Shown piece after piece: positions 1 to 64,000 of a DNA stretch of 64,000 nucleotides. Both the position numbers and the translations under genes were made by a program. The stretch is taken from assembly GCF_900603025.1 (NCBI RefSeq), contig NZ_LR026975.1:5205098-5269097 (forward strand), given 5' to 3'. The notes below the pieces were generated by a model. It saw only the letters and a list, made by a program, of their open reading frames with translations, was not told the DNA's origin and did not search any database. Positions within the stretch are counted from its first letter, which is position 1; every line of letters begins with the position of its first letter. The stretch comes from Mycolicibacterium hassiacum DSM 44199 (lineage in GTDB: Bacteria; Actinomycetota; Actinomycetes; Mycobacteriales; Mycobacteriaceae).

Positions 1-658
1 ACGGCGCCGCCCGCCGGGCGGTGTCCTCGTCGGCGACCGTCCGCACCGTCACCACGATCGCGGCCGCCGCACTGGTGCCGACCAGCAGGCACAACAACCC
101 CGCCCAGGCGCCGCCGCCGAGCCCGATGCGGTCCAGCCACACGAACGTCAGCAACGCGCCCGGCGGATGCCCGGACACGTGGGTGATCCAGGAGTCGGGC
201 TGGCCGTCGACGATCCGGTCGACGAAGGTACGCAGCGCGTGCGGGATGTCGGTGACCGACGGCACCTGCCGCAGGTATTCGTGCGGTGCGGTGAGCCGGC
301 CGGCGAAACCGCGCTGCCAGCCGTCGATCAGCGCCAGCGACAGCGCCCACGCCGCCGCCACCGCCCAGGTCAGCCAGGGCACCCACCGCCAGTTCAGCCG
401 CGCGGCCACCGCGGGACCCCACCACACCGCGGCCGCACCGATCAGCACCGCGGGCAGTGTGCCCCAGCCCACATGGGCCTGCCACCAGCCGAACAGCGGC
501 GCGGTGTCGGCGAACGCGCGCAACCGCTCGGGGGAGGCGTTGATCAACGGTGTGACGGAGCCCAGCGACAGGTGCGGCACCACGAACGCCGCGGCCACCA
601 GCAGGGCGCCGATCGTCACCGCCACCGCCTCCCGGCGGCCGACCTGCAGATTCTTCAC
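1..658 (-). CDS. Integral membrane protein, Rv0541c-like, 3' end outside window
   Basis: The minus strand reads open from a GTG at 658 to the left edge, giving about 219 residues of a larger protein. The product begins VKNLQVGRREAVAVTIGALL, with a hydrophobic segment at about residues 11-30, then several Trp- and Ala-rich membrane segments and an HPPGALLTFVWLD stretch near residue 165. An HxPPG loop of this kind occurs in multi-spanning membrane enzymes. Position next to menE matches the conserved integral membrane protein Rv0541c of M. tuberculosis (synteny inference). The function is not established. The gene runs divergently from the TetR gene, with an 89-bp gap. Confidence 0.7.
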   Translation of the reverse strand, partial: MKNLQVGRREAVAVTIGALLVAAAFVVPHLSLGSVTPLINASPERLRAFADTAPLFGWWQAHVGWGTLPAVLIGAAAVWWGPAVAARLNWRWVPWLTWAVAAAWALSLALIDGWQRGFAGRLTAPHEYLRQVPSVTDIPHALRTFVDRIVDGQPDSWITHVSGHPPGALLTFVWLDRIGLGGGAWAGLLCLLVGTSAAAAIVVTVRTVADEDTARRAAP

Positions 659-706
659 GCGCTCAGCTTAGAACCCGTTGTGCTGTGGGCTAGCTCACGT
701 AAATAC

Positions 707-720
707 GTACCGGACGGTAC
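707..720. promoter_or_regulatory. Perfect palindrome, candidate TetR operator
   Basis: GTACCG-GA-CGGTAC is a perfect 6+2+6 inverted repeat lying 27 bp before the TetR start at 748, in the gap shared with the divergent membrane protein gene. A partial match (ACCGGTAC) recurs at about 1409-1414, between the TetR gene and the SDR relic. Autoregulation by the adjacent TetR protein is inferred. Confidence 0.5.
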
Positions 721-747
721 AGAACAGAACGGGTTAGGTTGGGGTTC

Positions 748-1404
748 ATGCCGCGACCGCGCACCTTCGACGAGACCGAGGTCATCGCCGCTGCCCGAGA
801 CGTGTTCTGGACGCGCGGGTACACCGCGACCTCGGTCGACGACCTGAGCGCGGCCACCGGGCTGGGCAAGGGCAGCATCTACGGTGCGTTCGGGGACAAA
901 CGCCGGCTGTTCCTGCGGGCGCTGCAGGACCAGATCGCCGCGAACGACGCCACGGTGCGCGCCCAGTTGCGCGACCCGGGCCTGCCGGCCCGGGACCGGC
1001 TGGTCAACCACCTGCGGGCCCAGGCCAAGGCCGTCGCGGCCGACCGGAGCCGGCGCGGCTGCATGCTGGCCAAGAGCGCGGCCGAACTCGCCACCACCGA
1101 CGACGCGGTGCGGCGCGCCGTGGAGGGCTGCTACGCCAGGTGGCGGGCCGAACTCATCGCCTGCATCAAACAGGCGCAACGCGACGGCGAGATCGACGCC
1201 GGGCAGAACCCGCAGGCGCTGGCCACCACGCTGCTGGCGTTCCTGCGCGGGCTGGAGGCGCTGCGCAAGGGCGGGGCCGGGCCGGCGCAGCTCAAGGCGG
1301 CCGCCGAGCAGATGATCGCACTGCTTCCGCCCGGCAGAGCGTCCGGCACCAAGGCCCGCCGCCACGGGAACAAAACCGGACGCGCCGGTGCTGCTAGTTC
1401 TTGA
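748..1404 (+). CDS. TetR/AcrR family transcriptional regulator
   Basis: This 218-residue protein starts MPRPRTFDETEVIAAARDVF. The N-terminal helix-turn-helix is clear at about residues 25-50 (YTATSVDDLSAATGLGKGSIYGAFGDK), followed by an all-helical ligand domain with the RGCMLAKSAAEL stretch typical of the TetR subgroup paired with SDR or reductase genes. The ATG at 748 is preferred over an in-frame TTG at 739 because it starts at the usual MPRPR-type N-terminus. Immediately downstream are remains of an SDR gene that was probably its target. The palindrome at 707-720 is the likely operator. The last 20 residues are basic and low complexity. Confidence 0.88.
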   Translation: MPRPRTFDETEVIAAARDVFWTRGYTATSVDDLSAATGLGKGSIYGAFGDKRRLFLRALQDQIAANDATVRAQLRDPGLPARDRLVNHLRAQAKAVAADRSRRGCMLAKSAAELATTDDAVRRAVEGCYARWRAELIACIKQAQRDGEIDAGQNPQALATTLLAFLRGLEALRKGGAGPAQLKAAAEQMIALLPPGRASGTKARRHGNKTGRAGAASS

Positions 1405-1422
1405 CTGACCGGTACATATCTC

Positions 1423-1592
1423 TCGGCCGAACTGCGCGACCGCGGAATCCGGGTGAACGCGGTGAGCCCGGGCGCGACCGCTCGGCGGCCCATCGGAGGT
1501 CGCCAACGCGGTGCTGTTCCTGGCGTCCGAACTCAGCAGCTTCACCACCGGCGCCGATATCCCGGTCGACGGCGGGGGTCAACCAGATCTAA
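1423..1592 (+). pseudogene. Relic of a short-chain dehydrogenase/reductase
   Basis: Two SDR fragments lie here in different frames. From 1423 the reading is SAELRDRGIRVNAVSPGAT, the segment just after the catalytic YxxxK helix. A second frame, about 1490 onward, reads GPSEVANAVLFLASELSS then FTTGADIPVDGG, the usual SDR C-terminus. A third frame ends GVNQI with TAA at 1590-1592, so an extra G in the GGGGG run near 1576 also breaks the end. The whole Rossmann N-terminal half and the catalytic Tyr are missing. The TAA overlaps the menE stop on the other strand. The relic follows the TetR gene by 18 bp and was probably its regulated partner. Confidence 0.75.
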
Positions 1593-2707
1593 CCGCGCAA
1601 GCGTGCGATGAGCGCACGGCGGTCCAGTTTGCCGATCCCGCGGCGCGGCAACGCATCGACGATGTGCAGCTCGCGCGGGGCCGCGGTGGCGTCCAGCCGT
1701 GCGGCGACATGGGCGCGCAGCTCGGCCAGCGTCGGCGCCGGGTGGGGTGCGGCCACCACAACCGCCGCGACCACCCGCTGACCCAGCCGCGGATCGGGCA
1801 GGCCGAACACCGCACAGTCGGCTACCGCCGGATGCGAGGACAACGCGTCCTCCACCAGACGCGGCAGCACGGTCAGCCCGCCGGTGCTGATCGCGTCGTC
1901 GACCCGGCCCAGCACCGTGAGAACCCCGGAATCATCAAGTGCGCCGAGGTCGTCGGTGAGGAACCAGCCCGGTTCGGCGAACGGGTCGGGGCTGACCGGA
2001 TTGCGATACCCCTTGGCCAGAGTGGGCCCGCCGAGCGCGATCCGCCCGTCGGTGAGGCGCACCCGCACCCCGTCGAGGGGCCGCCCGTCGTACACGCACC
2101 CGCCGGCTGTCTCGCTCATCCCGTAGGTGCGCACCACCGGGATGCCGGCCGCCGCCGCGCGTTCGGCGACCCCGGACGGCATCGGCCCGCCGCCGATGAG
2201 CACCGTGTCGAGCGACGCCAGCGCCGCGGTGGCCGCCGGGTCGGCGAGCGCCTTGTCCAGTTGCGCGGCCACCAGCGAGGTGTAGCGCCGGCCCGGCCGC
2301 ATCGACGAGATCGCCGAAACCAGCTGCGCGGCATCGAAACTCGCGTCGATAGCCACCGGGGTGGTGTCGGCGACCAGGCTGCGCACCAGCACCTGCAGCC
2401 CCGCGATGTGGTGAGCGGGCAGCGCGAGCAGCCACTGGCCGGCACCGCCGAGCCGGCGGTGGGTGGCCTCCGCGCTGGCTGTCAGCGCCGCCGCGGTCAG
2501 CATCGCGCCCTTGGGGCGGCCGGTGGTGCCGGAGGTCGAGACCACCACCGCGACGTCGTCGTCGATCTCGGTGCCGGCGCGCAGGGTGCTTGTCAGCAGC
2601 GCGGTTTCGCGCTCATCGGCGGCGGGGACCGGGAGCAGCGCGGCCCGGCCGGCCAGCGCGTCCGCCACCGGGGACAACACCGACAGCGCCGCGGCGCCGG
2701 CCGGCAC
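1589..2707 (-). CDS. menE: o-succinylbenzoate-CoA ligase (MenE)
   Basis: MenE activates o-succinylbenzoate to its CoA ester in cytosolic menaquinone synthesis. This reading gives 372 residues, close to the 362 of M. tuberculosis MenE. Adenylate-forming motifs are visible: the P-loop VSTSGTTGRPKGAMLT near residue 57, YGMSETAGG, GWFLTDDLG, and the C-terminal catalytic Lys in RRGIGKLDRRA. The GTG start at 2707 has no ribosome site. In frame upstream, GGAGG is followed four bases later by ATA at 2731-2729, which would give 381 residues and an N-terminus IATLRALRV. The true start may therefore be that ATA or a mutated ATG. It is last in a minus-strand run after the small membrane protein gene. Confidence 0.93.
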   Translation of the reverse strand: MPAGAAALSVLSPVADALAGRAALLPVPAADERETALLTSTLRAGTEIDDDVAVVVSTSGTTGRPKGAMLTAAALTASAEATHRRLGGAGQWLLALPAHHIAGLQVLVRSLVADTTPVAIDASFDAAQLVSAISSMRPGRRYTSLVAAQLDKALADPAATAALASLDTVLIGGGPMPSGVAERAAAAGIPVVRTYGMSETAGGCVYDGRPLDGVRVRLTDGRIALGGPTLAKGYRNPVSPDPFAEPGWFLTDDLGALDDSGVLTVLGRVDDAISTGGLTVLPRLVEDALSSHPAVADCAVFGLPDPRLGQRVVAAVVVAAPHPAPTLAELRAHVAARLDATAAPRELHIVDALPRRGIGKLDRRALIARLRG

Positions 2708-2746
2708 GCGAAGGGCACGCAGTGTGGCTATGCGTCCTCCCGGATG

Positions 2747-3025
2747 TCACTTGGGTTGGGCGCCGAGCAGGTAGATGCCGGTCTGGTGGGCGATGAAGTC
2801 CCGGGCGATGAACAGCACCCCGACCACGATCGCGACCACGACCAGCCCGAACAGCAGCCAGCTGATCACGGTGTAGACCGGATGTCGGCGGCCGGCGTCG
2901 GAGGCCCCGGCGCCGACGGCGTTGAGCCGCACCCCGACGGCGAACAGCGCGGGCAGCACCGCGCCCACCAACAGGCCGAACAACAGAATCTTGGCCACGG
3001 CGGCGTGTTCGAACCAGGCGGTCAC
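2747..3025 (-). CDS. Small membrane protein, Rv0544c-like
   Basis: The product has 92 residues and two strong hydrophobic segments, at about residues 11-30 (AKILLFGLLVGAVLPALFAV) and 50-72 (YTVISWLLFGLVVVAIVVGV). The GTG start lies 19 bp after the pitA stop and the stop lies 39 bp before the GTG used for menE, so the three are probably one transcript. Size and position match the conserved transmembrane protein Rv0544c. The DUF3349 gene (Rv0543c) that separates it from menE in M. tuberculosis is not here. No function is known. Confidence 0.8.
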   Translation of the reverse strand: MTAWFEHAAVAKILLFGLLVGAVLPALFAVGVRLNAVGAGASDAGRRHPVYTVISWLLFGLVVVAIVVGVLFIARDFIAHQTGIYLLGAQPK

Positions 3026-3044
3026 GGCAGCGCGATCCTCACCG

Positions 3045-4388
3045 TCACACCGCCTCCGGCACCCGCACCGCGGCCGCCGACTCCGGCACCGTCACCGGGG
3101 GCACCGTCAGCGGGGGCGCCGTGTGCGCCGCACCGCCGCGCTCGGTGTCCGGCGCCGTGTCAGGGTCGGCACCGGGTTCGGGGGCGGCATCGGTGAGCAG
3201 CGCGTCGACCAGCGCCTGCGCACCCGGTTCGTCGGCATCCCGGGCCGGCGCCTCGGTGCCCGCGGTCAGCGAACCCTTCCACTCGGCGTTGACGTTGTTC
3301 TGGTTGATCGGCGCCTTGCGCGACTGCATCCAGATCGCCACCGACGCCGCGATGAGCAGCACGAACCCGAGAGCCACACCGGCGAACCCGCCGATCAGGT
3401 GCACCACCGCGTAGGTGCCCGCCCCGACCAGGCCCGCCGCCGGCAGCGTGATCAGCCAGGCGATCGCCATCTGGCCGGCCACCCGCCAGCGCACCTCCGC
3501 GCCGCGTTTGCCCACCCCGCTGCCCAGGATCGAACCGGTCGCGACGTGGGTGGTCGACAGCGAGTAGCCGAAATAGCTGGACAACAGGATGACCGCGGCC
3601 GAGGACGACTGGGCGGCCATGCCCTGCGGCGGGCGGATGTCCACCAGGCCCTTGCCCAGCGTGCGGATGATGCGCCAGCCGCCCAGGTAGGTGCCCAGGG
3701 CGATCGCGACCGCGCACGCGGCGATCACCCAGAACGGCGGCACCGGGTCGGTGTTGCTGGCCGAGCCGTAGGCGATCAGCGCGAGGAAGATCACGCCCAT
3801 CGTCTTCTGCGCGTCGTTGGTGCCGTGCGCCAGCGACACCAGCGCGGCCGAGCCGACCTGCCCGTAGCGGAAGCCGCGCGCGGTGTGTTGCTCGGGCACC
3901 CCGCGCACCGCCCGGTACACCAGCCAGGTGCCCACCGTCGCCACCAGGCCGGCGATCAGCGGCGCCAGCACCGCGGGCACCAGGACCTTCGACGCCACCC
4001 CGGACCAGATGACCCCGTGTCCGCCGACCGCGGCGAGCGTCGCGCCGACGATGCCGCCGATCAGCGCGTGCGACGAGCTCGACGGCAGGCCGAACAGCCA
4101 GGTCAGCAGGTTCCACACGATGCCGCCGACCAGGCCGGCGAAGATCAACTCGAGGGTGACCAGGCCGGAATCGATCAGCCCCTTGGCGATCGCCGCGGCC
4201 ACCGCGGTGGACAGGAACGCCCCGACCAGGTTGAGCACCGCCGACATGGCGACCGCGACCCGCGGTTTCAGCGCGCCGCCGGCGATCGAGGTGGCCACGG
4301 CGTTGCCGGTGTCATGGAAGCCGTTGGTGAAATCGAAGCCCAAAGCCGTGATCACGACGATGATCAGCAGGAACAGCTCCAGGCTCAC
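3045..4388 (-). CDS. pitA: Low-affinity inorganic phosphate transporter (PiT family)
   Basis: This 447-residue multi-spanning protein resembles PitA, which imports metal-phosphate with protons. The PiT signature appears in both halves: GFDFTNGFHDTGNAVATSI at the N-terminus and LVSLAHGTNDAQKTMGVIF in the middle, plus GLPSSSSHALIGG and STTHVATGSILG. The C-terminal tail of about 90 residues is soluble, acidic and then Pro/Val/Thr-rich, making the protein longer than the 417-residue M. tuberculosis PitA. The start is a GTG at 4388 without a clear Shine-Dalgarno. It lies in the minus-strand block upstream of menE, as in M. tuberculosis. Confidence 0.93.
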   Translation of the reverse strand: MSLELFLLIIVVITALGFDFTNGFHDTGNAVATSIAGGALKPRVAVAMSAVLNLVGAFLSTAVAAAIAKGLIDSGLVTLELIFAGLVGGIVWNLLTWLFGLPSSSSHALIGGIVGATLAAVGGHGVIWSGVASKVLVPAVLAPLIAGLVATVGTWLVYRAVRGVPEQHTARGFRYGQVGSAALVSLAHGTNDAQKTMGVIFLALIAYGSASNTDPVPPFWVIAACAVAIALGTYLGGWRIIRTLGKGLVDIRPPQGMAAQSSSAAVILLSSYFGYSLSTTHVATGSILGSGVGKRGAEVRWRVAGQMAIAWLITLPAAGLVGAGTYAVVHLIGGFAGVALGFVLLIAASVAIWMQSRKAPINQNNVNAEWKGSLTAGTEAPARDADEPGAQALVDALLTDAAPEPGADPDTAPDTERGGAAHTAPPLTVPPVTVPESAAAVRVPEAV

Positions 4389-4476
4389 GGGAGGATTCTT
4401 TCTGTCCGCGCGGGCGCTTGTCGATGAGATGGTCTACGAGATTGGTCACAGTTGACGGTATGCGGCCGGTCAACAC

Positions 4477-4857
4477 TCATTTCGCCAGTTCCCGGGTGTC
4501 TCGACGCAGCGGATGGTCCTCGGGCACCTGCACGAAGATCAGCTGCACCCCGTCGGGGTCGACGACGTGCATCTCGTGCAGTCCCCAGGGTTCCTGACGG
4601 GCCTCGCGGGCGATCGGCACCCCGCGGGCGGTGAGCTCCTTCTGGGTTTCGTAGACGTCGCGCACCTGCAACCACAGTGAGCCGCCGGCGTTGGGGGTGC
4701 CGTGTCCGGCCAGTTCGATCAGCGACTGCCCCGCGAAGAACACGGTGCCGCCCCCGTAGTCGCGGGCGATCGCCAGACCCAGCTCGTCGCGGTAGAACCG
4801 CAGCGACCGCTGATAGTCGGCCGGCCGAAGAAGCATCCGGCTGGCCAGGATCTCCAT
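4477..4857 (-). CDS. Glyoxalase/bleomycin resistance (VOC) family protein, Rv0546c-like
   Basis: This is a 126-residue single VOC-fold protein starting MEILASRMLLRPADYQRSLR. It shows the family pattern: FYRDELGLAIARDYGGGTVFF in the first beta-alpha module and HEMHVVDPDGVQLIFVQVPE at the C-terminus. The ATG at 4857 was chosen because the 24 upstream in-frame residues look non-conserved and the length then matches Rv0546c. VOC proteins bind a metal through His/Glu residues; the substrate cannot be told from sequence. The gene lies between pitA and a fadD gene on the minus strand. Confidence 0.85.
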   Translation of the reverse strand: MEILASRMLLRPADYQRSLRFYRDELGLAIARDYGGGTVFFAGQSLIELAGHGTPNAGGSLWLQVRDVYETQKELTARGVPIAREARQEPWGLHEMHVVDPDGVQLIFVQVPEDHPLRRDTRELAK

Positions 4858-4906
4858 ACTGTTGTGTGTATCACGTCGGCCTGCCGTCGCCGCAACGACA
4901 CGGGGC

Positions 4907-6478
4907 TCAGTGAATGCGACGGTCGACATTTTTCCAGTAGGGCTCGCGCAGCTGCCGCTTGAGCAGCTTGCCGCTGGGGTTGCGGGGGAGTTCGGTGACG
5001 AAGTCGATCGACTTCGGCAGCTTGTAGCCGGCCAGCCGGGTGCGGGCGAACGCGATCAGCTCGGCCTCGGTCGGGGCGGTGCCGGGCGCGGCCACCACGA
5101 TCGCCTTGACCGCCTCGCCCCACCGCTCGTCGGGCACCCCGATGACCGCCACATCGGCCACCGCCGGGTGGCTCATCAGCACGTTCTCCACCTCCGCCGG
5201 GTACACGTTCTCCGCGCCGGAGACGATCATGTCCTTGACCCGGTCGTAGAGATAGAGGTAGCCGTCGGCGTCGCGGCGGCCGGCGTCGCCGGTGCGCAAC
5301 CAGCCGTCGGGGGTGATCGCGGCCGCGGTGGCGGCCGGGTTGTTCCAGTAGCCGGCCATGTTCTGCGCCGAGCGGGTCCATAGCTCACCCACCTCGCCGT
5401 CCGGCACGTCGCGGCCGTCGGGGCCGACGACGCGGACCTCGACCCACGGATAGGGCCTGCCGCAGGAGCGCAGCAGCCCCGGCCGGCCGACCGGATCGTG
5501 GTCGGCGCCGTCGAGCTGGGTGATCGACCCGGTGGACTCGGTCATGCCGTACACCCCGAGGAACTCGCAGTCGAACCGCTGCATCGCCTTGACCAGGACG
5601 TCCTCGCTGATCGGCGAGGCCCCGTAGACCAGCGTGCGCAGGCTCGACAGGTCAACGGAGTCCAGTTCGGGGGTGCGCAGCAGCATCTGGATCACCGCAG
5701 GCACCACCAGCATGCCGGTCACCCGGTGCCGCTCGATGCTGTCGAGCACCGCCACCGGGTCGACGTCGCGCAGCACCACCGTGGGGCAGCCGACGTAGAG
5801 GCCGATCATCGCCCAGCCGAACCCGGCCTGGTGGAACAGCGGCATCACCGCGAGGCTGACCGTGTCGTCGCGGAACCGCCAGTGACCCAGGATGCGGCGG
5901 GCCTTGCTGAGGTAGTTGGTGTGGGTGAGCATGACCCCCTTGGGGGTGCCGGTGGTGCCGGAGGTGTAGGCCAGCACCGCGACGTCGTCGGGGGCGGGGC
6001 GCTCTCCGGGGTCGGTCGGCGGGTGGGCGGCCAGCCAGTCGTCGTAGCGCGGCCGGCGCGGGTGCTCGCCGATCGCGACCACGGCCGCCACGGTGGTGAT
6101 TCGGTCGGCCGGCGCGTCGAGGGCGGCCTCGATCCGGTCGGCGAACTCCGCGCCCACCACGATCACCCGGACGCCGGCGTCGGCGAGGATCTGCGCGAGT
6201 TCCGGCGCGGCCAGCCGCCAGTTCAGCGGCACCCCGATCGCGCCGAGTTTGGCCAGCCCGAACATCACCTCGAAGAACTCGATGCTGTTCTTATCCAGGA
6301 ACGCCGCCCGGTCGCCGCGCCGCACCCCGGCGGCACGCATCGCCTGCGCGACCTGGCTTGTGCGGGCGTCGAATTCGGCGTAGGTGACGGTGCGGTCCCC
6401 GGCGATCAGAGCGGGCGCGTCCGGGCGCAGCTCGCGGTGGACGCGCGCGATGTCGGCGAGGCTGGCGATCTCGGGCAT
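4907..6478 (-). CDS. Fatty-acyl-CoA synthetase (FadD family)
   Basis: This 523-residue ANL-superfamily ligase activates a carboxylic acid to its CoA thioester through an acyl-adenylate. Motifs in order are the ATP-binding loop YTSGTTGTPKGVMLTH, VYGMTESTGSITQ, GWLRTGDAGRRDADGYLYLYDR, VKDMIVSGAENVYPAEVENV and the catalytic Lys in NPSGKLLKRQLR. The ATG at 6478 shares a base with the TGA of the upstream SDR gene, indicating translational coupling. A much longer open frame continues upstream but is only the SDR gene read in another frame. Substrate class is unknown; the SDR partner suggests a lipid pathway. Confidence 0.9.
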   Translation of the reverse strand: MPEIASLADIARVHRELRPDAPALIAGDRTVTYAEFDARTSQVAQAMRAAGVRRGDRAAFLDKNSIEFFEVMFGLAKLGAIGVPLNWRLAAPELAQILADAGVRVIVVGAEFADRIEAALDAPADRITTVAAVVAIGEHPRRPRYDDWLAAHPPTDPGERPAPDDVAVLAYTSGTTGTPKGVMLTHTNYLSKARRILGHWRFRDDTVSLAVMPLFHQAGFGWAMIGLYVGCPTVVLRDVDPVAVLDSIERHRVTGMLVVPAVIQMLLRTPELDSVDLSSLRTLVYGASPISEDVLVKAMQRFDCEFLGVYGMTESTGSITQLDGADHDPVGRPGLLRSCGRPYPWVEVRVVGPDGRDVPDGEVGELWTRSAQNMAGYWNNPAATAAAITPDGWLRTGDAGRRDADGYLYLYDRVKDMIVSGAENVYPAEVENVLMSHPAVADVAVIGVPDERWGEAVKAIVVAAPGTAPTEAELIAFARTRLAGYKLPKSIDFVTELPRNPSGKLLKRQLREPYWKNVDRRIH

Positions 6479-7356
6479 CAGGGCTGTACGCGTTGACGTT
6501 TCATGATCGCGTTGACGAGCTGCGGCGCGACGGTGTCCAGCGCCCGCGCCGACATCGCCATGCGTGGCGCGATCCGCACCGGGCGTTTGCGGGCCGCGAC
6601 GATCATCCAGTCGGCGGCCTCGGCCGCCGACAGCGCCGGCGCGTTGCGGTAGGCCTTGGTCGGCGCGATCATCGGGGTGCGCACCAGCGGGTAGTACAGC
6701 GTGGTGGAGTGCACGCCGTAGCGGGACCATTCGGTCTCGATGGTGCGGCTGAGCACCGACAGGGCGGCCTTGGAGGCGTTGTACACCGCGAACAGCGGCG
6801 CGGACTCGCTCATCACGCCCCAGGTGGAGACGTTGATGATGTGCCCGTCGCGGCGGTCGCGCATCCCCGGCGCCAGCCCGCGGATCAGCCGCAGCGGGGA
6901 GTAGTAGTTCAGCGTCATGGTGCGCTCGACGTCATGCCAGCGCTCCAGCGATTCGGCCAGCAGGCGGCGGATCGACTTACCCGCGTTGTTGACCAGGATG
7001 TCCACCCCGCCGTGCGCGTCGATCACGTCCTTGACCAGGGTGTCGACCGCGTCGAGGTCGGTCAGGTCGCACGGGTAGGCCGCCGCGGTGCCGCCGGCCC
7101 GGGTGATCCGATCGACGACGGCGTCGAGCAGCTCGCCGCGGCGCGCGGTGACCAGCACGGTCGCCCCCGCGCGGGCGAACTTCTCGGCGGCCGCCTCGCC
7201 GATGCCCGACGAGGCGCCGGTCAGCAGCACCCGCTTGCCGCGCAGGTCGACCTCGCCGAGGTCGGGGCGGCGCAGCAGCAGCCGCGGGGCCACCGGTGGG
7301 CGCATGCTGGCCAGCACCAGGGGGTCGGTAAGTCGCCGCAGCGGGCTCTTGCTCAC
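6478..7356 (-). CDS. SDR family oxidoreductase, Rv0547c-like
   Basis: The protein has 292 residues and the classical SDR layout: cofactor motif TGASSGIGEAAAEKFARAG near residue 48, NNAG at about 128, the catalytic Ser in INVSTWG and YNASK as the catalytic Tyr/Lys. After the active site, VHSTTLYYPLVRTPM fits enzymes acting on larger, lipid-like substrates. The GTG at 7356 starts VSKSPLRRLTDPLVLASMRP. It is coupled to the downstream fadD by overlapping stop and start codons. A TetR gene ends 47 bp upstream on the same strand. The position agrees with Rv0547c of M. tuberculosis. Confidence 0.9.
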   Translation of the reverse strand: MSKSPLRRLTDPLVLASMRPPVAPRLLLRRPDLGEVDLRGKRVLLTGASSGIGEAAAEKFARAGATVLVTARRGELLDAVVDRITRAGGTAAAYPCDLTDLDAVDTLVKDVIDAHGGVDILVNNAGKSIRRLLAESLERWHDVERTMTLNYYSPLRLIRGLAPGMRDRRDGHIINVSTWGVMSESAPLFAVYNASKAALSVLSRTIETEWSRYGVHSTTLYYPLVRTPMIAPTKAYRNAPALSAAEAADWMIVAARKRPVRIAPRMAMSARALDTVAPQLVNAIMKRQRVQP

Positions 7357-7403
7357 GAGTCCGCAGTCTAGAGACCGGCGATCTGCGCCCGGAAAACGAT
7401 CGG

Positions 7404-8057
7404 TTACCCGCTGAGATCGCCGCTTGGCGCCGCCGGGCCGCCGGCCAAGAGCCCCGACGAGGCGAACTTCAGCCCGGTGCGCAGCTCGTCGAGGCTGATC
7501 GGGTCGTCGGACTCGATGTAGCGCAGCGTGGTCGCGACCGCCATGTTGAAGAACAACCACGCCAACGCCTTTGGGCTGAGCTCGTTGCGGTACTGGTCGT
7601 GGTAGTGGTTCATGTGCAGCGTCGACATCGCCACCAGGGTGGCGCTCAGTCCGGAGGCCGCTTCGATGGTGCGCGCGTGGTCGGGGTGCTCGGCGAGGTA
7701 GCGCAGCAGCCGGCGGTTGGCGATCGTCACCTCGATGAGGATGTCGATCGCGGCGGCCATCGCCTCGGCGGGCCGGGCCAGTGCGACCGCGCGCAACCGC
7801 TCCTCGATCGCCGGTGCCTGCGTCACCGCGAGGTGTTCGATCGCGGCCGCGATGATCTGGTCCTTGTCGGCGAAGTACTGGTAGATCGACCCCTTGCTGA
7901 CGCCGGCCCGGTCGGCGATCAGGTTGGTGGTCACCTGGTCGGGATCGGTGGTCAGCAGCAGCGCCGCCGTCGTCTCCACAATTTTTGCGACCATGGCACG
8001 AGAGCGTTCCTGCTGCGGTGCCTTTCGGCGCGCTGAGCTGCGATTTTTCGTCGGCAC
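7404..8057 (-). CDS. TetR family transcriptional regulator
   Basis: This 217-residue regulator has a basic N-terminus (RSSARRKAPQQERSRAMVAKI) and a TetR HTH at about residues 38-62 (VTTNLIADRAGVSKGSIYQYFADKD). The C-terminal helical domain contains NRRLLRYLAEHPDHARTIEAA. It starts with GTG at 8057 and is divergent from the MpaB/DUF2236 gene at 8135 across a 77-bp gap, so it probably controls that gene and itself. It may also affect the SDR-fadD pair downstream. A related arrangement, with a broken TetR gene, occurs at 14.1 kb. Confidence 0.88.
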   Translation of the reverse strand: MPTKNRSSARRKAPQQERSRAMVAKIVETTAALLLTTDPDQVTTNLIADRAGVSKGSIYQYFADKDQIIAAAIEHLAVTQAPAIEERLRAVALARPAEAMAAAIDILIEVTIANRRLLRYLAEHPDHARTIEAASGLSATLVAMSTLHMNHYHDQYRNELSPKALAWLFFNMAVATTLRYIESDDPISLDELRTGLKFASSGLLAGGPAAPSGDLSG

Positions 8058-8134
8058 GTGAACCCCTGTATGCGACTTGAATGCGACCTTGGGGTCAGAT
8101 TAGCGTCGGCCGCACGATGTCGGAGGAAAGGTGG
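8058..8134. promoter_or_regulatory. Divergent promoter between TetR and MpaB-like genes
   Basis: This 77-bp gap holds two near-identical 8-bp direct repeats, ATGCGACT and ATGCGACC, 12 bp apart (8069-8088), and a short inverted repeat GACC-TTGG-GGTC at 8085-8096. The GGAGG at 8122-8126 sits 8 bases before the GTG at 8135. These are candidate TetR-binding sites; no -10/-35 pair is convincing. Confidence 0.4.
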
Positions 8135-9091
8135 GTGGGCATGACCGCCACGACGGATGTCGAGGTCGGCGACCTGGTCGACGACGGACCGGTCGAACTG
8201 GTTCCGCAGGATTCGCTGACCGCCGAGCACACCGGACGCTGGACGTTTTTGATCTTCGAGGGCGCGGCGTTCATGATGCAGGCGATGCACCCGGTCATCG
8301 GCGAGGTCACCGGGAAGTACTCGGCGGCGTTCCACGGGGATCCGTCCGGCCGGGCCGTCCGCTCCGTCGACTCGGTGCTGCGCTGGGTCTACGGGTTGCA
8401 CGAAGCGGCGGCCGAGGGGGACCGGGTCCGCGCGCTGCACCGGCCGCTGACGATGCGCAGCGAGCAGACCGGCAAGCAGATCAGCGCCCTGAATCCCGAG
8501 GCGTACCAGTGGGTTATCTGCACCGGCTACATCGTCAACGTGCAGGGCGCCCGGCTGCTGATCGGCCGGGAGTTCACCGATGCGGAGAAGGCCGAACTGC
8601 TGCGCGACAACCGGCGGCTGGCGCGGCTGTTGCACGTGCCGATGCGGGACTACCCCCGGACGCACGCGGAGATGATGGCCTACTTCGAGTCGATGATCGA
8701 CCGGCTCGAGGCCACCCCGCAGGCGCGCAAGCTGATGGACGACCTGATCGCCGGCACGCTGGACCTGCCGGCGGCGCTGCCGAAACCGCTGCACCCGCTG
8801 GCCAGGTTCGCGCTGCGGCCGCTGATCCGGTTGAACTACCTGTCGATCGTCGGGCTGCTCGACCCGCGGCTGCGGGACAAGCTGGGCGTCACCTGGAGCG
8901 CGGCCGAGGAGCGCCGGCTCAACCGGATCTACAAGACGATTCGCATCGCCTACCGGGTACTGCCGGACCGGTTGACCTACTTCCCGCTGGCCTACCACGC
9001 CCGCAAGCACCATCAGTGCCTGCAGAAGATGAGACAGCGCCAGCAGAAGTCGTTCGCCTACCGCGTCCCGGGGGCGGTCCCGCCCGCCTAG
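8135..9091 (+). CDS. Oxygenase MpaB / DUF2236 family protein
   Basis: This 318-residue protein belongs to the MpaB/Lcp-like DUF2236 family, helical heme proteins that include latex-clearing and mycophenolic acid oxygenases. Visible family features are QAMHPVIGEVTGKYSAAFHGDP near residue 47, a conserved His in LHEAAAEGDRVRALHRPL, and NPEAYQWVICTGYI. The start GTG at 8135 was chosen over the ATG at 8141 because GGAGG lies 8 bases upstream. It is divergent from a TetR gene and followed, on the other strand, by menB. The substrate is unknown. A second DUF2236 gene with a damaged TetR partner lies at 13170-14075. Confidence 0.85.
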   Translation: MGMTATTDVEVGDLVDDGPVELVPQDSLTAEHTGRWTFLIFEGAAFMMQAMHPVIGEVTGKYSAAFHGDPSGRAVRSVDSVLRWVYGLHEAAAEGDRVRALHRPLTMRSEQTGKQISALNPEAYQWVICTGYIVNVQGARLLIGREFTDAEKAELLRDNRRLARLLHVPMRDYPRTHAEMMAYFESMIDRLEATPQARKLMDDLIAGTLDLPAALPKPLHPLARFALRPLIRLNYLSIVGLLDPRLRDKLGVTWSAAEERRLNRIYKTIRIAYRVLPDRLTYFPLAYHARKHHQCLQKMRQRQQKSFAYRVPGAVPPA

Positions 9092-9112
9092 CTTTCCGGC
9101 TCATTCCCCGGC

Positions 9113-10024
9113 TCAGAAGTAGCGCGGGAACCGGCTCCAGTCCGGCGGGCGCTTCTGCAGGAACGCGTCGCGGCCCTCGATCGCCTCGTCGGTCATGTAC
9201 GCCAGCCGGGTGGCCTCGCCGGCGAACAGCTGCTGGCCGACCAGCCCGTCGTCGAGCAGGTTGAACGCGTACTTGAGCATCCGGATGGCCTGCGGGGACT
9301 TGCCGAGGATCTCCTCGGCCCACTGCAGGCCGGCCTTCTCCAGGTCGGCGTGGTCGACGACCTCGTTGACCGCGCCCATCGCGTGCATCTGCTCGGCGGT
9401 GTAGGCGCGGCCGAGGAAGAAGATCTCCCGGGCGAACTTCTGGCCGACCTGGCGGGCCAGGTACGCGCTGCCGTACCCGCCGTCGAAGCTGCCGACATCG
9501 GCGTCGGTCTGCTTGAACCGGGCGTGCTGACGGCTGGCCAGGGTCAGGTCGCAGACCACGTGCAGGCTGTGCCCGCCGCCCGCGGCCCAGCCGTTGACCA
9601 GGCAGATGACCGGTTTGGGCATGAACCGGATCAACCGCTGCACCTCGAGGATGTGCAGCCGGCCGGCGCGCGCCGGGTCGACGGTGTCGGCGGTCTCGCC
9701 GGCCGCGTAGCGGTAGCCGTCGCGGCCGCGGATGCGCTGGTCGCCGCCGGAGCAGAACGCCCAGCCGCCGTCCTTGGGGCTCGGCCCGTTGCCGGTCAAC
9801 AGGATCACCCCGATCTCGGGCCACATCCGGGCGTGGTCGAGCACCCGGTAGAGCTCGTCGACGGTGTGCGGCCGGAACGCGTTGCGCACCTCGGGGCGGT
9901 TGAACGCCACCCGCACCGTCGGTTGCGGCTTTCCGTCGACGACATGGCGGTGATAGGTGATGTCGGTCAGCTCGAAGCCCTCGACGGGCTGCCACAGGGA
10001 CGGGTCGAACGGGTTGTCGCTCAC
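9113..10024 (-). CDS. menB: 1,4-dihydroxy-2-naphthoyl-CoA synthase (MenB)
   Basis: MenB closes o-succinylbenzoyl-CoA to 1,4-dihydroxy-2-naphthoyl-CoA. The 303-residue protein has the crotonase fold with the MenB-specific features AFNRPEVRNAFRPHTVDEL, WAFCSGGDQRIRGRDGY (oxyanion hole), WAAGGGHSLHVVCDLTLAS and SFDGGYGSAYLARQVG. The C-terminus KRPPDWSRFPRYF is typical of mycobacterial MenB (314 residues in M. tuberculosis). Its GTG start overlaps the TGA of an upstream F420-dependent reductase-like gene (GTGA), so the two are coupled. The vapBC3 pair adjacent to menB in M. tuberculosis is not present. Confidence 0.95.
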   Translation of the reverse strand: MSDNPFDPSLWQPVEGFELTDITYHRHVVDGKPQPTVRVAFNRPEVRNAFRPHTVDELYRVLDHARMWPEIGVILLTGNGPSPKDGGWAFCSGGDQRIRGRDGYRYAAGETADTVDPARAGRLHILEVQRLIRFMPKPVICLVNGWAAGGGHSLHVVCDLTLASRQHARFKQTDADVGSFDGGYGSAYLARQVGQKFAREIFFLGRAYTAEQMHAMGAVNEVVDHADLEKAGLQWAEEILGKSPQAIRMLKYAFNLLDDGLVGQQLFAGEATRLAYMTDEAIEGRDAFLQKRPPDWSRFPRYF

Positions 10025-10470
10025 GCGGACACTGTATCGATGCGGAAAACCGGGCAGCGTCCGGCGAGCGCCTCGAACTCGTCGGGATGCGGTCCGGAGA
10101 CCAGACCTGCGCGTTTGATGAACTCGACGCCGGTGGGCACCTTCTGCGGGAACTGACGCAGCAGGGGCCGCGCCGCGTCGGGTGGCAACTCCACCATGCG
10201 CACCCGTTCGGCACGCCGGCCGACGTGCAGGGTGGCCTCACCCGCCGCGCGCACGTTGGCCGCCCAGTCCGAGCCGGGGATCCCGCCGACGACGTAGCGC
10301 CGGCCGTCGACGACCATCGGGGTGACCGGGGTCCTGCGCAGCCTGCCGGTGCGCCGGCCCCGCACCTCGAGGACGACCGGCCCCTGCTCGCCGAGAACGC
10401 CGAGCTTCTGCAGGCCGATCATCGCCTTGTTGACGTACTTCAACCACCAGGGCAGCGCGGACTTGGACAT
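10021..10470 (-). CDS. F420-dependent nitroreductase/quinone reductase (Ddn) family protein
   Basis: This 149-residue protein starts MSKSALPWWLKYVNKAMIGL and has the Ddn-family core: GPVVLEVRGRRTGRLRRTPV, MVVDGRRYVVGGIPGSDWAANVRAAG and ATLHVGRRAERVRMVELP. The family uses reduced coenzyme F420, and the characterised M. tuberculosis member Ddn reduces quinones and nitroimidazoles (established for that protein, inferred here). Its TGA overlaps the menB GTG start by four bases. The placement directly upstream of a menaquinone biosynthesis gene suggests a role with menaquinone or a precursor. Confidence 0.85.
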   Translation of the reverse strand: MSKSALPWWLKYVNKAMIGLQKLGVLGEQGPVVLEVRGRRTGRLRRTPVTPMVVDGRRYVVGGIPGSDWAANVRAAGEATLHVGRRAERVRMVELPPDAARPLLRQFPQKVPTGVEFIKRAGLVSGPHPDEFEALAGRCPVFRIDTVSA

Positions 10471-10503
10471 GAAACCCACGGTACCGGCGGCTAGTCTGCG
10501 GTC

Positions 10504-10761
10504 ATGGTGTGTCGCCGGCTCGGGGTCGTCGGCGCTGGCGGTGCTGCCGGTAGCCTGGGGGCAGGCCGCCGGCGAGGCGCTGCAACGGTTTCCGGAGGAC
10601 ACGACGAAGTGGTGCTGCACTATCGCCGGCGGCAGCCCGTGCGCGACGCCGCCGGCGCGGTACTGAGGACGGTCGAGGAGGACGGGCACGACGTGTCCCG
10701 CCGCCGACCCGACGGCTCGTGGCGCATCCACATCGCGCACGCCTTCACCGTCGAGGACTGA
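10504..10761 (+). pseudogene. Possible remnant of a SnoaL-like protein
   Basis: An 85-codon frame ends three bases before the kinase gene. Its second half reads HDEVVLHYRRRQPVRDAAGA and then GHDVSRRRPDGSWRIHIAHAF, which resembles the C-terminal strands of SnoaL/NTF2-like proteins. The first half is low-complexity Gly/Ala/Arg and does not look like the start of such a fold. I read it as the surviving 3' end of a degraded gene, though a short expressed protein cannot be excluded. The assignment rests on weak pattern similarity only. Confidence 0.35.
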
Positions 10762-10763
10762 AC

Positions 10764-11417
10764 GTGGCGGCGGAGGTGTCCGACGAACCCTGGGCGGAGC
10801 GCCTGCGGGCGCTGCTGAGCCGACACCGGCGGGTCGTACTCGGTATCGCGGGCGCACCCGGCTCCGGCAAGTCGACGTTCGCCCGGCGCATCGTGCGGTG
10901 CTTCGACGATGCGGTGCATGTGCCGATGGACGGGTTCCATCTCGCCGACGTCGAACTGGACCGGCTCGGCCGGCGGGGCCGCAAAGGTGCCGCCGACACC
11001 TTCGACGCCTATGGGTATCTCGCGCTCCTGCAACGCATTCGGGCGCACCCCGGACATGTGGTGTACGCGCCCGAATTCGATCGGGACATCGAGCAACCGA
11101 TCGCCGGAGCCATTCCCGTCGGCCCGCGGGACCGGCTCGTGGTCACCGAGGGCAACTGTTTGCTCGACGACGAAGAGCCGTGGCCGACGGTGCGCGAACT
11201 CTGCGACGAGGTGTGGTTTCTCGACATTCCGCCGGAGGTGCGACGTCCACGGCTCATCGCTCGTCACATCGAGTTCGGCAAGACACCCGAGCAGGCGCAG
11301 GCCTGGGTGCGCGATGTCGACGACCCCAACGCCGAGCGCATCGAACGCTCCCGGCGCAACGCCGATTTCGTGGTGAGAGTCGGCGCCGAGCACTCGCGCC
11401 CAAACTACGGTTCTTGA
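10764..11417 (+). CDS. P-loop nucleoside/nucleotide kinase family protein (uridine kinase-like)
   Basis: This 217-residue kinase has a Walker A motif GIAGAPGSGKSTFARRI near residue 30. It then shows VHVPMDGFHLADVELDRLG, the substrate-site Asp-Gly-Phe-His block of the uridine kinase/pantothenate kinase/phosphoribulokinase group, YAPEFDRDIEQPI, and a WFLDIPPEVRRPRLIARHIEFGK lid-like region. The GTG at 10764 is chosen because it follows the previous frame by two bases. The substrate is not determined by these motifs. It converges with fadD8, and its stop codon lies in the loop of an inverted repeat (11402-11453). Confidence 0.85.
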   Translation: MAAEVSDEPWAERLRALLSRHRRVVLGIAGAPGSGKSTFARRIVRCFDDAVHVPMDGFHLADVELDRLGRRGRKGAADTFDAYGYLALLQRIRAHPGHVVYAPEFDRDIEQPIAGAIPVGPRDRLVVTEGNCLLDDEEPWPTVRELCDEVWFLDIPPEVRRPRLIARHIEFGKTPEQAQAWVRDVDDPNAERIERSRRNADFVVRVGAEHSRPNYGS

Positions 11418-11453
11418 CGAAAAATCGCGAAAATCGCGCAACAACCGTAGTTT
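11402..11453. terminator. 11-bp stem inverted repeat at convergent gene ends
   Basis: AAACTACGGTT at 11402-11412 is the exact reverse complement of AACCGTAGTTT at 11443-11453. The 30-base loop holds the kinase stop codon and a 9-base tandem repeat (AAAATCGCG twice). There is no T-run, so it is not a classical intrinsic terminator, but it lies between convergent genes and could act in both directions. Confidence 0.5.
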
Positions 11454-11463
11454 CGGCGCACGC

Positions 11464-11531
11464 GTCGGCTCAGCCGACGGGGCCTATTTGTCGGCTCAGC
11501 CGACGGGGCCTATTTGTCGGCTCAGCCGACG
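11464..11531. repeat. Tandem 26-bp hairpin repeat, 2.6 copies, over the fadD8 stop
   Basis: Copies lie at 11464-11489, 11490-11515 and 11516-11531 (partial). Each contains the palindrome GTCGGCT-C-AGCCGAC, followed in full copies by GGGGCCTATTT. The third copy contains the fadD8 stop codon (TGA at 11524-11522 on the minus strand), so the array looks like duplication of the end of that gene. Three consecutive hairpins between convergent genes may serve as a terminator. Confidence 0.85.
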
Positions 11532-13129
11532 GCGCGGTCGGCGTCCTTCCAGAACTGGGCGCGCACCGCCTTCTTGTCCGGTTTGCCCAGCGCGGTCACC
11601 GGCAGCGAGTCGACGACGATCACCTGCTTGGGCGCCTGCACCGAACCCTTGCGCTCCTTGACAGCGGCCTGGATCTCGGCGGTGGTCCGCTCGATCGCGT
11701 CCGCGGAGCGGTCGGCGTCCGGGCGCAGCACGATCACCGCGGTCACCGCCTCGCCCCACTTCTCGTCGGGCGTGCCGATCACGCACACCTGGGCGACCGA
11801 AGGATGTTCGGCCACAACGTCTTCCACCTCACGCGGGTACACGTTGAACCCGCCGGTGACGATCATGTCCTTGGTGCGGTCGACGATGTGGTAGAAGCCG
11901 TCCTCGTCCTCGCGGGCCAGGTCGCCGGTGTGCATCCAGCCGTCCCGGAAGGTCTCGGCGGTCTCCTCGGGCCGGTTCCAGTACCCGCCGGACACCAGCG
12001 GACCGGACACGCAGATCTCGCCGACCTCGCCGCGCGGCACCGGCTTGCCCTCGGAGTCCAGCAGCGCCACCCGGGCGAACAGGGTCGGCCGGCCGCAGGA
12101 GGTCAGCCGCTTCTCGTCGTGATCCTTCTTCGACAGGTAGGTGATCACCATCGGCGCCTCGGACTGGCCGTAGTACTGCGCGAAGATCGGCCCGAACCGG
12201 TCGATCGCCTCGCGCAGCCGCACCGGGTTCATCGCCGAGGCCCCGTAGTACACGGTCTCCAGCGAGGACAGGTCGCGGGTGCGCGAATCCGGGTGGTCCA
12301 GCAGCGCGTAGATCATCGACGGCACCAGCATGGTCGCGGTGATCCGCTGCTCCTCGATGGTCCGCAGCACCTCGGCGGGGTCGAACTTGGTCAGCACGAA
12401 CAGCTGACCCCCCTTGATGATGGTCGGCACGAAGAACGCCGCCCCGGCGTGCGACAGCGGCGTGCACATCAGAAACCGCGGGTTCTCCGGCCACTCCCAC
12501 TCGGCCAGCTGGATCGTGGTCATCGTGGTGATCGACTGCACCGTCTGGATGACGCCCTTGGGCTTGCCGGTGGTGCCACCGGTGTAGGCCATCCCGCCGA
12601 TGTGGTCCGGCGGCAGGTCGGCGGCCACCAGCGGTTGCGGCTGGTACTTGGCCGCCTCGGCGGTCAGGTCGACGGCCACATCGGACAGTTCGGGCGGAAC
12701 CGGGCCGATGGTCAGGATCTGCTTGAGGCCCGGCACCTTCTCCAGCAGCCCCCGGGCCCGCTCCACGAACGCCGGGGTCGGGTCGATGATCAGCGTCGAC
12801 ACCCCGGCGTCGTTGAGCACGTAGGCGTGGTCGTCCAGCGAGCCCAGCGGATGCAGCGCGGTGCGGCGGTAGCCCTGGGTCTGGCCGGCGCCGATGATCA
12901 TCAGCACCTCCGGGCGGTTCAGCGACAGCAGCCCGGTGGCGGTGTCGCGGCCCGCGCCGAGCGCCTCGAACGCCTGGATGTACTGGCTGATGCGGTCGGC
13001 GAGCTCACCGCCGGTGAGCGTGGTGTCGCCGAGGAACAGCACCGGCTTGTCCTTGTTGCGCTTGAGCGCCCCGACGGTCAGGTGGCCGGAGTGGATGGGA
13101 TGGCGCAGCAGGGCATCACTCATGGCCAT
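11522..13129 (-). CDS. fadD8: Acyl-CoA synthetase, FadD8-like
   Basis: This 535-residue ANL ligase starts MAMSDALLRHPIHSGHLTVG. Motifs are AYTGGTTGKPKGVIQT (Gly replaces the usual Ser in the SSGTTG loop), YYGQSEAPMVITYLSKKDHD, GWMHTGDLAREDEDGFYHIVDR, TKDMIVTGGFNVYPREVEDVV and the catalytic Lys in TALGKPDKKAVR. Overall form and position between menB and menC match FadD8 (Rv0551c). The reaction is ATP-dependent CoA ligation to a carboxylic acid; the substrate is unknown. A site matching the KstR consensus lies six bases upstream of the start, which suggests sterol-linked control (inference). Confidence 0.88.
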   Translation of the reverse strand: MAMSDALLRHPIHSGHLTVGALKRNKDKPVLFLGDTTLTGGELADRISQYIQAFEALGAGRDTATGLLSLNRPEVLMIIGAGQTQGYRRTALHPLGSLDDHAYVLNDAGVSTLIIDPTPAFVERARGLLEKVPGLKQILTIGPVPPELSDVAVDLTAEAAKYQPQPLVAADLPPDHIGGMAYTGGTTGKPKGVIQTVQSITTMTTIQLAEWEWPENPRFLMCTPLSHAGAAFFVPTIIKGGQLFVLTKFDPAEVLRTIEEQRITATMLVPSMIYALLDHPDSRTRDLSSLETVYYGASAMNPVRLREAIDRFGPIFAQYYGQSEAPMVITYLSKKDHDEKRLTSCGRPTLFARVALLDSEGKPVPRGEVGEICVSGPLVSGGYWNRPEETAETFRDGWMHTGDLAREDEDGFYHIVDRTKDMIVTGGFNVYPREVEDVVAEHPSVAQVCVIGTPDEKWGEAVTAVIVLRPDADRSADAIERTTAEIQAAVKERKGSVQAPKQVIVVDSLPVTALGKPDKKAVRAQFWKDADRAVG

Positions 13130-13134
13130 CAGAC

Positions 13135-13148
13135 TAGAACGTGTTCCA
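13135..13148. promoter_or_regulatory. KstR-type operator match upstream of fadD8
   Basis: TAGAACGTGTTCCA fits the published KstR consensus TnnAACnnGTTnnA at every fixed base. It lies six bases upstream of the fadD8 ATG, where a bound repressor would block transcription. KstR is the TetR-type repressor of cholesterol catabolism in mycobacteria; its action here is inferred from this motif only. Confidence 0.55.
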
Positions 13149-13169
13149 ATTCCAGTCAGCAGGTCGCCC

Positions 13170-14075
13170 TCAGAACCGCCGCGGCAGCCGTCCGAGCTCG
13201 CGTTTCCAGCCGTCGGCCGCGGCCGGATACCATTTCAGCGCGGCCGGCACCGCCGGCCAGGCGGTGCGGATCGCGCGCCGGATCGCCCGGTAGGCCAGCT
13301 CGTCGGCGCGGGTCCAGCGGATCCGGAAGCGTCTGCGCACGATCGGCGGCAGCCCGCCGAAGATCACCAGCCGCATCGGCGGGGCCAGCGCCATCCGTAC
13401 CGGAAGCGTCGGCAGCAGCGCATCGGCCAGCGGACGCAGCCGCGGTGGGCTGGGGAACCACGGCGAGGCGCTCATGTCCGGAATCGCCGGGCGTTCGATG
13501 AACTTGATCAGATAGTCCGCCGCCGGGTTGGGTGCCAGCACCTCCCGGCAGTAGCGGTCGAACTCGCGGTCGAACGCCGCCCGGTCCGGCGGCACCACGC
13601 TCATGGTCATGCCGTAGCGGCGGTACCACTCGCAGCCCTCGGTGTAGAGCCGTTCGCTCTCGTCCGCGGTCAGCCGGTGGTCGTCCCAGTACAGCGCGAT
13701 GCGGTCGACCATCCGCTGGAAGGTGGCGTGCGCCCACCAGTAGGTCTGTGGGTTGAGCGCGTGATACCGGGAGCCGTCCGGCAGTGTGCCCTTGATGTCG
13801 TGGTGGTAGTCGCGGACCCGGTGTCCGGTCTGTTCGGCCTGCGGGCCGTCGTAGACGGTGCCGAGAATCCCCGGCAGCGAACGGAACACCCGGTCGACCG
13901 GGTCGTCGAAGAAATCGGAGTGGTCGATCAGGCCCTGGCCGATCGCCGGGTGCATGGTCTGCAGCAGCCCCGCGGTGCCGCCCTCGAACGCGATCCGCAT
14001 GTCGCCGGCCCAGCGCCACAGCAGCGACGACGGCCCCAGTGCGACGCGTCCGACATCGGTGTGCACCGAGGTCAT
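13170..14075 (-). CDS. Oxygenase MpaB / DUF2236 family protein
   Basis: The ATG at 14075 gives 301 residues starting MTSVHTDVGRVALGPSSLLW. Family features are AFEGGTAGLLQTMHPAIGQGL, HHDIKGTLPDGSRYHALNPQ (conserved His), YWWAHATFQRMVDRIALYW and the C-terminal WKRELGRLPRRF. It is a paralogue-type companion of the gene at 8135. An upstream extension is open to 14174 but does not look conserved; a GTG at 14087 is a second possible start. It is divergent from a broken TetR gene, and an intact palindromic operator lies between them, so it may now be unrepressed. Confidence 0.85.
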   Translation of the reverse strand: MTSVHTDVGRVALGPSSLLWRWAGDMRIAFEGGTAGLLQTMHPAIGQGLIDHSDFFDDPVDRVFRSLPGILGTVYDGPQAEQTGHRVRDYHHDIKGTLPDGSRYHALNPQTYWWAHATFQRMVDRIALYWDDHRLTADESERLYTEGCEWYRRYGMTMSVVPPDRAAFDREFDRYCREVLAPNPAADYLIKFIERPAIPDMSASPWFPSPPRLRPLADALLPTLPVRMALAPPMRLVIFGGLPPIVRRRFRIRWTRADELAYRAIRRAIRTAWPAVPAALKWYPAAADGWKRELGRLPRRF

Positions 14076-14138
14076 CCCGTCCGACACCCCCCGTTCGAGT
14101 CCGCACCCGGGCACCGGTCCGGCCGGTGTGCCACGATG

Positions 14139-14164
14139 GTGATCATGCTCACATGAGCGATCAC
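14139..14164. promoter_or_regulatory. Nested palindrome, candidate TetR operator
   Basis: GTGATC (14139-14144) pairs with GATCAC (14159-14164), and inside it GCTCA (14147-14151) pairs with TGAGC (14154-14158). The element overlaps the ATG of the TetR relic at 14153 and lies about 65 bp upstream of the MpaB-like gene. The site is intact although its presumed regulator is not. Confidence 0.5.
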
Positions 14165-14526
14165 TCGCATTCAATTCGCGTTCGGATGACCGGCCCCGGA
14201 ACCGGCGCCCGGTTGCGGCGGACGCCCCGGCAGCAGCGTTCCCGCGCCATGGTGGAACGCATCCTCGATGCCGGCGAGCGGGTGCTGATCAGCCACGGGT
14301 TCGACGGCGCGTCGACCAACCGCATCGCGGCCGCGGCCGGTATCAGCCGCTGAGCGTGGCGGCGTGGATGCTGGTCCGCATGGTCGAGCACCTGTGCATC
14401 CGCTACATCCTCGACCAGCCGCCGATCGACCGGGAGAGGTTCATCGACGAGACCACGGCGATGGCGCTGAACTACCTGCGGCCGCGGGCCGGGGAACCGA
14501 AAAGCAGTGCCCGGCCCAGGAATTAA
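14153..14526 (+). pseudogene. TetR family regulator with internal deletion
   Basis: From the ATG at 14153 the frame encodes a normal TetR N-terminus (RTPRQQRSRAMVERILDAGE) up to TNRIAAAAGISR and then stops at 14353. Read one base out of frame, the sequence continues immediately with VAAWMLVRMVEHLCIRYILD and then ETTAMALNYLR, a normal TetR C-terminus ending with TAA at 14524-14526. The second half of the HTH and most of the ligand domain, roughly 90 residues or more, are missing. The junction is close to 14350. The DNA-binding domain is incomplete, so the gene is almost certainly non-functional. Confidence 0.85.
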
Positions 14527-14823
14527 CGCCTGCGTCAGTCAGCCGTCGGGGGTGAACGCGAGTTGAAGACGAGTATTTGCTCGTGTCAGCATCGGGCGCA
14601 CTCATTGGTCCGTGAATTCGCGAACTCGGCACCCTCGGCCACAAGTTAATGTGCATACTCAGTGGACGAAGTGACATGTCGAGCGTCACGCGCGAGCGAG
14701 TAGTGTGATGGGCTGCACTCGATACGCGAAAAACCAAGCGAATATGCCGCAGCGATCGCGTGGGGAAGATAGCCGGGCGATGGCTGCGGCCAACGGACGA
14801 AAGCGCTAAGTGAATGGCTGTTC
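14527..14823. other. Non-coding leader of mce operon I
   Basis: No gene is seen in this stretch of about 300 bp. It is less GC-rich than its surroundings, which suits a promoter region for the operon starting at 14824. A small inverted repeat (ACGAG-TATTTG-CTCGT, about 14568-14583) is present. No -10/-35 pair or known operator could be assigned with confidence. Confidence 0.5.
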
Positions 14824-15666
14824 ATGGCGACGACGCGTAGCGACAGCGTCGAGGTCATCGGTGCGTGGGCCGGCGGCTACCTCCGGCGCCACCCACTGGC
14901 GGCCCTCGCGACGGTCGGGGAGCAGTTCGTGCTCGGGGTGCGCACCCTGCAGTACCTGTTCATCGACCTGTTCACCGGGCGTTTCCAGTGGTGGGAGTTC
15001 ATCCGCCAGGCCGCGTTCATGGCCGGCACCGCGGTGCTGCCGACGGTCCTGGTGGCGCTGCCGATCGGCGTGACGCTGTCGATTCAGTTCGCCCTGCTGG
15101 CCGGGCAGGTGGGCGCCACCTCGCTGGCCGGCGCGGCCAGTGGCCTGGCGGTGATCCGGCAGGCCGCCTCGTTGACCGCGGCGATCCTGATGGCCGCCGC
15201 CGTCGGTTCGGCGATCACCGCCGACCTGGGCTCGCGCAAGATGCGCGAGGAGACCGACGCCATGGAGGTGATGGGCGTCTCGGTGATCCGGCGCCTGGTG
15301 GTGCCGCGGTTCGTGGCGGCGATCATGATCGGCGTCGCACTCACCGGCGTGGTCTGCTTCGTCGGGTTCCTGGCCAGCTACCTGTTCAACGTGTACTTCC
15401 AGAACGGCGCCCCGGGCAGCTTCGTCGCCACGTTCGCGTCGTTCACCACCACCGGCGACATGGTCGTCGCGCTGATCAAGGCGGTGGTGTTCGGCGCGAT
15501 CGTCGCCGTGGTGTCGTGTCAGAAGGGGCTGTCGACCCAGGGCGGGCCCACCGGCGTGGCGAACTCGGTGAACGCCGCGGTGGTCGAGTCGATCCTGGTG
15601 CTGATGATCGTCAACGTCGCGATCAGCCAGCTCTACATCATGTTGTTCCCGCGGGTGGGGCTGTAG
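14824..15666 (+). CDS. YrbE-type MlaE permease, first of mce operon I
   Basis: This 280-residue membrane protein is the first permease subunit of an Mce lipid-import ABC-type complex. The MlaE/YrbE family pattern is clear: IRQAAFMAGTAVLPTVLVALPIG, QFALLAGQVGATSLAGAASG, DLGSRKMREETDAMEVMG and NSVNAAVVESILVLMIVNV. It pairs with the next gene to form the inner-membrane channel. The ATG at 14824 is used; a GTG at 14812 is also in frame. It is followed without a gap by yrbEB. Confidence 0.92.
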   Translation: MATTRSDSVEVIGAWAGGYLRRHPLAALATVGEQFVLGVRTLQYLFIDLFTGRFQWWEFIRQAAFMAGTAVLPTVLVALPIGVTLSIQFALLAGQVGATSLAGAASGLAVIRQAASLTAAILMAAAVGSAITADLGSRKMREETDAMEVMGVSVIRRLVVPRFVAAIMIGVALTGVVCFVGFLASYLFNVYFQNGAPGSFVATFASFTTTGDMVVALIKAVVFGAIVAVVSCQKGLSTQGGPTGVANSVNAAVVESILVLMIVNVAISQLYIMLFPRVGL

Positions 15667-16521
15667 ATGGCCGCGCCGTTCGTTCCGCCGCTGCTGGCGC
15701 CGTTCGTCCGGGCCTACAACCGGACGACGCCGCCGATCGCCCGGCTCGGCCACATGCTGGTGTTCTTCGTCCGGGCGTTGGTGGCGGTGCCGTTGGTGCT
15801 GCGCCACTATCGCGCGGAGTTCGTCCGGCTGCTGTCCGATATCGCTTGGGGCAACGGATCCCTGGTGGTAGGCGGCGGTACCGCCGGGGTGGCGGTGGTG
15901 CTGGGGGTGACCGTCGGCGCGCTGGTCGGCATCGAGGGCTACAACTTCCTGGACCTGCTCGGCCTGGGCCCGGCGACCGGCATCATCTCGTCGCTGGTGA
16001 ACACCCGGGAGTTGGCGCCGATCGCGTTGTCGCTGGCGTTCGCCACCCAGGCCGGCTGCCGGTTCACCGCGCAGCTCGGCTCGATGCGCATCGCCGAGGA
16101 GATCGACGCGCTGGAATCGCTGGCGATCCGGCCGATCCCGTATCTGGTGACCACCCGGCTGATGGCGTCGGTGATCGCGGTGATCCCGCTCTACGTGATG
16201 TGCCTGGCGGTCAGCTATCTGACCACCCAGCTCGTGGTGCGGATCATCAGCGGCGGGGCCACCGGTTCGTATCTGCACTACTTCAACCTGATGCTGTCCG
16301 GCCAGGACATCCTCTACTCGCTGCTGAAAGCCGTTGTCTTCGTGTGGATCGCGACGACGATCCAGTGCTACTACGGCTTCTACGCCAGCGGCGGTCCCGA
16401 GGGGGTCGGGGTGGCGGCCGGTCACGCCATGCGGGCCAGCATCACCGTCGTGATCATCGTCAACATGCTGCTGACCATGGCGTTGTGGAACGTCGACGCC
16501 GGGGCGAGGTTCGGGGGCTAG
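15667..16521 (+). CDS. YrbE-type MlaE permease, second of mce operon I
   Basis: The ATG follows the previous stop directly. The 284-residue protein has the YrbEB pattern: SDIAWGNGSLVVGGGTAGVAVV, LVNTRELAPIALSLAFATQAG, CRFTAQLGSMRIAEEIDALE, SLAIRPIPYLVTTRLMASVI and CYYGFYASGGPEGVGVAAGH. It is the partner permease subunit in the plasma membrane. The ATPase (Mkl/MceG) that powers these systems is not encoded in this window, as usual in mycobacteria. The next gene, mceA, starts immediately after its stop. Confidence 0.92.
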   Translation: MAAPFVPPLLAPFVRAYNRTTPPIARLGHMLVFFVRALVAVPLVLRHYRAEFVRLLSDIAWGNGSLVVGGGTAGVAVVLGVTVGALVGIEGYNFLDLLGLGPATGIISSLVNTRELAPIALSLAFATQAGCRFTAQLGSMRIAEEIDALESLAIRPIPYLVTTRLMASVIAVIPLYVMCLAVSYLTTQLVVRIISGGATGSYLHYFNLMLSGQDILYSLLKAVVFVWIATTIQCYYGFYASGGPEGVGVAAGHAMRASITVVIIVNMLLTMALWNVDAGARFGG

Positions 16522-18084
16522 ATGGCGAACTCGTTCGATCTGGACGGCCGGGGGCCCAGCGATCGGCAGCTGCTGGCCGGCGGGGTGGCGGTCATCGTTG
16601 TGCTCGCGGTGATCTCGACCTTCCTGCTGGTCAAGGCGACGGGCCGGTTGGACCCGTTCGTGCGGGTGGTCGCCGACCTCGTCAACGTCGGTGACGGGCT
16701 GCCGCAACGGTCGGACGTGAAGTACCACGGGGTGCTGGTCGGCCATGTCGAGAGCGTCACCCCGGCCGCACACGGTAACCCCAACTACGTCCACATCAAC
16801 CTCGACCGTCACTACGCCCGGTCGATTCCGGCGTCGGTGACCGCGCGGGTGGTGCCCAGCAACGTGTTCGCGGTGTCGTCGGTGCAGCTCGTCGACCGCC
16901 CCGCAGCCGATCCGGCCGATGCGGGGCCGATCCGGCCGGGTGCGCACATCCCGGAGGACACCGAACTGCCCACGGTGTTGTTCCAGACCACGATCAGCAA
17001 GCTGCGCGACATCCTGGCCGCCACCGGCCGCGGCCGTGAGGACCGCACCATCGGCATCCTGGCCGCGGTCAACGCGGCCACCGAGAACCGGCGCACCGAG
17101 TTGCTCACCGCCGGTGCGCAATTGGACCGCCTCATCGGCGAGATCGACTCCATCGTCGCCACCGATCCGGGGCCGACGACGGTGTCCTCACTGATCGCGG
17201 CGGCCCGGGGCCTGCAGCAGACCGCGCCGGAACTGCTCAACGCGCTGCATCAGGCGGTCGAGCCGATGCAGACCCTGGTGCGGCAGCGCGCCCAGCTCGA
17301 TGCGCTGATCTCCGGCACGCTGCACACCAGCGCGACCACCCACACCGCGCTGGCCAACCACACCGACCGGATGGTGCAGATCACCACGGAGATGACCCCG
17401 GTCATCGGGGTGCTCGCCGACACCTCACACCACTGGCTGCCGGCCTTCGTCAAGCTGAACGGGTTGTCCGACAAGTTCTTCCAGGAGGTGTGGCGCCCGG
17501 AGCGCGATGTCGGCAACATGCGGATGAACTTCTCGTTCACCCCGTCCTACACCTACACCCGGGCCGACTGCCCGCGTTACGGCGAGCTGAAGGGACCGAG
17601 CTGCTACACCGCTCCGCTGGTGGTGACCCGTCCCTCGCTGCCGGATGTGCTGCTGCCGCAGAACTATCAGCCACCGAAGGACCTGGCGCCGCCGCCGGGC
17701 ACCGTGCTGGGCGAGAGCGGAAACCTGATCGCGGTCGGGCCGCCGCTGGTCAACCCGAACCCGAGCCTGGCGGACCCGAATCCGCCGCTGCCGCCGGGCA
17801 TGTCACCCGCACCGCCGGTGCCGGGCACGGCGAACCCGGACCTGGCGCCGATACCGCCGCCACCGGCGATCCTGTCGCCGGCGGCGCCGGTCGCACCGAA
17901 CCCGAACAAGCCGCGGCCGCCCGCGGTCGAGCCGCCGCCCCCGGTGCCGACGACCTTCTCGGCCGCGATCGCACCGGTCTCCGGGCCGGCCGCCGAGTCC
18001 GTCCGGCGCGCGGGTTCGGTGACGCAGCTGTTGCTCGGGCCCGAGGACCCGGCAGCCGAGAACGGGGGAGAGGAGCCGCGATGA
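16522..18084 (+). CDS. MCE family protein MceA, operon I
   Basis: This 520-residue protein has one N-terminal membrane anchor (about residues 12-34), an MCE domain (VRVVADLVNVGDGLPQRSDV then VKYHGVLVGHVESVTP) and a long helical region. The C-terminal 150 residues are Pro/Ala-rich. YTRADCPRYGELKGPSC is the Cys-containing motif typical of mycobacterial MceA. MceA-F assemble as hexamers forming a hydrophobic tunnel across the periplasm that delivers lipids to the permease. Its stop overlaps the ATG of mceB (ATGA). Confidence 0.9.
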   Translation: MANSFDLDGRGPSDRQLLAGGVAVIVVLAVISTFLLVKATGRLDPFVRVVADLVNVGDGLPQRSDVKYHGVLVGHVESVTPAAHGNPNYVHINLDRHYARSIPASVTARVVPSNVFAVSSVQLVDRPAADPADAGPIRPGAHIPEDTELPTVLFQTTISKLRDILAATGRGREDRTIGILAAVNAATENRRTELLTAGAQLDRLIGEIDSIVATDPGPTTVSSLIAAARGLQQTAPELLNALHQAVEPMQTLVRQRAQLDALISGTLHTSATTHTALANHTDRMVQITTEMTPVIGVLADTSHHWLPAFVKLNGLSDKFFQEVWRPERDVGNMRMNFSFTPSYTYTRADCPRYGELKGPSCYTAPLVVTRPSLPDVLLPQNYQPPKDLAPPPGTVLGESGNLIAVGPPLVNPNPSLADPNPPLPPGMSPAPPVPGTANPDLAPIPPPPAILSPAAPVAPNPNKPRPPAVEPPPPVPTTFSAAIAPVSGPAAESVRRAGSVTQLLLGPEDPAAENGGEEPR

Positions 18085-19136
18085 GATCGCGTGGTGCGCT
18101 GATCGGGCTGTCGCTGTTCATGGTCGTCGCGGTGGCGCTGACCTGGCTGGTCTACGTGACGCTGCGACGCGACGTGACCGGGCCGACGGTGCCGTACTCG
18201 GCGATCTTCACCGATGTGTTCGGGCTGCGTGAAGGCGACGACGTGCGGATGGCCGGGGTACGGGTCGGCCGGGTGGAACGCATTGAGCTGCAGGGCAAAT
18301 ACGCCAAGGTCGACTTCGTCGTGCAGGCCGACCAGCAGGTGCTGGGCAACACCGTGGCGTCGGTGACCTACCAGAACATCGTCGGTCAGCGCTATCTCGG
18401 GCTGTCGTTGGGCAATCTGGGCGATCCGCACCCGTTGCAACCCGGCAGCACCATCCCGGTCGAACAGACCGATCCGTCCTTCGACGTCGGCACCCTGCTC
18501 AACGGCTACGAACCCTTGTTCTCGGTGCTCGACCCCAAGCACGCCGACAACCTCACCAAGGGCGTGATCGAATCCCTGCAGGGCGACGAGGGGTCGATCA
18601 CCGCGCTGGTCGACCAGACCGCCCAGCTGACCGAGGCGTTCGCCGGCAAGGACGAGGAACTCGGCGCGGTGATCACCGATCTCAACCTGGTGGTGGCCAA
18701 CCTGGCCCGGCACAACGACGACCTCGACCACATCGTCGACCAGGCCCGGACGGTGGTGACCACGTTCGACGCGCGGCGCAACCAGCTGATCGACTCGATG
18801 GGGTCGATGGCGAAGGTGATCCGTCAACTGTCGGAGATCTCGGACGAGGTCTACCTGCCGCTGAACGAGATGGTGCAGCGGGAACCGGGGTTCGCCAAGC
18901 ACATGCTCGGCATCGAACCGCAGCTGGCGTTCGTCGGCGCCAATCTGCCGTTGATGCTCAAGGGATTCGCCCGCGTCACCGGCGAGGGCACCTACGCCAA
19001 CGCCTACGCCTGCAACCTCGACGGCACCGCGTTCTTCCCCGGCCTCAACGACGTGACCCCGATCATCGTCGCGGCGGCCACGCCCGGCAACAAAGCCCAG
19101 TACACCCCGAAGTGCAGGAACCTGGCCAATGGCTGA
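18081..19136 (+). CDS. MCE family protein MceB, operon I
   Basis: The protein has 351 residues, starting MRSRGALIGLSLFMVVAVAL with a membrane anchor. The MCE domain shows AIFTDVFGLREGDDVRMAGV and RVGRVERIELQG, and then the conserved ASVTYQNIVGQRYLGLSLG. The middle is alpha-helical (NLARHNDDLDHIVDQARTVV). The ATG overlaps the mceA stop and its own stop overlaps the mceC start, so the genes are co-translated. It is one of the six tunnel subunits. Confidence 0.9.
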   Translation: MRSRGALIGLSLFMVVAVALTWLVYVTLRRDVTGPTVPYSAIFTDVFGLREGDDVRMAGVRVGRVERIELQGKYAKVDFVVQADQQVLGNTVASVTYQNIVGQRYLGLSLGNLGDPHPLQPGSTIPVEQTDPSFDVGTLLNGYEPLFSVLDPKHADNLTKGVIESLQGDEGSITALVDQTAQLTEAFAGKDEELGAVITDLNLVVANLARHNDDLDHIVDQARTVVTTFDARRNQLIDSMGSMAKVIRQLSEISDEVYLPLNEMVQREPGFAKHMLGIEPQLAFVGANLPLMLKGFARVTGEGTYANAYACNLDGTAFFPGLNDVTPIIVAAATPGNKAQYTPKCRNLANG

Positions 19137-20175
19137 CACGGCACGAAAGACTCGGAAGACCCGGCGCCCGCTGGAGTCCTACAGCAAGACCACGCTCGGC
19201 GTCGCCGCCGTCGCGGTGGTCGCGGTGCTGGTCGGCGCCATGCTGCTGATCAAGGCGGCCGGGATCGGTTACACGCAGTACACCGCCCGCTTCGCGCAGG
19301 CCGCGGCGCTGCAACCGGGCAACCCGATCACCGTTGCCGGAATCCCGGTCGGCGAGGTGCTGAGCTTGAGGCTCAACGGCGACCACGTCGAGGCGAAGCT
19401 GAAGGTGCGCGACGACGTGCAGCTCGGCAAGGACTCGCGTGCGGTCATCAAGATCACCACGATCCTCGGGTCGCGCTATCTGGCGCTCTACCCGGAGGGC
19501 CCGGGATCGTTGCCGGACAAGACCTTCGACCTCAACCACACCGAGGTGCCCTACGACCTGCAGGAGGCGTTGGCCGACGTGACCACCACCTACGAGCAGG
19601 TCGACTCCGACCAGTTCGCGCAGTCGCTGGCGGTGCTCGGCAACCAGCTCAAGACCCTGCCGCCGGTGGTGCCGCAGGCGCTGGAGAACACCCACACGCT
19701 GTCGGCGATCATCGCGCAGCGCCGCGACCAGCTCGGCGAGCTGCTCAAGACCACCGAGCTGGTCAGCAGCACGCTGCGCCGTCAGCAGGCGAACCTCGGC
19801 AACCTGGTCAACCAGGGCAACGAGCTGCTGGGGGAGTTCGTCGCCCGGCGGGCCACCTTCCACGCCATGATGGACGCGCTCACCGTTCTGGTGCAGCGGC
19901 TGAGCGACATCGTCATCGACGACCGCCCCGAACTCGAGGAGCTGTTGAGCAACCTGCGGGAGTTGTCCGGGCTGCTGGCGCACAACGACGGCATGCTGCG
20001 CAGCATCCTGCAGACCGCACCGATCGTGGTCCGCCAGATCGCCAACATGACCGGCACCGGCAACGCGATCGACTTCAACGCCTCCGCCGGTCTGCTGGTC
20101 GACTCGTGGATGTGTGCGATCAGCGGTCGGGCCAAACAGTTCGGCATGATCCAGTACTTCCAGGACTGCAAATGA
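19129..20175 (+). CDS. MCE family protein MceC, operon I
   Basis: This 348-residue subunit begins with a basic segment and a membrane anchor (VAAVAVVAVLVGAMLLIKAAG). The MCE domain reads ARFAQAAALQPGNPITVAGI then PVGEVLSLRLNGDHVEAKL. The family's C-terminal block is present: NAIDFNASAGLLVDSWMCAI then SGRAKQFGMIQYFQDC. It overlaps mceB by eight bases and mceD by four. No damage is visible in this gene. Confidence 0.9.
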   Translation: MADTARKTRKTRRPLESYSKTTLGVAAVAVVAVLVGAMLLIKAAGIGYTQYTARFAQAAALQPGNPITVAGIPVGEVLSLRLNGDHVEAKLKVRDDVQLGKDSRAVIKITTILGSRYLALYPEGPGSLPDKTFDLNHTEVPYDLQEALADVTTTYEQVDSDQFAQSLAVLGNQLKTLPPVVPQALENTHTLSAIIAQRRDQLGELLKTTELVSSTLRRQQANLGNLVNQGNELLGEFVARRATFHAMMDALTVLVQRLSDIVIDDRPELEELLSNLRELSGLLAHNDGMLRSILQTAPIVVRQIANMTGTGNAIDFNASAGLLVDSWMCAISGRAKQFGMIQYFQDCK

Positions 20176-21293
20176 TGCGCAACGCCAGAACCCGGGTCGT
20201 CACACTGGCCGTCGCCGCGCTGGTGGCCGCCGCCGCGGTCCTCGCCGTCGTGGTGAAATACGCCAAGGACGAACTCGACACGATCACGGTGACCGCCCAG
20301 TTCGACAGCGCTTCCGGGCTTTACGTGGGCAACGTGGTCGCGGTGCTCGGCATGCCGGTCGGCAAGGTCACCGAGATCATCCCGAAGACCGGCTACGTCG
20401 AGGTCAAGTTCACCGTCGACAAGGACGTCAAGGTGCCCGCCGACGTGCAGGCGGTCACCGTCTCCAACTCGATCCTCACCGACCGCCAGATCGAGCTGAC
20501 CCCGCCGTACTCCGGCGGCCCGACACTGCAGAACAACGCCACCATCGGACGTAACCGCACCCACACCCCGGTCGAATTCGCCCGGGTGCTCGACGTTTTG
20601 GACAAGCTCGCGGTGTCGCTGCGCGGTGACGGCAAGGGCGGTGGGCCGATCGCCGATGTGATCAACGCGAGTGCGCAGATCGTCGACGGCCAGGGGCAGG
20701 CGATGAAGGACGCGCTCGGCGAGCTGTCGAACGCGTTGCGACTGTCGGCCGACCGCGGTGAGGTCACCCGCGACCAGCTCACCACCATCGTGCGCAACGT
20801 CAGCTCGCTGGCCGAGGCGGCCGCCCGCAACGACGAGCTGCTGCGCGAATTCGGCTCCACGGTGCGGGCGATGAGCCAGATCCTCGCCGACGAGGACCTC
20901 GGCAGCGGCACCACCGGCCGCCGGATCAACGAGGTGCTCAGCCACGCCGGCGAGGTGCTGTCCACGCACCGGGAGACGATCAAGGACCTGATCGCCAACG
21001 GTGACGTCGTGCTCGACGCCGTGATCGATCACGAGCGCGACATCAAGGAGCTGCTCGACGTCACCCCGATGACCCTGGACAACCTCTACAACGTGGCCGA
21101 CCAGAAGAACGGCGCGCTGCGGGTGAAGGTGGTCACCGACAAGGTGCTGTTCGACAACCAACTCATCAAGGAGGTCTGCAACATCATGGGCCTGCGCCAG
21201 TTGGGTTGCAGCACCGGGACGTTGCAGGACTTCGGGCCGGACTTCGGTCTGACCCACATGTTGGAGGGCCTGGCGGCGATGGGGCAGAAGTGA
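20172..21293 (+). CDS. MCE family protein MceD, operon I
   Basis: The product has 373 residues, with a membrane anchor at about residues 9-29. Its MCE domain reads AQFDSASGLYVGNVVAVLGM then PVGKVTEIIPKTGYVEVKF. The VSNSILTDRQIELTPPYSGG block and the C-terminal MGLRQLGCSTGTLQDFGPDF are characteristic of MceD. The ATG at 20172 overlaps the mceC stop. Its stop TGA (21291-21293) shares a base with the ATG of the damaged mceE. Confidence 0.9.
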   Translation: MMRNARTRVVTLAVAALVAAAAVLAVVVKYAKDELDTITVTAQFDSASGLYVGNVVAVLGMPVGKVTEIIPKTGYVEVKFTVDKDVKVPADVQAVTVSNSILTDRQIELTPPYSGGPTLQNNATIGRNRTHTPVEFARVLDVLDKLAVSLRGDGKGGGPIADVINASAQIVDGQGQAMKDALGELSNALRLSADRGEVTRDQLTTIVRNVSSLAEAAARNDELLREFGSTVRAMSQILADEDLGSGTTGRRINEVLSHAGEVLSTHRETIKDLIANGDVVLDAVIDHERDIKELLDVTPMTLDNLYNVADQKNGALRVKVVTDKVLFDNQLIKEVCNIMGLRQLGCSTGTLQDFGPDFGLTHMLEGLAAMGQK

Positions 21294-22578
21294 TGAGCGG
21301 GTCGCGGTTTCGACGGGCGGTGCCGGCCCTGGTGGCGGTCGGCTGCCTGGTCACCGGTTGTGCCACCAACGGTCTGGCGAGCCTGCCGCTGCCCGCTCCC
21401 GGGGTCGGCTCGGGCGGCTACCGGCTGACCGCCGAGTTCACCAACCCGCTGAACCTGCCGGCGAACGCCAAGGTCAAGCTGGCGGGCGCGGACGTCGGCC
21501 AGGTCGAGTCGATGGTGGCGCACAACTATCTCGCGGTGACCACGCTGCGCATCATGGACGGGGTGCAGCTGCCGGTCGGCAGCACCGCCGAGTTGCGCTC
21601 GGCCACCCGCGCGGCGACGTGTTCGTGGCGCTCAAGCCGCCCGCCGACGTCGCGCCGGGCACGCCGATGCTGCGCGACGGCGACGTCATCGGCAAGGACC
21701 ACACCAAGGCGGCGGCCACCGTGGAGTCGGTGCTGGCGTCGGCGGCGATCCTGGTCAACGGCGGCGCGGTGCGGAACTTCACCAACATCGTCAACGGGTT
21801 GGGTAAGGCCACCGGCGACGAGGGCAAGGCATTCGGCCACCTGATCCGCAAGACCAACGCCACGCTGGCGAAACTCAACGCGCGCTCGGCGGAGATCTCC
21901 ACCGCGATGACCGAGACGTCGCGGCTGACCCGCGAGATCGCCGCCAAGAACGACGTGCTCGCCGACGTGATGGCGCAGGCGCGCCCGGCCACCGACACGC
22001 TTGCCGCGCACGCCACCGAGGTCGCCGATCTCATCGAGCGGTTCGGCGCGATCTCCGAGCTGGCCCGCAGGTTCCCGTCGATCGCCGGCAACGACACCAG
22101 TGGGCGCAGCGTGATCGCCGACGCCAACACCATCGCCAAGGCCTGGAACGATGTCGCGCTGGAGCCGAACGCGACACTGTATTCGCTCAACCGGCTGATT
22201 CCGCCGTTCATCAAGACGATGAGCGGCGGTGCGGTCGCGCTGGACGCCAGCGTCGACCGGTTGGTGCTCGGCCACATCCCCGACATCGGCTTCGCCGGTG
22301 ATCCGGGCCTGCACGGGCCGAAGTGGAGCGACTGGCATCACCTGGTCGGCACCCTGCAGTACACGCTGTTCCGGTTGCAGGAGCGCGTCGTCGGCCGGGG
22401 CCCGAATGTGCCGCAGCTGCCGGTGATTCCGAGCCCCACCGAACCGGGCGAGATCATCCCGGCGCCGGCGGCCGCGCCAACCCCGGCGCCCGACGCGCCG
22501 CACCGCCCGGCGCCCGACGCGCCGCACGGCCCGGCGCCGGCCGCGCCCGGCCCGGCGCCCGAAGAGGGGCCGCGATGA
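21293..22578 (+). pseudogene. Mce lipoprotein MceE, operon I, one-base frameshift
   Basis: The gene starts ATG at 21293 with a lipoprotein signal (LVAVGCLVTGCATNG; Cys at about residue 21) and an MCE domain (FTNPLNLPANAKVKLAGADV then GQVESMVAHNYLAVTTLRI). At ELRSAT the expected PxGDVFVAL is reached only by changing frame: the text GCCACCCGCGCGGCGAC lacks one C in the run at 21606-21608. The second frame then continues intact from GDVFVALKPPADVAPGTPM to a Pro/Ala-rich C-terminus ending at 22578. Uncorrected, translation ends at 21844. It is either a recent loss or a sequencing error in a C-run; the rest of the reading frame is undamaged. Confidence 0.85.
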
Positions 22579-23585
22579 TCTCCGCGATCGCCGACCGCGT
22601 CGTCGCGATCGTCCGGTACGGTTACCGGCGCCGCGCGTCGCTGTCGACGCTCGGGCTGGTGCTGATGCTGGTGGTCGCCACCGGTTACCTGATGTTCGGT
22701 GCGCTGCAGGCGAACCCGTTCGCGTCGAGTTACCGGGTCACCATCGCGCTGCCGGAGTCCGGCGGGCTGCTGCCCAACCAGGACGTGACGCTGCGCGGGG
22801 TGCCGATCGGCCGGGTGGAACGCCTCGATATCACCCCGAACGGGGTCGACGCCGTGGTCAGCATCGACTCGACGGTGCGGATCCCGCAATCCGCTGCGGT
22901 GCGGGTGTCCGGGTTGTCGCCGGCCGGGGAGCAGTACATAGACTTCGTCCCGTCCGGCGACGACGATGCCGGCCCGTATCTGGCCGACGGCGCCCGCGTG
23001 GGTGAGGGCACCGCCACCGTCCCGGTGACCCTCGCCGAGTTGCTGGCCAACGCCGACGGAGCGCTGGCCCAGGCCGACACCGCCAAACTCGAACTCATCC
23101 GCCGCGAGCTGAGCCTCAGCCCGGCCGGGCCGCAGAAGCTCAAGGACATCATCGACGGCGGCACCTTCCTGCTGTCCACGCTGGATTCGGTGCTCCCCGA
23201 GACCAGTTCGCTGCTGCGAACCAGCCGCGTGGTGTTCACGCTGATCGACGACAAGAACGCCGGCCTGGCGGTCGCCGCGGACAACCTCGACGAGACGTTC
23301 ACCGGCATCGACCGGATGAAAGAGGGCTATCGGCGGCTGACCGACCAGACCCCCGGCGTGCTGGAGCACATCGACGCGCTGTTCGCCGACAACTCCGACA
23401 CCATGGTGCAGCTGCTGGGCAACCTGACCACCACGTCGCGGCTGCTGTATCTGCGCACGCGCGTGTGCTCACCAGCATCGACTCCGACAGGGTCGACGAG
23501 AACTTCGACGCCGTCCTCGACGGGGCGACCGGCGAGTTCAAGGACATGTACTCGCAGTCCAGCGCCGAGCTGCGCCAGCTGCTGA
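22575..23585 (+). pseudogene. MCE protein MceF, operon I, 3' end deleted
   Basis: The reading starts normally (membrane anchor, then VTIALPESGGLLPNQDVTLR and GVPIGRVERLDITPNGVDAV) and stays MceF-like through FADNSDTMVQLLGNLTTTSR, residue about 290. In operon II the same point is followed by about 120 further MceF residues. Here the frame changes character after LLYLR (about 23455) and runs through the mas gene in the wrong frame to a stop at 23585. A deletion has removed the mceF 3' end and the mas 5' end. The truncated product of about 336 residues, with an alien tail, is unlikely to work normally. Confidence 0.85.
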
Positions 23586-23791
23586 TCGACAACAAGGCCA
23601 AGGCCCACGGCGTGGTGCTGGAATCGGCGGTGCAGTCGGCGACCAAGGACAAGGTCGTGGTGCTGTTGTTCGTCGACCAGTCGGTGTCGAACACCAAGGT
23701 GCCCGACCCGCGGATCGACCGCAGCCGCATCAAGATGACCATGGAGTACGTCGACGGTCGTTGGCGCGCAAGCAAAGTCGAGTTGCCGTGA
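23456..23791 (+). pseudogene. Remnant of Mce-associated membrane protein gene (mas)
   Basis: The frame gives VLTSIDSDRVDENFDAVLDG then ATGEFKDMYSQSSAELRQLL, and ends with TMEYVDGRWRASKVELP and TGA at 23789-23791. This aligns closely with residues about 87-193 of the intact homologue at 55219-55800 (LTSVDSAHLDENFEAVLDGA and so on). The N-terminal region with the membrane anchor is gone, lost in the deletion that joined this gene to mceF about 23455. A GTG at 23465 is in frame but would give only a soluble fragment without an anchor. Confidence 0.8.
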
Positions 23792-23808
23792 CGGATCGGA
23801 GGATCTCG

Positions 23809-24597
23809 ATGCGCCTGGGAAAGCTGTTGGTGGCCGCCGTTCCCGTCGCGGCCGCGCTGCTCACGGTGCCGGTGGCGCAGGCGTCGGCACCGACGTTCTG
23901 CGGCGAGATCGGCGGTCAGTGGGACGGCCAGTACTGCCGCACCAGCGTGGAATCGGTGCGCAAGGCCACCCGCGACATCAAGATCGCGATCCCGGGCGAT
24001 CTCGTCGACAACCCGACCACCGGGCCGGTGATCCGCGACTACCTGGCCACCCTGATGAACAACTGGCGCACCGCGGCCGCCAACATGGTTGCCGACAGCT
24101 GGGGCGAGGAAAACTACCAGGTGTTCCGCCGCGGCGATGTGCTCAGCGTGGTGTTCCACGAGACCTACCACGCCGACGGCCCGGACTTCAACAACGCCTA
24201 CCGCACCTTCACCTTCGACATGGCCGGCGGTCGGCGGCTGATGCTCGCCGATCTGGTCAAGCCCGGTCTCGATCCGCTGGTCGAGATCCCGCCGCTGGCC
24301 CGGCCTTACATCGAGCAGGCCCTCGACGCGGCGCCACCGCCGCACCAGCCCCGCAGCTACCCGTTCTTCTTCGAACGCTGGACCCCCGACAAGGTCTACT
24401 CCGGCGCCTACAAGGCGTGGGCGCTCAACGGTGACGAACTGATCATCTGGATGCCCGACTATCCGGTGGCCCACGACCGGCCCGTCGATTTCACCCCCGG
24501 CATCATGCAGTGGTCGATGGACGGCGGCACCGTGCAGGCGCACATCCCGCTGTCGGCGCTGGCGCCTATCCTGCGACCCGAATTCGGCGGCAGCTGA
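23809..24597 (+). CDS. Secreted RsiV/DUF3298-like Mce-associated protein
   Basis: This 262-residue protein has a signal peptide (LLVAAVPVAAALLTVPVAQASA) and two early Cys residues (FCGEIGG, YCRTSV). The body matches RsiV/DUF3298-type proteins: VLSVVFHETYHADGPDFNNA, YRTFTFDMAGGRRLMLADLV and WALNGDELIIWMPDYPVAHD. A GGAGG at 23798-23802 sits six bases before the ATG at 23809. A distant homologue follows mas in operon II (55797-56543), so the protein appears to be a standard accessory of these mce operons. Its role at the cell envelope is unknown. Confidence 0.8.
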   Translation: MRLGKLLVAAVPVAAALLTVPVAQASAPTFCGEIGGQWDGQYCRTSVESVRKATRDIKIAIPGDLVDNPTTGPVIRDYLATLMNNWRTAAANMVADSWGEENYQVFRRGDVLSVVFHETYHADGPDFNNAYRTFTFDMAGGRRLMLADLVKPGLDPLVEIPPLARPYIEQALDAAPPPHQPRSYPFFFERWTPDKVYSGAYKAWALNGDELIIWMPDYPVAHDRPVDFTPGIMQWSMDGGTVQAHIPLSALAPILRPEFGGS

Positions 24598-24599
24598 CC

Positions 24600-25175
24600 A
24601 TGTTCCGCATCATCACCACGATCGCCGCGGCGCTGCTGGTGTTCGCGCCGGCCGCCCGCGCCGACGAGCTCGCGGTGCCTACCCTGCCGGTGTTCACCCC
24701 GCACGAGTCGGCCTGGCAACCCGACGACACGGTGTTCCCGTACAACCTGTGGCGGATCCGCGTCACCCCCGAGCAGGTGGTCGCGATGCGCGACGCCTGC
24801 CAGTGGTTCAACGCCCAGTACGACCAGCTGCGCGACCAGATCTACGGGTTCCAGTACTTCCTCGCCGACAACCGCGACAACTGGTCGGCGCCCGGCGTGA
24901 CACAGGCCGGCGACACCGTCGCCGCCAACCTCGACCAGGTCGCGGCGTTCCTCGATCCGCGGGTGCACACCCTGTTCATCGTCAACTACCCGGACCAGAG
25001 CGAGTATTCGCCGGTGTTCCACGGGGATTCGATGTACCGGCTGTGGTTCCAGTACACCCAGATCAGCGACAAGATCAGAAAGCGGCTGCCGTCCGGGCAG
25101 ATCAACGCCAACATCGCGACCGCCAACGTCTACGGCAGCGTGATCCGCGACTCCGGGGTGTGCGCCGGGGCGTGA
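24600..25175 (+). CDS. Secreted protein of unknown function downstream of mce operon I
   Basis: The 191-residue product has a cleavable signal peptide (MFRIITTIAAALLVFAPAARADE). The mature part has paired aromatic-rich segments (FPYNLWRIRVTPEQVVAMRD then CQWFNAQYDQLRDQIYGFQY) and ends DSGVCAGA. The two Cys residues may form a disulfide. The ATG starts two bases after the preceding stop, so it is in the same operon. I do not recognise the family; context suggests an envelope accessory of the Mce system. Confidence 0.75.
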   Translation: MFRIITTIAAALLVFAPAARADELAVPTLPVFTPHESAWQPDDTVFPYNLWRIRVTPEQVVAMRDACQWFNAQYDQLRDQIYGFQYFLADNRDNWSAPGVTQAGDTVAANLDQVAAFLDPRVHTLFIVNYPDQSEYSPVFHGDSMYRLWFQYTQISDKIRKRLPSGQINANIATANVYGSVIRDSGVCAGA

Positions 25176-25191
25176 GCGTAGATTGGCCGGC

Positions 25192-25434
25192 GTGAGCGAG
25201 CGGCTGCACGCCGCGATCCTGCGGCTGGCGCGGGCACGCGGCCCGGACAAGACGATCTGCCCGTCGGACGCCGCCCGCGCGGTCGGCGGCGACGACTGGC
25301 GCGAACTGATGGACGACGCCCGCGAGGCCGCCCGCGACCTGGCCCGTCGCGGCGAGGTCGAGCTCACCCAGCGCGGTGAGGTGCTCGACCCCGACGGCAC
25401 CTGGCGCGGACCCATTCGGATCCGCGCCAGGTGA
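25192..25434 (+). CDS. DUF3253 domain protein
   Basis: This 80-residue protein starts VSERLHAAILRLARARGPDK and contains CPSDAARAVGGDDWRELMDD then ARRGEVELTQRGEVLDPDGT, the pattern of the small winged-helix-like DUF3253 family. No function is known for the family. The last seven codons and stop lie inside an 83-bp repeat that recurs at 26051. The gene follows the operon I accessory genes after 16 bp and may be transcribed with them. Confidence 0.75.
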   Translation: MSERLHAAILRLARARGPDKTICPSDAARAVGGDDWRELMDDAREAARDLARRGEVELTQRGEVLDPDGTWRGPIRIRAR

Positions 25435-25499
25435 TTCGCCGGGACCGCGACCACGCAGGCCGCTGCCCGCACTTTCGCTACGGGATCACCCTCTCGGCG
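25417..25499. repeat. Dispersed repeat, copy A
   Basis: This 83-bp element, from CGGATCCGCGCC to CTCGGCG, recurs at 26051-26134 in the same orientation with roughly 85 percent identity by eye, including CGCACTTTCGCT and CGGGATCACC. It covers the end of the DUF3253 gene and the last codons of the YciI gene on the other strand. Confidence 0.75.
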
Positions 25500-25956
25500 C
25501 CAGGAAGCGTTCGGCCTCCGCACGCGCCTTGTCGGCGAGCTTCTCGGCGAGCTCGACCTTCCACTGGATCTCCTTGCGCACCCACGGGTTGTCCAGCGGG
25601 AACTCGCTGGTCTCCGACACCCGGCGCACCTCGATCCGCACCCCGGGGCCGACCGGGACCTTGCGTGCCCACGCCTTGGCCTCGTCGGTGGAGTCGACCT
25701 CGATGATCCAGAAGCCGTGGAAGATCGCGGCGGGATCCGGGTAGGGCCCGTCGGTGACCGTCGGCGGGTCGGAGTCGAAGTCGACGACGAAACCCTCCGC
25801 CGGATCGGTCAACCCCTCGCCGGCGAACAGTACCCCGGCGTTGATCAGTTCCTCGTTGTAGCGGCCCATCTGCTCGATGACCTCGTCGAAATCGATGTCG
25901 GCCGCAGCGGCCTCGGCGGCGGCGGTGGCCCGCATGATCATCATGTAACGCGGCAT
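25486..25956 (-). CDS. YciI/DGPF family protein
   Basis: The 156-residue product starts MPRYMMIMRATAAAEAAAAD. The YCII/DGPF pattern is present: IEQMGRYNEELINAGVLFAG then EGLTDPAEGFVVDF, TDGPYPDPAAIFHGFWIIEV and DEAKAWARKVPVGPGVRIEV. Actinobacterial members often accompany ECF sigma factors or act as small oxidoreductase-like dimers. No sigma factor gene is nearby here. The ATG at 25956 is used, since the longer frame upstream reads through repeat copy B. The 3' end overlaps repeat copy A. Confidence 0.85.
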   Translation of the reverse strand: MPRYMMIMRATAAAEAAAADIDFDEVIEQMGRYNEELINAGVLFAGEGLTDPAEGFVVDFDSDPPTVTDGPYPDPAAIFHGFWIIEVDSTDEAKAWARKVPVGPGVRIEVRRVSETSEFPLDNPWVRKEIQWKVELAEKLADKARAEAERFLAPRG

Positions 25957-26050
25957 TGCCTCGTCCTCTCCGGTGTTGTCTTCATGCGCTGTCACAAGGG
26001 TCGACTCCCGCCGTGGGTGTTTCTCATCGCGCGGAGCGCGAGAAACCTTC

Positions 26051-26134
26051 CGGATCCGCGCCGGACGCCTTCGCCGGGACTGCGGCCGCGCGGGCCGCTG
26101 CTCGCACTTTCGCTGCGGGATCACCGGCTCGGCG
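26051..26134. repeat. Dispersed repeat, copy B
   Basis: This is the second copy of the element at 25417-25499, in the 239-bp gap between the divergent YciI and fadD genes. It differs by about a dozen substitutions and one indel. Apart from this repeat, the gap 25957-26195 holds no feature I can support. Confidence 0.75.
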
Positions 26135-26195
26135 GCGGCGGACGGGTTTGCCAGAAACGGGACTCTCGCAGAGGTTCTCGTGGCACCCTCGGGAC

Positions 26196-27764
26196 ATGGC
26201 TGAGCTGGCAATTCCCCGATTCCTCGATGAACGCGCCGCGTACTGGGCCGCGACCAAGCCCGACGAGCTGGCCTTCGACTTCCTCGACCGCACCTGGACC
26301 TGGGCCGAGTGGAACGACCGGGTGCGCCGCCTGGCCGGCGCGCTGGCCGATCGCGGCGTGGGCCGCGGCGACGTGGTGGCGTTCCTGGACAAGAACCATG
26401 TGGCGTGTGTGGAGACCACGCTGGCGGCCGCCTCACTGGGTGCGGCCAACGCGATCATCAACTTCCGGCTGGCCGCCGACGAACTTGATTACGTCATCAA
26501 CGATTCCGACGCCAAACTGCTGATCGTCGGCCGGGAGTTGCGGCCCGGCATCAACCGGATCCGCGACAAGCTCACCAAGGTCGAACACATCATCGAGGTC
26601 ACCCCCGAGGGCACCGACGGCGACGAGTACGAGGCGATGCTGGCCGCGGCCACCCCCACCGACCGCAGCCCCGACGTCCAACCCGACGACGTCGCGATCA
26701 TCATGTACTCGTCGGGCACCACCGGCCGGCCCAAGGGGGTGGAGCTCACCCAGGCCAACATGATCGCCCACACCGTCAACGCCCACGATGGCTTCGTGTT
26801 CGACCCCGGCGACAAGAGCATGGTGTCGATGCCGCTGTTCCACGTCGGCGGTTCGTCGTACGTGCAGTTCAGCATCTACGACGGGGTGCCGGCCGTGATG
26901 ACCCGGGAGGTCGACGGCGCGGCGCTGGCCGGGGCGATCCTCAAGGGTGCCAACCGCACCTTCCTGGTGCCCGCCGTGCTGGCCAAGGTGCTCGAGGCGG
27001 GGGAGGACGCGGTCAAGCTGTTCGGCGCGCTCAAGACGTTCTCCTACGGCGCCTCGCCGATGCCGATCCCGCTGCTGCGCCAGGCGCTGAAGGCTTGGCC
27101 CAACACCGATTTCATGCAGGTGTACGGGCTGACCGAGGTGTGCGGGGTGATCAGCCACCTGCTGCCCGAGGCGCACCGCGACCCGGGCCGCGAGGAACGG
27201 CTCACCAGCGCGGGCACCCTGATCCCGAACGCGGAGCTGCGGGTGGTCGACCCCAACACGCTGACCGATGTGCCCGTCGGTCAGCAGGGCGAATTGTGGT
27301 TCTGCACACCGCAATTGATGAAGGGCTACCACAACAAGCCGGAGGCCACCGCCGAGGCGATCACCCCCGACGGGTGGTTCCGAACCGGTGACATCGGCCG
27401 CGTCGACGAGGAGGGCTACATCTTTGTCGAAGACCGGCTCAAGGACATGATCATCTCCGGCGGCGAGAACATCTACTCGATCGAGGTGGAGCGGGTGCTC
27501 GCCGAACACCCCGCGGTGGTCGACGTCGCGGTGATCGGGGTGCCCGACGAGAAGTGGGGCGAGGTGGTCAAGGCCGTGGTCCAGCTGGACGGCGACGCGT
27601 CGGAGTCCGAGCTGATCGCGTTCTGCCGCGACCGGCTGGCCCACTACAAGTGCCCGAAGTCGGTCGACATCGTCGACGAGTTGCCCCGCAACCCGACCGG
27701 CAAGATCCTCAAGAAGGAGCTGCGCAGACCGTACTGGGAGGGCCGGCAACGCCAGACCGTCTAG
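26196..27764 (+). CDS. Fatty-acyl-CoA synthetase (FadD family)
   Basis: This 522-residue ANL ligase starts MAELAIPRFLDERAAYWAAT. Motifs are MYSSGTTGRPKGVELTQ, VYGLTEVCGVISHLLPEAHR, GWFRTGDIGRVDEEGYIFVE, LKDMIISGGENIYSIEVERV and the catalytic Lys in NPTGKILKKELRRPYWEGR. It activates carboxylic acids to CoA thioesters; the exact substrate is unknown. The ATG at 26196 gives a conventional N-terminus, although an open frame extends further upstream. Its stop overlaps the end of the convergent tspO gene by four bases. Confidence 0.9.
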   Translation: MAELAIPRFLDERAAYWAATKPDELAFDFLDRTWTWAEWNDRVRRLAGALADRGVGRGDVVAFLDKNHVACVETTLAAASLGAANAIINFRLAADELDYVINDSDAKLLIVGRELRPGINRIRDKLTKVEHIIEVTPEGTDGDEYEAMLAAATPTDRSPDVQPDDVAIIMYSSGTTGRPKGVELTQANMIAHTVNAHDGFVFDPGDKSMVSMPLFHVGGSSYVQFSIYDGVPAVMTREVDGAALAGAILKGANRTFLVPAVLAKVLEAGEDAVKLFGALKTFSYGASPMPIPLLRQALKAWPNTDFMQVYGLTEVCGVISHLLPEAHRDPGREERLTSAGTLIPNAELRVVDPNTLTDVPVGQQGELWFCTPQLMKGYHNKPEATAEAITPDGWFRTGDIGRVDEEGYIFVEDRLKDMIISGGENIYSIEVERVLAEHPAVVDVAVIGVPDEKWGEVVKAVVQLDGDASESELIAFCRDRLAHYKCPKSVDIVDELPRNPTGKILKKELRRPYWEGRQRQTV

Positions 27765-28255
27765 CGGCGGTTGAGCGCCCAGATGTGCGTCGACAGCACC
27801 GTCGCGAACGCGCACCAGGCCGGGTAGGCCGCCAGCGGCGCCGCCTTCGCACCCCGCACCGCGGCCGCACGCCGGGTCAGGTCGGCGCTGCTGATCGCCA
27901 GCGCACCGGCCGCCACCGCCGAGGTGGCGAGCTTGCCCCGGTTGAAGAACAACCACGACCAGCTGCCGTTGAGCACCAGGTTGACCGCGAGCGCGGCGAG
28001 GTAGCGGCGCCGTTGTTCGGGCCGGTTCTCGAGCTCATCGAGGGTGGCCGCCGAGGTCACCGCGAGGTCGGCGTAGAGCACCGGCCAGACGATCGGGAAC
28101 ACCGCGGCGGGCGGCTGGTACGGCGGTTTGCGCAGCGACGCGAACCACGGCGACCGGGCTCCCCGGCCGGTTCCGGTGCTCCGGTTGGCCAGACCGCCGA
28201 CCGCCGCGGTGGCGGCGACCGCCAGCGCCGTGGGGACGAGTGTACGCAACTGCAT
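27761..28255 (-). CDS. tspO: TspO/MBR family membrane protein
   Basis: This 164-residue protein has the five-helix TspO fold. The family signature SPWFASLRKPPYQPPAAVFP is at about residues 35-54, followed by IVWPVLYADLAV, LNGSWSWLFFNRGKLATSAV and PLAAYPAWCAFATVLSTHIW. TspO proteins bind porphyrins and sterol-like ligands in the membrane and are linked to stress responses. The N-terminal tail (NRSTGTGRGAR) is longer than usual. It is convergent with fadD and divergent from menC, with a 118-bp AT-richer gap. Confidence 0.9.
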   Translation of the reverse strand: MQLRTLVPTALAVAATAAVGGLANRSTGTGRGARSPWFASLRKPPYQPPAAVFPIVWPVLYADLAVTSAATLDELENRPEQRRRYLAALAVNLVLNGSWSWLFFNRGKLATSAVAAGALAISSADLTRRAAAVRGAKAAPLAAYPAWCAFATVLSTHIWALNRR

Positions 28256-28373
28256 GGCGATACCTCACTTCAGATAGTTAAGTATGTGAAATAGTGCCCA
28301 CTCGGCGTCCGGTTAAACCCGGTCGGCCGGACCCGCCGTCGCGCGGCTCGTCGCCGGCCGCCACCATGAAGGG

Positions 28374-29345
28374 ATGCCGCCGCCGCTGGACGACATCGTC
28401 GACCGCCTGCATGTGGTCGCGCTGCCGATGCGGGTGCGCTTCCGCGGCGTCACGATCCGCGAGGCCGCGCTGATCGACGGCCCCGCCGGCTGGGGCGAGT
28501 TCAGCCCGTTCCTCGAATACGAACCGCCCGAGGCCGCGCACTGGCTGGCGTCCGCGCTCGAGGCCGCCTACCGGCCCGACCCGCCGGCGTACCGCGACCG
28601 GATTCCGATCAACGCCACCGTGCCGGCCGTCGATCCCGCCGAGGTGCCCGCGGTGCTGGCCCGGTTCCCCGGCGCCCGCACCGCCAAGGTCAAGGTCGCC
28701 GAACCGGGGCAGACGCTGGCCGACGACGTGGCCCGCGTCAACGCGGTGCGCGAGATCGTGCCCACCGTGCGGGTGGATGCCAACGGCGGCTGGACCGTCG
28801 ACGAGGCCGCCGCGGCCGCTGCCGCGCTCACCGCCGACGGCCCGCTCGAGTACCTGGAACAGCCCTGCCGCACCGTCGAGGAGCTCGCCGAGCTGCGCCG
28901 CCGCACCGACGTGCCGGTCGCCGCCGACGAGAGCATCCGCAAGGCCGACGACCCGCTGCGCGTGGTGCGCGCCCGGGCGGCCGACATCGCGGTGCTCAAG
29001 GTCGCCCCACTGGGCGGGGTGCGGCGGCTGCTGAACATCGCCGCACGGATCGACATCCCGATCGTCGTCTCCAGCGCGCTGGACTCGGCGGTCGGCATCT
29101 CCCGCGGCCTGCTGGCGGCCGCGGTGCTGCCGGACCTGCGGCACGCCTGCGGGCTGGGCACCGGCGGGCTGTTCGCCGAGGACGTCGCCGAACCCGTGAC
29201 ACCCGTCGACGGGACCCTGCCGGTCGGGCCGGTGCGCCCGGACCCCGACCGGCTGCGGTCGCTGGCCGCCGCCCCGGACCGGCGCCGGTGGTGGATCGAC
29301 CGTATCGCCACCTGCCTTCCGCTCACCGAGCGAACCTTGTCCTGA
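28374..29345 (+). CDS. menC: o-succinylbenzoate synthase (MenC)
   Basis: MenC dehydrates SHCHC to o-succinylbenzoate in menaquinone synthesis. The 323-residue enolase-superfamily protein shows the required residues: Lys in TAKVKVAEPGQTL, the metal ligands Asp in VRVDANGGWTVDEAA, Glu in LEYLEQPCRTVEEL and Asp in VPVAADESIRKADD, and the second catalytic Lys in IAVLKVAPLGGVRR. It starts with ATG at 28374. It corresponds to Rv0553 and is followed after 53 bp by a GlxA-type relic that is absent from the M. tuberculosis order. Confidence 0.95.
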   Translation: MPPPLDDIVDRLHVVALPMRVRFRGVTIREAALIDGPAGWGEFSPFLEYEPPEAAHWLASALEAAYRPDPPAYRDRIPINATVPAVDPAEVPAVLARFPGARTAKVKVAEPGQTLADDVARVNAVREIVPTVRVDANGGWTVDEAAAAAAALTADGPLEYLEQPCRTVEELAELRRRTDVPVAADESIRKADDPLRVVRARAADIAVLKVAPLGGVRRLLNIAARIDIPIVVSSALDSAVGISRGLLAAAVLPDLRHACGLGTGGLFAEDVAEPVTPVDGTLPVGPVRPDPDRLRSLAAAPDRRRWWIDRIATCLPLTERTLS

Positions 29346-29398
29346 TCTGTGGGGTGCACGGCCTGGACGCCATCACCGGCGTCGGCGAGGCTGAAGGC

Positions 29399-30080
29399 GT
29401 GCGGTCGGTGGTGGTGCTCGGTTATCGCGGTGTGCAGGCGCTCGACGTGGTCGGCCCGTGCGACGTGTTCACCGCGGCGACCGGGGTGCTGCGCGGCCAG
29501 GGGCGCGAGGACGGTTATGCGGTGTCGGTCGTCAGTCGCGGCGGCGCCCCGATCGCCACCGGCACCGGCCTGGAGCTCGCCGCGCGCCCGCTGCCCGATC
29601 CGCGCCGCCCGGTCGACACCCTGGTGCTCCCCGGCGGTTTCGGTGTCGACGAGGCCCGCTCCGATCCCGAGCTCATCGGCTGGCTGCGGCTGGCCGCCGA
29701 GCACGCCCGCCGCACCGTCAGCGTCTGCACCGGAGCGTTCCTCGCCGCGCAGGCCGGCCTGGTCGACGGCTGCGCGGTCACCACGCACTGGGCGTTCGCC
29801 GACCGGCTCGCCGCCGAATTCCCCTCGGTCACAGTCGATCCCAACCCGATATTCGTGCGCAGCAGCGACCGGGTGTGGACCGCGGCGGGGGTCACCGCGG
29901 GCATCGACCTGGCGCTGGCGCTGGTCGAGGACGACGTCGGCACCGACGTCGCGCAGACGATCGCCCGCTGGCTGGTGATGTACTTGCGCCGGCCGGGTGG
30001 ACAGACCCAGTTCGCCGCGCCGCAGCTTCGTTCGCCGACTGGGTATCTCGCCCGGTCAGTACCGCAAGACCTTCGCCTGA
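29399..30080 (+). pseudogene. GlxA-type AraC regulator lacking its DNA-binding domain
   Basis: From GTG 29399 the frame gives a complete DJ-1/PfpI-like sensory domain: VVLGYRGVQALDVVGPCDVF, LVLPGGFGVDEARSDPELIG, VSVCTGAFLAAQAGLVDGCA and TAAGVTAGIDLALALVEDDV, through RRPGGQTQFAA. A normal GlxA protein then has an AraC-type double HTH of about 100 residues. Here the sequence jumps, one base out of frame at about 30017, to RRSFVRRLGISPGQYRKTFA and TGA (30078-30080), the end of the HTH domain. The regulator has therefore lost DNA binding. The uncorrected frame runs on into the next gene to 30310. Confidence 0.85.
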
Positions 30081-30096
30081 CCGCAGAGGAGTACCC

Positions 30097-30843
30097 ATGC
30101 AGATCGCGATCGTGCTCTACCCGGGCTTCACCGCGCTGGACTTCATCGGCCCCTACGACGTGCTGCGCAACCTGCCCGGCGCCGAGGTGCGGTTCGTCTG
30201 GCACGAACCCGGCCCGATCACCGCCGACTCCGGGGTGCTGCTGGTCGGCGCCACCCACTCGTTCGACGAGACCCCGGCACCGGACATCGTGCTGGTGCCG
30301 GGCGGGCTGACGACCTTCGAGCACGCCCGCGACGAGAAGGTGCTCGCCTGGCTGCGCCGGACGCACGAGAGCAGCCGCTGGACGACGTCGGTGTGCTCGG
30401 GTTCGGTGCTGCTGGCCGCCGCGGGGCTGCTGCGGGGCCGCCGCGCCACCTCGCACTGGATGGCGCTGCCGATGCTCAGGCCGTTCGGGGTGCACCCGGT
30501 CGGCGACCGGCGCATCGTCGCCGACGGCCGGATCGTCACCGCCGCGGGGGTGTCGGCCGGAATCGACCTGGGGCTGTGGCTCAGCGGGCGGATCGCCGGC
30601 GACGCCGCGGCGCAGGCGGTGCAGCTGGTCATCGAGTACGACCCGCAGCCGCCCTACGACGCCGGGCACGTGTCCAAGGCGTCGGTGGCGACCAGGGCGG
30701 CGGCCACGGCGCTGTTGACCCGCCAGACCGCCGCGCAGCGCCAGCTCACCGCGCCGGTGACGCTGCTGTGGCGGGCGGCTGTCGAGAGGGTGCGATCCGG
30801 CGGTGCCCGCAGAGCGCGGCCGGTCTCGACCGGGTCACGCTGA
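30097..30843 (+). CDS. DJ-1/PfpI family protein (isonitrile hydratase-like)
   Basis: The 248-residue protein starts MQIAIVLYPGFTALDFIGPY. The nucleophile-elbow Cys is in TTSVCSGSVLLAAAGLLRGR, with DIVLVPGGLTTFEHARDEKV before it and ATSHWMALPMLRPFGV after it. VIEYDPQPPYDAGH is typical of cyclohexyl-isocyanide hydratase-like members. A GAGGAG lies just upstream of the ATG at 30097. It follows the GlxA relic by 16 bp and was probably its target gene, since GlxA regulators often neighbour DJ-1 family enzymes. The C-terminal 50 residues are basic and less conserved. Confidence 0.85.
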   Translation: MQIAIVLYPGFTALDFIGPYDVLRNLPGAEVRFVWHEPGPITADSGVLLVGATHSFDETPAPDIVLVPGGLTTFEHARDEKVLAWLRRTHESSRWTTSVCSGSVLLAAAGLLRGRRATSHWMALPMLRPFGVHPVGDRRIVADGRIVTAAGVSAGIDLGLWLSGRIAGDAAAQAVQLVIEYDPQPPYDAGHVSKASVATRAAATALLTRQTAAQRQLTAPVTLLWRAAVERVRSGGARRARPVSTGSR

Positions 30844-30897
30844 GGGCCCCGGGGCGTCCGATGCCGCGCCCGGACGCGGTGGGTTACCGTCGTCGGC

Positions 30898-31680
30898 GTG
30901 ACTTTGGCCTACGACGATCGTGGCAGCGGTGAGGCGGTGTTGTTCATCGCGGGCCGGGGCGGCGCCGGTCGCACCTGGCATCTGCACCAGGTGCCGGAGT
31001 TCCTGCGGGCCGGGTACCGCTGTATCACCTTCGACAACCGCGGTGTCGGCGCGACCGAGAATGCCGACGGGTTCACCACCGAGACGATGGTCAACGACAC
31101 CGCCGAGCTGATCGAGAAGCTCGGCGCGGCACCGGTGCGTATCGTCGCGGTGTCGATGGGCTCGTTCATCGCCCAGGAGTTGATGCTGGCCCGGCCGGAG
31201 CTGGTGCACAGCGCGGTGCTGATGGCCACCCGCGGCCGTCACGACCGCGCCCGCGACTTCTTCCGCGAGGCCGAGCGCGCGCTGATGGACTCCGGCATCA
31301 CGCTGCCGCCCGAATACGATGCGAAAGTCCGTCTGCTGGAAAGCTTTTCGCCTAAGACGTTGAACGACGACGCGACGTTCCGGGACTGGGCGGACATGTT
31401 CACCATGTGGCCGACCAAACAGACCCCGGGGCTGCGCTGCCAGCTCGACGTCGGCCCCACCACCAACCGGTTGCCGGCCTATCGCAACATCAAGGCGCCG
31501 GTGCTGGTGATCGCGTTCAGCGACGACCTGGCGCTGCCGCCGCACCTGTGCCGCGAGGTCGCCGACGCCATCCCCAACGGGCGCTACCTGGAGATCGCCG
31601 ACGCCGGGCATCTGGGATTCATCGAAAAACCGCAGGAAGTCAACGCTGCGATCCTGAAATTCTTCGCCGATACGCTGTAG
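30898..31680 (+). CDS. bpoC: Alpha/beta hydrolase BpoC (Rv0554-like)
   Basis: This 260-residue alpha/beta hydrolase starts [20 protein letters not shown]. The nucleophile Ser is in [20 protein letters not shown], the acid in [20 protein letters not shown] and the His in [17 protein letters not shown]. The M. tuberculosis orthologue is annotated as a non-heme peroxidase, but its place directly before menD makes a MenH-like role (pyruvate elimination from SEPHCHC) plausible. That is inference. Its stop lies two bases before the menD GTG, so the two are in one operon. Confidence 0.88.
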
Positions 31681-31682
31681 GG

Positions 31683-33320
31683 GTGAATCCCTCGACTGCG
31701 CAGGCCCGGGTCGTCGTCGACGAGCTCATTCGCGGCGGCGTGCGCGATGTGGTGTTGTGTCCTGGGTCACGCAACGCACCGTTGGCGTTCGCGCTGCAGG
31801 ACGCCGACCGGGCCGGTCGTATCCGGTTGCACGTCCGCATCGACGAACGCACCGCGGGATTCCTGGCGATCGGGCTGGCCATCGCCGAGCAGGCCCCGGT
31901 GTGTGTGGCGATGACATCGGGTACCGCGGTGGCCAATCTCGGTCCGGCCGTCGTGGAGGCGAACTACGCGCGGGTGCCGCTGATCGTGCTGTCCGCCAAC
32001 CGCCCGTACGAGCTGCTGGGCACCGGAGCCAACCAGACCTTCGAACAGCTCGGCTACTTCGGCACCCAGGTGCGTGCCACCATCAGCCTGGGGCTGGCGC
32101 CGGACATCAACCGCGCGGCCCCGGGTGAGCTGGAGAAGCTCAACGCCCAGTGGCGGTCGGCGACCTGCCGAGTTCTGGTGGCCGCCACCGGATCTCGCAC
32201 CGCCAACGCCGGACCGGTGCAGTTCGACATCCCGCTGCGCGAACCGCTGGTGCCCGATCCGGACGACAGCGGACCGTACTGCCCCGAGGGGCGGCCGGAC
32301 GGCAGACCGTGGACGGTCACCCCGCCGGTGACGTTCGATCAGCCGCTGGAGATCGACCTGACGCCGGACACCGTCGTCATCGCCGGGCACGGCGCGGGGG
32401 CGCACCCGAACCTGGCGCATCTGCCCACCGTCGCCGAGCCCACCGCGCCGGCGCCGCAGAACCCGCTGCATCCGTTCGCGCTGCGGCTGCTGCGCCCGCA
32501 GCAGGTGATCATGCTGGGCCGCCCGACACTGCACCGGCCGGTGATGTCGTTGCTGGCCGATCCCGCGGTGCCGGTCTATGCGCTGACGACGGGGCCGCGC
32601 TGGCCCGACGTCTCGGGCAACTCACAGGCCACCGGCACCCGGGCGATCACCACCGGGGAGCCGAATCCGGCCTGGTTGAAGCGGTGTGCGGAGGTGCACC
32701 GGCACGCCATCGAGGCGGTGCACAGTCAGCTGGCGGCGCATCCGCTCAAGACCGGTCTGCACGTGGCGGCCGCGGTGGCCCAGGCGGTGCGGCCCGGTGA
32801 TCAGCTGGTGCTCGGGGCGTCCAACCCGGTGCGGGACGTGGCGCTGGTGGGGCTGGACGCCCACGGGATCAAGGTGCGGTCCAACCGCGGGGTGGCCGGG
32901 ATCGACGGGACGGTGTCGACCGCGATCGGGGCGGCGCTGGCACATGAGGGCCGCACCATCGCGCTGCTGGGCGACCTGACATTCGTGCACGACAGCTCCG
33001 GGTTGCTGATCGGGCCGACCGAGCCGACGCCGCGCAACCTGACCATCGTGGTGTCCAACGACAACGGTGGGGGCATCTTCGAACTGCTCGAGCAGGGCGA
33101 TCCGCGGTTCTCCGACGTGTCGTCGCGGATCTTCGGCACCCCGCACGATGTGGATGTCGGCGCGTTGTGCCGGGCCTATCACGTCGAGAGCCGCCAGATC
33201 GAGGTCGATGATCTGGTGGCGGCACTCGACGAACCGTTCGAGGGCATGCGGGTGTTGGAGGTGAAAACCGACCGGTCGTCGTTGCGGGCGTTGCACGCGT
33301 CGATCAAGGCGGCCCTGTGA
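31683..33320 (+). CDS. menD: SEPHCHC synthase (MenD)
   Basis: MenD is the ThDP-dependent enzyme that condenses isochorismate with 2-oxoglutarate, the first committed step of menaquinone synthesis. The 545-residue protein (554 in M. tuberculosis) shows [40 protein letters not shown] (the ThDP Glu), [37 protein letters not shown] and [16 protein letters not shown] (cofactor and metal binding). The GTG at 31683 is two bases after the bpoC stop. Its TGA (33318-33320) overlaps a GTG that begins a 27-bp tandem repeat array. Confidence 0.95.
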
Positions 33321-33505
33321 GCGCAGCGAACGATCGAGGCCCTGTGAGCGGAGCGAACGAATCGGGCCCTGTGAGCGCAGCGAACGATCGAGGCCCTGTG
33401 AGCGGAGCGAACGAATCGGGTCCTGTGAGCGCAGCGAACGAATCGGGTCCTGTGAGCGCAGCGAACGATCGAGGCCCTGTGAGCGCAGCGAACGCATCGG
33501 GGTTC
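33317..33505 (+). repeat. 27-bp tandem repeat, seven copies, in frame with GTG starts
   Basis: Seven consecutive 27-base units start at 33317, 33344, 33371, 33398, 33425, 33452 and 33479. Each begins GTGAGCGCAGCGAAC or GTGAGCGGAGCGAAC and most end with CCCT or TCCT. Types ending NDRGP and NESGP alternate at first (A-B-A-B-B-A-variant). The last bases of menD before its stop (GGCCCT) match the end of the unit, so the array looks like duplication of the menD/next-gene junction. Each copy carries an in-frame GTG start. Confidence 0.95.
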
Positions 33506-34075
33506 GCCGGGCGGATCCGGCGGGCGGGTGTGTTGCTGCGCCGTTTTCTGCCCCGGCTGGCCCCCGACCCCGCCGAGACCCGCAGCGAGCGGATCTTTCG
33601 CCGCATCCGCATCGTGATCGTGCTGGCCGCCTGCCTGGTCACGCTGCAGGCGGTGCTCATGGTCGCGGGTGCCTGGCGCAACGACCGGCAGATCGAACGC
33701 CACCTCGGCGTCGCCGAGGCCGAGGTGCTCAGCGCCGGCCCGCGCCGCTCGACAATCGAGTTCGTCACCCCCGACCGCGTCACCTACCGTCCCGAGCTCG
33801 GCGTGCTCTACCCCTCGGAGCTGGAGAACGGGATGCGCATCTACGTCGAGTACGACGTGAACAACCCGAATCTGGTGCGGGTGCGCGACCGAAACGCCTC
33901 CCTGGCGATCATCCCCGCGGCATCGATCGCGGTGGTGGGCTGGCTGGTCGCCGGTGGCGCGCTGGGTGCGGTGGCTCTGGTGCAGCGCGGGCTGGCGCGC
34001 CGCGCCGAGAACCGGCGAACCCGGGACCGGCAGGCCCGCAACGGGGCGCCCTCGGGCCTGGGCGATCCTGTTTAG
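33317..34075 (+). CDS. Membrane protein, Rv0556-like, with repeat-extended N-terminus
   Basis: The longest reading gives 252 residues. The first 63 are the repeated [11 protein letters not shown] peptide, and the rest is a two-helix membrane protein: a helix at about residues 96-118 ([20 protein letters not shown]), an extracytoplasmic beta-rich part ([20 protein letters not shown]) and a second helix near 195-217. The family gene after menD in M. tuberculosis (Rv0556) is about 171 residues. The last repeat GTG (33479) would give 198 residues and is closest to that. Any of the seven GTG codons could be the start; the first overlaps the menD stop. Function unknown. Confidence 0.8.
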
Positions 34076-34400
34076 GCCAGGGGTTTGCCGCGCCGGATCC
34101 GCCAGCGACGAACTTCGGGTTCACGAACGACACGACCGAGAACAGGTTCTCGAAGCGGCGCTGGTCGGTGTCGGTCGAATGCGAGACTCATCTGCCCGCG
34201 GAAGACCGGCGCCAGGAACCCGATCGTCAGGAACCGCGGCAGCGGGGCCAACATCCAGCGCAGCGGCGGGTTGGTCGTCTTCAGATCGACCAGCGTTCAG
34301 GCGGTGGTGCGCAACCGTGGCGGTGGCGCCGGCGGCCGACCAGGGCATCGGTCAACTCGAGCTCGTTGCGACTCCACCGCCGGGCGCGGTGAGGAACACG
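34072..34400 (-). pseudogene. Unidentified degraded coding sequence
   Basis: On the minus strand protein-like text appears in alternating frames: RWSRNELELTDALVG (about 34383-34340), TTNPPLRWMLAPLPRF then LTIGFLAPVFRGQMSLAF (about 34280-34185), DTDQRRFENLFSVVSFVNP in another frame (to about 34120), then [14 protein letters not shown] and TAA at 34074-34072. Spliced by eye it forms the C-terminal part of one protein with at least two frameshifts. I cannot name the family. The upstream half of the gene is not found. It converges with and overlaps the stop of the Rv0556-like gene. Confidence 0.5.
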
Positions 34401-34568
34401 TCGCACCGATCCATACGCAAGAGATAAGTAAGTAGTGATTCACAGTCGCAGGCCGCTGCATCTCGATGCAGGACCAGCCCGAGCAGTGCTGATGACACGC
34501 TGATTACCAGCATCTATACGGCGGAATCGCGGAATGCGGCCACCGCTTCGTGGCCGTCAATACCGCCG
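34401..34568. other. Stretch without a recognisable gene
   Basis: With the preceding relic, nearly 500 bp here lack an intact gene. This part has lower GC content (for example AAGAGATAAGTAAGTAGTGATT at about 34418-34439) and shows no start/stop pattern, RNA gene or clear terminator. The mannosyltransferase gene (mgtA, Rv0557) that occupies this position in M. tuberculosis is absent. Confidence 0.5.
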
Positions 34569-35267
34569 TCAGTACCGCCGCCAGGACCGCAGCAGCCGCC
34601 GCAGCCAGTCGTCGTCCGGCACATCCAGGATCGTGTCGTCGACCGAGTCGTAAACCGTCGGGGTGGCCGGGGAACGCGAAGTGACCTCGATCAGGTAGTC
34701 GGAGTTGTAGGCGTCCATCTCGTCGATGTCGACCGCGCTATCGCCGTCGCCGATGCGTTCGGCGACATCCCGGGGCAGACCGGCTTCGCGCGCGAGTTCG
34801 GCCATCTCCGCATTGCTCGGGCCGGGGCCATCGGGTTCCTGGTTGGCCCACAGCAGTTGGACGAACTTCTGGAACTCCGTTCCGGTTCCGTCGCCCTCGG
34901 CGGCCTGGAACAGGGCGTTGCTCACCCGGGCCGAATGCCCCGCCGGGTTGTACCGGTCCAGGAAGGTCAACGGCCGGTAGGTGACCTGCAGCGCACCCAG
35001 CCCGATGTAGTAACCGAGCTCGTCGCCGAACTCGGACTGCAACCGGGCGCAGTGCGGGCACTGGGGTTCGGTGAAGATCTCGATGCGGGCCGGAGCGTCC
35101 TCGAAACCCGCCACGATGCCGAAGCCGTCGTCGCTCAGCGCCAGCGGAACCGGCGTCGGATCGCGCAGGGGCCTCCCGGTGACCTCGACGGTGCAGCCGC
35201 ACAACAGCATTGCCAGCGTGGTCACCGCAACCAGCGCCCGGAGTCGCAGCCCGCATGTCGTTCGCAT
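34569..35267 (-). CDS. DsbA-like thioredoxin-fold lipoprotein
   Basis: The ATG at 35267 gives 232 residues with a lipoprotein signal (LRALVAVTTLAMLLCGCTVE, lipobox near residue 24). The DsbA/DSBA-like thioredoxin fold follows, with the redox motif in ARIEIFTEPQCPHCARLQSE (CPHC), a long helical insertion (NAEMAELAREAGLPRDVAER) and SRSPATPTVYDS, which includes the cis-Pro loop. It should be tethered to the outer face of the membrane and act in oxidative folding or thiol reduction. Neighbours give no clear partner. The upstream 130 bp probably hold its promoter. Confidence 0.85.
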   Translation of the reverse strand: MRTTCGLRLRALVAVTTLAMLLCGCTVEVTGRPLRDPTPVPLALSDDGFGIVAGFEDAPARIEIFTEPQCPHCARLQSEFGDELGYYIGLGALQVTYRPLTFLDRYNPAGHSARVSNALFQAAEGDGTGTEFQKFVQLLWANQEPDGPGPSNAEMAELAREAGLPRDVAERIGDGDSAVDIDEMDAYNSDYLIEVTSRSPATPTVYDSVDDTILDVPDDDWLRRLLRSWRRY

Positions 35268-35398
35268 GTGTCCGAACCCTTTCCGGAGGCACTCTACTTC
35301 CGCCGGGGTGGTGTTACCGGCAGCGACCTCGGTCACCGCGACGAAGGCGGCGTGTTTTCACACGACACATCGTGAGAATTCGGCGCTTTCGTCACCTG

Positions 35399-36229
35399 CT
35401 AGCCCTGCGCCAGCTCCGCGACCGGCTGCCACTGCTCCCAGGTGCGCAGCCGCTGCTCGTAATCGGCGCGCACCAGCTGCAGCGGCAGCTCCCCGAAGAA
35501 CACCCGCAACGGCGGGTCCTCGGCGTCGACGATCCGCAGCACCGCGGCCGCCGACGCCTTCGGATCACCCGGGCGCGCCACCCGGCGGGAGCGGGCCCGG
35601 TCGGCCTCGGCGTGAACCTGTCCGTAGTCCGGCAGCGGGGTGGAGCGGCGCGCCGACGAACCGGCCCAGTCGGTGGCGAACCCGGCCGGCTCGATCAGCG
35701 TCACCCGGATCCCGAACGACGCGACCTCCTGCGCCAACGACTGCGACAACCCCTCCAGCGCCCACTTCGACGCGTGATAGATGCCGAGGTTCGGGAACGC
35801 GGTCACCCCGCCGACCGACGACACCTGCAGGATGTGCCCACCGCGCTGCGCCCGCAGATACGGCAGCGCCGCCTGCGTCACCCACAGCGCCCCGAACAGG
35901 TTGGTCTCGATCTGATCGCGCGCCTCCTGCTCGGTCAGCTCCTCGACGAAGCCGAAATGCCCGTACCCGGCGTTGTTGACCACGACGTCGAGCCGGCCGA
36001 AATGCTCGTGCGCCCGCGCCACCGCCGCGAAGTCGGCCGCCCGGTCGGTCACGTCCAGCCGGATCGGCAGCAGCGCCTCGCCGTAGCGCGCCGCGAGATC
36101 GTCCAGCGTCGCGAGGTCACGCGCCGTCGCGGCCACCCGATCGCCGCGGTCCAGCGCCGCGATCGCCCACTCCCGGCCGAATCCCCGCGACGCCCCGGTG
36201 ATGAACCACACTTTGCTCTGCTCGGTCAC
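35399..36229 (-). CDS. SDR family oxidoreductase
   Basis: This 276-residue classical SDR starts [20 protein letters not shown], with the TGASRGFG cofactor motif. It has [33 protein letters not shown], the catalytic Ser in [20 protein letters not shown], and YHASK. The post-catalytic part ([20 protein letters not shown]) fits the SDR subfamily that reduces or oxidises small carbonyls. The GTG at 36229 is chosen because the residues before it are not conserved. It is divergent from menG with a 55-bp gap. Confidence 0.88.
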
Positions 36230-36284
36230 CGGCCCAGCATGCCCCGTGCCGGGGCGGACTGTCGCGCCAGGTAGCGTCGCGGGC

Positions 36285-36971
36285 GTGAGCCGTGCGTCTC
36301 TGGACAAGAACCCCCACGAGGTGGCGTCGATGTTCGACGCGGTGGCCCGCCGCTACGACCTCACCAATACGGTCCTGTCGCTGGGTCAGGACCGCTACTG
36401 GCGGCGGGAGACCCGTGCGGCGCTGCGGATCGGCCCCGGCGACACCGTGCTGGATCTCGCGGCGGGTACCGCGGTGTCGACGGTGGAACTCGCCGCCTCC
36501 GGCGCGTGGTGTGTCGCCGCCGACTTCTCGGTCGGCATGCTGGCCGCCGGCCGGTCCCGGCGGGTGCCCAAGGTGGCCGCCGACGGCACCCGGCTGCCGT
36601 TCGCCGACGGCGTGTTCGACGCGGTGACCATCAGTTTCGGGCTGCGCAACATCGTCGACCACCGGCTGGCGCTGCGCGAGCTGGCCCGGGTGACCCGCCC
36701 CGGCGGGCGGTTGGTGGTCTGCGAGTTCTCCACCCCGACCAACCGCCTGTTCTCCACCGTCTACAAGGAGTACCTGATGCGCGCGCTGCCGCGGATCGCG
36801 CGGGCGGTGGCGTCGAACCCGGAGGCCTACGTCTATCTCGCCGAATCGATCCGGGCCTGGCCCGATCAGGCCACGTTGGCCCGTCACATCGGCGAATGCG
36901 GCTGGACCCGGGTGCGCTGGCGCAATCTCACCGGCGGCATCGTCGCCCTGCACGCCGCCACCAAACCCTGA
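36285..36971 (+). CDS. menG: Demethylmenaquinone methyltransferase (MenG/UbiE)
   Basis: MenG methylates demethylmenaquinone to menaquinone with S-adenosylmethionine. The 228-residue protein has [20 protein letters not shown] at the N-terminus, SAM motif [41 protein letters not shown] and the [20 protein letters not shown] motif, all UbiE/MenG hallmarks. It starts with GTG at 36285 and corresponds to Rv0558. It is the final aromatic-ring step; side-chain saturation by MenJ is encoded at 38957. Confidence 0.95.
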
Positions 36972-37104
36972 GACCGCCGACCCGGGCGAAAAACGCTGGA
37001 TATCAAGACGAATCGACCACATCGCCGGGGCGACCCGCCACACGCGCCCGAACAACAGCGGCGAAACCGCCGGTCCGGCAGCGGTCGGCGGCTAGGGTCG
37101 GAGC

Positions 37105-38163
37105 ATGGCTTACGGACGTCTCGCCGACCCGAACATGACCCTCGGCACCGACCCCCGATGCGATCCCCGCATGGTCAAGGCGCTCACCGCGTTCGGCCTC
37201 GACGGCCCGCTCCCGAAGGCCCCGCTCACGGTCGACTCCCCGCTGGAGGAGCGGCTGGCGTTCGCCGCGGCGAACGAGGACGCCATCACCGCGATCTTCG
37301 CCCAGCTCAGCGGCCCGGACTCGGTGGCCGGGGTGGCCACCACGACAACCACGATTACCGGCGTCGACGGCAACGAGATCACGCTCTACATCAGCCGGCC
37401 CGAGAACACCACCGGGCCGCTGCCCGCGGTCGTGCATCTGCACGGCGGCGGCATGGCGATCCTGGCGGCGGGCGATCTGTCGTACCGGTTGCTGCGCGAA
37501 CACCTGGCCGCGGCCGGGTTGGTGGTTGTCGGCGTGGAGTTCCGCAACGCCGCGGGGAAACTCGGCCCGCACCCCTATCCGGCCGGGCTCAACGACTGCG
37601 CGTCGGCGGTCCGCTGGGTCTACGCCAACCGCGCGCAGCTGGGTGTCAGCCACGTGATCGTCAACGGCGAGTCCGGCGGCGGCAATCTCACGCTGACCGT
37701 CACCCACAAGGCCAAGCGGGAGGGCTGGCTGCACGAGATCTCCGGCGTCTACGCGCAGTGCCCCTACATCTCCAACCGGTGGCACGAGGACGCCGAGGAT
37801 CTGCCGTCGCTGGTCGAGAACGACGGCTACTTCATCAGCCGCCAGCAGCTGACACTGCTCGGCTCGCTCTACGACCCGTCCGGGCAGCACGCCGACGACG
37901 CGACGTGCTGGGCGGCCAAGGCCACCGACGAGGAGCTGGCCGGGCTTCCGCCCCACGTCGTCTCGGTCAACGAACTCGACCCGCTGCGCGACGAGGGCCT
38001 GCAGTACTACCGGCGTCTGGTGCGGGCCGGGGTGCCCGCGGTCGGACGGGTGGTCGCCGGCACCTGCCACGGCGGTGACCTGATGTTCCCGGAGGCGATG
38101 CCCGACGTGTTCGCGGCGTCGATCCGGGACGTCAGCGGGTTCGCGAAATCACTGGCGAGTTAG
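37105..38163 (+). CDS. Alpha/beta hydrolase-fold esterase (HSL family)
   Basis: The 352-residue protein has the hormone-sensitive-lipase family oxyanion motif AVVHLHGGGMAILAAG, the nucleophile Ser in VIVNGESGGGNLTLTVTHKA, the acid in SVNELDPLRDEGLQYYRRLV and His in VAGTCHGGDLMFPEAMPDVF. Such enzymes hydrolyse short- to medium-chain acyl esters. The N-terminal cap (MAYGRLADPNMTLGTDPRCD) is typical of mycobacterial relatives. It starts with ATG at 37105, 133 bp after menG, and its stop overlaps the convergent small secreted protein gene. Confidence 0.88.
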   Translation: MAYGRLADPNMTLGTDPRCDPRMVKALTAFGLDGPLPKAPLTVDSPLEERLAFAAANEDAITAIFAQLSGPDSVAGVATTTTTITGVDGNEITLYISRPENTTGPLPAVVHLHGGGMAILAAGDLSYRLLREHLAAAGLVVVGVEFRNAAGKLGPHPYPAGLNDCASAVRWVYANRAQLGVSHVIVNGESGGGNLTLTVTHKAKREGWLHEISGVYAQCPYISNRWHEDAEDLPSLVENDGYFISRQQLTLLGSLYDPSGQHADDATCWAAKATDEELAGLPPHVVSVNELDPLRDEGLQYYRRLVRAGVPAVGRVVAGTCHGGDLMFPEAMPDVFAASIRDVSGFAKSLAS

Positions 38164-38426
38164 CCCGCCCCGACGATCGTGTTGCTGTCGTAGCCGCGGC
38201 TGTTCTGCCGCGGGGCGCCGGACTGCTGCTTGCTGCGCAGCGGTTCGCACATCCCGACGTAGGGCACGCTCTTGCACGGCCCGTGCGGTCGGGCGACGGT
38301 CAACCCCGTCGAATCGCCCGGGCCGGCCGGTCCGGCGACGAGTCCCGCGACCACGAGTGCCGCGGCTACCAGCGCCGCGCCCACCCGCGAGGAATATGTT
38401 GATCGAGTTGTGAAACGGTGCATCAT
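38160..38426 (-). CDS. Small secreted protein of unknown function
   Basis: This 88-residue product has a signal peptide (VGAALVAAALVVAGLVAGPA) and a short mature part with two Cys (GPCKSVPYVGMCEPLRSKQQ) that could form a disulfide. It ends NSRGYDSNTIVGAG. There are ATG codons at 38426 and 38423. Its stop overlaps the esterase stop by three bases. I do not recognise the family; codon use looks normal and the signal peptide makes expression plausible. Confidence 0.65.
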   Translation of the reverse strand: MMHRFTTRSTYSSRVGAALVAAALVVAGLVAGPAGPGDSTGLTVARPHGPCKSVPYVGMCEPLRSKQQSGAPRQNSRGYDSNTIVGAG

Positions 38427-38634
38427 GGCGTCCTCCCGCCGATGCCGGCATCAACGCCTGTGACAGCCAGAGTAATCCCGCCGGGACGCCGAAAACAGTT
38501 CTGCTAGCTGGCCTTACAGTTAGCCGACCTGTGCATCGGGTCCCGTTGACTCCGCGCCGAGCGCGCGGTGCTCTCGCACTGTTGCGCCGTGGTTGTACTG
38601 TCAACGCCGGGAGTCGGGGCTATCCTGCTCGGCG

Positions 38635-38910
38635 ATGGCCACTTTCAAGCGCTACCTCGCGTTCCAGGCGATGACGCTGACCTTCGGCATCGTCGGGCCG
38701 ATCTTTCTGCTGCTGTACTTCGCGAGTCAGCCCGACCCGACGCTGAAGTGGGCCTACTGGTGGGGGTTGGTGATCACCACCGCCGACGTGCTGGTGGCGT
38801 TGTGGCTGACCGAGCAGACGATCACGGGGACCGCCGAGGGTCCCGACGACGCCCAGTCGCTGCCGACCCGTATCGCCGAGCGCTTCCCCGGCCTCACCCA
38901 GCGGTCCTGA
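38635..38910 (+). CDS. Small two-helix membrane protein
   Basis: The 91-residue protein starts MATFKRYLAFQAMTLTFGIV and has two hydrophobic segments, at about residues 10-29 and 40-60 (YWWGLVITTADVLVALWLTE), followed by a short polar tail. The ATG at 38635 is preceded by TATCCT at 38621-38626, a reasonable -10 element that would place the transcript start almost at the start codon. No function is known. It lies between the small secreted protein gene (divergent) and menJ (convergent). Confidence 0.7.
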   Translation: MATFKRYLAFQAMTLTFGIVGPIFLLLYFASQPDPTLKWAYWWGLVITTADVLVALWLTEQTITGTAEGPDDAQSLPTRIAERFPGLTQRS

Positions 38911-38956
38911 GTCGTACTGACCGCCGCGCCAGCACGGCCCGGAGTCCCGGTAAACC

Positions 38957-40177
38957 TCAGCTGAACGGGGGCCGCTCGTCGAAGCGGCGGGACGCCCGGC
39001 CCGCCAGCCGCCACAACCGCGCCACCCAGTCGGCGTCCTCGTCGGTGACGAAGTTGCCCATCACCCGCACCGCGATGCGCATCAGCGCCGCCGAGCGCAT
39101 CGCCAGCGGGCCCGCGGTGGGCAGGAACCGGGGGAAGGTCAACAGCAGCGCCAGCCGCCGCGCCACCGAGAAACACCGGGCGTAGTGGGCCTGCAGCGTG
39201 GCCGGCCAGGCCGCCGACAGATCGCCGGTGCCCAGCAGTTCGGCGGCCAGTCGGCCGGTCTCCAGGCCGTAGTCGATGCCCTCGCCGTTGAGCGGGTTCA
39301 CACAGGCCGCGGCGTCGCCGACCAGCATCCAGTTCGGCCCGGCCACCCCGGACACCGCCCCGCCCATCGGCAGCAGCGCCGACAGCCCGGCCCGCGGTTC
39401 ACCGGTGAAGCCCCACTCCTCGCGGCGCAGGCTCGCGTAGTACGACATCAGCGGCCGCAGCGCGGTGTCGGCCGGGCGTTTCGCGGTCGCCAGCGCACCC
39501 ACCCCGATGTTCACCTCGCCGTTGCCCAGCGGGAAGATCCAGCCGTAGCCCGGCAGCACCTCGCCCTGCGGTGATCGCAGTTCCAGATGCGAGGTGATCC
39601 ACGGTTCGTCGGCCCGCGGGGTGGCGAGGTACCCGCGCACCGCCACTCCGTAGACCGTCTCCTGGTGCCACTGCCGGCCCAGCGCCCGGCCCAGCGTGGA
39701 CCGCGCGCCGTCGGCGACGATCAGGTGCTCGCACCCGATCTCCGCCCCCGAGGCGAGCTGCACCGACCGCACCCGTCCGGTCGCATCGTGCTGCACACCA
39801 ACGGCTTTGACGCCGAGCATCATCTTCGCGCCCTCGTCGGCGGCGACCATGCGGATGCGGTCGTCGAGTTCGGTGCGCGGCACCGCGCTCGAGGTCGCCG
39901 GGAACGACGGCCCCGGCCAGGCCACCTCGACGTCGGCGCCGAATCCCGACATCCGCAGGCCCCGGTGCCGGATGCGCCCGTCCAGCCACGGCCCCAGGCC
40001 CAGCCGCTGCAGTTCGACCACCGCGCGTGGGGTCAGTCCGTCCCCGCAGGCCTTGTCCCGGGGGAACGGCGCCGAGTCGACGACCAGCACATCGCGGCCC
40101 GCCCGGCACGCCCAGGCCGCCGCTGCAGAACCGGCGGGTCCGGCCCCGACGACCACCACGTCGGTTCGCATATCCAC
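38957..40177 (-). CDS. menJ: Menaquinone reductase (MenJ), geranylgeranyl reductase family
   Basis: MenJ (Rv0561c in M. tuberculosis) saturates one double bond of the menaquinone prenyl tail. The 406-residue flavoprotein has the FAD motif VVVVGAGPAGSAAAAWACRAG split over residues 6-26, PRDKACGDGLTPRAVVELQR, the LIVADGARSTLGRALG block and the second FAD motif WMLVGDAAACVNPLNGEGID. The start could be GTG 40177 or ATG 40171. No ribosome site precedes either, and a leaderless transcript is likely. It is divergent from grcC1 with only 21 bp between start codons. Confidence 0.92.
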   Translation of the reverse strand: MDMRTDVVVVGAGPAGSAAAAWACRAGRDVLVVDSAPFPRDKACGDGLTPRAVVELQRLGLGPWLDGRIRHRGLRMSGFGADVEVAWPGPSFPATSSAVPRTELDDRIRMVAADEGAKMMLGVKAVGVQHDATGRVRSVQLASGAEIGCEHLIVADGARSTLGRALGRQWHQETVYGVAVRGYLATPRADEPWITSHLELRSPQGEVLPGYGWIFPLGNGEVNIGVGALATAKRPADTALRPLMSYYASLRREEWGFTGEPRAGLSALLPMGGAVSGVAGPNWMLVGDAAACVNPLNGEGIDYGLETGRLAAELLGTGDLSAAWPATLQAHYARCFSVARRLALLLTFPRFLPTAGPLAMRSAALMRIAVRVMGNFVTDEDADWVARLWRLAGRASRRFDERPPFS

Positions 40178-40198
40178 GGTTACCAGTATGTTGGCAGG
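40178..40198. promoter_or_regulatory. 21-bp divergent promoter core of menJ and grcC1
   Basis: On the plus strand TATGTT (40187-40192) matches the mycobacterial -10 pattern TAnnnT and lies six bases before the grcC1 GTG at 40199. On the minus strand CATACT (40190-40185) lies seven bases before the menJ GTG. The two -10 candidates overlap, and both genes appear to lack a leader and ribosome site. Confidence 0.5.
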
Positions 40199-41206
40199 GT
40201 GCGGACACCAGCGAGTGTGGTGGCAGGAGTCGACTTCGGGGACCCTGTCTTTGCTCAGGATGTGCGTGACGCGGTCGCCCGTATCGAGGACCTCATGGCC
40301 ACTGAGCTGGGCAAAGCCGATGAGCTGATGGCCGAGGCCGTGCAGCACCTGTTCCAGGCGGGGGGCAAACGGTTCCGGCCGCTGTTCACGGTGCTGTCCG
40401 CGCAGATGGGACCGAACCCCGACGCCTGGGAGGTCACGGTCGCCGGCGCGGTGATCGAGCTGGTCCACCTGGCGACGCTGTACCACGACGACGTGATGGA
40501 CGAGGCCCAGCTGCGCCGGGGCGCGCAGAGCGCCAACGCCCGCTGGGGCAACAACGTCGCGATCCTGGCCGGCGACTACCTGTTCGCGACCGCGTCCCGG
40601 CTGGTGTCGCGGCTGGGCCCGGACGCGGTGCGGGTGATCGCCGACACCTTCGCGCTGCTGGTCACCGGCCAGATGCGGGAGACCCGGGGCGCCGCGGCGA
40701 ACCAGGACGCCATCGAGCACTACCTCAAGGTCGTCTACGAGAAGACCGCCTGCCTGATCTCGGCGTCTGGACGGTTCGGCGCCACCTTCTCCGGCGCCGA
40801 CGCCGAGCAGGTCGAGCGGCTGAGCCGGCTCGGCGGCATCGTCGGGACGGCGTTCCAGATCTCCGACGACATCATCGACATCGACAGCGAGGCCGACGAA
40901 TCCGGCAAGCAGCCCGGCACCGACCTGCGGGAGGGGGTGCACACCCTGCCGGTGCTCTACGCGCTGCGCGAGACCGGGCCCGACGCCGACCGGCTGCGCC
41001 AGCTGCTGGCCGGCCCGGTGCAGGACGACGACGATCTGGCCGAGGCGCTGGCACTGCTGCGGGCCTCGCGGGGCATGGCGCGGGCCAAGGAGACGGTCGC
41101 CCAGTACGCCGAGCAGGCCCGCGCCGAACTGGCCCAGCTGCCCGACGTCCCCGGCCGGTACGCACTGGCCTCGCTGGTGGACTACACCGTCAACCGTCAC
41201 GGCTGA
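40199..41206 (+). CDS. grcC1: Polyprenyl diphosphate synthase (GrcC1-like)
   Basis: This 335-residue trans-isoprenyl diphosphate synthase condenses isopentenyl diphosphate units. Both Asp-rich motifs are present: ATLYHDDVMDEAQLRRGAQS (first) and TAFQISDDIIDIDSEADESG (second). GGKRFRPLFTVLSAQMG and VTGQMRETRGAAANQDAIEH are also conserved. Position beside menJ and menG suggests it makes the menaquinone tail precursor (inference; the orthologue is Rv0562). The GTG at 40199 appears to be leaderless. Confidence 0.92.
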   Translation: MRTPASVVAGVDFGDPVFAQDVRDAVARIEDLMATELGKADELMAEAVQHLFQAGGKRFRPLFTVLSAQMGPNPDAWEVTVAGAVIELVHLATLYHDDVMDEAQLRRGAQSANARWGNNVAILAGDYLFATASRLVSRLGPDAVRVIADTFALLVTGQMRETRGAAANQDAIEHYLKVVYEKTACLISASGRFGATFSGADAEQVERLSRLGGIVGTAFQISDDIIDIDSEADESGKQPGTDLREGVHTLPVLYALRETGPDADRLRQLLAGPVQDDDDLAEALALLRASRGMARAKETVAQYAEQARAELAQLPDVPGRYALASLVDYTVNRHG

Positions 41207-41281
41207 GGTCTCGACGGGGACCCGGAACCTTTCGGGACGCGCTAGGCGTTTGATCAGCGGTGAGTTGGTAGGAGGAAGCTG

Positions 41282-42160
41282 ATGACGTGGCATCCGCACG
41301 CCAACAGGATCAAGACGTTCCTGCTGCTGGCGTTGTTCTCGGGGCTCATCGTGGCCGTCGGGGCGATGTTCGGCCGCAACATCATGATCCTGGCCGTGCT
41401 GTTCGCCATCGGCATGAACGCGTACGTGTACTTCAACAGCGACAAGCTGGCGCTGCGGGCGATGCACGCGCAGCCGGTGACCGAGATGCAGGCGCCGGTG
41501 CTGCACCGGATCGTGCGGGAGCTCGCCACCGCGGCGCGCCAGCCCATGCCGCGGCTGTACATCAGCGACACCGCCGCCCCGAACGCGTTCGCGACCGGGC
41601 GCAACCCGCGCAACGCCGCGGTGTGCTGCACCACCGGTCTGCTGCACATCCTCAACGAGCGGGAGCTGCGGGCGGTGCTCGGCCACGAGCTGTCGCATGT
41701 GTACAACCGCGACATCCTGATCTCGTGCGTGGCGGGGGCGATGGCGTCGGTGATCACCGCGCTGGCCAACCTGGCGTTCTTCGCGAGCATGTTCGGCGGC
41801 AACCGCGAAGGCAATGCGAATCCGTTTGCGATCCTTCTGGTTTCGATGCTCGGCCCGATCGCGGCGACGGTGATCCGGCTGGCGGTGTCGCGGTCGCGGG
41901 AGTACCAGGCCGACCAGTCCGGCGCGGAGCTGACCGGTGACCCGCTGGCGCTGGCCAGCGCGCTGCGCAAGATCGCCGCGGGCGTCGAGCAGGCGCCGCT
42001 GCCGCCGGAGCCGCAGCTGGCCGACCAAGCGCACCTGATGATCGCCAACCCGTTCCGGGCCGGCGAGAAAATCGGCCAGTTGTTCTCCACCCACCCGCCG
42101 ATCGCCGACCGCATCGCCCGGCTGGAGGCGATGGCCGGCCGCCGGCACCCGCACTGGTGA
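41282..42160 (+). CDS. htpX: M48 membrane metalloprotease HtpX
   Basis: The 292-residue protein has two N-terminal membrane helices ([39 protein letters not shown]), the zinc motif [20 protein letters not shown] (HExxH type) and the third ligand Glu in [20 protein letters not shown], with a further membrane segment between. HtpX degrades damaged membrane proteins. AGGAGG lies just upstream of the ATG at 41282. It corresponds to Rv0563 and keeps that gene's position after grcC1. Confidence 0.95.
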
Positions 42161-42197
42161 GGTTCGGCGCGCGTAACCGCACCGTCCTCGCTAGGGT

Positions 42198-42758
42198 GTG
42201 GGCGTGTTGACCAGATTGCTCGCCGGGGTGATCGGAGTCGCCGGGGCGGCGCTGTTCGGTGGCGCCGCCGTCGCGGGTGCCCAGCCGGACGGGGCCCAGC
42301 CGGCGCAGCCGGACCCGCCGCCGGTGTCGCACAGCGTGAACGTGTTCGCGCCGGTGTCGCTGCCCGAGTACGCGGTGATGGACGGCCAGTGGTACGCGTT
42401 CGCCACCCCCGACGGGCTGACCTGCGTGTTGCAGCGCTCCGGCAGCTACGGCTGTAGCGGGCCGCTGCCGGGGGCGCCCAACGGCGCCAACCTGGTCAGC
42501 GGCGGGCCGGGGGTGCCCGGGTTCGCCCGGACCGACGGCGATGTGTTCGCGGTGGTCGGCGAGGCCAAACTGCTGCCGCCGGGTTCGCGGATCAGCTATC
42601 AGACCGTCAGCTGCGGCACCGACGGCACGGTGACCACCTGCGAGGACAGCCGCATCCAGTCCGGGTTCGTGATCAGCCCGGCGGGCAGCTACATCATCAA
42701 CGGCGGCCGCAACCCGCTGCTGGACCGGCCCGAGGGCACCAACCCGTTCTTCAACTAG
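42198..42758 (+). CDS. Secreted protein of unknown function
   Basis: The 186-residue reading has a signal peptide (LLAGVIGVAGAALFGGAAVA) and a Pro-rich start of the mature region (DGAQPAQPDPPPVSHSV). The rest contains four Cys residues in LTCVLQRSGSYGCSGPLPGA and YQTVSCGTDGTVTTCEDSRI, and ends EGTNPFFN. Start options are GTG 42198 or GTG 42204. The last codons and TAG form the first unit of a four-copy 17-bp tandem repeat. It is inserted between htpX and gpdA1, which are adjacent in M. tuberculosis. No family is recognised with certainty. Confidence 0.75.
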   Translation: MGVLTRLLAGVIGVAGAALFGGAAVAGAQPDGAQPAQPDPPPVSHSVNVFAPVSLPEYAVMDGQWYAFATPDGLTCVLQRSGSYGCSGPLPGAPNGANLVSGGPGVPGFARTDGDVFAVVGEAKLLPPGSRISYQTVSCGTDGTVTTCEDSRIQSGFVISPAGSYIINGGRNPLLDRPEGTNPFFN

Positions 42759-42810
42759 GCCCGGTTTTCAAATAGGCGCGTTCTTCAGCCAGGCTCGTCT
42801 TTCAGCCGGC
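42743..42810. repeat. 17-bp imperfect tandem repeat, four copies, over a stop codon
   Basis: Units at 42743-42759 (CCCGTTCTTCAACTAGG), 42760-42776 (CCCGGTTTTCAAATAGG), 42777-42793 (CGCGTTCTTCAGCCAGG) and 42794-42810 (CTCGTCTTTCAGCCGGC) degrade progressively. The first contains the stop codon TAG of the secreted protein gene. The array fills the gap to the convergent gpdA1 gene. Confidence 0.85.
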
Positions 42811-42815
42811 GCGGG

Positions 42816-43835
42816 CTAGAAGCTCGAGCCGTACACCTCGTGGCCGGGCTTCTCGGCCATCAGCCCGCGGTAGGCCTGTTCGACGGTGGAGCCGTGGTTG
42901 ACGACGGCGTCCACCTCGCGGGCGATCGGCATCGAGATGCCGTACTGCTCGGCGAACTTCATCACCACGCTGGACGCCTTGACCCCCTCGGCGACCTGGT
43001 TCATCGACGCGATGATCTCGTCGATCGGCTTACCGGCGCCGAGCTGCTCGCCGACGTAGCGGTTGCGGCTGCGCTGGCTGGTGCAGGTGACGATAAGGTC
43101 GCCGATGCCGGCCACCCCGGCGAAGGTGTCGCGCTGACCACCCATCGCCTCGCCGAGCTTGGCCATCTCGCGCACCGCCCGCGCCATCACCATGGCGCGG
43201 GTGTTCTCGCCGATGCCGAGCGAATAGCCCATGCCGACGGCGATCGCGTAGACGTTCTTCAACGCGCCGGCCATCTCGACACCGATCACGTCGTCGGTGG
43301 TGTAGGTGCGGAACCGCTTGGTGCGGAACAGCTGAGCCAGGTTGGCCGCCAGGTGCTGGTCGGGCATCGCCAGCACCGCGGCGGCGGCGTAGCCCTCGGC
43401 GACCTCGCGCGCGATGTTCGGCCCGGCCAGGATCCCGGCCGGATGACCGGGCAGCACCTCCTCGACGATCTGGGTCATCCGGTAGTTGGTGCCCTGCTCG
43501 AGGCCCTTGACCAGCGAGACCACCGGCACCCACGGCCGCACCTCCCGGGCCAGCTGCTCGAGCACCCCGCGGAACCCGTGCGACGGCACCCCCATGACGA
43601 TGACGTCGGCGCAGGTCGCGGCCTCGGTGAAGTCGGTGGTCGCCCGCAGGGTGGGGGGCAGCTCGACATCGCCGAGGTACTTGCTGTTGCGGTGGTTCTC
43701 GTTGATGTCGCGCGCGGTCTCCTCCGAGCGCACCCACTGCCGCGTCGGCCCGCGCCGGGCGCAGATCGACGCCACCGTGGTCCCCCAGGATCCGCCGCCC
43801 AGCACGACGACGTGCGGTTCACGTAGCGCAGCCAT
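42816..43835 (-). CDS. gpdA1: NAD(P)-dependent glycerol-3-phosphate dehydrogenase
   Basis: This 339-residue enzyme interconverts dihydroxyacetone phosphate and sn-glycerol-3-phosphate for phospholipid synthesis. The nucleotide motif is VVVLGGGSWGTTVASICARR (GGGSWGTT replaces the more common GAGSWGTA). It also has SLVKGLEQGTNYRMTQIVEE, ILAGPNIAREVAEG, the catalytic Lys in GVEMAGALKNVYAIAVGMGY and FAGVAGIGDLIVTCTSQRSR. The ATG at 43835 is used, since 19 residues upstream look non-coding. It corresponds to GpdA1 (Rv0564c) and closes the region syntenic with M. tuberculosis. Confidence 0.93.
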   Translation of the reverse strand: MAALREPHVVVLGGGSWGTTVASICARRGPTRQWVRSEETARDINENHRNSKYLGDVELPPTLRATTDFTEAATCADVIVMGVPSHGFRGVLEQLAREVRPWVPVVSLVKGLEQGTNYRMTQIVEEVLPGHPAGILAGPNIAREVAEGYAAAAVLAMPDQHLAANLAQLFRTKRFRTYTTDDVIGVEMAGALKNVYAIAVGMGYSLGIGENTRAMVMARAVREMAKLGEAMGGQRDTFAGVAGIGDLIVTCTSQRSRNRYVGEQLGAGKPIDEIIASMNQVAEGVKASSVVMKFAEQYGISMPIAREVDAVVNHGSTVEQAYRGLMAEKPGHEVYGSSF

Positions 43836-43910
43836 GACGTCAGCGTAAGACCGTTGCCCGGCCCGCAGTGGCGTTTGCCGCGACCGGCGCATGCCGCGGC
43901 GGATTCGCCG

Positions 43911-45044
43911 TCAGCGCTCGGCGGTGTCCTGCACCATCCGGCACAGCCGCTCGCGGTGCTCGGTGGCGTCGCCGGCCAGCAGGGCGTTGACCCGCCCCCG
44001 GCGCAGGTACAGGTGCAGGTCGTGCTCCCAGGTGAACCCGATGCCGCCGTGCAGCTGCAGCGCCTCGCCGGCGATCCGGCCGATGGCGTCGGAGGTGTAG
44101 GCCTTCGCGACGCTGACCGCATGCTCGGCATCGAGCAGGTCACCCCGCCCGTCCAGCGTCATCGCGGCGTAGTAGGTGGCGGCGGTGCAGGCCTGCACCC
44201 AGATCCGCATGTCGGCGCACTTGTGCTTGACGGCCTGGAAGCTGCCCACCGGGCGGCCGAACTGGACCCGGTTCTTCACGTAGTCGACGGTCATCGCCAG
44301 CAGCCGCTCGCCGATGCCGACCATCTCCGCGCACAGCAGCACGGTGTGCAGGCGCAGCGTCCGCGCCAGCGACCGGTCGGCGTCCTGCCCCGCGGCGACC
44401 AGCGCGTCGGCCGGCACCACCACGCCGTCGAACGTGACATCGCAGTAGCTGCGGGTGACGTCGAGGGTCCGGGCCCGGTCGATGCGCAGGCCCTCGGCAT
44501 CGGTGGGCACCAGGAACCGGGCCGGGCGGTCGTCGAGCAGCGCGTCGACCAGCAGCAGCTGGGCCCCATCGGCGTCCTGGACCGACGCCTTGGCGCCGGA
44601 CAGCCGGTAACCGTCACCGCGGCGTTCGGCGCGGGTCCGCACCCCGGCCGGGGTCCACGGCCGGCCGACCTCGGCGAACGCCCACGTCGCGACCAGTGAT
44701 CCTTCCGAAATTGATTGCAGGATCTTCGATTTCGCCTCATGCCCGGAGCCGGTCAGGGCGTCGGCGACCACCACTGCCGGAATGAACGGGGTCGCCGCCA
44801 GCCCGCGGCCCAGTTCGATCGCCACCAACGCCAGGTCGATCGCGTGCTGCCCCAGGCCGCCCTCGTCCTCCGGGATCGCCAACGCCGGCCAGCCGAGCTC
44901 ACAACCCAGCCGCCACAATTCGGCGTCGAAACCGTCGGGGGCGTCGATCAGCGCCCGCGCCCGTTGCACCGAGGACCGGCTGTCGAGCAGGGAGCGGGTG
45001 GCGTCGACGAGGCCGCGTTGCTCGTCGGTGAGCTCGAAATCCAC
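43911..45044 (-). CDS. Acyl-CoA dehydrogenase (FadE family)
   Basis: The GTG at 45044 gives 377 residues, starting VDFELTDEQRGLVDATRSLL, with AAGGAG five bases upstream. The acyl-CoA dehydrogenase fold is clear: LGWPALAIPEDEGGLGQHAI, WAFAEVGRPWTP, YVKNRVQFGRPVGSFQAVKH and EALQLHGGIGFTWEHDLHLY. It is divergent from a second FadE gene across 110 bp. Such adjacent unlike FadE proteins in mycobacteria often form alpha2-beta2 heterotetramers that act on sterol-derived side chains; pairing here is inferred. Confidence 0.88.
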   Translation of the reverse strand: MDFELTDEQRGLVDATRSLLDSRSSVQRARALIDAPDGFDAELWRLGCELGWPALAIPEDEGGLGQHAIDLALVAIELGRGLAATPFIPAVVVADALTGSGHEAKSKILQSISEGSLVATWAFAEVGRPWTPAGVRTRAERRGDGYRLSGAKASVQDADGAQLLLVDALLDDRPARFLVPTDAEGLRIDRARTLDVTRSYCDVTFDGVVVPADALVAAGQDADRSLARTLRLHTVLLCAEMVGIGERLLAMTVDYVKNRVQFGRPVGSFQAVKHKCADMRIWVQACTAATYYAAMTLDGRGDLLDAEHAVSVAKAYTSDAIGRIAGEALQLHGGIGFTWEHDLHLYLRRGRVNALLAGDATEHRERLCRMVQDTAER

Positions 45045-45106
45045 GCGAACTCCTTCGCGGACGTTGTCGGTGGCGTCAAAGGATTGCAATAACCCCTCGA
45101 AACATA

Positions 45107-45122
45107 CAGGATACTGATTAAG
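45107..45122. promoter_or_regulatory. Motif shared with other promoters of the lipid island
   Basis: CAGGATACTGATTAAG lies in the 110-bp gap between the divergent FadE genes. A very similar AAGGATACTTATTTAG lies at 61738-61753, and a looser relative lies at 58519-58538. GATACT could also be the -10 element of the plus-strand FadE-mce operon. Confidence 0.4.
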
Positions 45123-45154
45123 CTGAATCCGTCAGTCGATCGGACGGAGGCAAT

Positions 45155-46330
45155 GTGCAACTCGGCCAGGACCGCGAGTTGGACGCGCTGCGCAAGCGGG
45201 TCCGTGAACTAGCCGCCCAGTACGCCCCGCCACGCCATCCGCGGACCGGCGTGCGGGCACCGGAGCCCGAACAGATTCCCGCGCTGCGCAAATGGACCGC
45301 CGTCCTGTTCGGTGAACAACTGCTGGGGGTCAACTGGCCGGTCGAGTACGGCGGGCTGGAGAACCCGCACCCGCTGCACGAGAAGGTGGTCACCGATGAG
45401 TTGGTCCGGATCGGCGCGGCCGGTCCGGTGGGCGGTGGTCTGCTGGCCGGGGCGGCGATCGTCGCGTCGGGCACCAAGGAACAGAAGGACTACTTCCTGC
45501 CGCGAATCCGTTCCGGGGAACACATCTGGTGCCAGCTGTTCAGCGAACCCGAGGCCGGCAGCGACCTGGCCGGCCTGCGCACCCGGGCCCGCCGCGAGGG
45601 CGGCGAGTTCGTCGTCGACGGGCAGAAGGTGTGGACCACCAACGCGCACCACGCCGACTGGGGCTACCTACTGGCCCGTACCGACCCGGACGCGCCCAAG
45701 CATGCCGGGATCACCGCGTTCGCCCTCGACATGAGGACGCCGGGGGTGACGGTGCGTCCGCTGCGCGAGATCACCGGCACCGCCGACTTCAACGAGGTGT
45801 TCCTCGACGGGGTGCGCATCCCCGCCGACCGGGTGATCGGCAAGGTCAACGAGGGTTGGGCGGTGACCACAGCGAGCCTGGCGCTGGAGCGCTCCAGCGC
45901 GGGCAGCGGTGCGTCGTTGTTCGGGGCACTGAACCGGTTGGCGCGGTTGGCCGGTCAGGTGACCCGCGACGGCCGGCCCGCGATCGAACGCGACGACGTG
46001 CGCCAGGCGATCGGCGGATTCGCCGCCGAGGTGTACGTCAACGCCCTGGTGTCGGCCTACGGCGACAGCCGGGCGCTGCACGGCAGCGGGGACGTCGCCG
46101 ACGCGCCGGTGTCGAAGATCCTGTTCAGCCAGATCAACCTGGCGCTGCACGAATACGGCATGCAGCTGCAGGGCCACGACGGGGTGCGCATCGAGGGCGA
46201 CGCCAAGGTCCACGACGACGGGTGGTGGCAGGACGCCTTCCTGTATGGGCGGGCGTTCACCATCGCCGGCGGCACCAACGAGGTGCTGCGGAATCTGATC
46301 GCCGAGCGGGCGCTGGGTCTGCCGCGCTGA
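45155..46330 (+). CDS. Acyl-CoA dehydrogenase (FadE family)
   Basis: The 391-residue protein starts with GTG at 45155 behind CGGAGG. Motifs are LLGVNWPVEYGGLENPHPLH, LFSEPEAGSDLAGLRTRARR (flavin/substrate site), VDGQKVWTTNAHHADWGYLL, and the C-terminal AFTIAGGTNEVLRNLIAERA. It introduces a double bond alpha-beta to the CoA thioester using FAD. Only 35 bp separate it from yrbEA of mce operon II, so it probably heads that operon, linking uptake with oxidation. The divergent FadE is its likely partner subunit. Confidence 0.9.
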   Translation: MQLGQDRELDALRKRVRELAAQYAPPRHPRTGVRAPEPEQIPALRKWTAVLFGEQLLGVNWPVEYGGLENPHPLHEKVVTDELVRIGAAGPVGGGLLAGAAIVASGTKEQKDYFLPRIRSGEHIWCQLFSEPEAGSDLAGLRTRARREGGEFVVDGQKVWTTNAHHADWGYLLARTDPDAPKHAGITAFALDMRTPGVTVRPLREITGTADFNEVFLDGVRIPADRVIGKVNEGWAVTTASLALERSSAGSGASLFGALNRLARLAGQVTRDGRPAIERDDVRQAIGGFAAEVYVNALVSAYGDSRALHGSGDVADAPVSKILFSQINLALHEYGMQLQGHDGVRIEGDAKVHDDGWWQDAFLYGRAFTIAGGTNEVLRNLIAERALGLPR

Positions 46331-46365
46331 GGGAGGCGCGACGTCGCACGGGAAGCCGAGGGTCG

Positions 46366-47214
46366 ATGGTGACTTCGGGGCAATTGCCTTCACCGGTCGG
46401 TGACATCACCGAGTGGACGAAGGGCTACGCCCGCAGACACCCGATCGCTGCCCTGGAAACCGTTGGCAGTCAATGCATCCTGGGGTTGCAGGCGATCAAG
46501 TGGCTGGTGCTCGACATCGTCCGGTGGCGGTTCCCGCTCGGTGAGTTCGTCGAGCAGGCGGCGTTCATGGCATCGACCGCGATGCTGCCGACCATGTGCG
46601 TCGCGATCCCGATCGGGGTGACGCTGCAGATCCAGTTCGCGCTGCTGGCCGGTCAGGTCGGGGCCACCTCGCTGGCCGGCGCGGCCAGCGGCCTGGCGGT
46701 CATCCGGCAGGGCGCGCCGCTGGTCGCCGCGCTGCTGATGGCCTCGGCGGTGGGCTCGGCGATCTGCGCCGATCTGGGTTCGCGGACCATTCGTGAGGAG
46801 GTGGACGCCCTTGAGGTGATGGGGATTTCGGCGGTCCGACGGCTGGTGGTGCCTCGGCTGGCGGCGGCGATGGTGGTGGGGGTGGCGCTGACCGGGCTGG
46901 TGTGCTTCATCGGATTCCTGGCCGGCTACCTGTTCAACACGTTCGCCCAGGCGGGTGCACCCGGCAGCTTCGTGATGACGTTCGCATCGTTCGCGACCGT
47001 GGGCGACATGATCCTCACCCTGATCAAGGCGGTGGTGTTCGCGGCGATCGTGGCGATCGTCGCCTGCGACAAGGGGCTGACCACGAAGGGCGGTCCGGCC
47101 GGGGTGGCGAACTCGGTCAACGCCACCGTGGTGGCGTCGATCCTGCTGCTGATGATCACCAACGTGATCTTCACGCAGATGTATGTCCTGTTGTTCCCGA
47201 AGACGGCGCTGTAG
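46366..47214 (+). CDS. YrbE-type MlaE permease, first of mce operon II
   Basis: The 282-residue protein carries the same YrbEA pattern as the operon I gene: VEQAAFMASTAMLPTMCVAI, QFALLAGQVGATSLAGAASG, DLGSRTIREEVDALEVMGIS and NSVNATVVASILLLMITNVI. It forms half of the membrane channel for lipid import. The ATG at 46366 gives a cytosolic N-terminus MVTSGQLPSPVGDITEW. It follows the FadE gene closely and precedes yrbEB by five bases. Confidence 0.92.
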   Translation: MVTSGQLPSPVGDITEWTKGYARRHPIAALETVGSQCILGLQAIKWLVLDIVRWRFPLGEFVEQAAFMASTAMLPTMCVAIPIGVTLQIQFALLAGQVGATSLAGAASGLAVIRQGAPLVAALLMASAVGSAICADLGSRTIREEVDALEVMGISAVRRLVVPRLAAAMVVGVALTGLVCFIGFLAGYLFNTFAQAGAPGSFVMTFASFATVGDMILTLIKAVVFAAIVAIVACDKGLTTKGGPAGVANSVNATVVASILLLMITNVIFTQMYVLLFPKTAL

Positions 47215-47219
47215 CAGCG

Positions 47220-48077
47220 ATGACGGCGGCTTCCTACTATCCGCGCGGTGTCCGGCCGCTGTTGTCGGCGACCAAGGCGGTGACCGGCGGCGGGGTGCGG
47301 CTCGGGCACCTGGTGACGTTCTTCGCGCGAGCGGTGGCCGGCATCCCGATCACGCTGGCGCGCTACCGCAAGGCGTTTCTGGCCATCCTGTCCGACGTCA
47401 CCTGGGGCAACGGGTCCATCGTGGTGGGCGGCGGCACGGCCTGGGTGATCATCCTGCTCGGCGCGACCGCGGGCGCGATCGTCGGGATCGAGGGCTATGA
47501 GGCCCTGCACCTGCTCGGCATGGAACCGGCCGCCGGCCTGCTGTCGTCGACGGTGTCGACGCGGGAGCTGGCGCCGGTGATGGCCGCGCTGGCGTTCGCC
47601 GCCCAGGCCGGTTGCCGGTTCACCGCGCAGCTGGGCTCGATGCGGATCTCCGAGGAGATCGACGCGATGGAATCGCTTGCCATCCGGCCGATCCCGTATC
47701 TGATCACCACCCGGCTGCTGGCCTCGGTGGTGGCGATCGTGCCGCTGTACATCCTGTGCCTGGTGGTCAACTACGCGACCGTGCAGAGCATCGTGACGAT
47801 CGTCGGGGGCACCTCGGCAGGCTCCTTCGAGCACTACTTCCGGCTGGTGCTCACCGGAACCGACGTCTTCTACTCGGTGTGCAAGGCGCTGGTGTTCGTG
47901 ACCATCACCACCACGATCCAGTGCTACTACGGCTATTTCGCCGCCGGTGGTCCGCAGGGGGTCGGGATCGCGGCCGGCCGCGCCATGCGGGCCAGCATCT
48001 CGGTGATGATCATCGCCAACCTGCTGCTGACGATCGGGCTGTGGGGCATCGGCTCCGGCGCGAGGCTGGGGGGTTGA
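47220..48077 (+). CDS. YrbE-type MlaE permease, second of mce operon II
   Basis: This 285-residue partner permease has SDVTWGNGSIVVGGGTAWVI, VSTRELAPVMAALAFAAQAG, CRFTAQLGSMRISEEIDAME, SLAIRPIPYLITTRLLASVV and CYYGYFAAGGPQGVGIAAGR. It is intact and closely follows yrbEA. Together with the Mkl/MceG ATPase encoded elsewhere it should drive substrate entry. The next gene, mceA, begins one base after its stop. Confidence 0.92.
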   Translation: MTAASYYPRGVRPLLSATKAVTGGGVRLGHLVTFFARAVAGIPITLARYRKAFLAILSDVTWGNGSIVVGGGTAWVIILLGATAGAIVGIEGYEALHLLGMEPAAGLLSSTVSTRELAPVMAALAFAAQAGCRFTAQLGSMRISEEIDAMESLAIRPIPYLITTRLLASVVAIVPLYILCLVVNYATVQSIVTIVGGTSAGSFEHYFRLVLTGTDVFYSVCKALVFVTITTTIQCYYGYFAAGGPQGVGIAAGRAMRASISVMIIANLLLTIGLWGIGSGARLGG

Positions 48078-48078
48078 G

Positions 48079-49443
48079 ATGGCGGAGAAGTTCGAGTCCG
48101 CGGCCGCACCGGTCTCCGATGCCCGGCTGCTGCTGCGCGGCATCGCGCTGCTGGCCGGCATCGTGGTGCTGGCCGCGCTGGCCATCGCCAAGTCCGAGGG
48201 CGTGTTCTCCGGCCGGCTGCACGTCGTCGCCCTGCTCACCGATGTCGGCGACGGGCTGCCCAAGGGCTCGGACGTCAAGTTCCGCGGTGCGCTGGTGGGC
48301 CGGGTCGACGGCGTCGACCCCGCGGTGGGCGGCGGACAGAACCGGGTCGAGCTGAGCCTGGATCGCCACTTCGCGCCCGCGATCCCGGCGACCGTCACCG
48401 CACGGGTGGTGCCCGGCAACGTGTTCGCGGTGTCGTCGGTGCAACTGATCGACAACGGCCCCGGGCCCGCGCTGAAACCGGGGGACCGGATCCACCAGGA
48501 CCAGAGCCTGGCCACCGTGCAGTTCCAGACCGCGCTGACCAAGCTGCGCGAGGTGCTCGCCGCCGCGGGCCGGCCCGGCTCCGGCGACTCGGTGGGCGTG
48601 CTGGCCGCCGTCGCCGAGGCCACCAGCGGCCGCGGGGACGAGATCGCCCGCGCCGGCGGTGGCGCCCGGCGCATCGTCGACGAACTCAACGCGCTCATGG
48701 ACGAGCCGGGCGATCCGGCCGAGTCCACGATCGCGGTGTTGTCCGAGGCGCTGCAGGGGTTGCAGCGGAGCTCGCCGGATCTGCTCGACGCGGTGCACAG
48801 CGCGGTGGCGCCGATGCAGACGCTGGCCGAGCAGCGTCAGCAGCTGACCCGGTTCCTGTCCGCCGGGCACGCCACCTTCGGTGAGGTCGCCGAGTCGTTC
48901 GAGAACCACATGGACCGGATCATCGTGATCACCACGCAGCTGACCCCGGTCACCGGGGTGATCGCCGACGGCGCCCACACCTTCGCGCCGATGGTCACCC
49001 GCATCAACAACCTCGTCAACCGGTTCTTCGACCACGTCTGGCACGAGGACAAGAACCGGGCGGTGGGCAAGTTCATGCTGGTGTTCACCCCGAACCGGAT
49101 GTACACCCGGCAGGACTGCCCGCGGTACGGCGAACTGGAGGGCCCGAGCTGCCGCACGGCGCCGCTGACCGCCGACCCGCCGGTGATCCCGCCGCCGCTC
49201 GATCCGCGCAACTACCGCCCGTCGGGCGGCAACGTCGGCCCGGTCGGCGGGCCCGAGGAGCTCGCACAGCTGCGCGAACTGCTCGGCCCGGACACCACGG
49301 TCGCCGACCAGATCCTGCTCGGCCCGATCGCCCGCGGCAACACCATCACGGTGGCCCCGGTCCCCGACGGGTCCGACGCACCGCCGCTGCCCGCCGAAGC
49401 GCCGGCCGGCCCGGCCAACCCGGGAGGAGGAAACGGCCCGTGA
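48079..49443 (+). CDS. MCE family protein MceA, operon II
   Basis: The product has 454 residues with a membrane anchor at about residues 18-38. Its MCE domain reads HVVALLTDVGDGLPKGSDVK then FRGALVGRVDGVDPAVGG. The long helical part follows, and the MceA motif MYTRQDCPRYGELEGPSC precedes a Pro-rich tail. It is shorter than the operon I MceA because the Pro-rich tail is shorter. Its stop overlaps the GTG of mceB (GTGA). Confidence 0.9.
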   Translation: MAEKFESAAAPVSDARLLLRGIALLAGIVVLAALAIAKSEGVFSGRLHVVALLTDVGDGLPKGSDVKFRGALVGRVDGVDPAVGGGQNRVELSLDRHFAPAIPATVTARVVPGNVFAVSSVQLIDNGPGPALKPGDRIHQDQSLATVQFQTALTKLREVLAAAGRPGSGDSVGVLAAVAEATSGRGDEIARAGGGARRIVDELNALMDEPGDPAESTIAVLSEALQGLQRSSPDLLDAVHSAVAPMQTLAEQRQQLTRFLSAGHATFGEVAESFENHMDRIIVITTQLTPVTGVIADGAHTFAPMVTRINNLVNRFFDHVWHEDKNRAVGKFMLVFTPNRMYTRQDCPRYGELEGPSCRTAPLTADPPVIPPPLDPRNYRPSGGNVGPVGGPEELAQLRELLGPDTTVADQILLGPIARGNTITVAPVPDGSDAPPLPAEAPAGPANPGGGNGP

Positions 49444-50513
49444 AACTGCCCGAGACGGCGGTCGGCACCTTCCTGCACACCTACCGCCGCCCGCTGGCCG
49501 GACTGACCGTCTTCCTGGTCGTCTGCCTGGCGTTGACCTGGACGGTGTTCGTCACCCTGCAGCGCAACGTCGAGGGCGAAACCCACAGCTACAGCGCGAT
49601 CTTCACCGATGTGTCCGGGCTCAAGGTCGGCGACGAGGTGCGCATGGCCGGGGTCAAGGTGGGCCGGGTCGACGGGATCACCCTCGACGGCACCACCGCC
49701 CGGGTCGACTTCCGGGTGCAGGCCGAACAGACCCTGTACGGAAACACCAAGGCCGCCATCATCTATCAGAACATCATCGGCCAGCGCTACCTCGGCCTGT
49801 CGCTGGGCGACTACGGCGACCCCCGGGTGCTGCCGCCGGGGTCGACGATCCCGGTGCAGCGCACCGAACCGTCGTTCGACATCTCGGCGCTGCTCAACGG
49901 ATTCGAACCGCTGTTCGCGCTGCTGAACCCGGACCAGGTGGACAACCTCACCACCGCGATCGTGCGGTCGCTGCAGGGCGACACCGCAGCGGTGGTCACC
50001 CTGATCGCCGAGACCACCCGGCTGGCCGAGTCCTACGCGGGCACCGACGCGATCCTCGACGGGGTGCTCGATCACCTCAACACCGTGGTGGCGACCCTGG
50101 CCGACCGCGGTGACGCGCTGCACGCGGGTATCGACTCCGCCGAGACGGTGTTCGCCGGATTCGCCCGGGAGCGCGCGAAATTCATCGACTCGCTGGACCA
50201 GACCTCGATCGTGGGCCGGCGGCTGGCCGCCATCGTCGACGACGTCCAGCCCGACCTGCGGGAGTGGCTGGCCCGCGAACCCGGCTTCGCCAAGCACTTC
50301 ATGGAGGACAAACAGGGTTTCGAGTACATGGCCTTCAACACCCCGCTGCTGCTCAAGGGCCTGGCCCGATTCAGCCAGGGCGGCGCCTACCTCGACGTGT
50401 ACGCCTGCCATCTGACGGTGTCGCAGTTCCCGCGCATCGACGCGCTGATCCAGGCCATCGTGCGGGAGGGCACCTTCGAGAACCGTCCGACCTACAGCCA
50501 GAAGTGCCGGTGA
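49440..50513 (+). CDS. MCE family protein MceB, operon II
   Basis: This 357-residue subunit has a membrane anchor (LAGLTVFLVVCLALTWTVFV) and MCE domain SAIFTDVSGLKVGDEVRMAG then VKVGRVDGITLDG. IIYQNIIGQRYLGLSLGDYG and TIPVQRTEPSFDISALLNGF are conserved with the operon I MceB. The C-terminus ends with PTYSQKCR. It starts with a GTG overlapping mceA and ends four bases before mceC. Confidence 0.9.
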   Translation: MKLPETAVGTFLHTYRRPLAGLTVFLVVCLALTWTVFVTLQRNVEGETHSYSAIFTDVSGLKVGDEVRMAGVKVGRVDGITLDGTTARVDFRVQAEQTLYGNTKAAIIYQNIIGQRYLGLSLGDYGDPRVLPPGSTIPVQRTEPSFDISALLNGFEPLFALLNPDQVDNLTTAIVRSLQGDTAAVVTLIAETTRLAESYAGTDAILDGVLDHLNTVVATLADRGDALHAGIDSAETVFAGFARERAKFIDSLDQTSIVGRRLAAIVDDVQPDLREWLAREPGFAKHFMEDKQGFEYMAFNTPLLLKGLARFSQGGAYLDVYACHLTVSQFPRIDALIQAIVREGTFENRPTYSQKCR

Positions 50514-50517
50514 CACG

Positions 50518-51558
50518 ATGAACACGCTCAATCGGATTCGCGCCCGGGCCTCGATCACCTCGGTAAGCAAGCTGCGGCTGGGCATCATCGCGGTGACGGT
50601 CATCGCGGTCACCCTCGCCGGCGCGCTGGGCCTGGGGCGGCTGGGCATCGGCAAGGAAATCTATATCGCCGAGTTCGCCCAGTCCGCGGGCCTGAGCACC
50701 GGCGACCGGGTGACCGTGGCGGGGGTGCAGGTCGGCCGGGTCAGGGGCATGCGGCTGGCCGGCGACCACGTGGCGGTCACCCTCGAGATCGACGACGACC
50801 TGACGCTGGGCACCGCCACCAAGGCGGCCATCAAGCTCACCACGCTGCTCGGCGCGCGCTACGTCGAACTCCGCCCGGCCGGCTCCGAGCCGCTGCGCGA
50901 TCGACGGATTCCCCTGTCCAACACCGAGGTTCCCTATGATCTGCAGTCCGCGCTGCAGGACGCCACGGTCACCTTCGAGGCGGTGGACGCCAGACGGATC
51001 GCCGAGTCGATGACCACGCTGTCGGCGCAGCTGCAGCAGGCCCCCGAGGTGCTGCCGCAGGCGCTGGACAACATCGAGCACCTGTCTAAGGTGATCGCGG
51101 GCCGCCGCGACCAGATCTACGACCTGCTGCGCCGCACCGAGCAGGTGGCCGAACTGCTCGGCGACCAGCAGCGCAGCCTCGGGCTGCTGCTGCACCAGAG
51201 CCACGAGGTGCTCAGCGACCTGGTAGCGCGAAAAGAACTGGTGGTCCGGTTGATCGACGCCACCACCCGGCTGGTCAACCAGCTGCGGCCGGTGCTCATC
51301 GAGGACCGCGGCCGCATCGACGAGCTGCTGGCCAACCTGGACGGCATGCTCTCGGCGGTGCACCGCAACGACGCGCTGTTGCGCAACACCCTGCAGATCC
51401 TGCCGGTCCCGGTCCGCAATTTCGCCAACGCGACCGGCAACGGCAACGAGTTCGACTTCACCTCGACCGGGGGCACGATGATCGACTCGTTCGTCTGCGC
51501 GATCAGCGGACGCGCCAAACAGTTCAACCTGCCGCCGTACTTCGGGGACTGCCGATGA
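50518..51558 (+). CDS. MCE family protein MceC, operon II
   Basis: The 346-residue protein has a basic N-terminus, a membrane anchor (IIAVTVIAVTLAGALGLGRL) and MCE domain AEFAQSAGLSTGDRVTVAGV then QVGRVRGMRLAGDHVAVTL. The C-terminal block EFDFTSTGGTMIDSFVCAIS then GRAKQFNLPPYFGDCR matches the operon I MceC. It overlaps mceD by four bases. Nothing unusual is seen. Confidence 0.9.
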   Translation: MNTLNRIRARASITSVSKLRLGIIAVTVIAVTLAGALGLGRLGIGKEIYIAEFAQSAGLSTGDRVTVAGVQVGRVRGMRLAGDHVAVTLEIDDDLTLGTATKAAIKLTTLLGARYVELRPAGSEPLRDRRIPLSNTEVPYDLQSALQDATVTFEAVDARRIAESMTTLSAQLQQAPEVLPQALDNIEHLSKVIAGRRDQIYDLLRRTEQVAELLGDQQRSLGLLLHQSHEVLSDLVARKELVVRLIDATTRLVNQLRPVLIEDRGRIDELLANLDGMLSAVHRNDALLRNTLQILPVPVRNFANATGNGNEFDFTSTGGTMIDSFVCAISGRAKQFNLPPYFGDCR

Positions 51559-52658
51559 CCCTGCGCGCGCTGCTGAAACAGATCGTCGTCGCGGCGATCG
51601 CCGGTCTCGCGTGCGGCGGCTGCGCGGGCGGGCCGATCGACGGCAAGCCGATGACCGTCGTCGCGCTGTTCGACAGCGCCAGCGGGCTCTACGAGGGCAA
51701 CGCGGTCGCGATCCTCGGCATGCCGGTCGGCAAGGTCACCCGGATCGAACCGAGCGGCGCCGAGGTGCGGGTGACGATGCGCATCGACCCCGGCGTGCAG
51801 ATTCCCGCCGACGTTGCGGCCGTCACCGTGTCCACCTCGATCCTCACCGACCGGCACGTCGAGCTCACCCCGGTGTACCGCGGCGGCCCGACGCTCGCCG
51901 ACGGCGCGGTGCTGGGACTCGACCGCACCCGCACCCCGGTGGAGTTCGACCGGGTGCTGGCGATGATCGACGAGCTGGCGGTGCAACTCGGCGGCGACGG
52001 CAACGGGTCCGGGCCGGTGGCCGAGCTGCTGTCGGTGAGCGCGGCGCTGACCGAAGGCAGGGGCGGCGAGATCCGTTCGGCGCTCGGCGAACTGTCCAAG
52101 GCGCTGCGGATGAGCCAGGAGAACGGGGCCCCCACCGGGGATGCGATCACCGCGATCGTCACCAACCTGGACCGGCTGACCGCCGCGGCCGCGGAGAACG
52201 ACCGGACCATCCGCGAGGTGGGCTCCGCGGTGCGGCAGCTGTCGGCGGTGCTGGCGGCCGAGCGGCTGGGCAGTGGGTCCACCGGGGCGCAGATCAACCA
52301 GATCCTCTCCGCGACCGCCGATCTGCTCGAGGCCAACCGCGAGCATCTGAAACAGACCGCGACGGGCATGGAGTCGGTGACCAAGGCCATCGCCGACTAC
52401 CGGCGCGAGGTCGCCGAAACCCTCGATATCGCCCCGATGCTGCTCGACAACGTCTACAACATGATCGATCACGAGAAGGACGCCATCCGGGCGCATCCGC
52501 TGCTGGACAAGGTGGAGCTCAACGGGATGCTGACCAAGGAGTTCTGCAACCTGCTCGGCATGAAACAGCTGGGCTGCAGCACCGGAACCATCCAGGACTA
52601 CGGGCCGGACTTCGGCCTGACCGACATGCTCGAGGGATTGGCGGGACTGCACCGATGA
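51555..52658 (+). CDS. MCE family protein MceD, operon II
   Basis: The protein has 367 residues. The MCE domain reads ALFDSASGLYEGNAVAILGM then PVGKVTRIEPSGAEVRVTM, with VSTSILTDRHVELTPVYRGG and MKQLGCSTGTIQDYGPDFGL as MceD markers. Its N-terminus (TLRALLKQIVVAAIAGLACG then GCAGGPIDGKPM) is short and carries two Cys residues, unlike the Cys-free anchor of the operon I MceD. This could be a signal peptide with an atypical lipid attachment site rather than a plain anchor. Confidence 0.9.
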   Translation: MTLRALLKQIVVAAIAGLACGGCAGGPIDGKPMTVVALFDSASGLYEGNAVAILGMPVGKVTRIEPSGAEVRVTMRIDPGVQIPADVAAVTVSTSILTDRHVELTPVYRGGPTLADGAVLGLDRTRTPVEFDRVLAMIDELAVQLGGDGNGSGPVAELLSVSAALTEGRGGEIRSALGELSKALRMSQENGAPTGDAITAIVTNLDRLTAAAAENDRTIREVGSAVRQLSAVLAAERLGSGSTGAQINQILSATADLLEANREHLKQTATGMESVTKAIADYRREVAETLDIAPMLLDNVYNMIDHEKDAIRAHPLLDKVELNGMLTKEFCNLLGMKQLGCSTGTIQDYGPDFGLTDMLEGLAGLHR

Positions 52659-53950
52659 ACCAGCCCGGAAAGTCCAAAAAGCAGCCGGAACCGGTGCGCC
52701 GCCGGCCCCTGCGCGACAGACCCCTGCGCGCACTGGCCGCGCTCGGCATGGTCGGGGTGCTGACCGGCTGTTCGGTGGGTTTGGAGCAGCTGCCGCTGCC
52801 CGCACCGTCGGTCGGCACCGACACCTACCGGCTCACCGCCACCTTCGCCAACGCGCTGAACCTGCCCGCCAAGGCCAAGGTCCGGCTCTCCGGCGCCGAC
52901 GTCGGCGAGGTGGAGTCGATGACCGCCCGCGACTACACCGCGGTGGTCACCATGCGGATCGCCGCCGGTGTGCAGATCCCCGCCGGCACCCGGGCCGAAC
53001 TACGTTCGGCCACCCCGCTGGGCGACGTGTTCGTGGCACTGACCCCGCCGCCCGCCGGGTCCGGGCCGCTGACCCCGCTGCCGCCGGGCGCCGAACTGCC
53101 CGCCGATTCCACCGCCTCCGCGGCCACCGTGGAGGATGTGCTGTCCACCGCGGCGCTGCTGGTCAACGGGGGAGCGATCCGCAACCTGACCCGCATCGTC
53201 AACGGTATGGGCCGGGTGGTCGGCGGGAAGGGGGAGGACCTCAACCGGTTCGTCGACGACTCCACCCGGCTGGTCCGCAGCCTGTCGGCGCGCTCGGAGG
53301 CGATCAAGGCCGCGCTGACCCGGACCGGGGATCTGGCCGCACTGCTGGCCGAGCGGCAGCGCTCGATCGACGCCGCGCTGGCGGCCGCGGCCCCGGCGTT
53401 GGGAGCCGTCGGCGACAACACCGACCGGATCGTCGAGCTCAGCGCGCAGCTGAACCGAATCGCGCTGCAACTGGCCAAACTTCCGTCGGTGCGCGGTGAG
53501 GAGTCGCGCAGCATGCTGGCCGACATCAACACCATCTCCCACGGCCTCAACGAGGCGTCCCTGGCGCCGGGGGCATCGCTGCACAACTTCAACCGGATGT
53601 TCGGCCCGATCCTCAAAACCACCAACTCGACCGCGGCTAACGTCGAGATCGACCTCGCCGACCTGGCCGTCGGTGCGTTCGCCGACCCGTACCATCCCGC
53701 CGATCCGGGCAGCCGCGGCATGCCGACCCGGGAGGACTTCCGCAACCTGGTCGGCAGCATCTCCTACGAGCTGCTCATGGTGCGCAACAAGTTCTGGGGC
53801 CCGCCCACCCCGCCGCCGGGTAATGTGCCGCCGCCCAACCTGATCGGGCCCGCACCCGACAAACTGACACCCGCCCCGCCGCCGCCCGGGCTCAAGCCGC
53901 CGCCGCCCACCGCGCCGCCGGGCGCGTCGCTGGAGGAACCGCCGCGATGA
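52655..53950 (+). CDS. Mce lipoprotein MceE (LprK-like), operon II
   Basis: This 431-residue lipoprotein has a basic start, then ALAALGMVGVLTGCSVGLEQ with a good lipobox (LTGC). The MCE domain reads ATFANALNLPAKAKVRLSGA then DVGEVESMTARDYTAVVTM. ELRSATPLGDVFVALTPPPA is intact at the point where the operon I copy is frameshifted. The C-terminus is Pro-rich. MceE anchors the tunnel at one end through its lipid. It overlaps mceD and mceF by four bases each. Confidence 0.92.
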   Translation: MNQPGKSKKQPEPVRRRPLRDRPLRALAALGMVGVLTGCSVGLEQLPLPAPSVGTDTYRLTATFANALNLPAKAKVRLSGADVGEVESMTARDYTAVVTMRIAAGVQIPAGTRAELRSATPLGDVFVALTPPPAGSGPLTPLPPGAELPADSTASAATVEDVLSTAALLVNGGAIRNLTRIVNGMGRVVGGKGEDLNRFVDDSTRLVRSLSARSEAIKAALTRTGDLAALLAERQRSIDAALAAAAPALGAVGDNTDRIVELSAQLNRIALQLAKLPSVRGEESRSMLADINTISHGLNEASLAPGASLHNFNRMFGPILKTTNSTAANVEIDLADLAVGAFADPYHPADPGSRGMPTREDFRNLVGSISYELLMVRNKFWGPPTPPPGNVPPPNLIGPAPDKLTPAPPPPGLKPPPPTAPPGASLEEPPR

Positions 53951-55197
53951 GGTGGTTGGTGAGCGCGGTGCGGTGGGCCCGGGAGCGGCGGCTGGGCCTG
54001 TCGGCCGCCGCGATCGCGGTGATGTTCGTGGTCGGGGTGGTCTACCTGCTGTTCGGCACGCTGCGGATCAACCCGGTCGCGCGGGACACCATCGTGCGGG
54101 TCCACCTCGACGAGACCGGCGGCCTGCTGCCGGATCAGGATGTGACGCTGCGCGGGGTTCCGGTGGGCCGGGTGCGCTCGATCGAGCTGACCGAGTCCGG
54201 CGCGGTGGCGATCGCGGCGATCCGTCCCGGGGTGCGCATCCCGGCCGACGCCGAGGCCCGGGTGTCGGCACTGTCGCCGGCCGGCGAGCAGTACCTGGAT
54301 TTCCGCGCCGACCACAACGACGGGCCCTACCTCGCCGGCGGGGACGAGATCGACAGCAGCCGCACCAGGATCCCGGTCAGCCTCGCCAAACTGCTCGGCG
54401 ACCTGGACGGGACGCTCGAGCAGGTCGACACCGCGCAGCTGTCGGCGGTGCTCGACGAGCTGCGGGTCGGCCCGGAGGGCCCGGAGAAGCTCGCCGCGAT
54501 CCTCGACGGCGGGGCGTTTCTGCTCTCGACGCTGGACTCGGTGCTGCCGCAGACCGTCCGGCTGCTCCGCAACAGCAAGGTGGTGCTCGGGTCGGTGCGC
54601 GACGTCAGCCCCGGATTAGCTTCCACCGCAACTGATCTGGCGACCATCATGAACGGCGCCGAGCAGATGACCGGCGGGTACGCCACGCTGCTGGACCGCG
54701 CTCCGGAGGTGTACTCCGGAATCGACGCGCTGATCGCCGACAACTCGCCGACCATGGTGGCGCTGCTCGGCAACCTCACCACGGTGTCGCAGATGATCCA
54801 CAAGCGGGTGCCGGCACTCGAGGAGTTCTTCTTCCCGCAGTACCGCGGCTCGGCGCTCGACGCGGTCGCCAGCACCTTCCGTGACGGCGGGGTCTGGGGC
54901 GCGGTGAGCCTGTACTCCCGCTACGGCTGCGACTACAACCTGCCGCAGGCCCCGCCGACGCTGACCGATTTTCCCGAGCCCTACCTGTACACCTACTGCC
55001 CGAACCCCGACCCGAAGTATCTGGTGCGCGGGGCCCGCAACGCACCACACCCGCCCGGGGAGGAAGGTCTGGCGGGCCCGCCGCCGGGGGCACACCCGCT
55101 GCAGCGCTCCGATCCGACGCCGGTCGGGCGCTACACCATCCCCACCCCGTTCGGCGGCCCGATCCTGCCGCTGCCCCCGCCGCCGAGCGGCCCGTGA
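53947..55197 (+). CDS. MCE family protein MceF, operon II
   Basis: The 416-residue subunit has a membrane anchor (AAAIAVMFVVGVVYLLFGTL) and MCE domain VRVHLDETGGLLPDQDVTLR then GVPVGRVRSIELTESGAVA. After LIADNSPTMVALLGNLTTVS it continues with about 120 residues (RVPALEEFFFPQYRGSALDA, then the Cys-containing SRYGCDYNLPQ and YLYTYCPNPD) that are missing from the operon I copy. It is the last tunnel subunit and is followed after 21 bp by mas. Confidence 0.9.
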   Translation: MRWLVSAVRWARERRLGLSAAAIAVMFVVGVVYLLFGTLRINPVARDTIVRVHLDETGGLLPDQDVTLRGVPVGRVRSIELTESGAVAIAAIRPGVRIPADAEARVSALSPAGEQYLDFRADHNDGPYLAGGDEIDSSRTRIPVSLAKLLGDLDGTLEQVDTAQLSAVLDELRVGPEGPEKLAAILDGGAFLLSTLDSVLPQTVRLLRNSKVVLGSVRDVSPGLASTATDLATIMNGAEQMTGGYATLLDRAPEVYSGIDALIADNSPTMVALLGNLTTVSQMIHKRVPALEEFFFPQYRGSALDAVASTFRDGGVWGAVSLYSRYGCDYNLPQAPPTLTDFPEPYLYTYCPNPDPKYLVRGARNAPHPPGEEGLAGPPPGAHPLQRSDPTPVGRYTIPTPFGGPILPLPPPPSGP

Positions 55198-55218
55198 GCA
55201 GAGAGGAAGTCGACGACG

Positions 55219-55800
55219 ATGACCAGCTGTGAACTCGCCCAGGACCCCGACACCGCGCCCGGCACCGTGGATCGCGACGAACCCGCGCCCGACGCCGTGC
55301 CGCGGCGGTCCCGGCGGTGGCCCGGCCGGCGCGCGGTGGGACTGGCGGCGGGCGCGGTGGTGACGGCGGGACTGATCGCCACCATTACGGTGCTGGCCAG
55401 TGACCTGTACGAGCGGCGCGCCGTGGAGCACGCCGAACAGCAGGCGCTCGCCGCCGCCCAGCAGTACGCGGCGATCCTCACCAGCGTGGACAGCGCCCAC
55501 CTCGACGAGAACTTCGAGGCCGTACTCGACGGTGCCACCGGCGAATTCAAGAAGATGTACAGCGAGTCGAGCAACCACCTCAAGCAGTTGCTCATCGACA
55601 ACGACGCCAAGGCGGACGGCAAGGTCGTCGCCGCCGGTATCAAGTCGGCGAGCCGGGACCGGGTGGAGGTGATGCTGTTCGTCGATCAGGAGGTCAGCAA
55701 CAAACACCTCCCCGAACCGCGATTGGACCGCAGCCGGATCATCATGACCATGAACAAGGTCGACGGCCGTTGGCTGGCCGGCGACGTGGTGGTGCCGTGA
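55219..55800 (+). CDS. Mce-associated membrane protein (mas)
   Basis: This 193-residue protein has an acidic cytosolic start, a membrane helix at about residues 37-59 (AVGLAAGAVVTAGLIATITV) and an extracytoplasmic NTF2-like domain: LTSVDSAHLDENFEAVLDGA, TGEFKKMYSESSNHLKQLLI and TMNKVDGRWLAGDVVVP. Mas proteins accompany mce operons and are thought to stabilise the complex. It supplies the intact reference for the truncated relic at 23456-23791. Its TGA overlaps the GTG of the next gene. Confidence 0.88.
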   Translation: MTSCELAQDPDTAPGTVDRDEPAPDAVPRRSRRWPGRRAVGLAAGAVVTAGLIATITVLASDLYERRAVEHAEQQALAAAQQYAAILTSVDSAHLDENFEAVLDGATGEFKKMYSESSNHLKQLLIDNDAKADGKVVAAGIKSASRDRVEVMLFVDQEVSNKHLPEPRLDRSRIIMTMNKVDGRWLAGDVVVP

Positions 55801-56543
55801 TCCGGCCCGCCGCCCTGCTGACCGGGCTGGTGCTGGTCGCGGCGACCGTCTCCGGGACGCTCCCGGTGCCCGGCCTGCTGACCACCGCCGCCGCCGACCC
55901 GGTGTCCAACGGCGTCACCTACACCGTCGTTCCCGACGTGCGCGCCGGGGTGGCGCCGAACGGCCTGGGGGACTGGGTGGTCGAGTACGAGAAGCTCGCC
56001 GGCGGGGATCCCGCGATCACCGATGCGATCAACCGGATCCTCGACGACGAGGCCAACGGCCAGGTGTGGCTCTACGCCGCCACCGCGAGCAAGACCTCAC
56101 CGTGGACGTTCCGCACCCGGGGTCGGCTGCAGTTCCGGCCGCTCACCATCGCCGAGCTGTGGCAGGGGCAGTACAACGCGACCGAATTGCCCAACATGCC
56201 GGTCGACACCGTCGCCACCCGGGTGTTCGGTGCGCGCAGCGGCGCCCAGATCGTCTGGAAGAACCTGTTCGTCGACGAGCAGGCGGGTCTGAAACGGCTG
56301 GGCGAGTTGACCAAACAGACCCTGCCGCAGGCGTATCCGACCCCGCCGCTGGGCGGATGGGGTGAGTACTACACGGGCTGGGCCCCGGTGGAGCGCAACT
56401 TCCGGTTCTGGATCCCCGTCGACGGCGGCATCCAGCTGTTCTTCCCGGAAGGGCAGTTCGGCCGCGAGGTGCGCACGATCACCATCCCGTGGTCGGCGCT
56501 GCGCGATCTGGTCGCGCCGGATTTCCAGCCGATCACCAGTTGA
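55797..56543 (+). CDS. Secreted RsiV/DUF3298-like Mce-associated protein
   Basis: The GTG at 55797 overlaps the mas stop and gives 248 residues with a signal peptide (LLTGLVLVAATVSGTLPVPG). The body has YTVVPDVRAGVAPNGLGDWV, IVWKNLFVDEQAGLKRLGEL and FWIPVDGGIQLFFPEGQFGR, the DUF3298-type beta-rich fold. It occupies the same place as the gene at 23809 in operon I, though identity looks low. Coupling to mas supports a role in Mce function. Its 3' end overlaps the convergent DUF2599 gene by 11 bases. Confidence 0.8.
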   Translation: MIRPAALLTGLVLVAATVSGTLPVPGLLTTAAADPVSNGVTYTVVPDVRAGVAPNGLGDWVVEYEKLAGGDPAITDAINRILDDEANGQVWLYAATASKTSPWTFRTRGRLQFRPLTIAELWQGQYNATELPNMPVDTVATRVFGARSGAQIVWKNLFVDEQAGLKRLGELTKQTLPQAYPTPPLGGWGEYYTGWAPVERNFRFWIPVDGGIQLFFPEGQFGREVRTITIPWSALRDLVAPDFQPITS

Positions 56544-57039
56544 GCACGTCGTCGGGGCCACCCGGATTGCATCCGGAGTTCTGCATGATGATGCTCGACA
56601 CCACCGGCCGCCACGGCTCCAGGTTCCAGGTGCCCACCTTGCCCGGGTTGGTGAACGTCGACAGCTGCCAGTAGCAGAAGAACTGGTTCTGCATGGACAG
56701 CGTGTTGGCCTCCGGGGCGTGCTCGAGCAGTTCGGCCCATGCGTCGTAGCTCTGGGCGCCGTTGGTGAAGATCCCCGACGCCGCCCACCCCCACGCGGTC
56801 GGATAGACGCGCAGCGTCGCGCGATCGCCGTGGTACACCCACTCGGTGCGTTCGATGTAGTTCGGTGCATCCGGTGGCCGCGGCGGATACGGCGACGGCG
56901 GCGGCACGACGGGGTCGACCGGTTCGGCCCGCACGGGGGCCGCGAGCGGACCACCGGCCACCCCGGACAGCACCGCGACCAGCGCCCAGGCCGCGATCCG
57001 ACCGGCCCCTAACCGACCGGCCCCTAACCGACCGGCCAT
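56533..57039 (-). CDS. Secreted DUF2599-like protein
   Basis: The ATG at 57039 gives 168 residues. The signal peptide region is preceded by a repeated GAGRL stretch from a 15-bp tandem repeat. The mature protein reads PNYIERTEWVYHGDRATLRV, YPTAWGWAASGIFTNGAQSY then DAWAELLEHAPEANTLSMQN and ends NSGCNPGGPDDVLNW, typical of DUF2599 (Cys pair in FFCYWQL and SGCNPG). Such secreted proteins are common in mycobacteria and of unknown function. The start overlaps the end of the upstream ALDH gene by 16 bases. Confidence 0.8.
   Translation of the reverse strand: MAGRLGAGRLGAGRIAAWALVAVLSGVAGGPLAAPVRAEPVDPVVPPPSPYPPRPPDAPNYIERTEWVYHGDRATLRVYPTAWGWAASGIFTNGAQSYDAWAELLEHAPEANTLSMQNQFFCYWQLSTFTNPGKVGTWNLEPWRPVVSSIIMQNSGCNPGGPDDVLNW
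56993..57037. repeat. 15-bp tandem repeat, 2.6 copies, over the ALDH stop codon
   Basis: On the minus strand GGCCGGTCGGTTAGG occurs at 57037-57023 and 57022-57008, and its first nine bases occur again from 57007. The first copy contains the ALDH stop codon TAG (57026-57024). The same array encodes the GAGRL repeat at the start of the DUF2599 protein. Confidence 0.85.
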
Positions 57040-58496
57040 TGCAGCGCCTTGTGCTGCAGGTACTCCGACAACCCGAACTCGCCGAACTCCCGGCCGATCC
57101 CGCTGTGTTTGTAACCGCCGAACGGGGCCGCCGGATTCAGCCCGCCGCCACCGCCGTTGATCACCACCATGCCGGTGCGCAGCCGGCGCGCCACCGCCGC
57201 CGCGCGCAAGGGGTCCTTCGACCACACCCCGCCGGCCAGGCCGTAGCGGCTGTCGTTGGCGATCCGCACCGCCTCGTCGTCGTCGCGGAACGGGATCACC
57301 ACCGCCACCGGACCGAACACCTCCTCCTGGGCGATCCGCATCTTGTTGTCCACGCCGGTGAAAAGCGTCGGCTCGATGAAGAACCCGCGTTCCAGGTGCG
57401 CCGGACGTTTACCGCCGTAGGCCAGCTGGGCACCCTCGTCCAGCGCGGCGTTGATCAGCGACTCCACCCGCTGACGCTGCACCTCCCGGATCAGCGGGCC
57501 CATCATGGTCGCCGGGTCGGACGGATCGCCGACGGTGATGAAGCCGAGCGTGCCGGTGACGCGGGCGACCAGTTCGTCGTGCAGCGACTCGTGCACCAGG
57601 ATGCGGGTCTGCAGCGCACAGCCCTGACCGGCGTGGGTGATGAAACCGCCCAGCACGCTTTCCATCGCCCGGTCCAGGTCGGTGTCGTCGAGCAGGATGT
57701 TGGCCGACTTGCCGCCGAGTTCGAGCACCACCTTCTTGATGCTCTCCGCGCCCTGCGCATACACCTTGCGGCCCACGGTGTCCGAGCCGGTGAAGCTGAC
57801 GATGTCCACCCCGGGATGGCGGGTCAGCGTCTCACCGGCGTCCACGTCGCCGGTGACGATGTTCAGCACACCCGGTGGCAGCCCGACGGTCTCGGCGATC
57901 TCGCCGAGCACCAGCGCCTCCAGCGGGGTGTACGGCGAGCACTTCAGCACCACCGTGCACCCGGCGGCCAGCGCCGGGCCGACCTTGGCGAGGTTGAGCA
58001 GGAACGGGAAGTTGAACGCGGTGATCAGCGCGGCCACCCCGTACGGTTCGCGCACCACGATGCCCTGGCCGATGCCGTTGCCGTAGATCGGCGGGGTCGG
58101 CTGCTCGAACGGGAACTGCGGCAGCACCCGGTGCACCAGGTCGTGGAAGTGATCGATCGGCGTGCCCACCTGGAGGAACTCCGCCAGCATCCGGGTCGAG
58201 CCCGCCTCGGTGATGTTGAGCTCGACCAATTCGGCTCGGCGGCGGGACAATTCGTCGGCGAACGCGGCGAGGATCTTGCCGCGCTCGGCCGGGCTCATCG
58301 ACGGCCACGGCCCCTCGTCGAACGCGCGGCGGGCCGCGCTCACCGCCGCCTCGACATCGGCCGGGGTGGCTTGCGGCACCTCGGCGATGACCTCCTCGGT
58401 CGCCGGGTTGAGCACCTGCAGGCGCTGATCACCGGCGCCGTCGGTCCAGGTACCGTTGATGAACAACTTCTTCGTCGCCACTGCGGTCACCGCCAT
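57024..58496 (-). CDS. Aldehyde dehydrogenase
   Basis: This 490-residue NAD(P)-dependent enzyme oxidises aldehydes to acids. Key residues are visible: AFNFPFLLNLAKVGPALAAG with the catalytic Asn, KCSPYTPLEALVL, FTGSDTVGRKVYAQ, the general base Glu in VVLELGGKSANILLDD, the catalytic Cys in HAGQGCALQTRILVHESLHD and QEEVFGPVAVVIPFRDDDEA. The C-terminus has PFGGYKHSGIGREFGEFG. It is divergent from the GntR regulator, which probably controls it. The substrate is unknown; context suggests an intermediate of lipid or terpenoid breakdown. Confidence 0.93.
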   Translation of the reverse strand: MAVTAVATKKLFINGTWTDGAGDQRLQVLNPATEEVIAEVPQATPADVEAAVSAARRAFDEGPWPSMSPAERGKILAAFADELSRRRAELVELNITEAGSTRMLAEFLQVGTPIDHFHDLVHRVLPQFPFEQPTPPIYGNGIGQGIVVREPYGVAALITAFNFPFLLNLAKVGPALAAGCTVVLKCSPYTPLEALVLGEIAETVGLPPGVLNIVTGDVDAGETLTRHPGVDIVSFTGSDTVGRKVYAQGAESIKKVVLELGGKSANILLDDTDLDRAMESVLGGFITHAGQGCALQTRILVHESLHDELVARVTGTLGFITVGDPSDPATMMGPLIREVQRQRVESLINAALDEGAQLAYGGKRPAHLERGFFIEPTLFTGVDNKMRIAQEEVFGPVAVVIPFRDDDEAVRIANDSRYGLAGGVWSKDPLRAAAVARRLRTGMVVINGGGGGLNPAAPFGGYKHSGIGREFGEFGLSEYLQHKALQWPVG

Positions 58497-58518
58497 CGAA
58501 ATCCTCCTGCCGATCGGG

Positions 58519-58538
58519 AATGAGTAAAATCAGTTAGG
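58519..58538. promoter_or_regulatory. Candidate GntR operator between ALDH and GntR genes
   Basis: AATGAGTAAAATCAGTTAGG lies in the 101-bp divergent gap. Its reverse complement shares CCTAACT and TACT-N-ATT with the element at 61730-61753 (spacing differs by one base) and TACT-N-ATT with the FadE promoter. Binding by the adjacent GntR protein is inferred. Confidence 0.4.
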
Positions 58539-58597
58539 TAGTTCAGCCACGGTGGGTTCGGTGCGCCGAGCGCGGACCGGTGAGGGCGGGTGGTCAG

Positions 58598-59392
58598 ATG
58601 GATCCGGCGGGTCGGCTCAACGGTGCGGCCAAACCGGTTCGGGCGCCGAAGACGGCCGAACTGATCGCCGATCAACTGCGCGCCAGCATCGTTCGCGGTG
58701 TGCTCAAGCAGGGTGACGCGCTGCCCACCGAGGTGGAGCTGGTCAAACAGTTCGGGGTGTCGCGGCCCACCCTGCGGGAGGCGTTCCGCATCCTGGAGAG
58801 CGAGTCGCTGATCTCGGTGCGCCGCGGCTCGCGGGGCGGGGTGCTGGTGTGCGCCCCGGAAACCACGGTCGCCGCGAGGAATTTCGGCCTTCTGCTGCAG
58901 ATGTCGGGCACCACGCTCACCGACCTGTACGAGGCGCGCAAGGTGTTCGAGCCGGCGGCGGCGCAGATGCTGGCCCGCCGGGCGACCGATGAGGACATCG
59001 CCGAGCTGAAGGCCGCCGCCGACGCGCTGGCCGCGCTGGTGAACGAGGGGGCGGCGGGCGCCGACCTCGGGGAGTGGACGGCCGCGGTCTTCCGCTTCCA
59101 CGACCTGATCATGGAGCGGGCCGGAAACAACACGCTGCGGCTGTTCAACGCGGTGCTGCGGGAGGTGGTGACCCGGCACATGGCCCGGGTGATGCGCACC
59201 GCCACCGACAACGAGAAGATCGAGAAACAGTTCAAGCAGACGCTGCGGGCATTCCGCAAGTTCATCACGCTGGTCGAGGCCCATGACGACGTCGCCGCCC
59301 GGGACCACTGGGCGGCCCACATGGAGCGCGCCGGCCGGCGCATGCTGTGGGGCGACCTCGCCAAGGAGACCGTGATCGACCTGTACGTGTGA
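58598..59392 (+). CDS. FadR-subfamily GntR transcriptional regulator
   Basis: The 264-residue regulator has a winged HTH (TAELIADQLRASIVRGVLKQ then GDALPTEVELVKQFGVSRPT, LREAFRILESESLISVRRGS) and an FCD effector domain (YEARKVFEPAAAQMLARRAT, FRFHDLIMERAGNNTLRLFN, EAHDDVAARDHWAAHMERAG). FCD members bind carboxylates or acyl-CoA-like ligands. The ATG at 58598 is used; a GTG at 58580 is also in frame. It is divergent from the ALDH gene and central to the lipid island, so it is the best candidate regulator of that set. Confidence 0.9.
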   Translation: MDPAGRLNGAAKPVRAPKTAELIADQLRASIVRGVLKQGDALPTEVELVKQFGVSRPTLREAFRILESESLISVRRGSRGGVLVCAPETTVAARNFGLLLQMSGTTLTDLYEARKVFEPAAAQMLARRATDEDIAELKAAADALAALVNEGAAGADLGEWTAAVFRFHDLIMERAGNNTLRLFNAVLREVVTRHMARVMRTATDNEKIEKQFKQTLRAFRKFITLVEAHDDVAARDHWAAHMERAGRRMLWGDLAKETVIDLYV

Positions 59393-59401
59393 GCGCATGG
59401 C

Positions 59402-60610
59402 TCAGCCCAGGGCTCCGCTGTCGCGCAGCGCGCTGATCTCGTCCCAGTCCAGCCCGGCCTCCAGCAGCACCTCCTCGGTGTGCTGGCCGAGTTCGGGCGC
59501 GGGCCCGGCCGGTGCGGCGGGCACCCCGTCGAACTGATACGGCGGCGCCACCAGCCGGAACTGCCGACCGTCGTTGCCGACGACCGTCGGCAGGTAGCCG
59601 TTGGCGTGCACCTGCGGGTTGGCGCACACCTCCTCGAACGTCGCCGCCACCGACCACACCCCGGAGAATTCGGCGAGGATCTCCTGCCATTCGGCCAAGG
59701 TCCGGGTGGCGAACGTCTTGTCGAGTTCGGCGATGCACTCGGCCCGGTTGAGGTAACGGGCGGCACTGTCGCGGAACCGGTCGTCGTCGGCGAGTTCCGG
59801 CCGGCCGATCAGCCCGCACAGCTCGCCCCAGAACCGGTCGGCCTGCAGGCAGACCAGGTTCAGCCAGCGGTCGTCGGCGGTGCGGTAGAGGTTGACGATC
59901 GGGTTGGGCGCATCCCGGCGGTCGATCCGCGGCAGTTCCCCGGCGCCGGCCGCGGCGGCGGCCAGATCCGGCCCCATCGTCCACATCCCGATGCCCAGCA
60001 GCGACACGTCGACCACACCGCCCTCGCCGGTGCGCTCCCGCCGGAACAGCGCCATCGCGACCGCACCGGCGATCGCGCTGGAGCCCTGCAGGTCGAAGAA
60101 CGCCGCCGGCTGCGGGACCGGTGCGTCCGCGCCGGGTTCGGTGAGCTTGTGCTGGACGCCGGCCGCCGACCAGGCCGCCGCCGAGTCGAAGCCGCCGGTG
60201 TCGGCCATCGGACCGGTGTTGCCCCAACCGGATCCGCGTACGTAGACCAGCCGCGGGTTGTCGGCGCGCAGGTCGTCGACGTCGATGCCGAGCTTGGCGC
60301 GCACCTTCGGCAGGTAGTTGGTCAGGAACACGTCGGCGTTCCTGGTCAGCCGCCGCAGCGTCTCGAGCCCGGCCGGGGTGGCCAGGTTCAGGGTGATGCT
60401 GCGCTTACCGCGATTCGGCACGTGCAGGAACGGGTTCGGGCCGCTGTCATCGATGTTGAGCGCGTTGCGCAGCGCCCGCTGCGGATCACCGTCCGGGGGT
60501 TCGACCTTGATCACGTCGGCACCGAGGTCGGCCATGATGGCGCCGGCGCCGGGCACGAAGGTCCACGACGCGACCTCGACCACCCGAACACCCTCGAAAG
60601 GTCCGGTCAC
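59402..60610 (-). CDS. CaiB/BaiF family CoA transferase
   Basis: This 402-residue type III CoA transferase begins MTGPFEGVRVVEVASWTFVP. It shows GAIMADLGADVIKVEPPDGD, NRGKRSITLNLATPAG, and the catalytic Asp in PAAFFDLQGSSAIAGAVAMA. It moves CoA between acyl-CoA and a free carboxylate. It is convergent with GntR (nine bases apart at the 3' ends) and sits downstream of the DUF7064/7065-like gene on the same strand, 22 bp away. Known relatives act on carnitine, bile acids or aromatic acids; the substrate here cannot be told. Confidence 0.92.
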   Translation of the reverse strand: MTGPFEGVRVVEVASWTFVPGAGAIMADLGADVIKVEPPDGDPQRALRNALNIDDSGPNPFLHVPNRGKRSITLNLATPAGLETLRRLTRNADVFLTNYLPKVRAKLGIDVDDLRADNPRLVYVRGSGWGNTGPMADTGGFDSAAAWSAAGVQHKLTEPGADAPVPQPAAFFDLQGSSAIAGAVAMALFRRERTGEGGVVDVSLLGIGMWTMGPDLAAAAAGAGELPRIDRRDAPNPIVNLYRTADDRWLNLVCLQADRFWGELCGLIGRPELADDDRFRDSAARYLNRAECIAELDKTFATRTLAEWQEILAEFSGVWSVAATFEEVCANPQVHANGYLPTVVGNDGRQFRLVAPPYQFDGVPAAPAGPAPELGQHTEEVLLEAGLDWDEISALRDSGALG

Positions 60611-60632
60611 TGGCTGCTCCTTGTCGATCGGG

Positions 60633-61721
60633 TCACCGCACCGCCTGCAGCGCCTGCCGCATTCGTGCGAAATGCCTTGGGTGCCATATGTCCTGGTCCT
60701 CGCCCCAGCCGATACGGTCGTCGAAGTCCCAGCGCATCAGCGCGGTGGCGCCCGCGCCGCGTTCGGTGATGTGGCTGACCGCCTGGCCTTCGGCGCGCAG
60801 CGTGCGGCCGGTCAGGTCGGTCAGCCGCACCTCCATGTGGTCGCTCCAACCGGTCGTCGGGTCGCGCCAGTTCTTCATGACGCTCGCGGTCTTGTCCAGC
60901 CGTTCGAACCGGCCGTCGGCGAGCAGCCAGCCGTGGTTGAGCGGTGACCAGCCCTCGGCGTCCCCGTCGGCGACCCGCACGAAGGCCAGAAATCCGAGGT
61001 CGGGGCCGGCGTGGCCGAAGATGTACTGGATGCGGCCGCGGCCGCGTTCCCGCTCGATCTGCCGCCAGCGCGGCCCGCCCGGATGGCGCACCCGGCCGCC
61101 GTCGGAGCGGGGCTTGTTCGGTGCCGACGGCGCCGGTCCGCCCCGCGGCGCCCAGGACCGGTCGCGCACCGAGTAGCAGTCGATAGCGATGCGCTCACCG
61201 CCGAGCAGCAGCTCGCCGGTCACGTGGCCCAGCTGATCGAGGTGGGTGTGCTCCATGAACGGCGGCTCGCCCGGAGTGAACCGGCGCGGTGGATGCACCG
61301 CGTTGAACTGCAGATGCACCGCGAAATCGGTTGCCGAATCGGCGTAGTCGATCCGGTAGTCGTGCAGCGGGCGCAGCATCCGCACCGAGAAACCGCCGCC
61401 GGGAACGGTGATGTCGCGCAGGTCGGGTTCCGGATCCTCAAGCGGCACTTCGTTTTCGGTGCGGTAATAGCGCACCTGGTCGGGGTGCGCGCCGCTGGGG
61501 TCCCAGACGTAGACCCGCCAGGTCACCGTGCCGCGGTTGGTGTTGAACTGCGCGTGCAGCCAGCCGCCCAGCCGCCGCTCCGGCACGTTGAACGACCACC
61601 AGGTGGTCTCGGCCCAGTACGGGTTGTCGTCGGGGCCGGGATGGAAGGTGTCGTCGTCCGGGCCGAACGGGGTGTCGGCCGTGACGACCGCGCCCGGGCC
61701 CGACTGGACGGCTCTGACCAT
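60633..61721 (-). CDS. DUF7064/DUF7065-like protein
   Basis: The 362-residue soluble protein begins MVRAVQSGPGAVVTADTPFG. It contains YWAETTWWSFNVPERRLGGW, an N-terminal beta-sandwich half, then IAIDCYSVRDRSWAPRGG and GRIQYIFGHAGPDLGFLAFV, and a C-terminal half with MRWDFDDRIGWGEDQDIWHP. This layout resembles the two-domain lipocalin-like DUF7065/DUF7064 proteins found beside sterol- and lipid-catabolic genes. No signal peptide is seen. The function is unknown; conserved Trp, His and Asp residues suggest a catalytic or ligand-binding pocket. Confidence 0.75.
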   Translation of the reverse strand: MVRAVQSGPGAVVTADTPFGPDDDTFHPGPDDNPYWAETTWWSFNVPERRLGGWLHAQFNTNRGTVTWRVYVWDPSGAHPDQVRYYRTENEVPLEDPEPDLRDITVPGGGFSVRMLRPLHDYRIDYADSATDFAVHLQFNAVHPPRRFTPGEPPFMEHTHLDQLGHVTGELLLGGERIAIDCYSVRDRSWAPRGGPAPSAPNKPRSDGGRVRHPGGPRWRQIERERGRGRIQYIFGHAGPDLGFLAFVRVADGDAEGWSPLNHGWLLADGRFERLDKTASVMKNWRDPTTGWSDHMEVRLTDLTGRTLRAEGQAVSHITERGAGATALMRWDFDDRIGWGEDQDIWHPRHFARMRQALQAVR

Positions 61722-61729
61722 GAACCGAT

Positions 61730-61753
61730 CCTAACTAAAGGATACTTATTTAG
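61730..61753. promoter_or_regulatory. Inverted-repeat element upstream of DUF7064/7065-like gene
   Basis: The element begins CCTAACTAAAGGATAC, contains AAGGATACTTATTTAG and ends TTAG, forming CCTAA...TTAGG and, inside, ATCCT...AGGAT on the minus strand. It lies 8-32 bp upstream of the gene starting at 61721. The motif is in the reverse orientation relative to the gene, so it is unlikely to be only a -10 element. Confidence 0.45.
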
Positions 61754-61804
61754 GGAATAAATTCGGCGCCGCCGGACCCGCCGCCGATCGGTTCGCTGAC
61801 AAGC

Positions 61805-62650
61805 TCACTTCTTCCGGGGGAAGTCGAACAGACACTCCTGCGCGAGGCTGGCCAGCAGGGTGCCGTCGGCGTCGAAGATCTGCCCGGTGTACATCCCGCG
61901 CCCGCCGGAGGTGGACTGCGGATGCAGGTCGATCAGCAGCCACTGGTTGGGGTCGCCGCCGCGGTGCAGCCAGACCGCGTGGTCGATGCTGGGCAGCAGG
62001 CCCACCTGTTCGATGTGCGGTGCGCGCGACAGCCCGGTGCACAGGTCCGACAGGAACACCACCCCGCAGGCCCGCGCGTTCGGGTCGTCGGGCAGGGGTT
62101 CGCGGATGCGCAGCCACAGCCGGGCCGGCCACCGGTACCACGGTTCGCTGTCGGTGGGCACCTTCGCCTCCACGTCGAAGGTGCGCGACGCGTTGAGCTG
62201 GTGGGTCACCAGCTCACCGGGCGGCTCGGCCGGCGGCATCGGGGTCGGCTGGAACTCCGGGGCGCCGGCGGAGGCCCGGACGAACGAGCAGAGCATCGAG
62301 AAGATCAGGGTGTCGTCCTGGATCGCGCTGACCCGCCGGCTGGAGTAGCGCCCGCCGTCGCGGCCGCGTTCGACCCGCAGTTCGATCGGCCGGCCGGCAT
62401 CCCCGGCGGTGAGGAAGTACGCGTGCAGCGAGTGCGTGATCCGGTCGTCGGGCACGGTCAACCCGGCCGCCCGCAGCGCCTGCGCGGCCACCTGGCCGCC
62501 GTAGATGGCGCGGCCGCCGGTGGTACCGGCCGGGTCGGCCCGGAACCGGTCGTGCGGCAGCGGGTGCAGCCGCAGCAGGTCGGCGACCGAGGTCGGGACG
62601 GCCTGCTCGGCGTCGAAGACCTCCCGTGAGGGGCGCGCGGCGGGTGTCAC
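61805..62650 (-). CDS. Acyl-CoA thioesterase II (TesB-like)
   Basis: The 281-residue protein is a double hot-dog thioesterase that hydrolyses acyl-CoA to free acid and CoA. It has RAIYGGQVAAQALRAAGLTV and HSLHAYFLTAGDAGRPIELR in the first domain, YSSRRVSAIQDDTLIFSMLC, and HAVWLHRGGDPNQWLLIDLH then GRGMYTGQIFDADGTLLASL in the second. The Asp in PSIDHAVWLH fits the TesB catalytic set. It lies six bases after the fadD stop on the same strand, so the two form an operon. Confidence 0.92.
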   Translation of the reverse strand: MTPAARPSREVFDAEQAVPTSVADLLRLHPLPHDRFRADPAGTTGGRAIYGGQVAAQALRAAGLTVPDDRITHSLHAYFLTAGDAGRPIELRVERGRDGGRYSSRRVSAIQDDTLIFSMLCSFVRASAGAPEFQPTPMPPAEPPGELVTHQLNASRTFDVEAKVPTDSEPWYRWPARLWLRIREPLPDDPNARACGVVFLSDLCTGLSRAPHIEQVGLLPSIDHAVWLHRGGDPNQWLLIDLHPQSTSGGRGMYTGQIFDADGTLLASLAQECLFDFPRKK

Positions 62651-62656
62651 GGTGAT

Positions 62657-64000
62657 TCAGACCCGTCGGCCCGCTTCGGCCCAGTAGGCGTCGCGGAGCC
62701 GGCGTTTGATCAGCTTCCCGGCCTCGTTGCGGGGCAGTTTCGCCGAGAAGTCCACCGACCGCGGGCATTTGAACCCGGCCAGCCTGGACCGGCAGTAGGC
62801 GATCAGCTCGTCGGCCAACTCGGGTGACGGCGTGGCCTCGGCGACGAGCTCCACCACCGCCTTGACCTGTTCGCCCCACTCCGGGTCGGGCACCCCGATC
62901 ACCGCGACGTCGCCGACGGCCGGGTGTTCGGCCAGCACGCCCTCGACCTCGGCCGGGTAGATGTTCACCCCGCCGCTGATGATCATGTCCTTGGCGCGGT
63001 CGCAGATGAACAGGTAGCCGTCGTCGTCGAGGTAGCCGACGTCGCCGATGGTGAACGCGTTCCCGCGGTGTACCGACCGGGTCAGCTCGGTGTCGTTGCG
63101 GTACTCGAACGACTGGCCGTCCAGCCGCTCGATGTAGACGTTGCCGATCTCGTTGGGCGGCAGATCGTTTCCGTCGTCGTCGAGAATCCTGACCCGCACC
63201 CCGCGGATCGGACGGCCGACGGTGCCGGGCTTCTCGAGCCACCGGTGCGGTTTGGCGATGGTGGCCGGCCCCTCGGTGCCGCCGTAGGTCTCCCACAGCA
63301 CCGGGCCCCACCAGGCCATCATGTCCTTCTTGACCTGCAGCGGGCACGGCGCGGCCGAGTGCACCACCGAATGCAGGCTGGACAGGTCGTATTTCGTCCG
63401 GATCGGCTCGGGGAGCTTCAGCATCCGCACGAACTGGGTGGGCACCATGTACGCGGTGGTCACCTTGTGCCGTTCGATCGCGGCCAGGGTCTGCTCGGCG
63501 TCGAACTTGCCGAGTATCGCCAGCGGCTGGCCCACGTTGAGCGCCCCCAGATAGAAGCTCTGGCAGCCGGCGTGGTGCATGCCGGTCGACACCAGGTGCA
63601 CGCCCTCGAACGGGCGGAAGTCGAAGGCGCGGCCGAACACCGCCTGCGCGTTGAGGGCCTCGCCCGGATCGCGCGCATCCAGCGGCCGCACGATGCCCTT
63701 GGGTTTGCCGGTGGTGCCCGACGAGTAGCGGATCGCGTCACCCTGGGTGCGGTCCGGTGGCGGTGTCGCCGGGTGTCCGGCGAGGAACCGGTCCTCGCCG
63801 ATGAACCCCGGCGGGCAGTCGGGCGGCACCGGCCCGCCGACGACGACCCGCAGCCGGGCCTCGGCGGGTACCCGGTGGAAGCGTTCGAGGTAATCCGGGT
63901 GCACGGCGAGTGCCACCGCGCCGGAGTGGTCGAGGATCGCCGCGAACTCGTCGGCCGACAGCGCGGTGTTGAGGGTGAGGTAGCGCAGCCCGATCTCGGT
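62657..64000 (-). CDS. Fatty-acyl-CoA synthetase (FadD family), 5' end outside window
   Basis: The frame is open to the right edge, giving 447 residues of an ANL ligase without its N-terminus. Motifs are RYSSGTTGKPKGIVRPLD, WETYGGTEGPATIAKPHRWL, NAFTIGDVGYLDDDGYLFIC, DRAKDMIISGGVNIYPAEVE and the catalytic Lys in NEAGKLIKRRLRDAYWAEAG. The first visible residues, TEIGLRYLTLNTALSADEFA, correspond to the region about 60-90 residues into the family. It activates a carboxylic acid for the beta-oxidation enzymes of this island. Confidence 0.9.
   Translation of the reverse strand, partial: TEIGLRYLTLNTALSADEFAAILDHSGAVALAVHPDYLERFHRVPAEARLRVVVGGPVPPDCPPGFIGEDRFLAGHPATPPPDRTQGDAIRYSSGTTGKPKGIVRPLDARDPGEALNAQAVFGRAFDFRPFEGVHLVSTGMHHAGCQSFYLGALNVGQPLAILGKFDAEQTLAAIERHKVTTAYMVPTQFVRMLKLPEPIRTKYDLSSLHSVVHSAAPCPLQVKKDMMAWWGPVLWETYGGTEGPATIAKPHRWLEKPGTVGRPIRGVRVRILDDDGNDLPPNEIGNVYIERLDGQSFEYRNDTELTRSVHRGNAFTIGDVGYLDDDGYLFICDRAKDMIISGGVNIYPAEVEGVLAEHPAVGDVAVIGVPDPEWGEQVKAVVELVAEATPSPELADELIAYCRSRLAGFKCPRSVDFSAKLPRNEAGKLIKRRLRDAYWAEAGRRV

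Follow-up and report, generated by a model that had tools for sequence, protein, structure and literature searches.

The window, a stretch of 64,000 nucleotides from the genome of Mycolicibacterium hassiacum DSM 44199 (NZ_LR026975.1, positions 5,205,098 to 5,269,097), carries tandem arrays at the ends of four genes: an AMP-binding enzyme (named fadD8 in the original prediction), menD, an open reading frame (ORF) of 186 amino acids and an aldehyde dehydrogenase (ALDH). As had been predicted from the sequence, each array contains a stop codon, and all four were detected by TRF (Table 1). The predicted start of the ALDH array, 56993, is 5 bp early. The accompanying claim that gene bodies hold no comparable array is refuted by two in-frame intragenic arrays, and the menD and ALDH arrays themselves also overlap the next reading frame. 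Scans of the window with Rfam (gathering threshold) and for tRNAs gave no match.

Table 1. Arrays and associated genes in the window
Feature	Position	Strand	Remarks
fadD8 array	11464..11532		TRF 26 bp x2.7, 100% matches; in convergent gap 11418-11521
AMP-binding enzyme (fadD8)	11522..13129	-	Pfam; stop 11522-11524
Array inside called gene 21619-22578	22482..22562	+	TRF 24 bp x3.5, score 120
menD	31683..33320	+	NCBIfam TIGR00173; stop TGA 33318-33320
menD array	33311..33501	+	TRF 27 bp x7.1, 90% matches; menD stop/next-gene start, GTGA overlap
Gene after menD	33317..34075	+	no Pfam/NCBIfam family; 252 aa from GTG 33317
Degenerate 17-bp array over stop of 186-aa ORF	42743..42813		TRF; convergent gap 42759-42815
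Array inside called gene 52655-53950	53012..53082	+	TRF 30 bp x2.4, score 79
ALDH array	56998..57037		TRF 15 bp x2.7, 100% matches; holds ALDH stop
Aldehyde dehydrogenase	57024..58496	-	Pfam PF00171; stop 57024-57026

The unit of the fadD8 array is a hairpin, GTCGGC-TGA-GCCGAC in the fadD8 sense, plus an 11-nt linker. When RNA folding was compared with shuffled sequences, this array was the sole strong folder among the four (z of -5.8, against +1.2, -0.2 and -1.0 for the others). It resembles an intrinsic terminator in that it is GC-rich, forms a hairpin where convergent genes end and folds better than shuffles, and it may represent a multiplied terminator-like hairpin; it differs from one in that the fadD8 stop codon itself forms the loop. 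There is no T-run directly after the stem, where AAATAGG stands in the fadD8 direction.

The array at 42743 is degenerate and weak taken alone: TRF made two calls, 42743-42787 and 42745-42813, with 78 and 73% matches and scores of 62 and 54, and the stop of the 186-aa ORF (42756-42758, forward strand) lies inside. The ALDH array falls in the first codons of a called ORF on the reverse strand (56533-57039), whose start precedes the ALDH stop. None of these three arrays was found in the orthologues examined (13 for fadD8, 2 for 42743 and 4 for ALDH). They have the look of recent duplications that formed locally and are tolerated where genes end; the upstream protein is spared because a duplication that spans the stop leaves it unchanged.

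Arrays and stop codons in this genome and its relatives

The proposed enrichment of arrays at stops was examined in 1.264 Mb of this genome (61 stretches). Of the 185 arrays with a score of at least 50, 26 lie over a stop, against an expectation of 11.2 (P = 0.0005), and 6 over a start, against 11.9. Tests on non-coding DNA were limited to periods of 10-60 and dropped arrays that are at least 95% coding, hence the ALDH array is not among the 22 of 44 arrays that overlap a stop there (10.8 expected, P = 0.0002). Stops are hit beyond simple tolerance in this genome, as the excess persists with start-proximal placements excluded (20/35 versus 9.8 expected). At scores of at least 80 it is seen for periods 10-60 only (12/20 versus 6.5, P = 0.0096) and disappears when the CRISPR-like arrays of stretches L022 and L040 and long periods are included (13/31 versus 11.9, P = 0.40). 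In convergent gaps every one of the 14 arrays lies over a stop, against an expectation of 7.1, whereas co-directional gaps show no excess under array-length placement (8/13 versus 7.1, P = 0.41). Arrays are found at 4.2-4.8% of convergent stops and at 2.3% of co-directional stops with gaps of at least 60 bp, which leaves collision between convergent genes as a candidate cause.

The enrichment was not reproduced in the other genomes sampled. Four relatives together have 11 of 62 arrays at stops against 11.7 expected, one genome (G002) alone contributing 47 of the 62, and their convergent gaps gave 4/9 versus 4.5 expected and, in another test, 3/7 versus 3.5. In 80 menD-centred loci, counted without the menD arrays, 7 of 40 arrays lie at stops and the enrichment was not reproduced. 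The data thus lend no support to a rule that would hold for gene ends in general. This genome holds more stop arrays than the sampled relatives (22 of 1149 stops versus 11 of 2280 in the relatives minus G002).

Of the two causes proposed originally, selection for tolerance and a mechanism acting at gene ends, the first is supported: starts are avoided, the period of wholly coding arrays is divisible by three in 113 of 125 cases, and the 22 stop arrays spread over the three period classes (6, 7 and 9). Hairpin-driven slippage fails as a general cause, with stems at 27 of 1138 stops and at 30-36 of 1124-1145 sites for four control positions, although stems of at least 5 bp occur in 7 of the 22 stop-array units (2.6 expected).

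Shared 12- and 14-mers within the 1.264-Mb sample gave no support for the stop-array units being one dispersed repeat; a 14-mer common to two arrays has one further place in the genome, and a shared 13-mer, TAGACCGTCGCGC, at stops comes mostly from one orthologous junction. A single unit of the menD core described below, at G000:529842, was missed by this comparison because it lies outside the sample.

The menD array and its core

Each unit of the menD array contains GTGA and the core TGAGCGNAGCGAACGA, the last with one mismatch. The frame that opens at GTG 33317 starts with seven 9-residue repeats. The gene caller placed the start of this gene at 33479, a GTG that belongs to the final unit, so that any of the seven GTGs of the array may be the one in use. 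The tail of the unit resembles the local menD end, which is also compatible with local duplication.

Arrays of the core with units of 26 or 27 bp occur at menD in 11 of 80 named loci, and copy number varies between species (one genome per species). The menD junction is of the NTGA type in 106 of 106 cases, whether the core is present or not. In all 19 loci with the core, loosely defined, the stop/start path from menD to the next gene is intact: the GTGA chain leads there directly in frame in 14 and through 9-codon mini-ORFs in 5. Units of 26 bp follow the mini-ORF route in 5/5 loci, and 27-bp units are in-frame extensions. The path is also open in 58 of 60 coreless loci, so that keeping the path open says little by itself. 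Single relays are common by chance, with 46 relays versus 109 that break in this genome. The downstream frame spans 252 codons here versus 162-189 in the 58 coreless loci that keep the path.

Of 148 genomes of the genus, 16 hold the core, with 33 places in all, and the other 132 lack it; the reversed control gave 1 place. In 18 of 21 core loci examined, its TGA falls exactly on the called stop, and these belong to three unrelated junctions, namely menD (8), acyl-CoA dehydrogenase/MaoC (6) and acyl-CoA carboxylase beta/epsilon (4); the other 3 lie away from any called stop. A 20-mer that does not require the preceding TG matches 18 times, spread over 10 of the 148 genomes, with none in the control; every one of these places is already among the 33, and in genome G097 it occurs at two unrelated junctions. 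None of the 10 two-mismatch matches in this genome is at a called stop. Six strings of the core had no match in a text search of the literature covered. The menD array is probably one form of a dispersed stop/start element, which the original prediction had overlooked.

No unit of 3n+1 length has been seen so far in the core family. A general ban on such units is not supported, since two stop arrays of this genome, at co-directional stops in L013 and L054, have units of 25 and 16 bp.

A second family, ATGAGCGCTNRCGCGAAGA, lies no more than 2 nt from a called stop in 14 of 23 distinct loci and reaches 55 matches in one genome. Its spacing is mostly 32-33 bp, and 32-bp units forming 11-codon mini-ORFs follow the same relay logic as the core in 11 of the 14 stop-anchored loci.

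Discussion

The four arrays are at least two different things and not one phenomenon. We consider it probable that the menD array is the amplified form of a junction element and that the other three (fadD8, 42743 and ALDH) arose by duplication on the spot. The menD array would have arisen by tandem amplification of a 26-27 bp mycobacterial element residing at GTGA overlaps of co-directional genes, each unit of which brings its own NTGA. A 27-bp unit adds nine in-frame codons to the next gene, and a 26-bp unit forms a mini-ORF of 9 codons with a TGA that overlaps the following GTG; a stopping-and-restarting ribosome could thus be passed on to the next gene. Since the units keep the relay open, such an element could arise and multiply with translational coupling uncut. 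Use of this path by ribosomes and mobility of the element, now or formerly, are what the arrangement suggests.

It is unlikely that all four arrays are instead ordinary slippage minisatellites, kept where proteins are unharmed, with a purely local menD core and nothing dispersed. The avoidance of starts, the mostly 3n coding arrays, the absence of three of the four arrays from the orthologues examined and the local menD tail in the menD unit all fit this explanation, but it is opposed by the core of 16 to 20 nt, which keeps its phase at all three unrelated junctions, and by stops above placement expectation in this genome. We give still less credence to selection of the core as a coding or translation-start signal (VS-x-AN-D/E codons after GTG) with an independent origin at each junction: the core does encode the first codons after a stop-overlapping GTG in the 18 anchored loci, but the match reaches 20 nt and many loci have another copy after a fixed interval of 26-27 bp. 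Equally improbable is a mutational mechanism at stops or convergent ends (collision, uncoupled transcript or hairpin) that creates the arrays, which the convergent-gap excess, the higher share of stops with arrays here and the stem-bearing units would favour, but which is opposed by the relatives and co-directional gaps without excess and by stops not enriched in hairpins.

Extending the junction-element reading beyond menD, we suggest more tentatively that mycobacteria may possess families of mobile-like relay elements of 26-33 bp that settle at NTGA overlaps and grow in tandem under a frame rule, by which 3n units would extend the tail and 3n-1 units would form chains of 9- or 11-codon mini-ORFs; copy number could then tune restart or the tail length of the next gene with coupling unbroken. 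If so, a single mini-ORF can be enough for a MIRU-like element, annotation would have grounds to look for repeat tails where coupled genes start, and menD, with its natural series from no core through one unit and a part to as many as seven units, would offer a ready test of restart against relay number. The window also cautions that gene-end repeats of one genome need not share one cause.

Tandem copies are common to all four arrays and to VNTRs or minisatellites, from which the menD core differs in being spread over three junctions. The closer comparison is with MIRUs, which are described as lying at stop/start junctions of coupled genes, with tandem copies and an internal ORF whose coupling to the following gene is at -4 nt (PMC12548453), and as having units of 40-100 bp (PMC2734929). 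Compared by description, MIRUs and the core both occur in tandem copies between coupled genes, and in its 18 anchored loci the core likewise sits at a start that overlaps the preceding stop (-4 nt). As to dispersal, the core stands at its three junctions and ATGAGCGCTNRCGCGAAGA occurs in 13 of 25 genomes. Our two families differ from MIRUs in length, with units of 26-27 bp for the core and about 32 bp for ATGAGCGCTNRCGCGAAGA, and the 27-bp core units lengthen the next protein where a MIRU has a separate internal ORF. By analogy, both families would work like MIRUs, in shorter form.

Tandem arrays in the window

Tandem Repeats Finder recovered the four arrays, of which those at fadD8 and ALDH are perfect, the menD array is long and good, and the 42743 array is degenerate. 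The original prediction also held that no such array lies inside a gene; two do, and the arrays at menD and ALDH run into the next frame.

Tandem arrays in the window and in one other stretch of its genome (L-number, stretch of DNA, with positions counted within it)
Array	Position	Location	Basis
fadD8, 26 bp	11464-11532	fadD8 stop	Tandem Repeats Finder
array inside gene	22482-22562	inside gene	Tandem Repeats Finder and gene calls
menD, 27 bp	33311-33501	menD stop	Tandem Repeats Finder
42743, 17 bp	42743-42813		Tandem Repeats Finder
array inside gene	53012-53082	inside gene	Tandem Repeats Finder and gene calls
ALDH, 15 bp	56998-57037	ALDH stop	Tandem Repeats Finder
26-bp x4.5 array	L024:13241-13355	co-directional stop	

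The menD array and its proposed relay family

The menD array is one of a small family of stop/start relay elements, in which an NTGA chain would pass the ribosome to the next gene. NTGA is present at 106/106 readable menD junctions, N being G in 99, A in 4 and T in 3; these come from 108 loci, among them the window and L061, its own copy. Among the best 80 of 352 menD loci, Tandem Repeats Finder detected arrays with the same core, the short sequence in each unit, at L090, L093, L095, L096, L102, L107, L108, L126, L135, L156 and L160, with units of 26 or 27 bp; L091, L094, L101, L104 and L105 show by eye one unit and a partial second at the menD junction. The junction of L069 (genome G008), a locus outside these 80, carries a different 18-bp x3.3 array, beginning 46 nt upstream of the stop.

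The core TGAGCGNAGCGAACGA occurs at 33 places in 16/148 genomes, and its reversed control at one. With the TG requirement dropped, a 20-mer matched 18 places in 10/148 genomes (control 0), all already among those 33, and this longer pattern is unmatched by the core units of the window's own genome. Twenty-one core loci were examined, without that of the window and with three taken from a looser pattern; in 18 the TGA falls exactly on the called stop, the exceptions being L172, L182 and L218; the 18 comprise 8 menD, 6 acyl-CoA dehydrogenase/MaoC and 4 acyl-CoA carboxylase beta/epsilon junctions. Besides the menD array, this genome has a single core unit at the carboxylase junction (L221), and 0/10 of its two-mismatch core matches are in stop phase. 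No 25- or 28-bp core units were seen among the core arrays and matches examined.

Paths were followed from the menD stop in 81 loci (2 on contig edges) under a loose core definition, restarting solely at NTGA or TGATG overlaps. The next gene was reached in 19/19 core loci, 14 in frame and 5 through 9-codon mini-ORFs (two in L095, one each in L101, L104 and L105, four in L107), and likewise in 58/60 coreless menD loci; the downstream frame has 252 codons in the window versus 162-189 in those 58. An ORF of at least 60 codons was reached in 18/18 stop-anchored core loci. Chance single relays in this genome (46 relay versus 109 break) call for caution with relay evidence.

A second family, with the sequence RTGAGCGCTNRCGCGAAGA, is present in 13/25 genomes (control 0); one genome carries as many as 55 matches. 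In this genome it is matched five times across three loci, one being the array at L031:4338. Its first matched unit lies no more than 2 nt from a called stop in 14/23 distinct loci and not in 9/23; 11 of the 14 relay to the next gene, mostly through 11-codon mini-ORFs (one locus uses four), and 3 break.

The fadD8, ALDH and 42743 arrays

These arrays look recent and local. The 26-bp array is absent from 13/13 fadD8 relatives, in which the stop falls at the same alignment place or within a few residues; other weak repeats occur near it in L339 and L347. The ALDH array is missing in relatives of 82% and 59%, and the 42743 array in 4 orthologues. The fadD8 unit is a hairpin whose loop is the stop codon, and its fold beats 200/200 shuffles. 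Ahead of this array, between convergent genes, 11402-11453 holds an inverted repeat, AAACTACGGTT...AACCGTAGTTT (fold z -2.4); by eye, GC-rich palindromic sequences downstream of fadD8 recur in several relatives (L338, L341, L347).

Stop-codon enrichment

The genome is a single contig of 5.27 Mb that ends with the 64 kb of the window; we sampled 1.264 Mb of it (60 stretches and the window; 1197 genes called by our own codon-usage script, no published annotation). Arrays overlap stops in 26/185 cases versus 11.2 expected, and starts in 6/185 versus 11.9. The predicted enrichment is borne out in a stricter set (periods 10-60, arrays not wholly coding), with 22/44 versus 10.8 (P 0.0002); it was 19/41 versus 10.0 with the window left out (P 0.001) and 20/35 versus 9.8 with start-proximal placements excluded. 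In convergent gaps 14/14 arrays overlap a stop versus 7.1, a figure softened by short gaps and by gaps that the arrays lengthen; co-directional gaps show no excess by array length (8/13 versus 7.1). The period is a multiple of three in 113/125 wholly coding arrays, which is not so in stop arrays. The L024 units read as a TTGA relay, by 9-codon mini-ORFs, into a called gene. CRISPR-like arrays (repeats about 36 bp, period about 72) occupy L022:13042-19674 and L040:17659-19995, and a 108-bp x2.7 array at L034:7330-7619, all called coding sequence, spans a called stop and start.

In four relatives (1.2 Mb), where G002, a genome with long gaps, gives 47/62 arrays, the stop excess did not recur by array length (11/62 versus 11.7) and was 11/62 versus 5.2 by unit length (P 0.014); their convergent gaps show no excess (4/9 versus 4.5). 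For menD-encoding loci from named genomes, of which the best 80 of 352 were used (1.588 Mb), 17/50 arrays overlap a stop; the expectation is 13.3 when computed by array length (P 0.14) and 7.2 when computed by unit length (P 0.0008). Without the ten menD-junction arrays the figure is 7/40. Arrays per stop were 22/1149 in this genome versus 11/2280 in relatives without G002 (Fisher 0.0001) and 18/2642 with it (P 0.0014). Among the genomes sampled, a clear excess is thus confined to this genome.

The original observation was right in part, and a single cause for all four arrays is not supported: the menD array is one member of the relay family, and the remaining three resemble ordinary minisatellites of local origin, this genome being unusually rich in such arrays at stops.

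Comparison with known elements

The menD relay family is a variant of an already known sort of element. In a 2025 review (PMC12548453), MIRUs are units, apparently mobile, that sit at start codons with coupling at -4 nt; the relay elements here follow the same logic. Another source gives MIRUs a length of 40-100 bp (PMC2734929), and the units here are shorter. Given this difference in length, and a likeness seen so far in logic, the element is better said to work like a MIRU than to be one.
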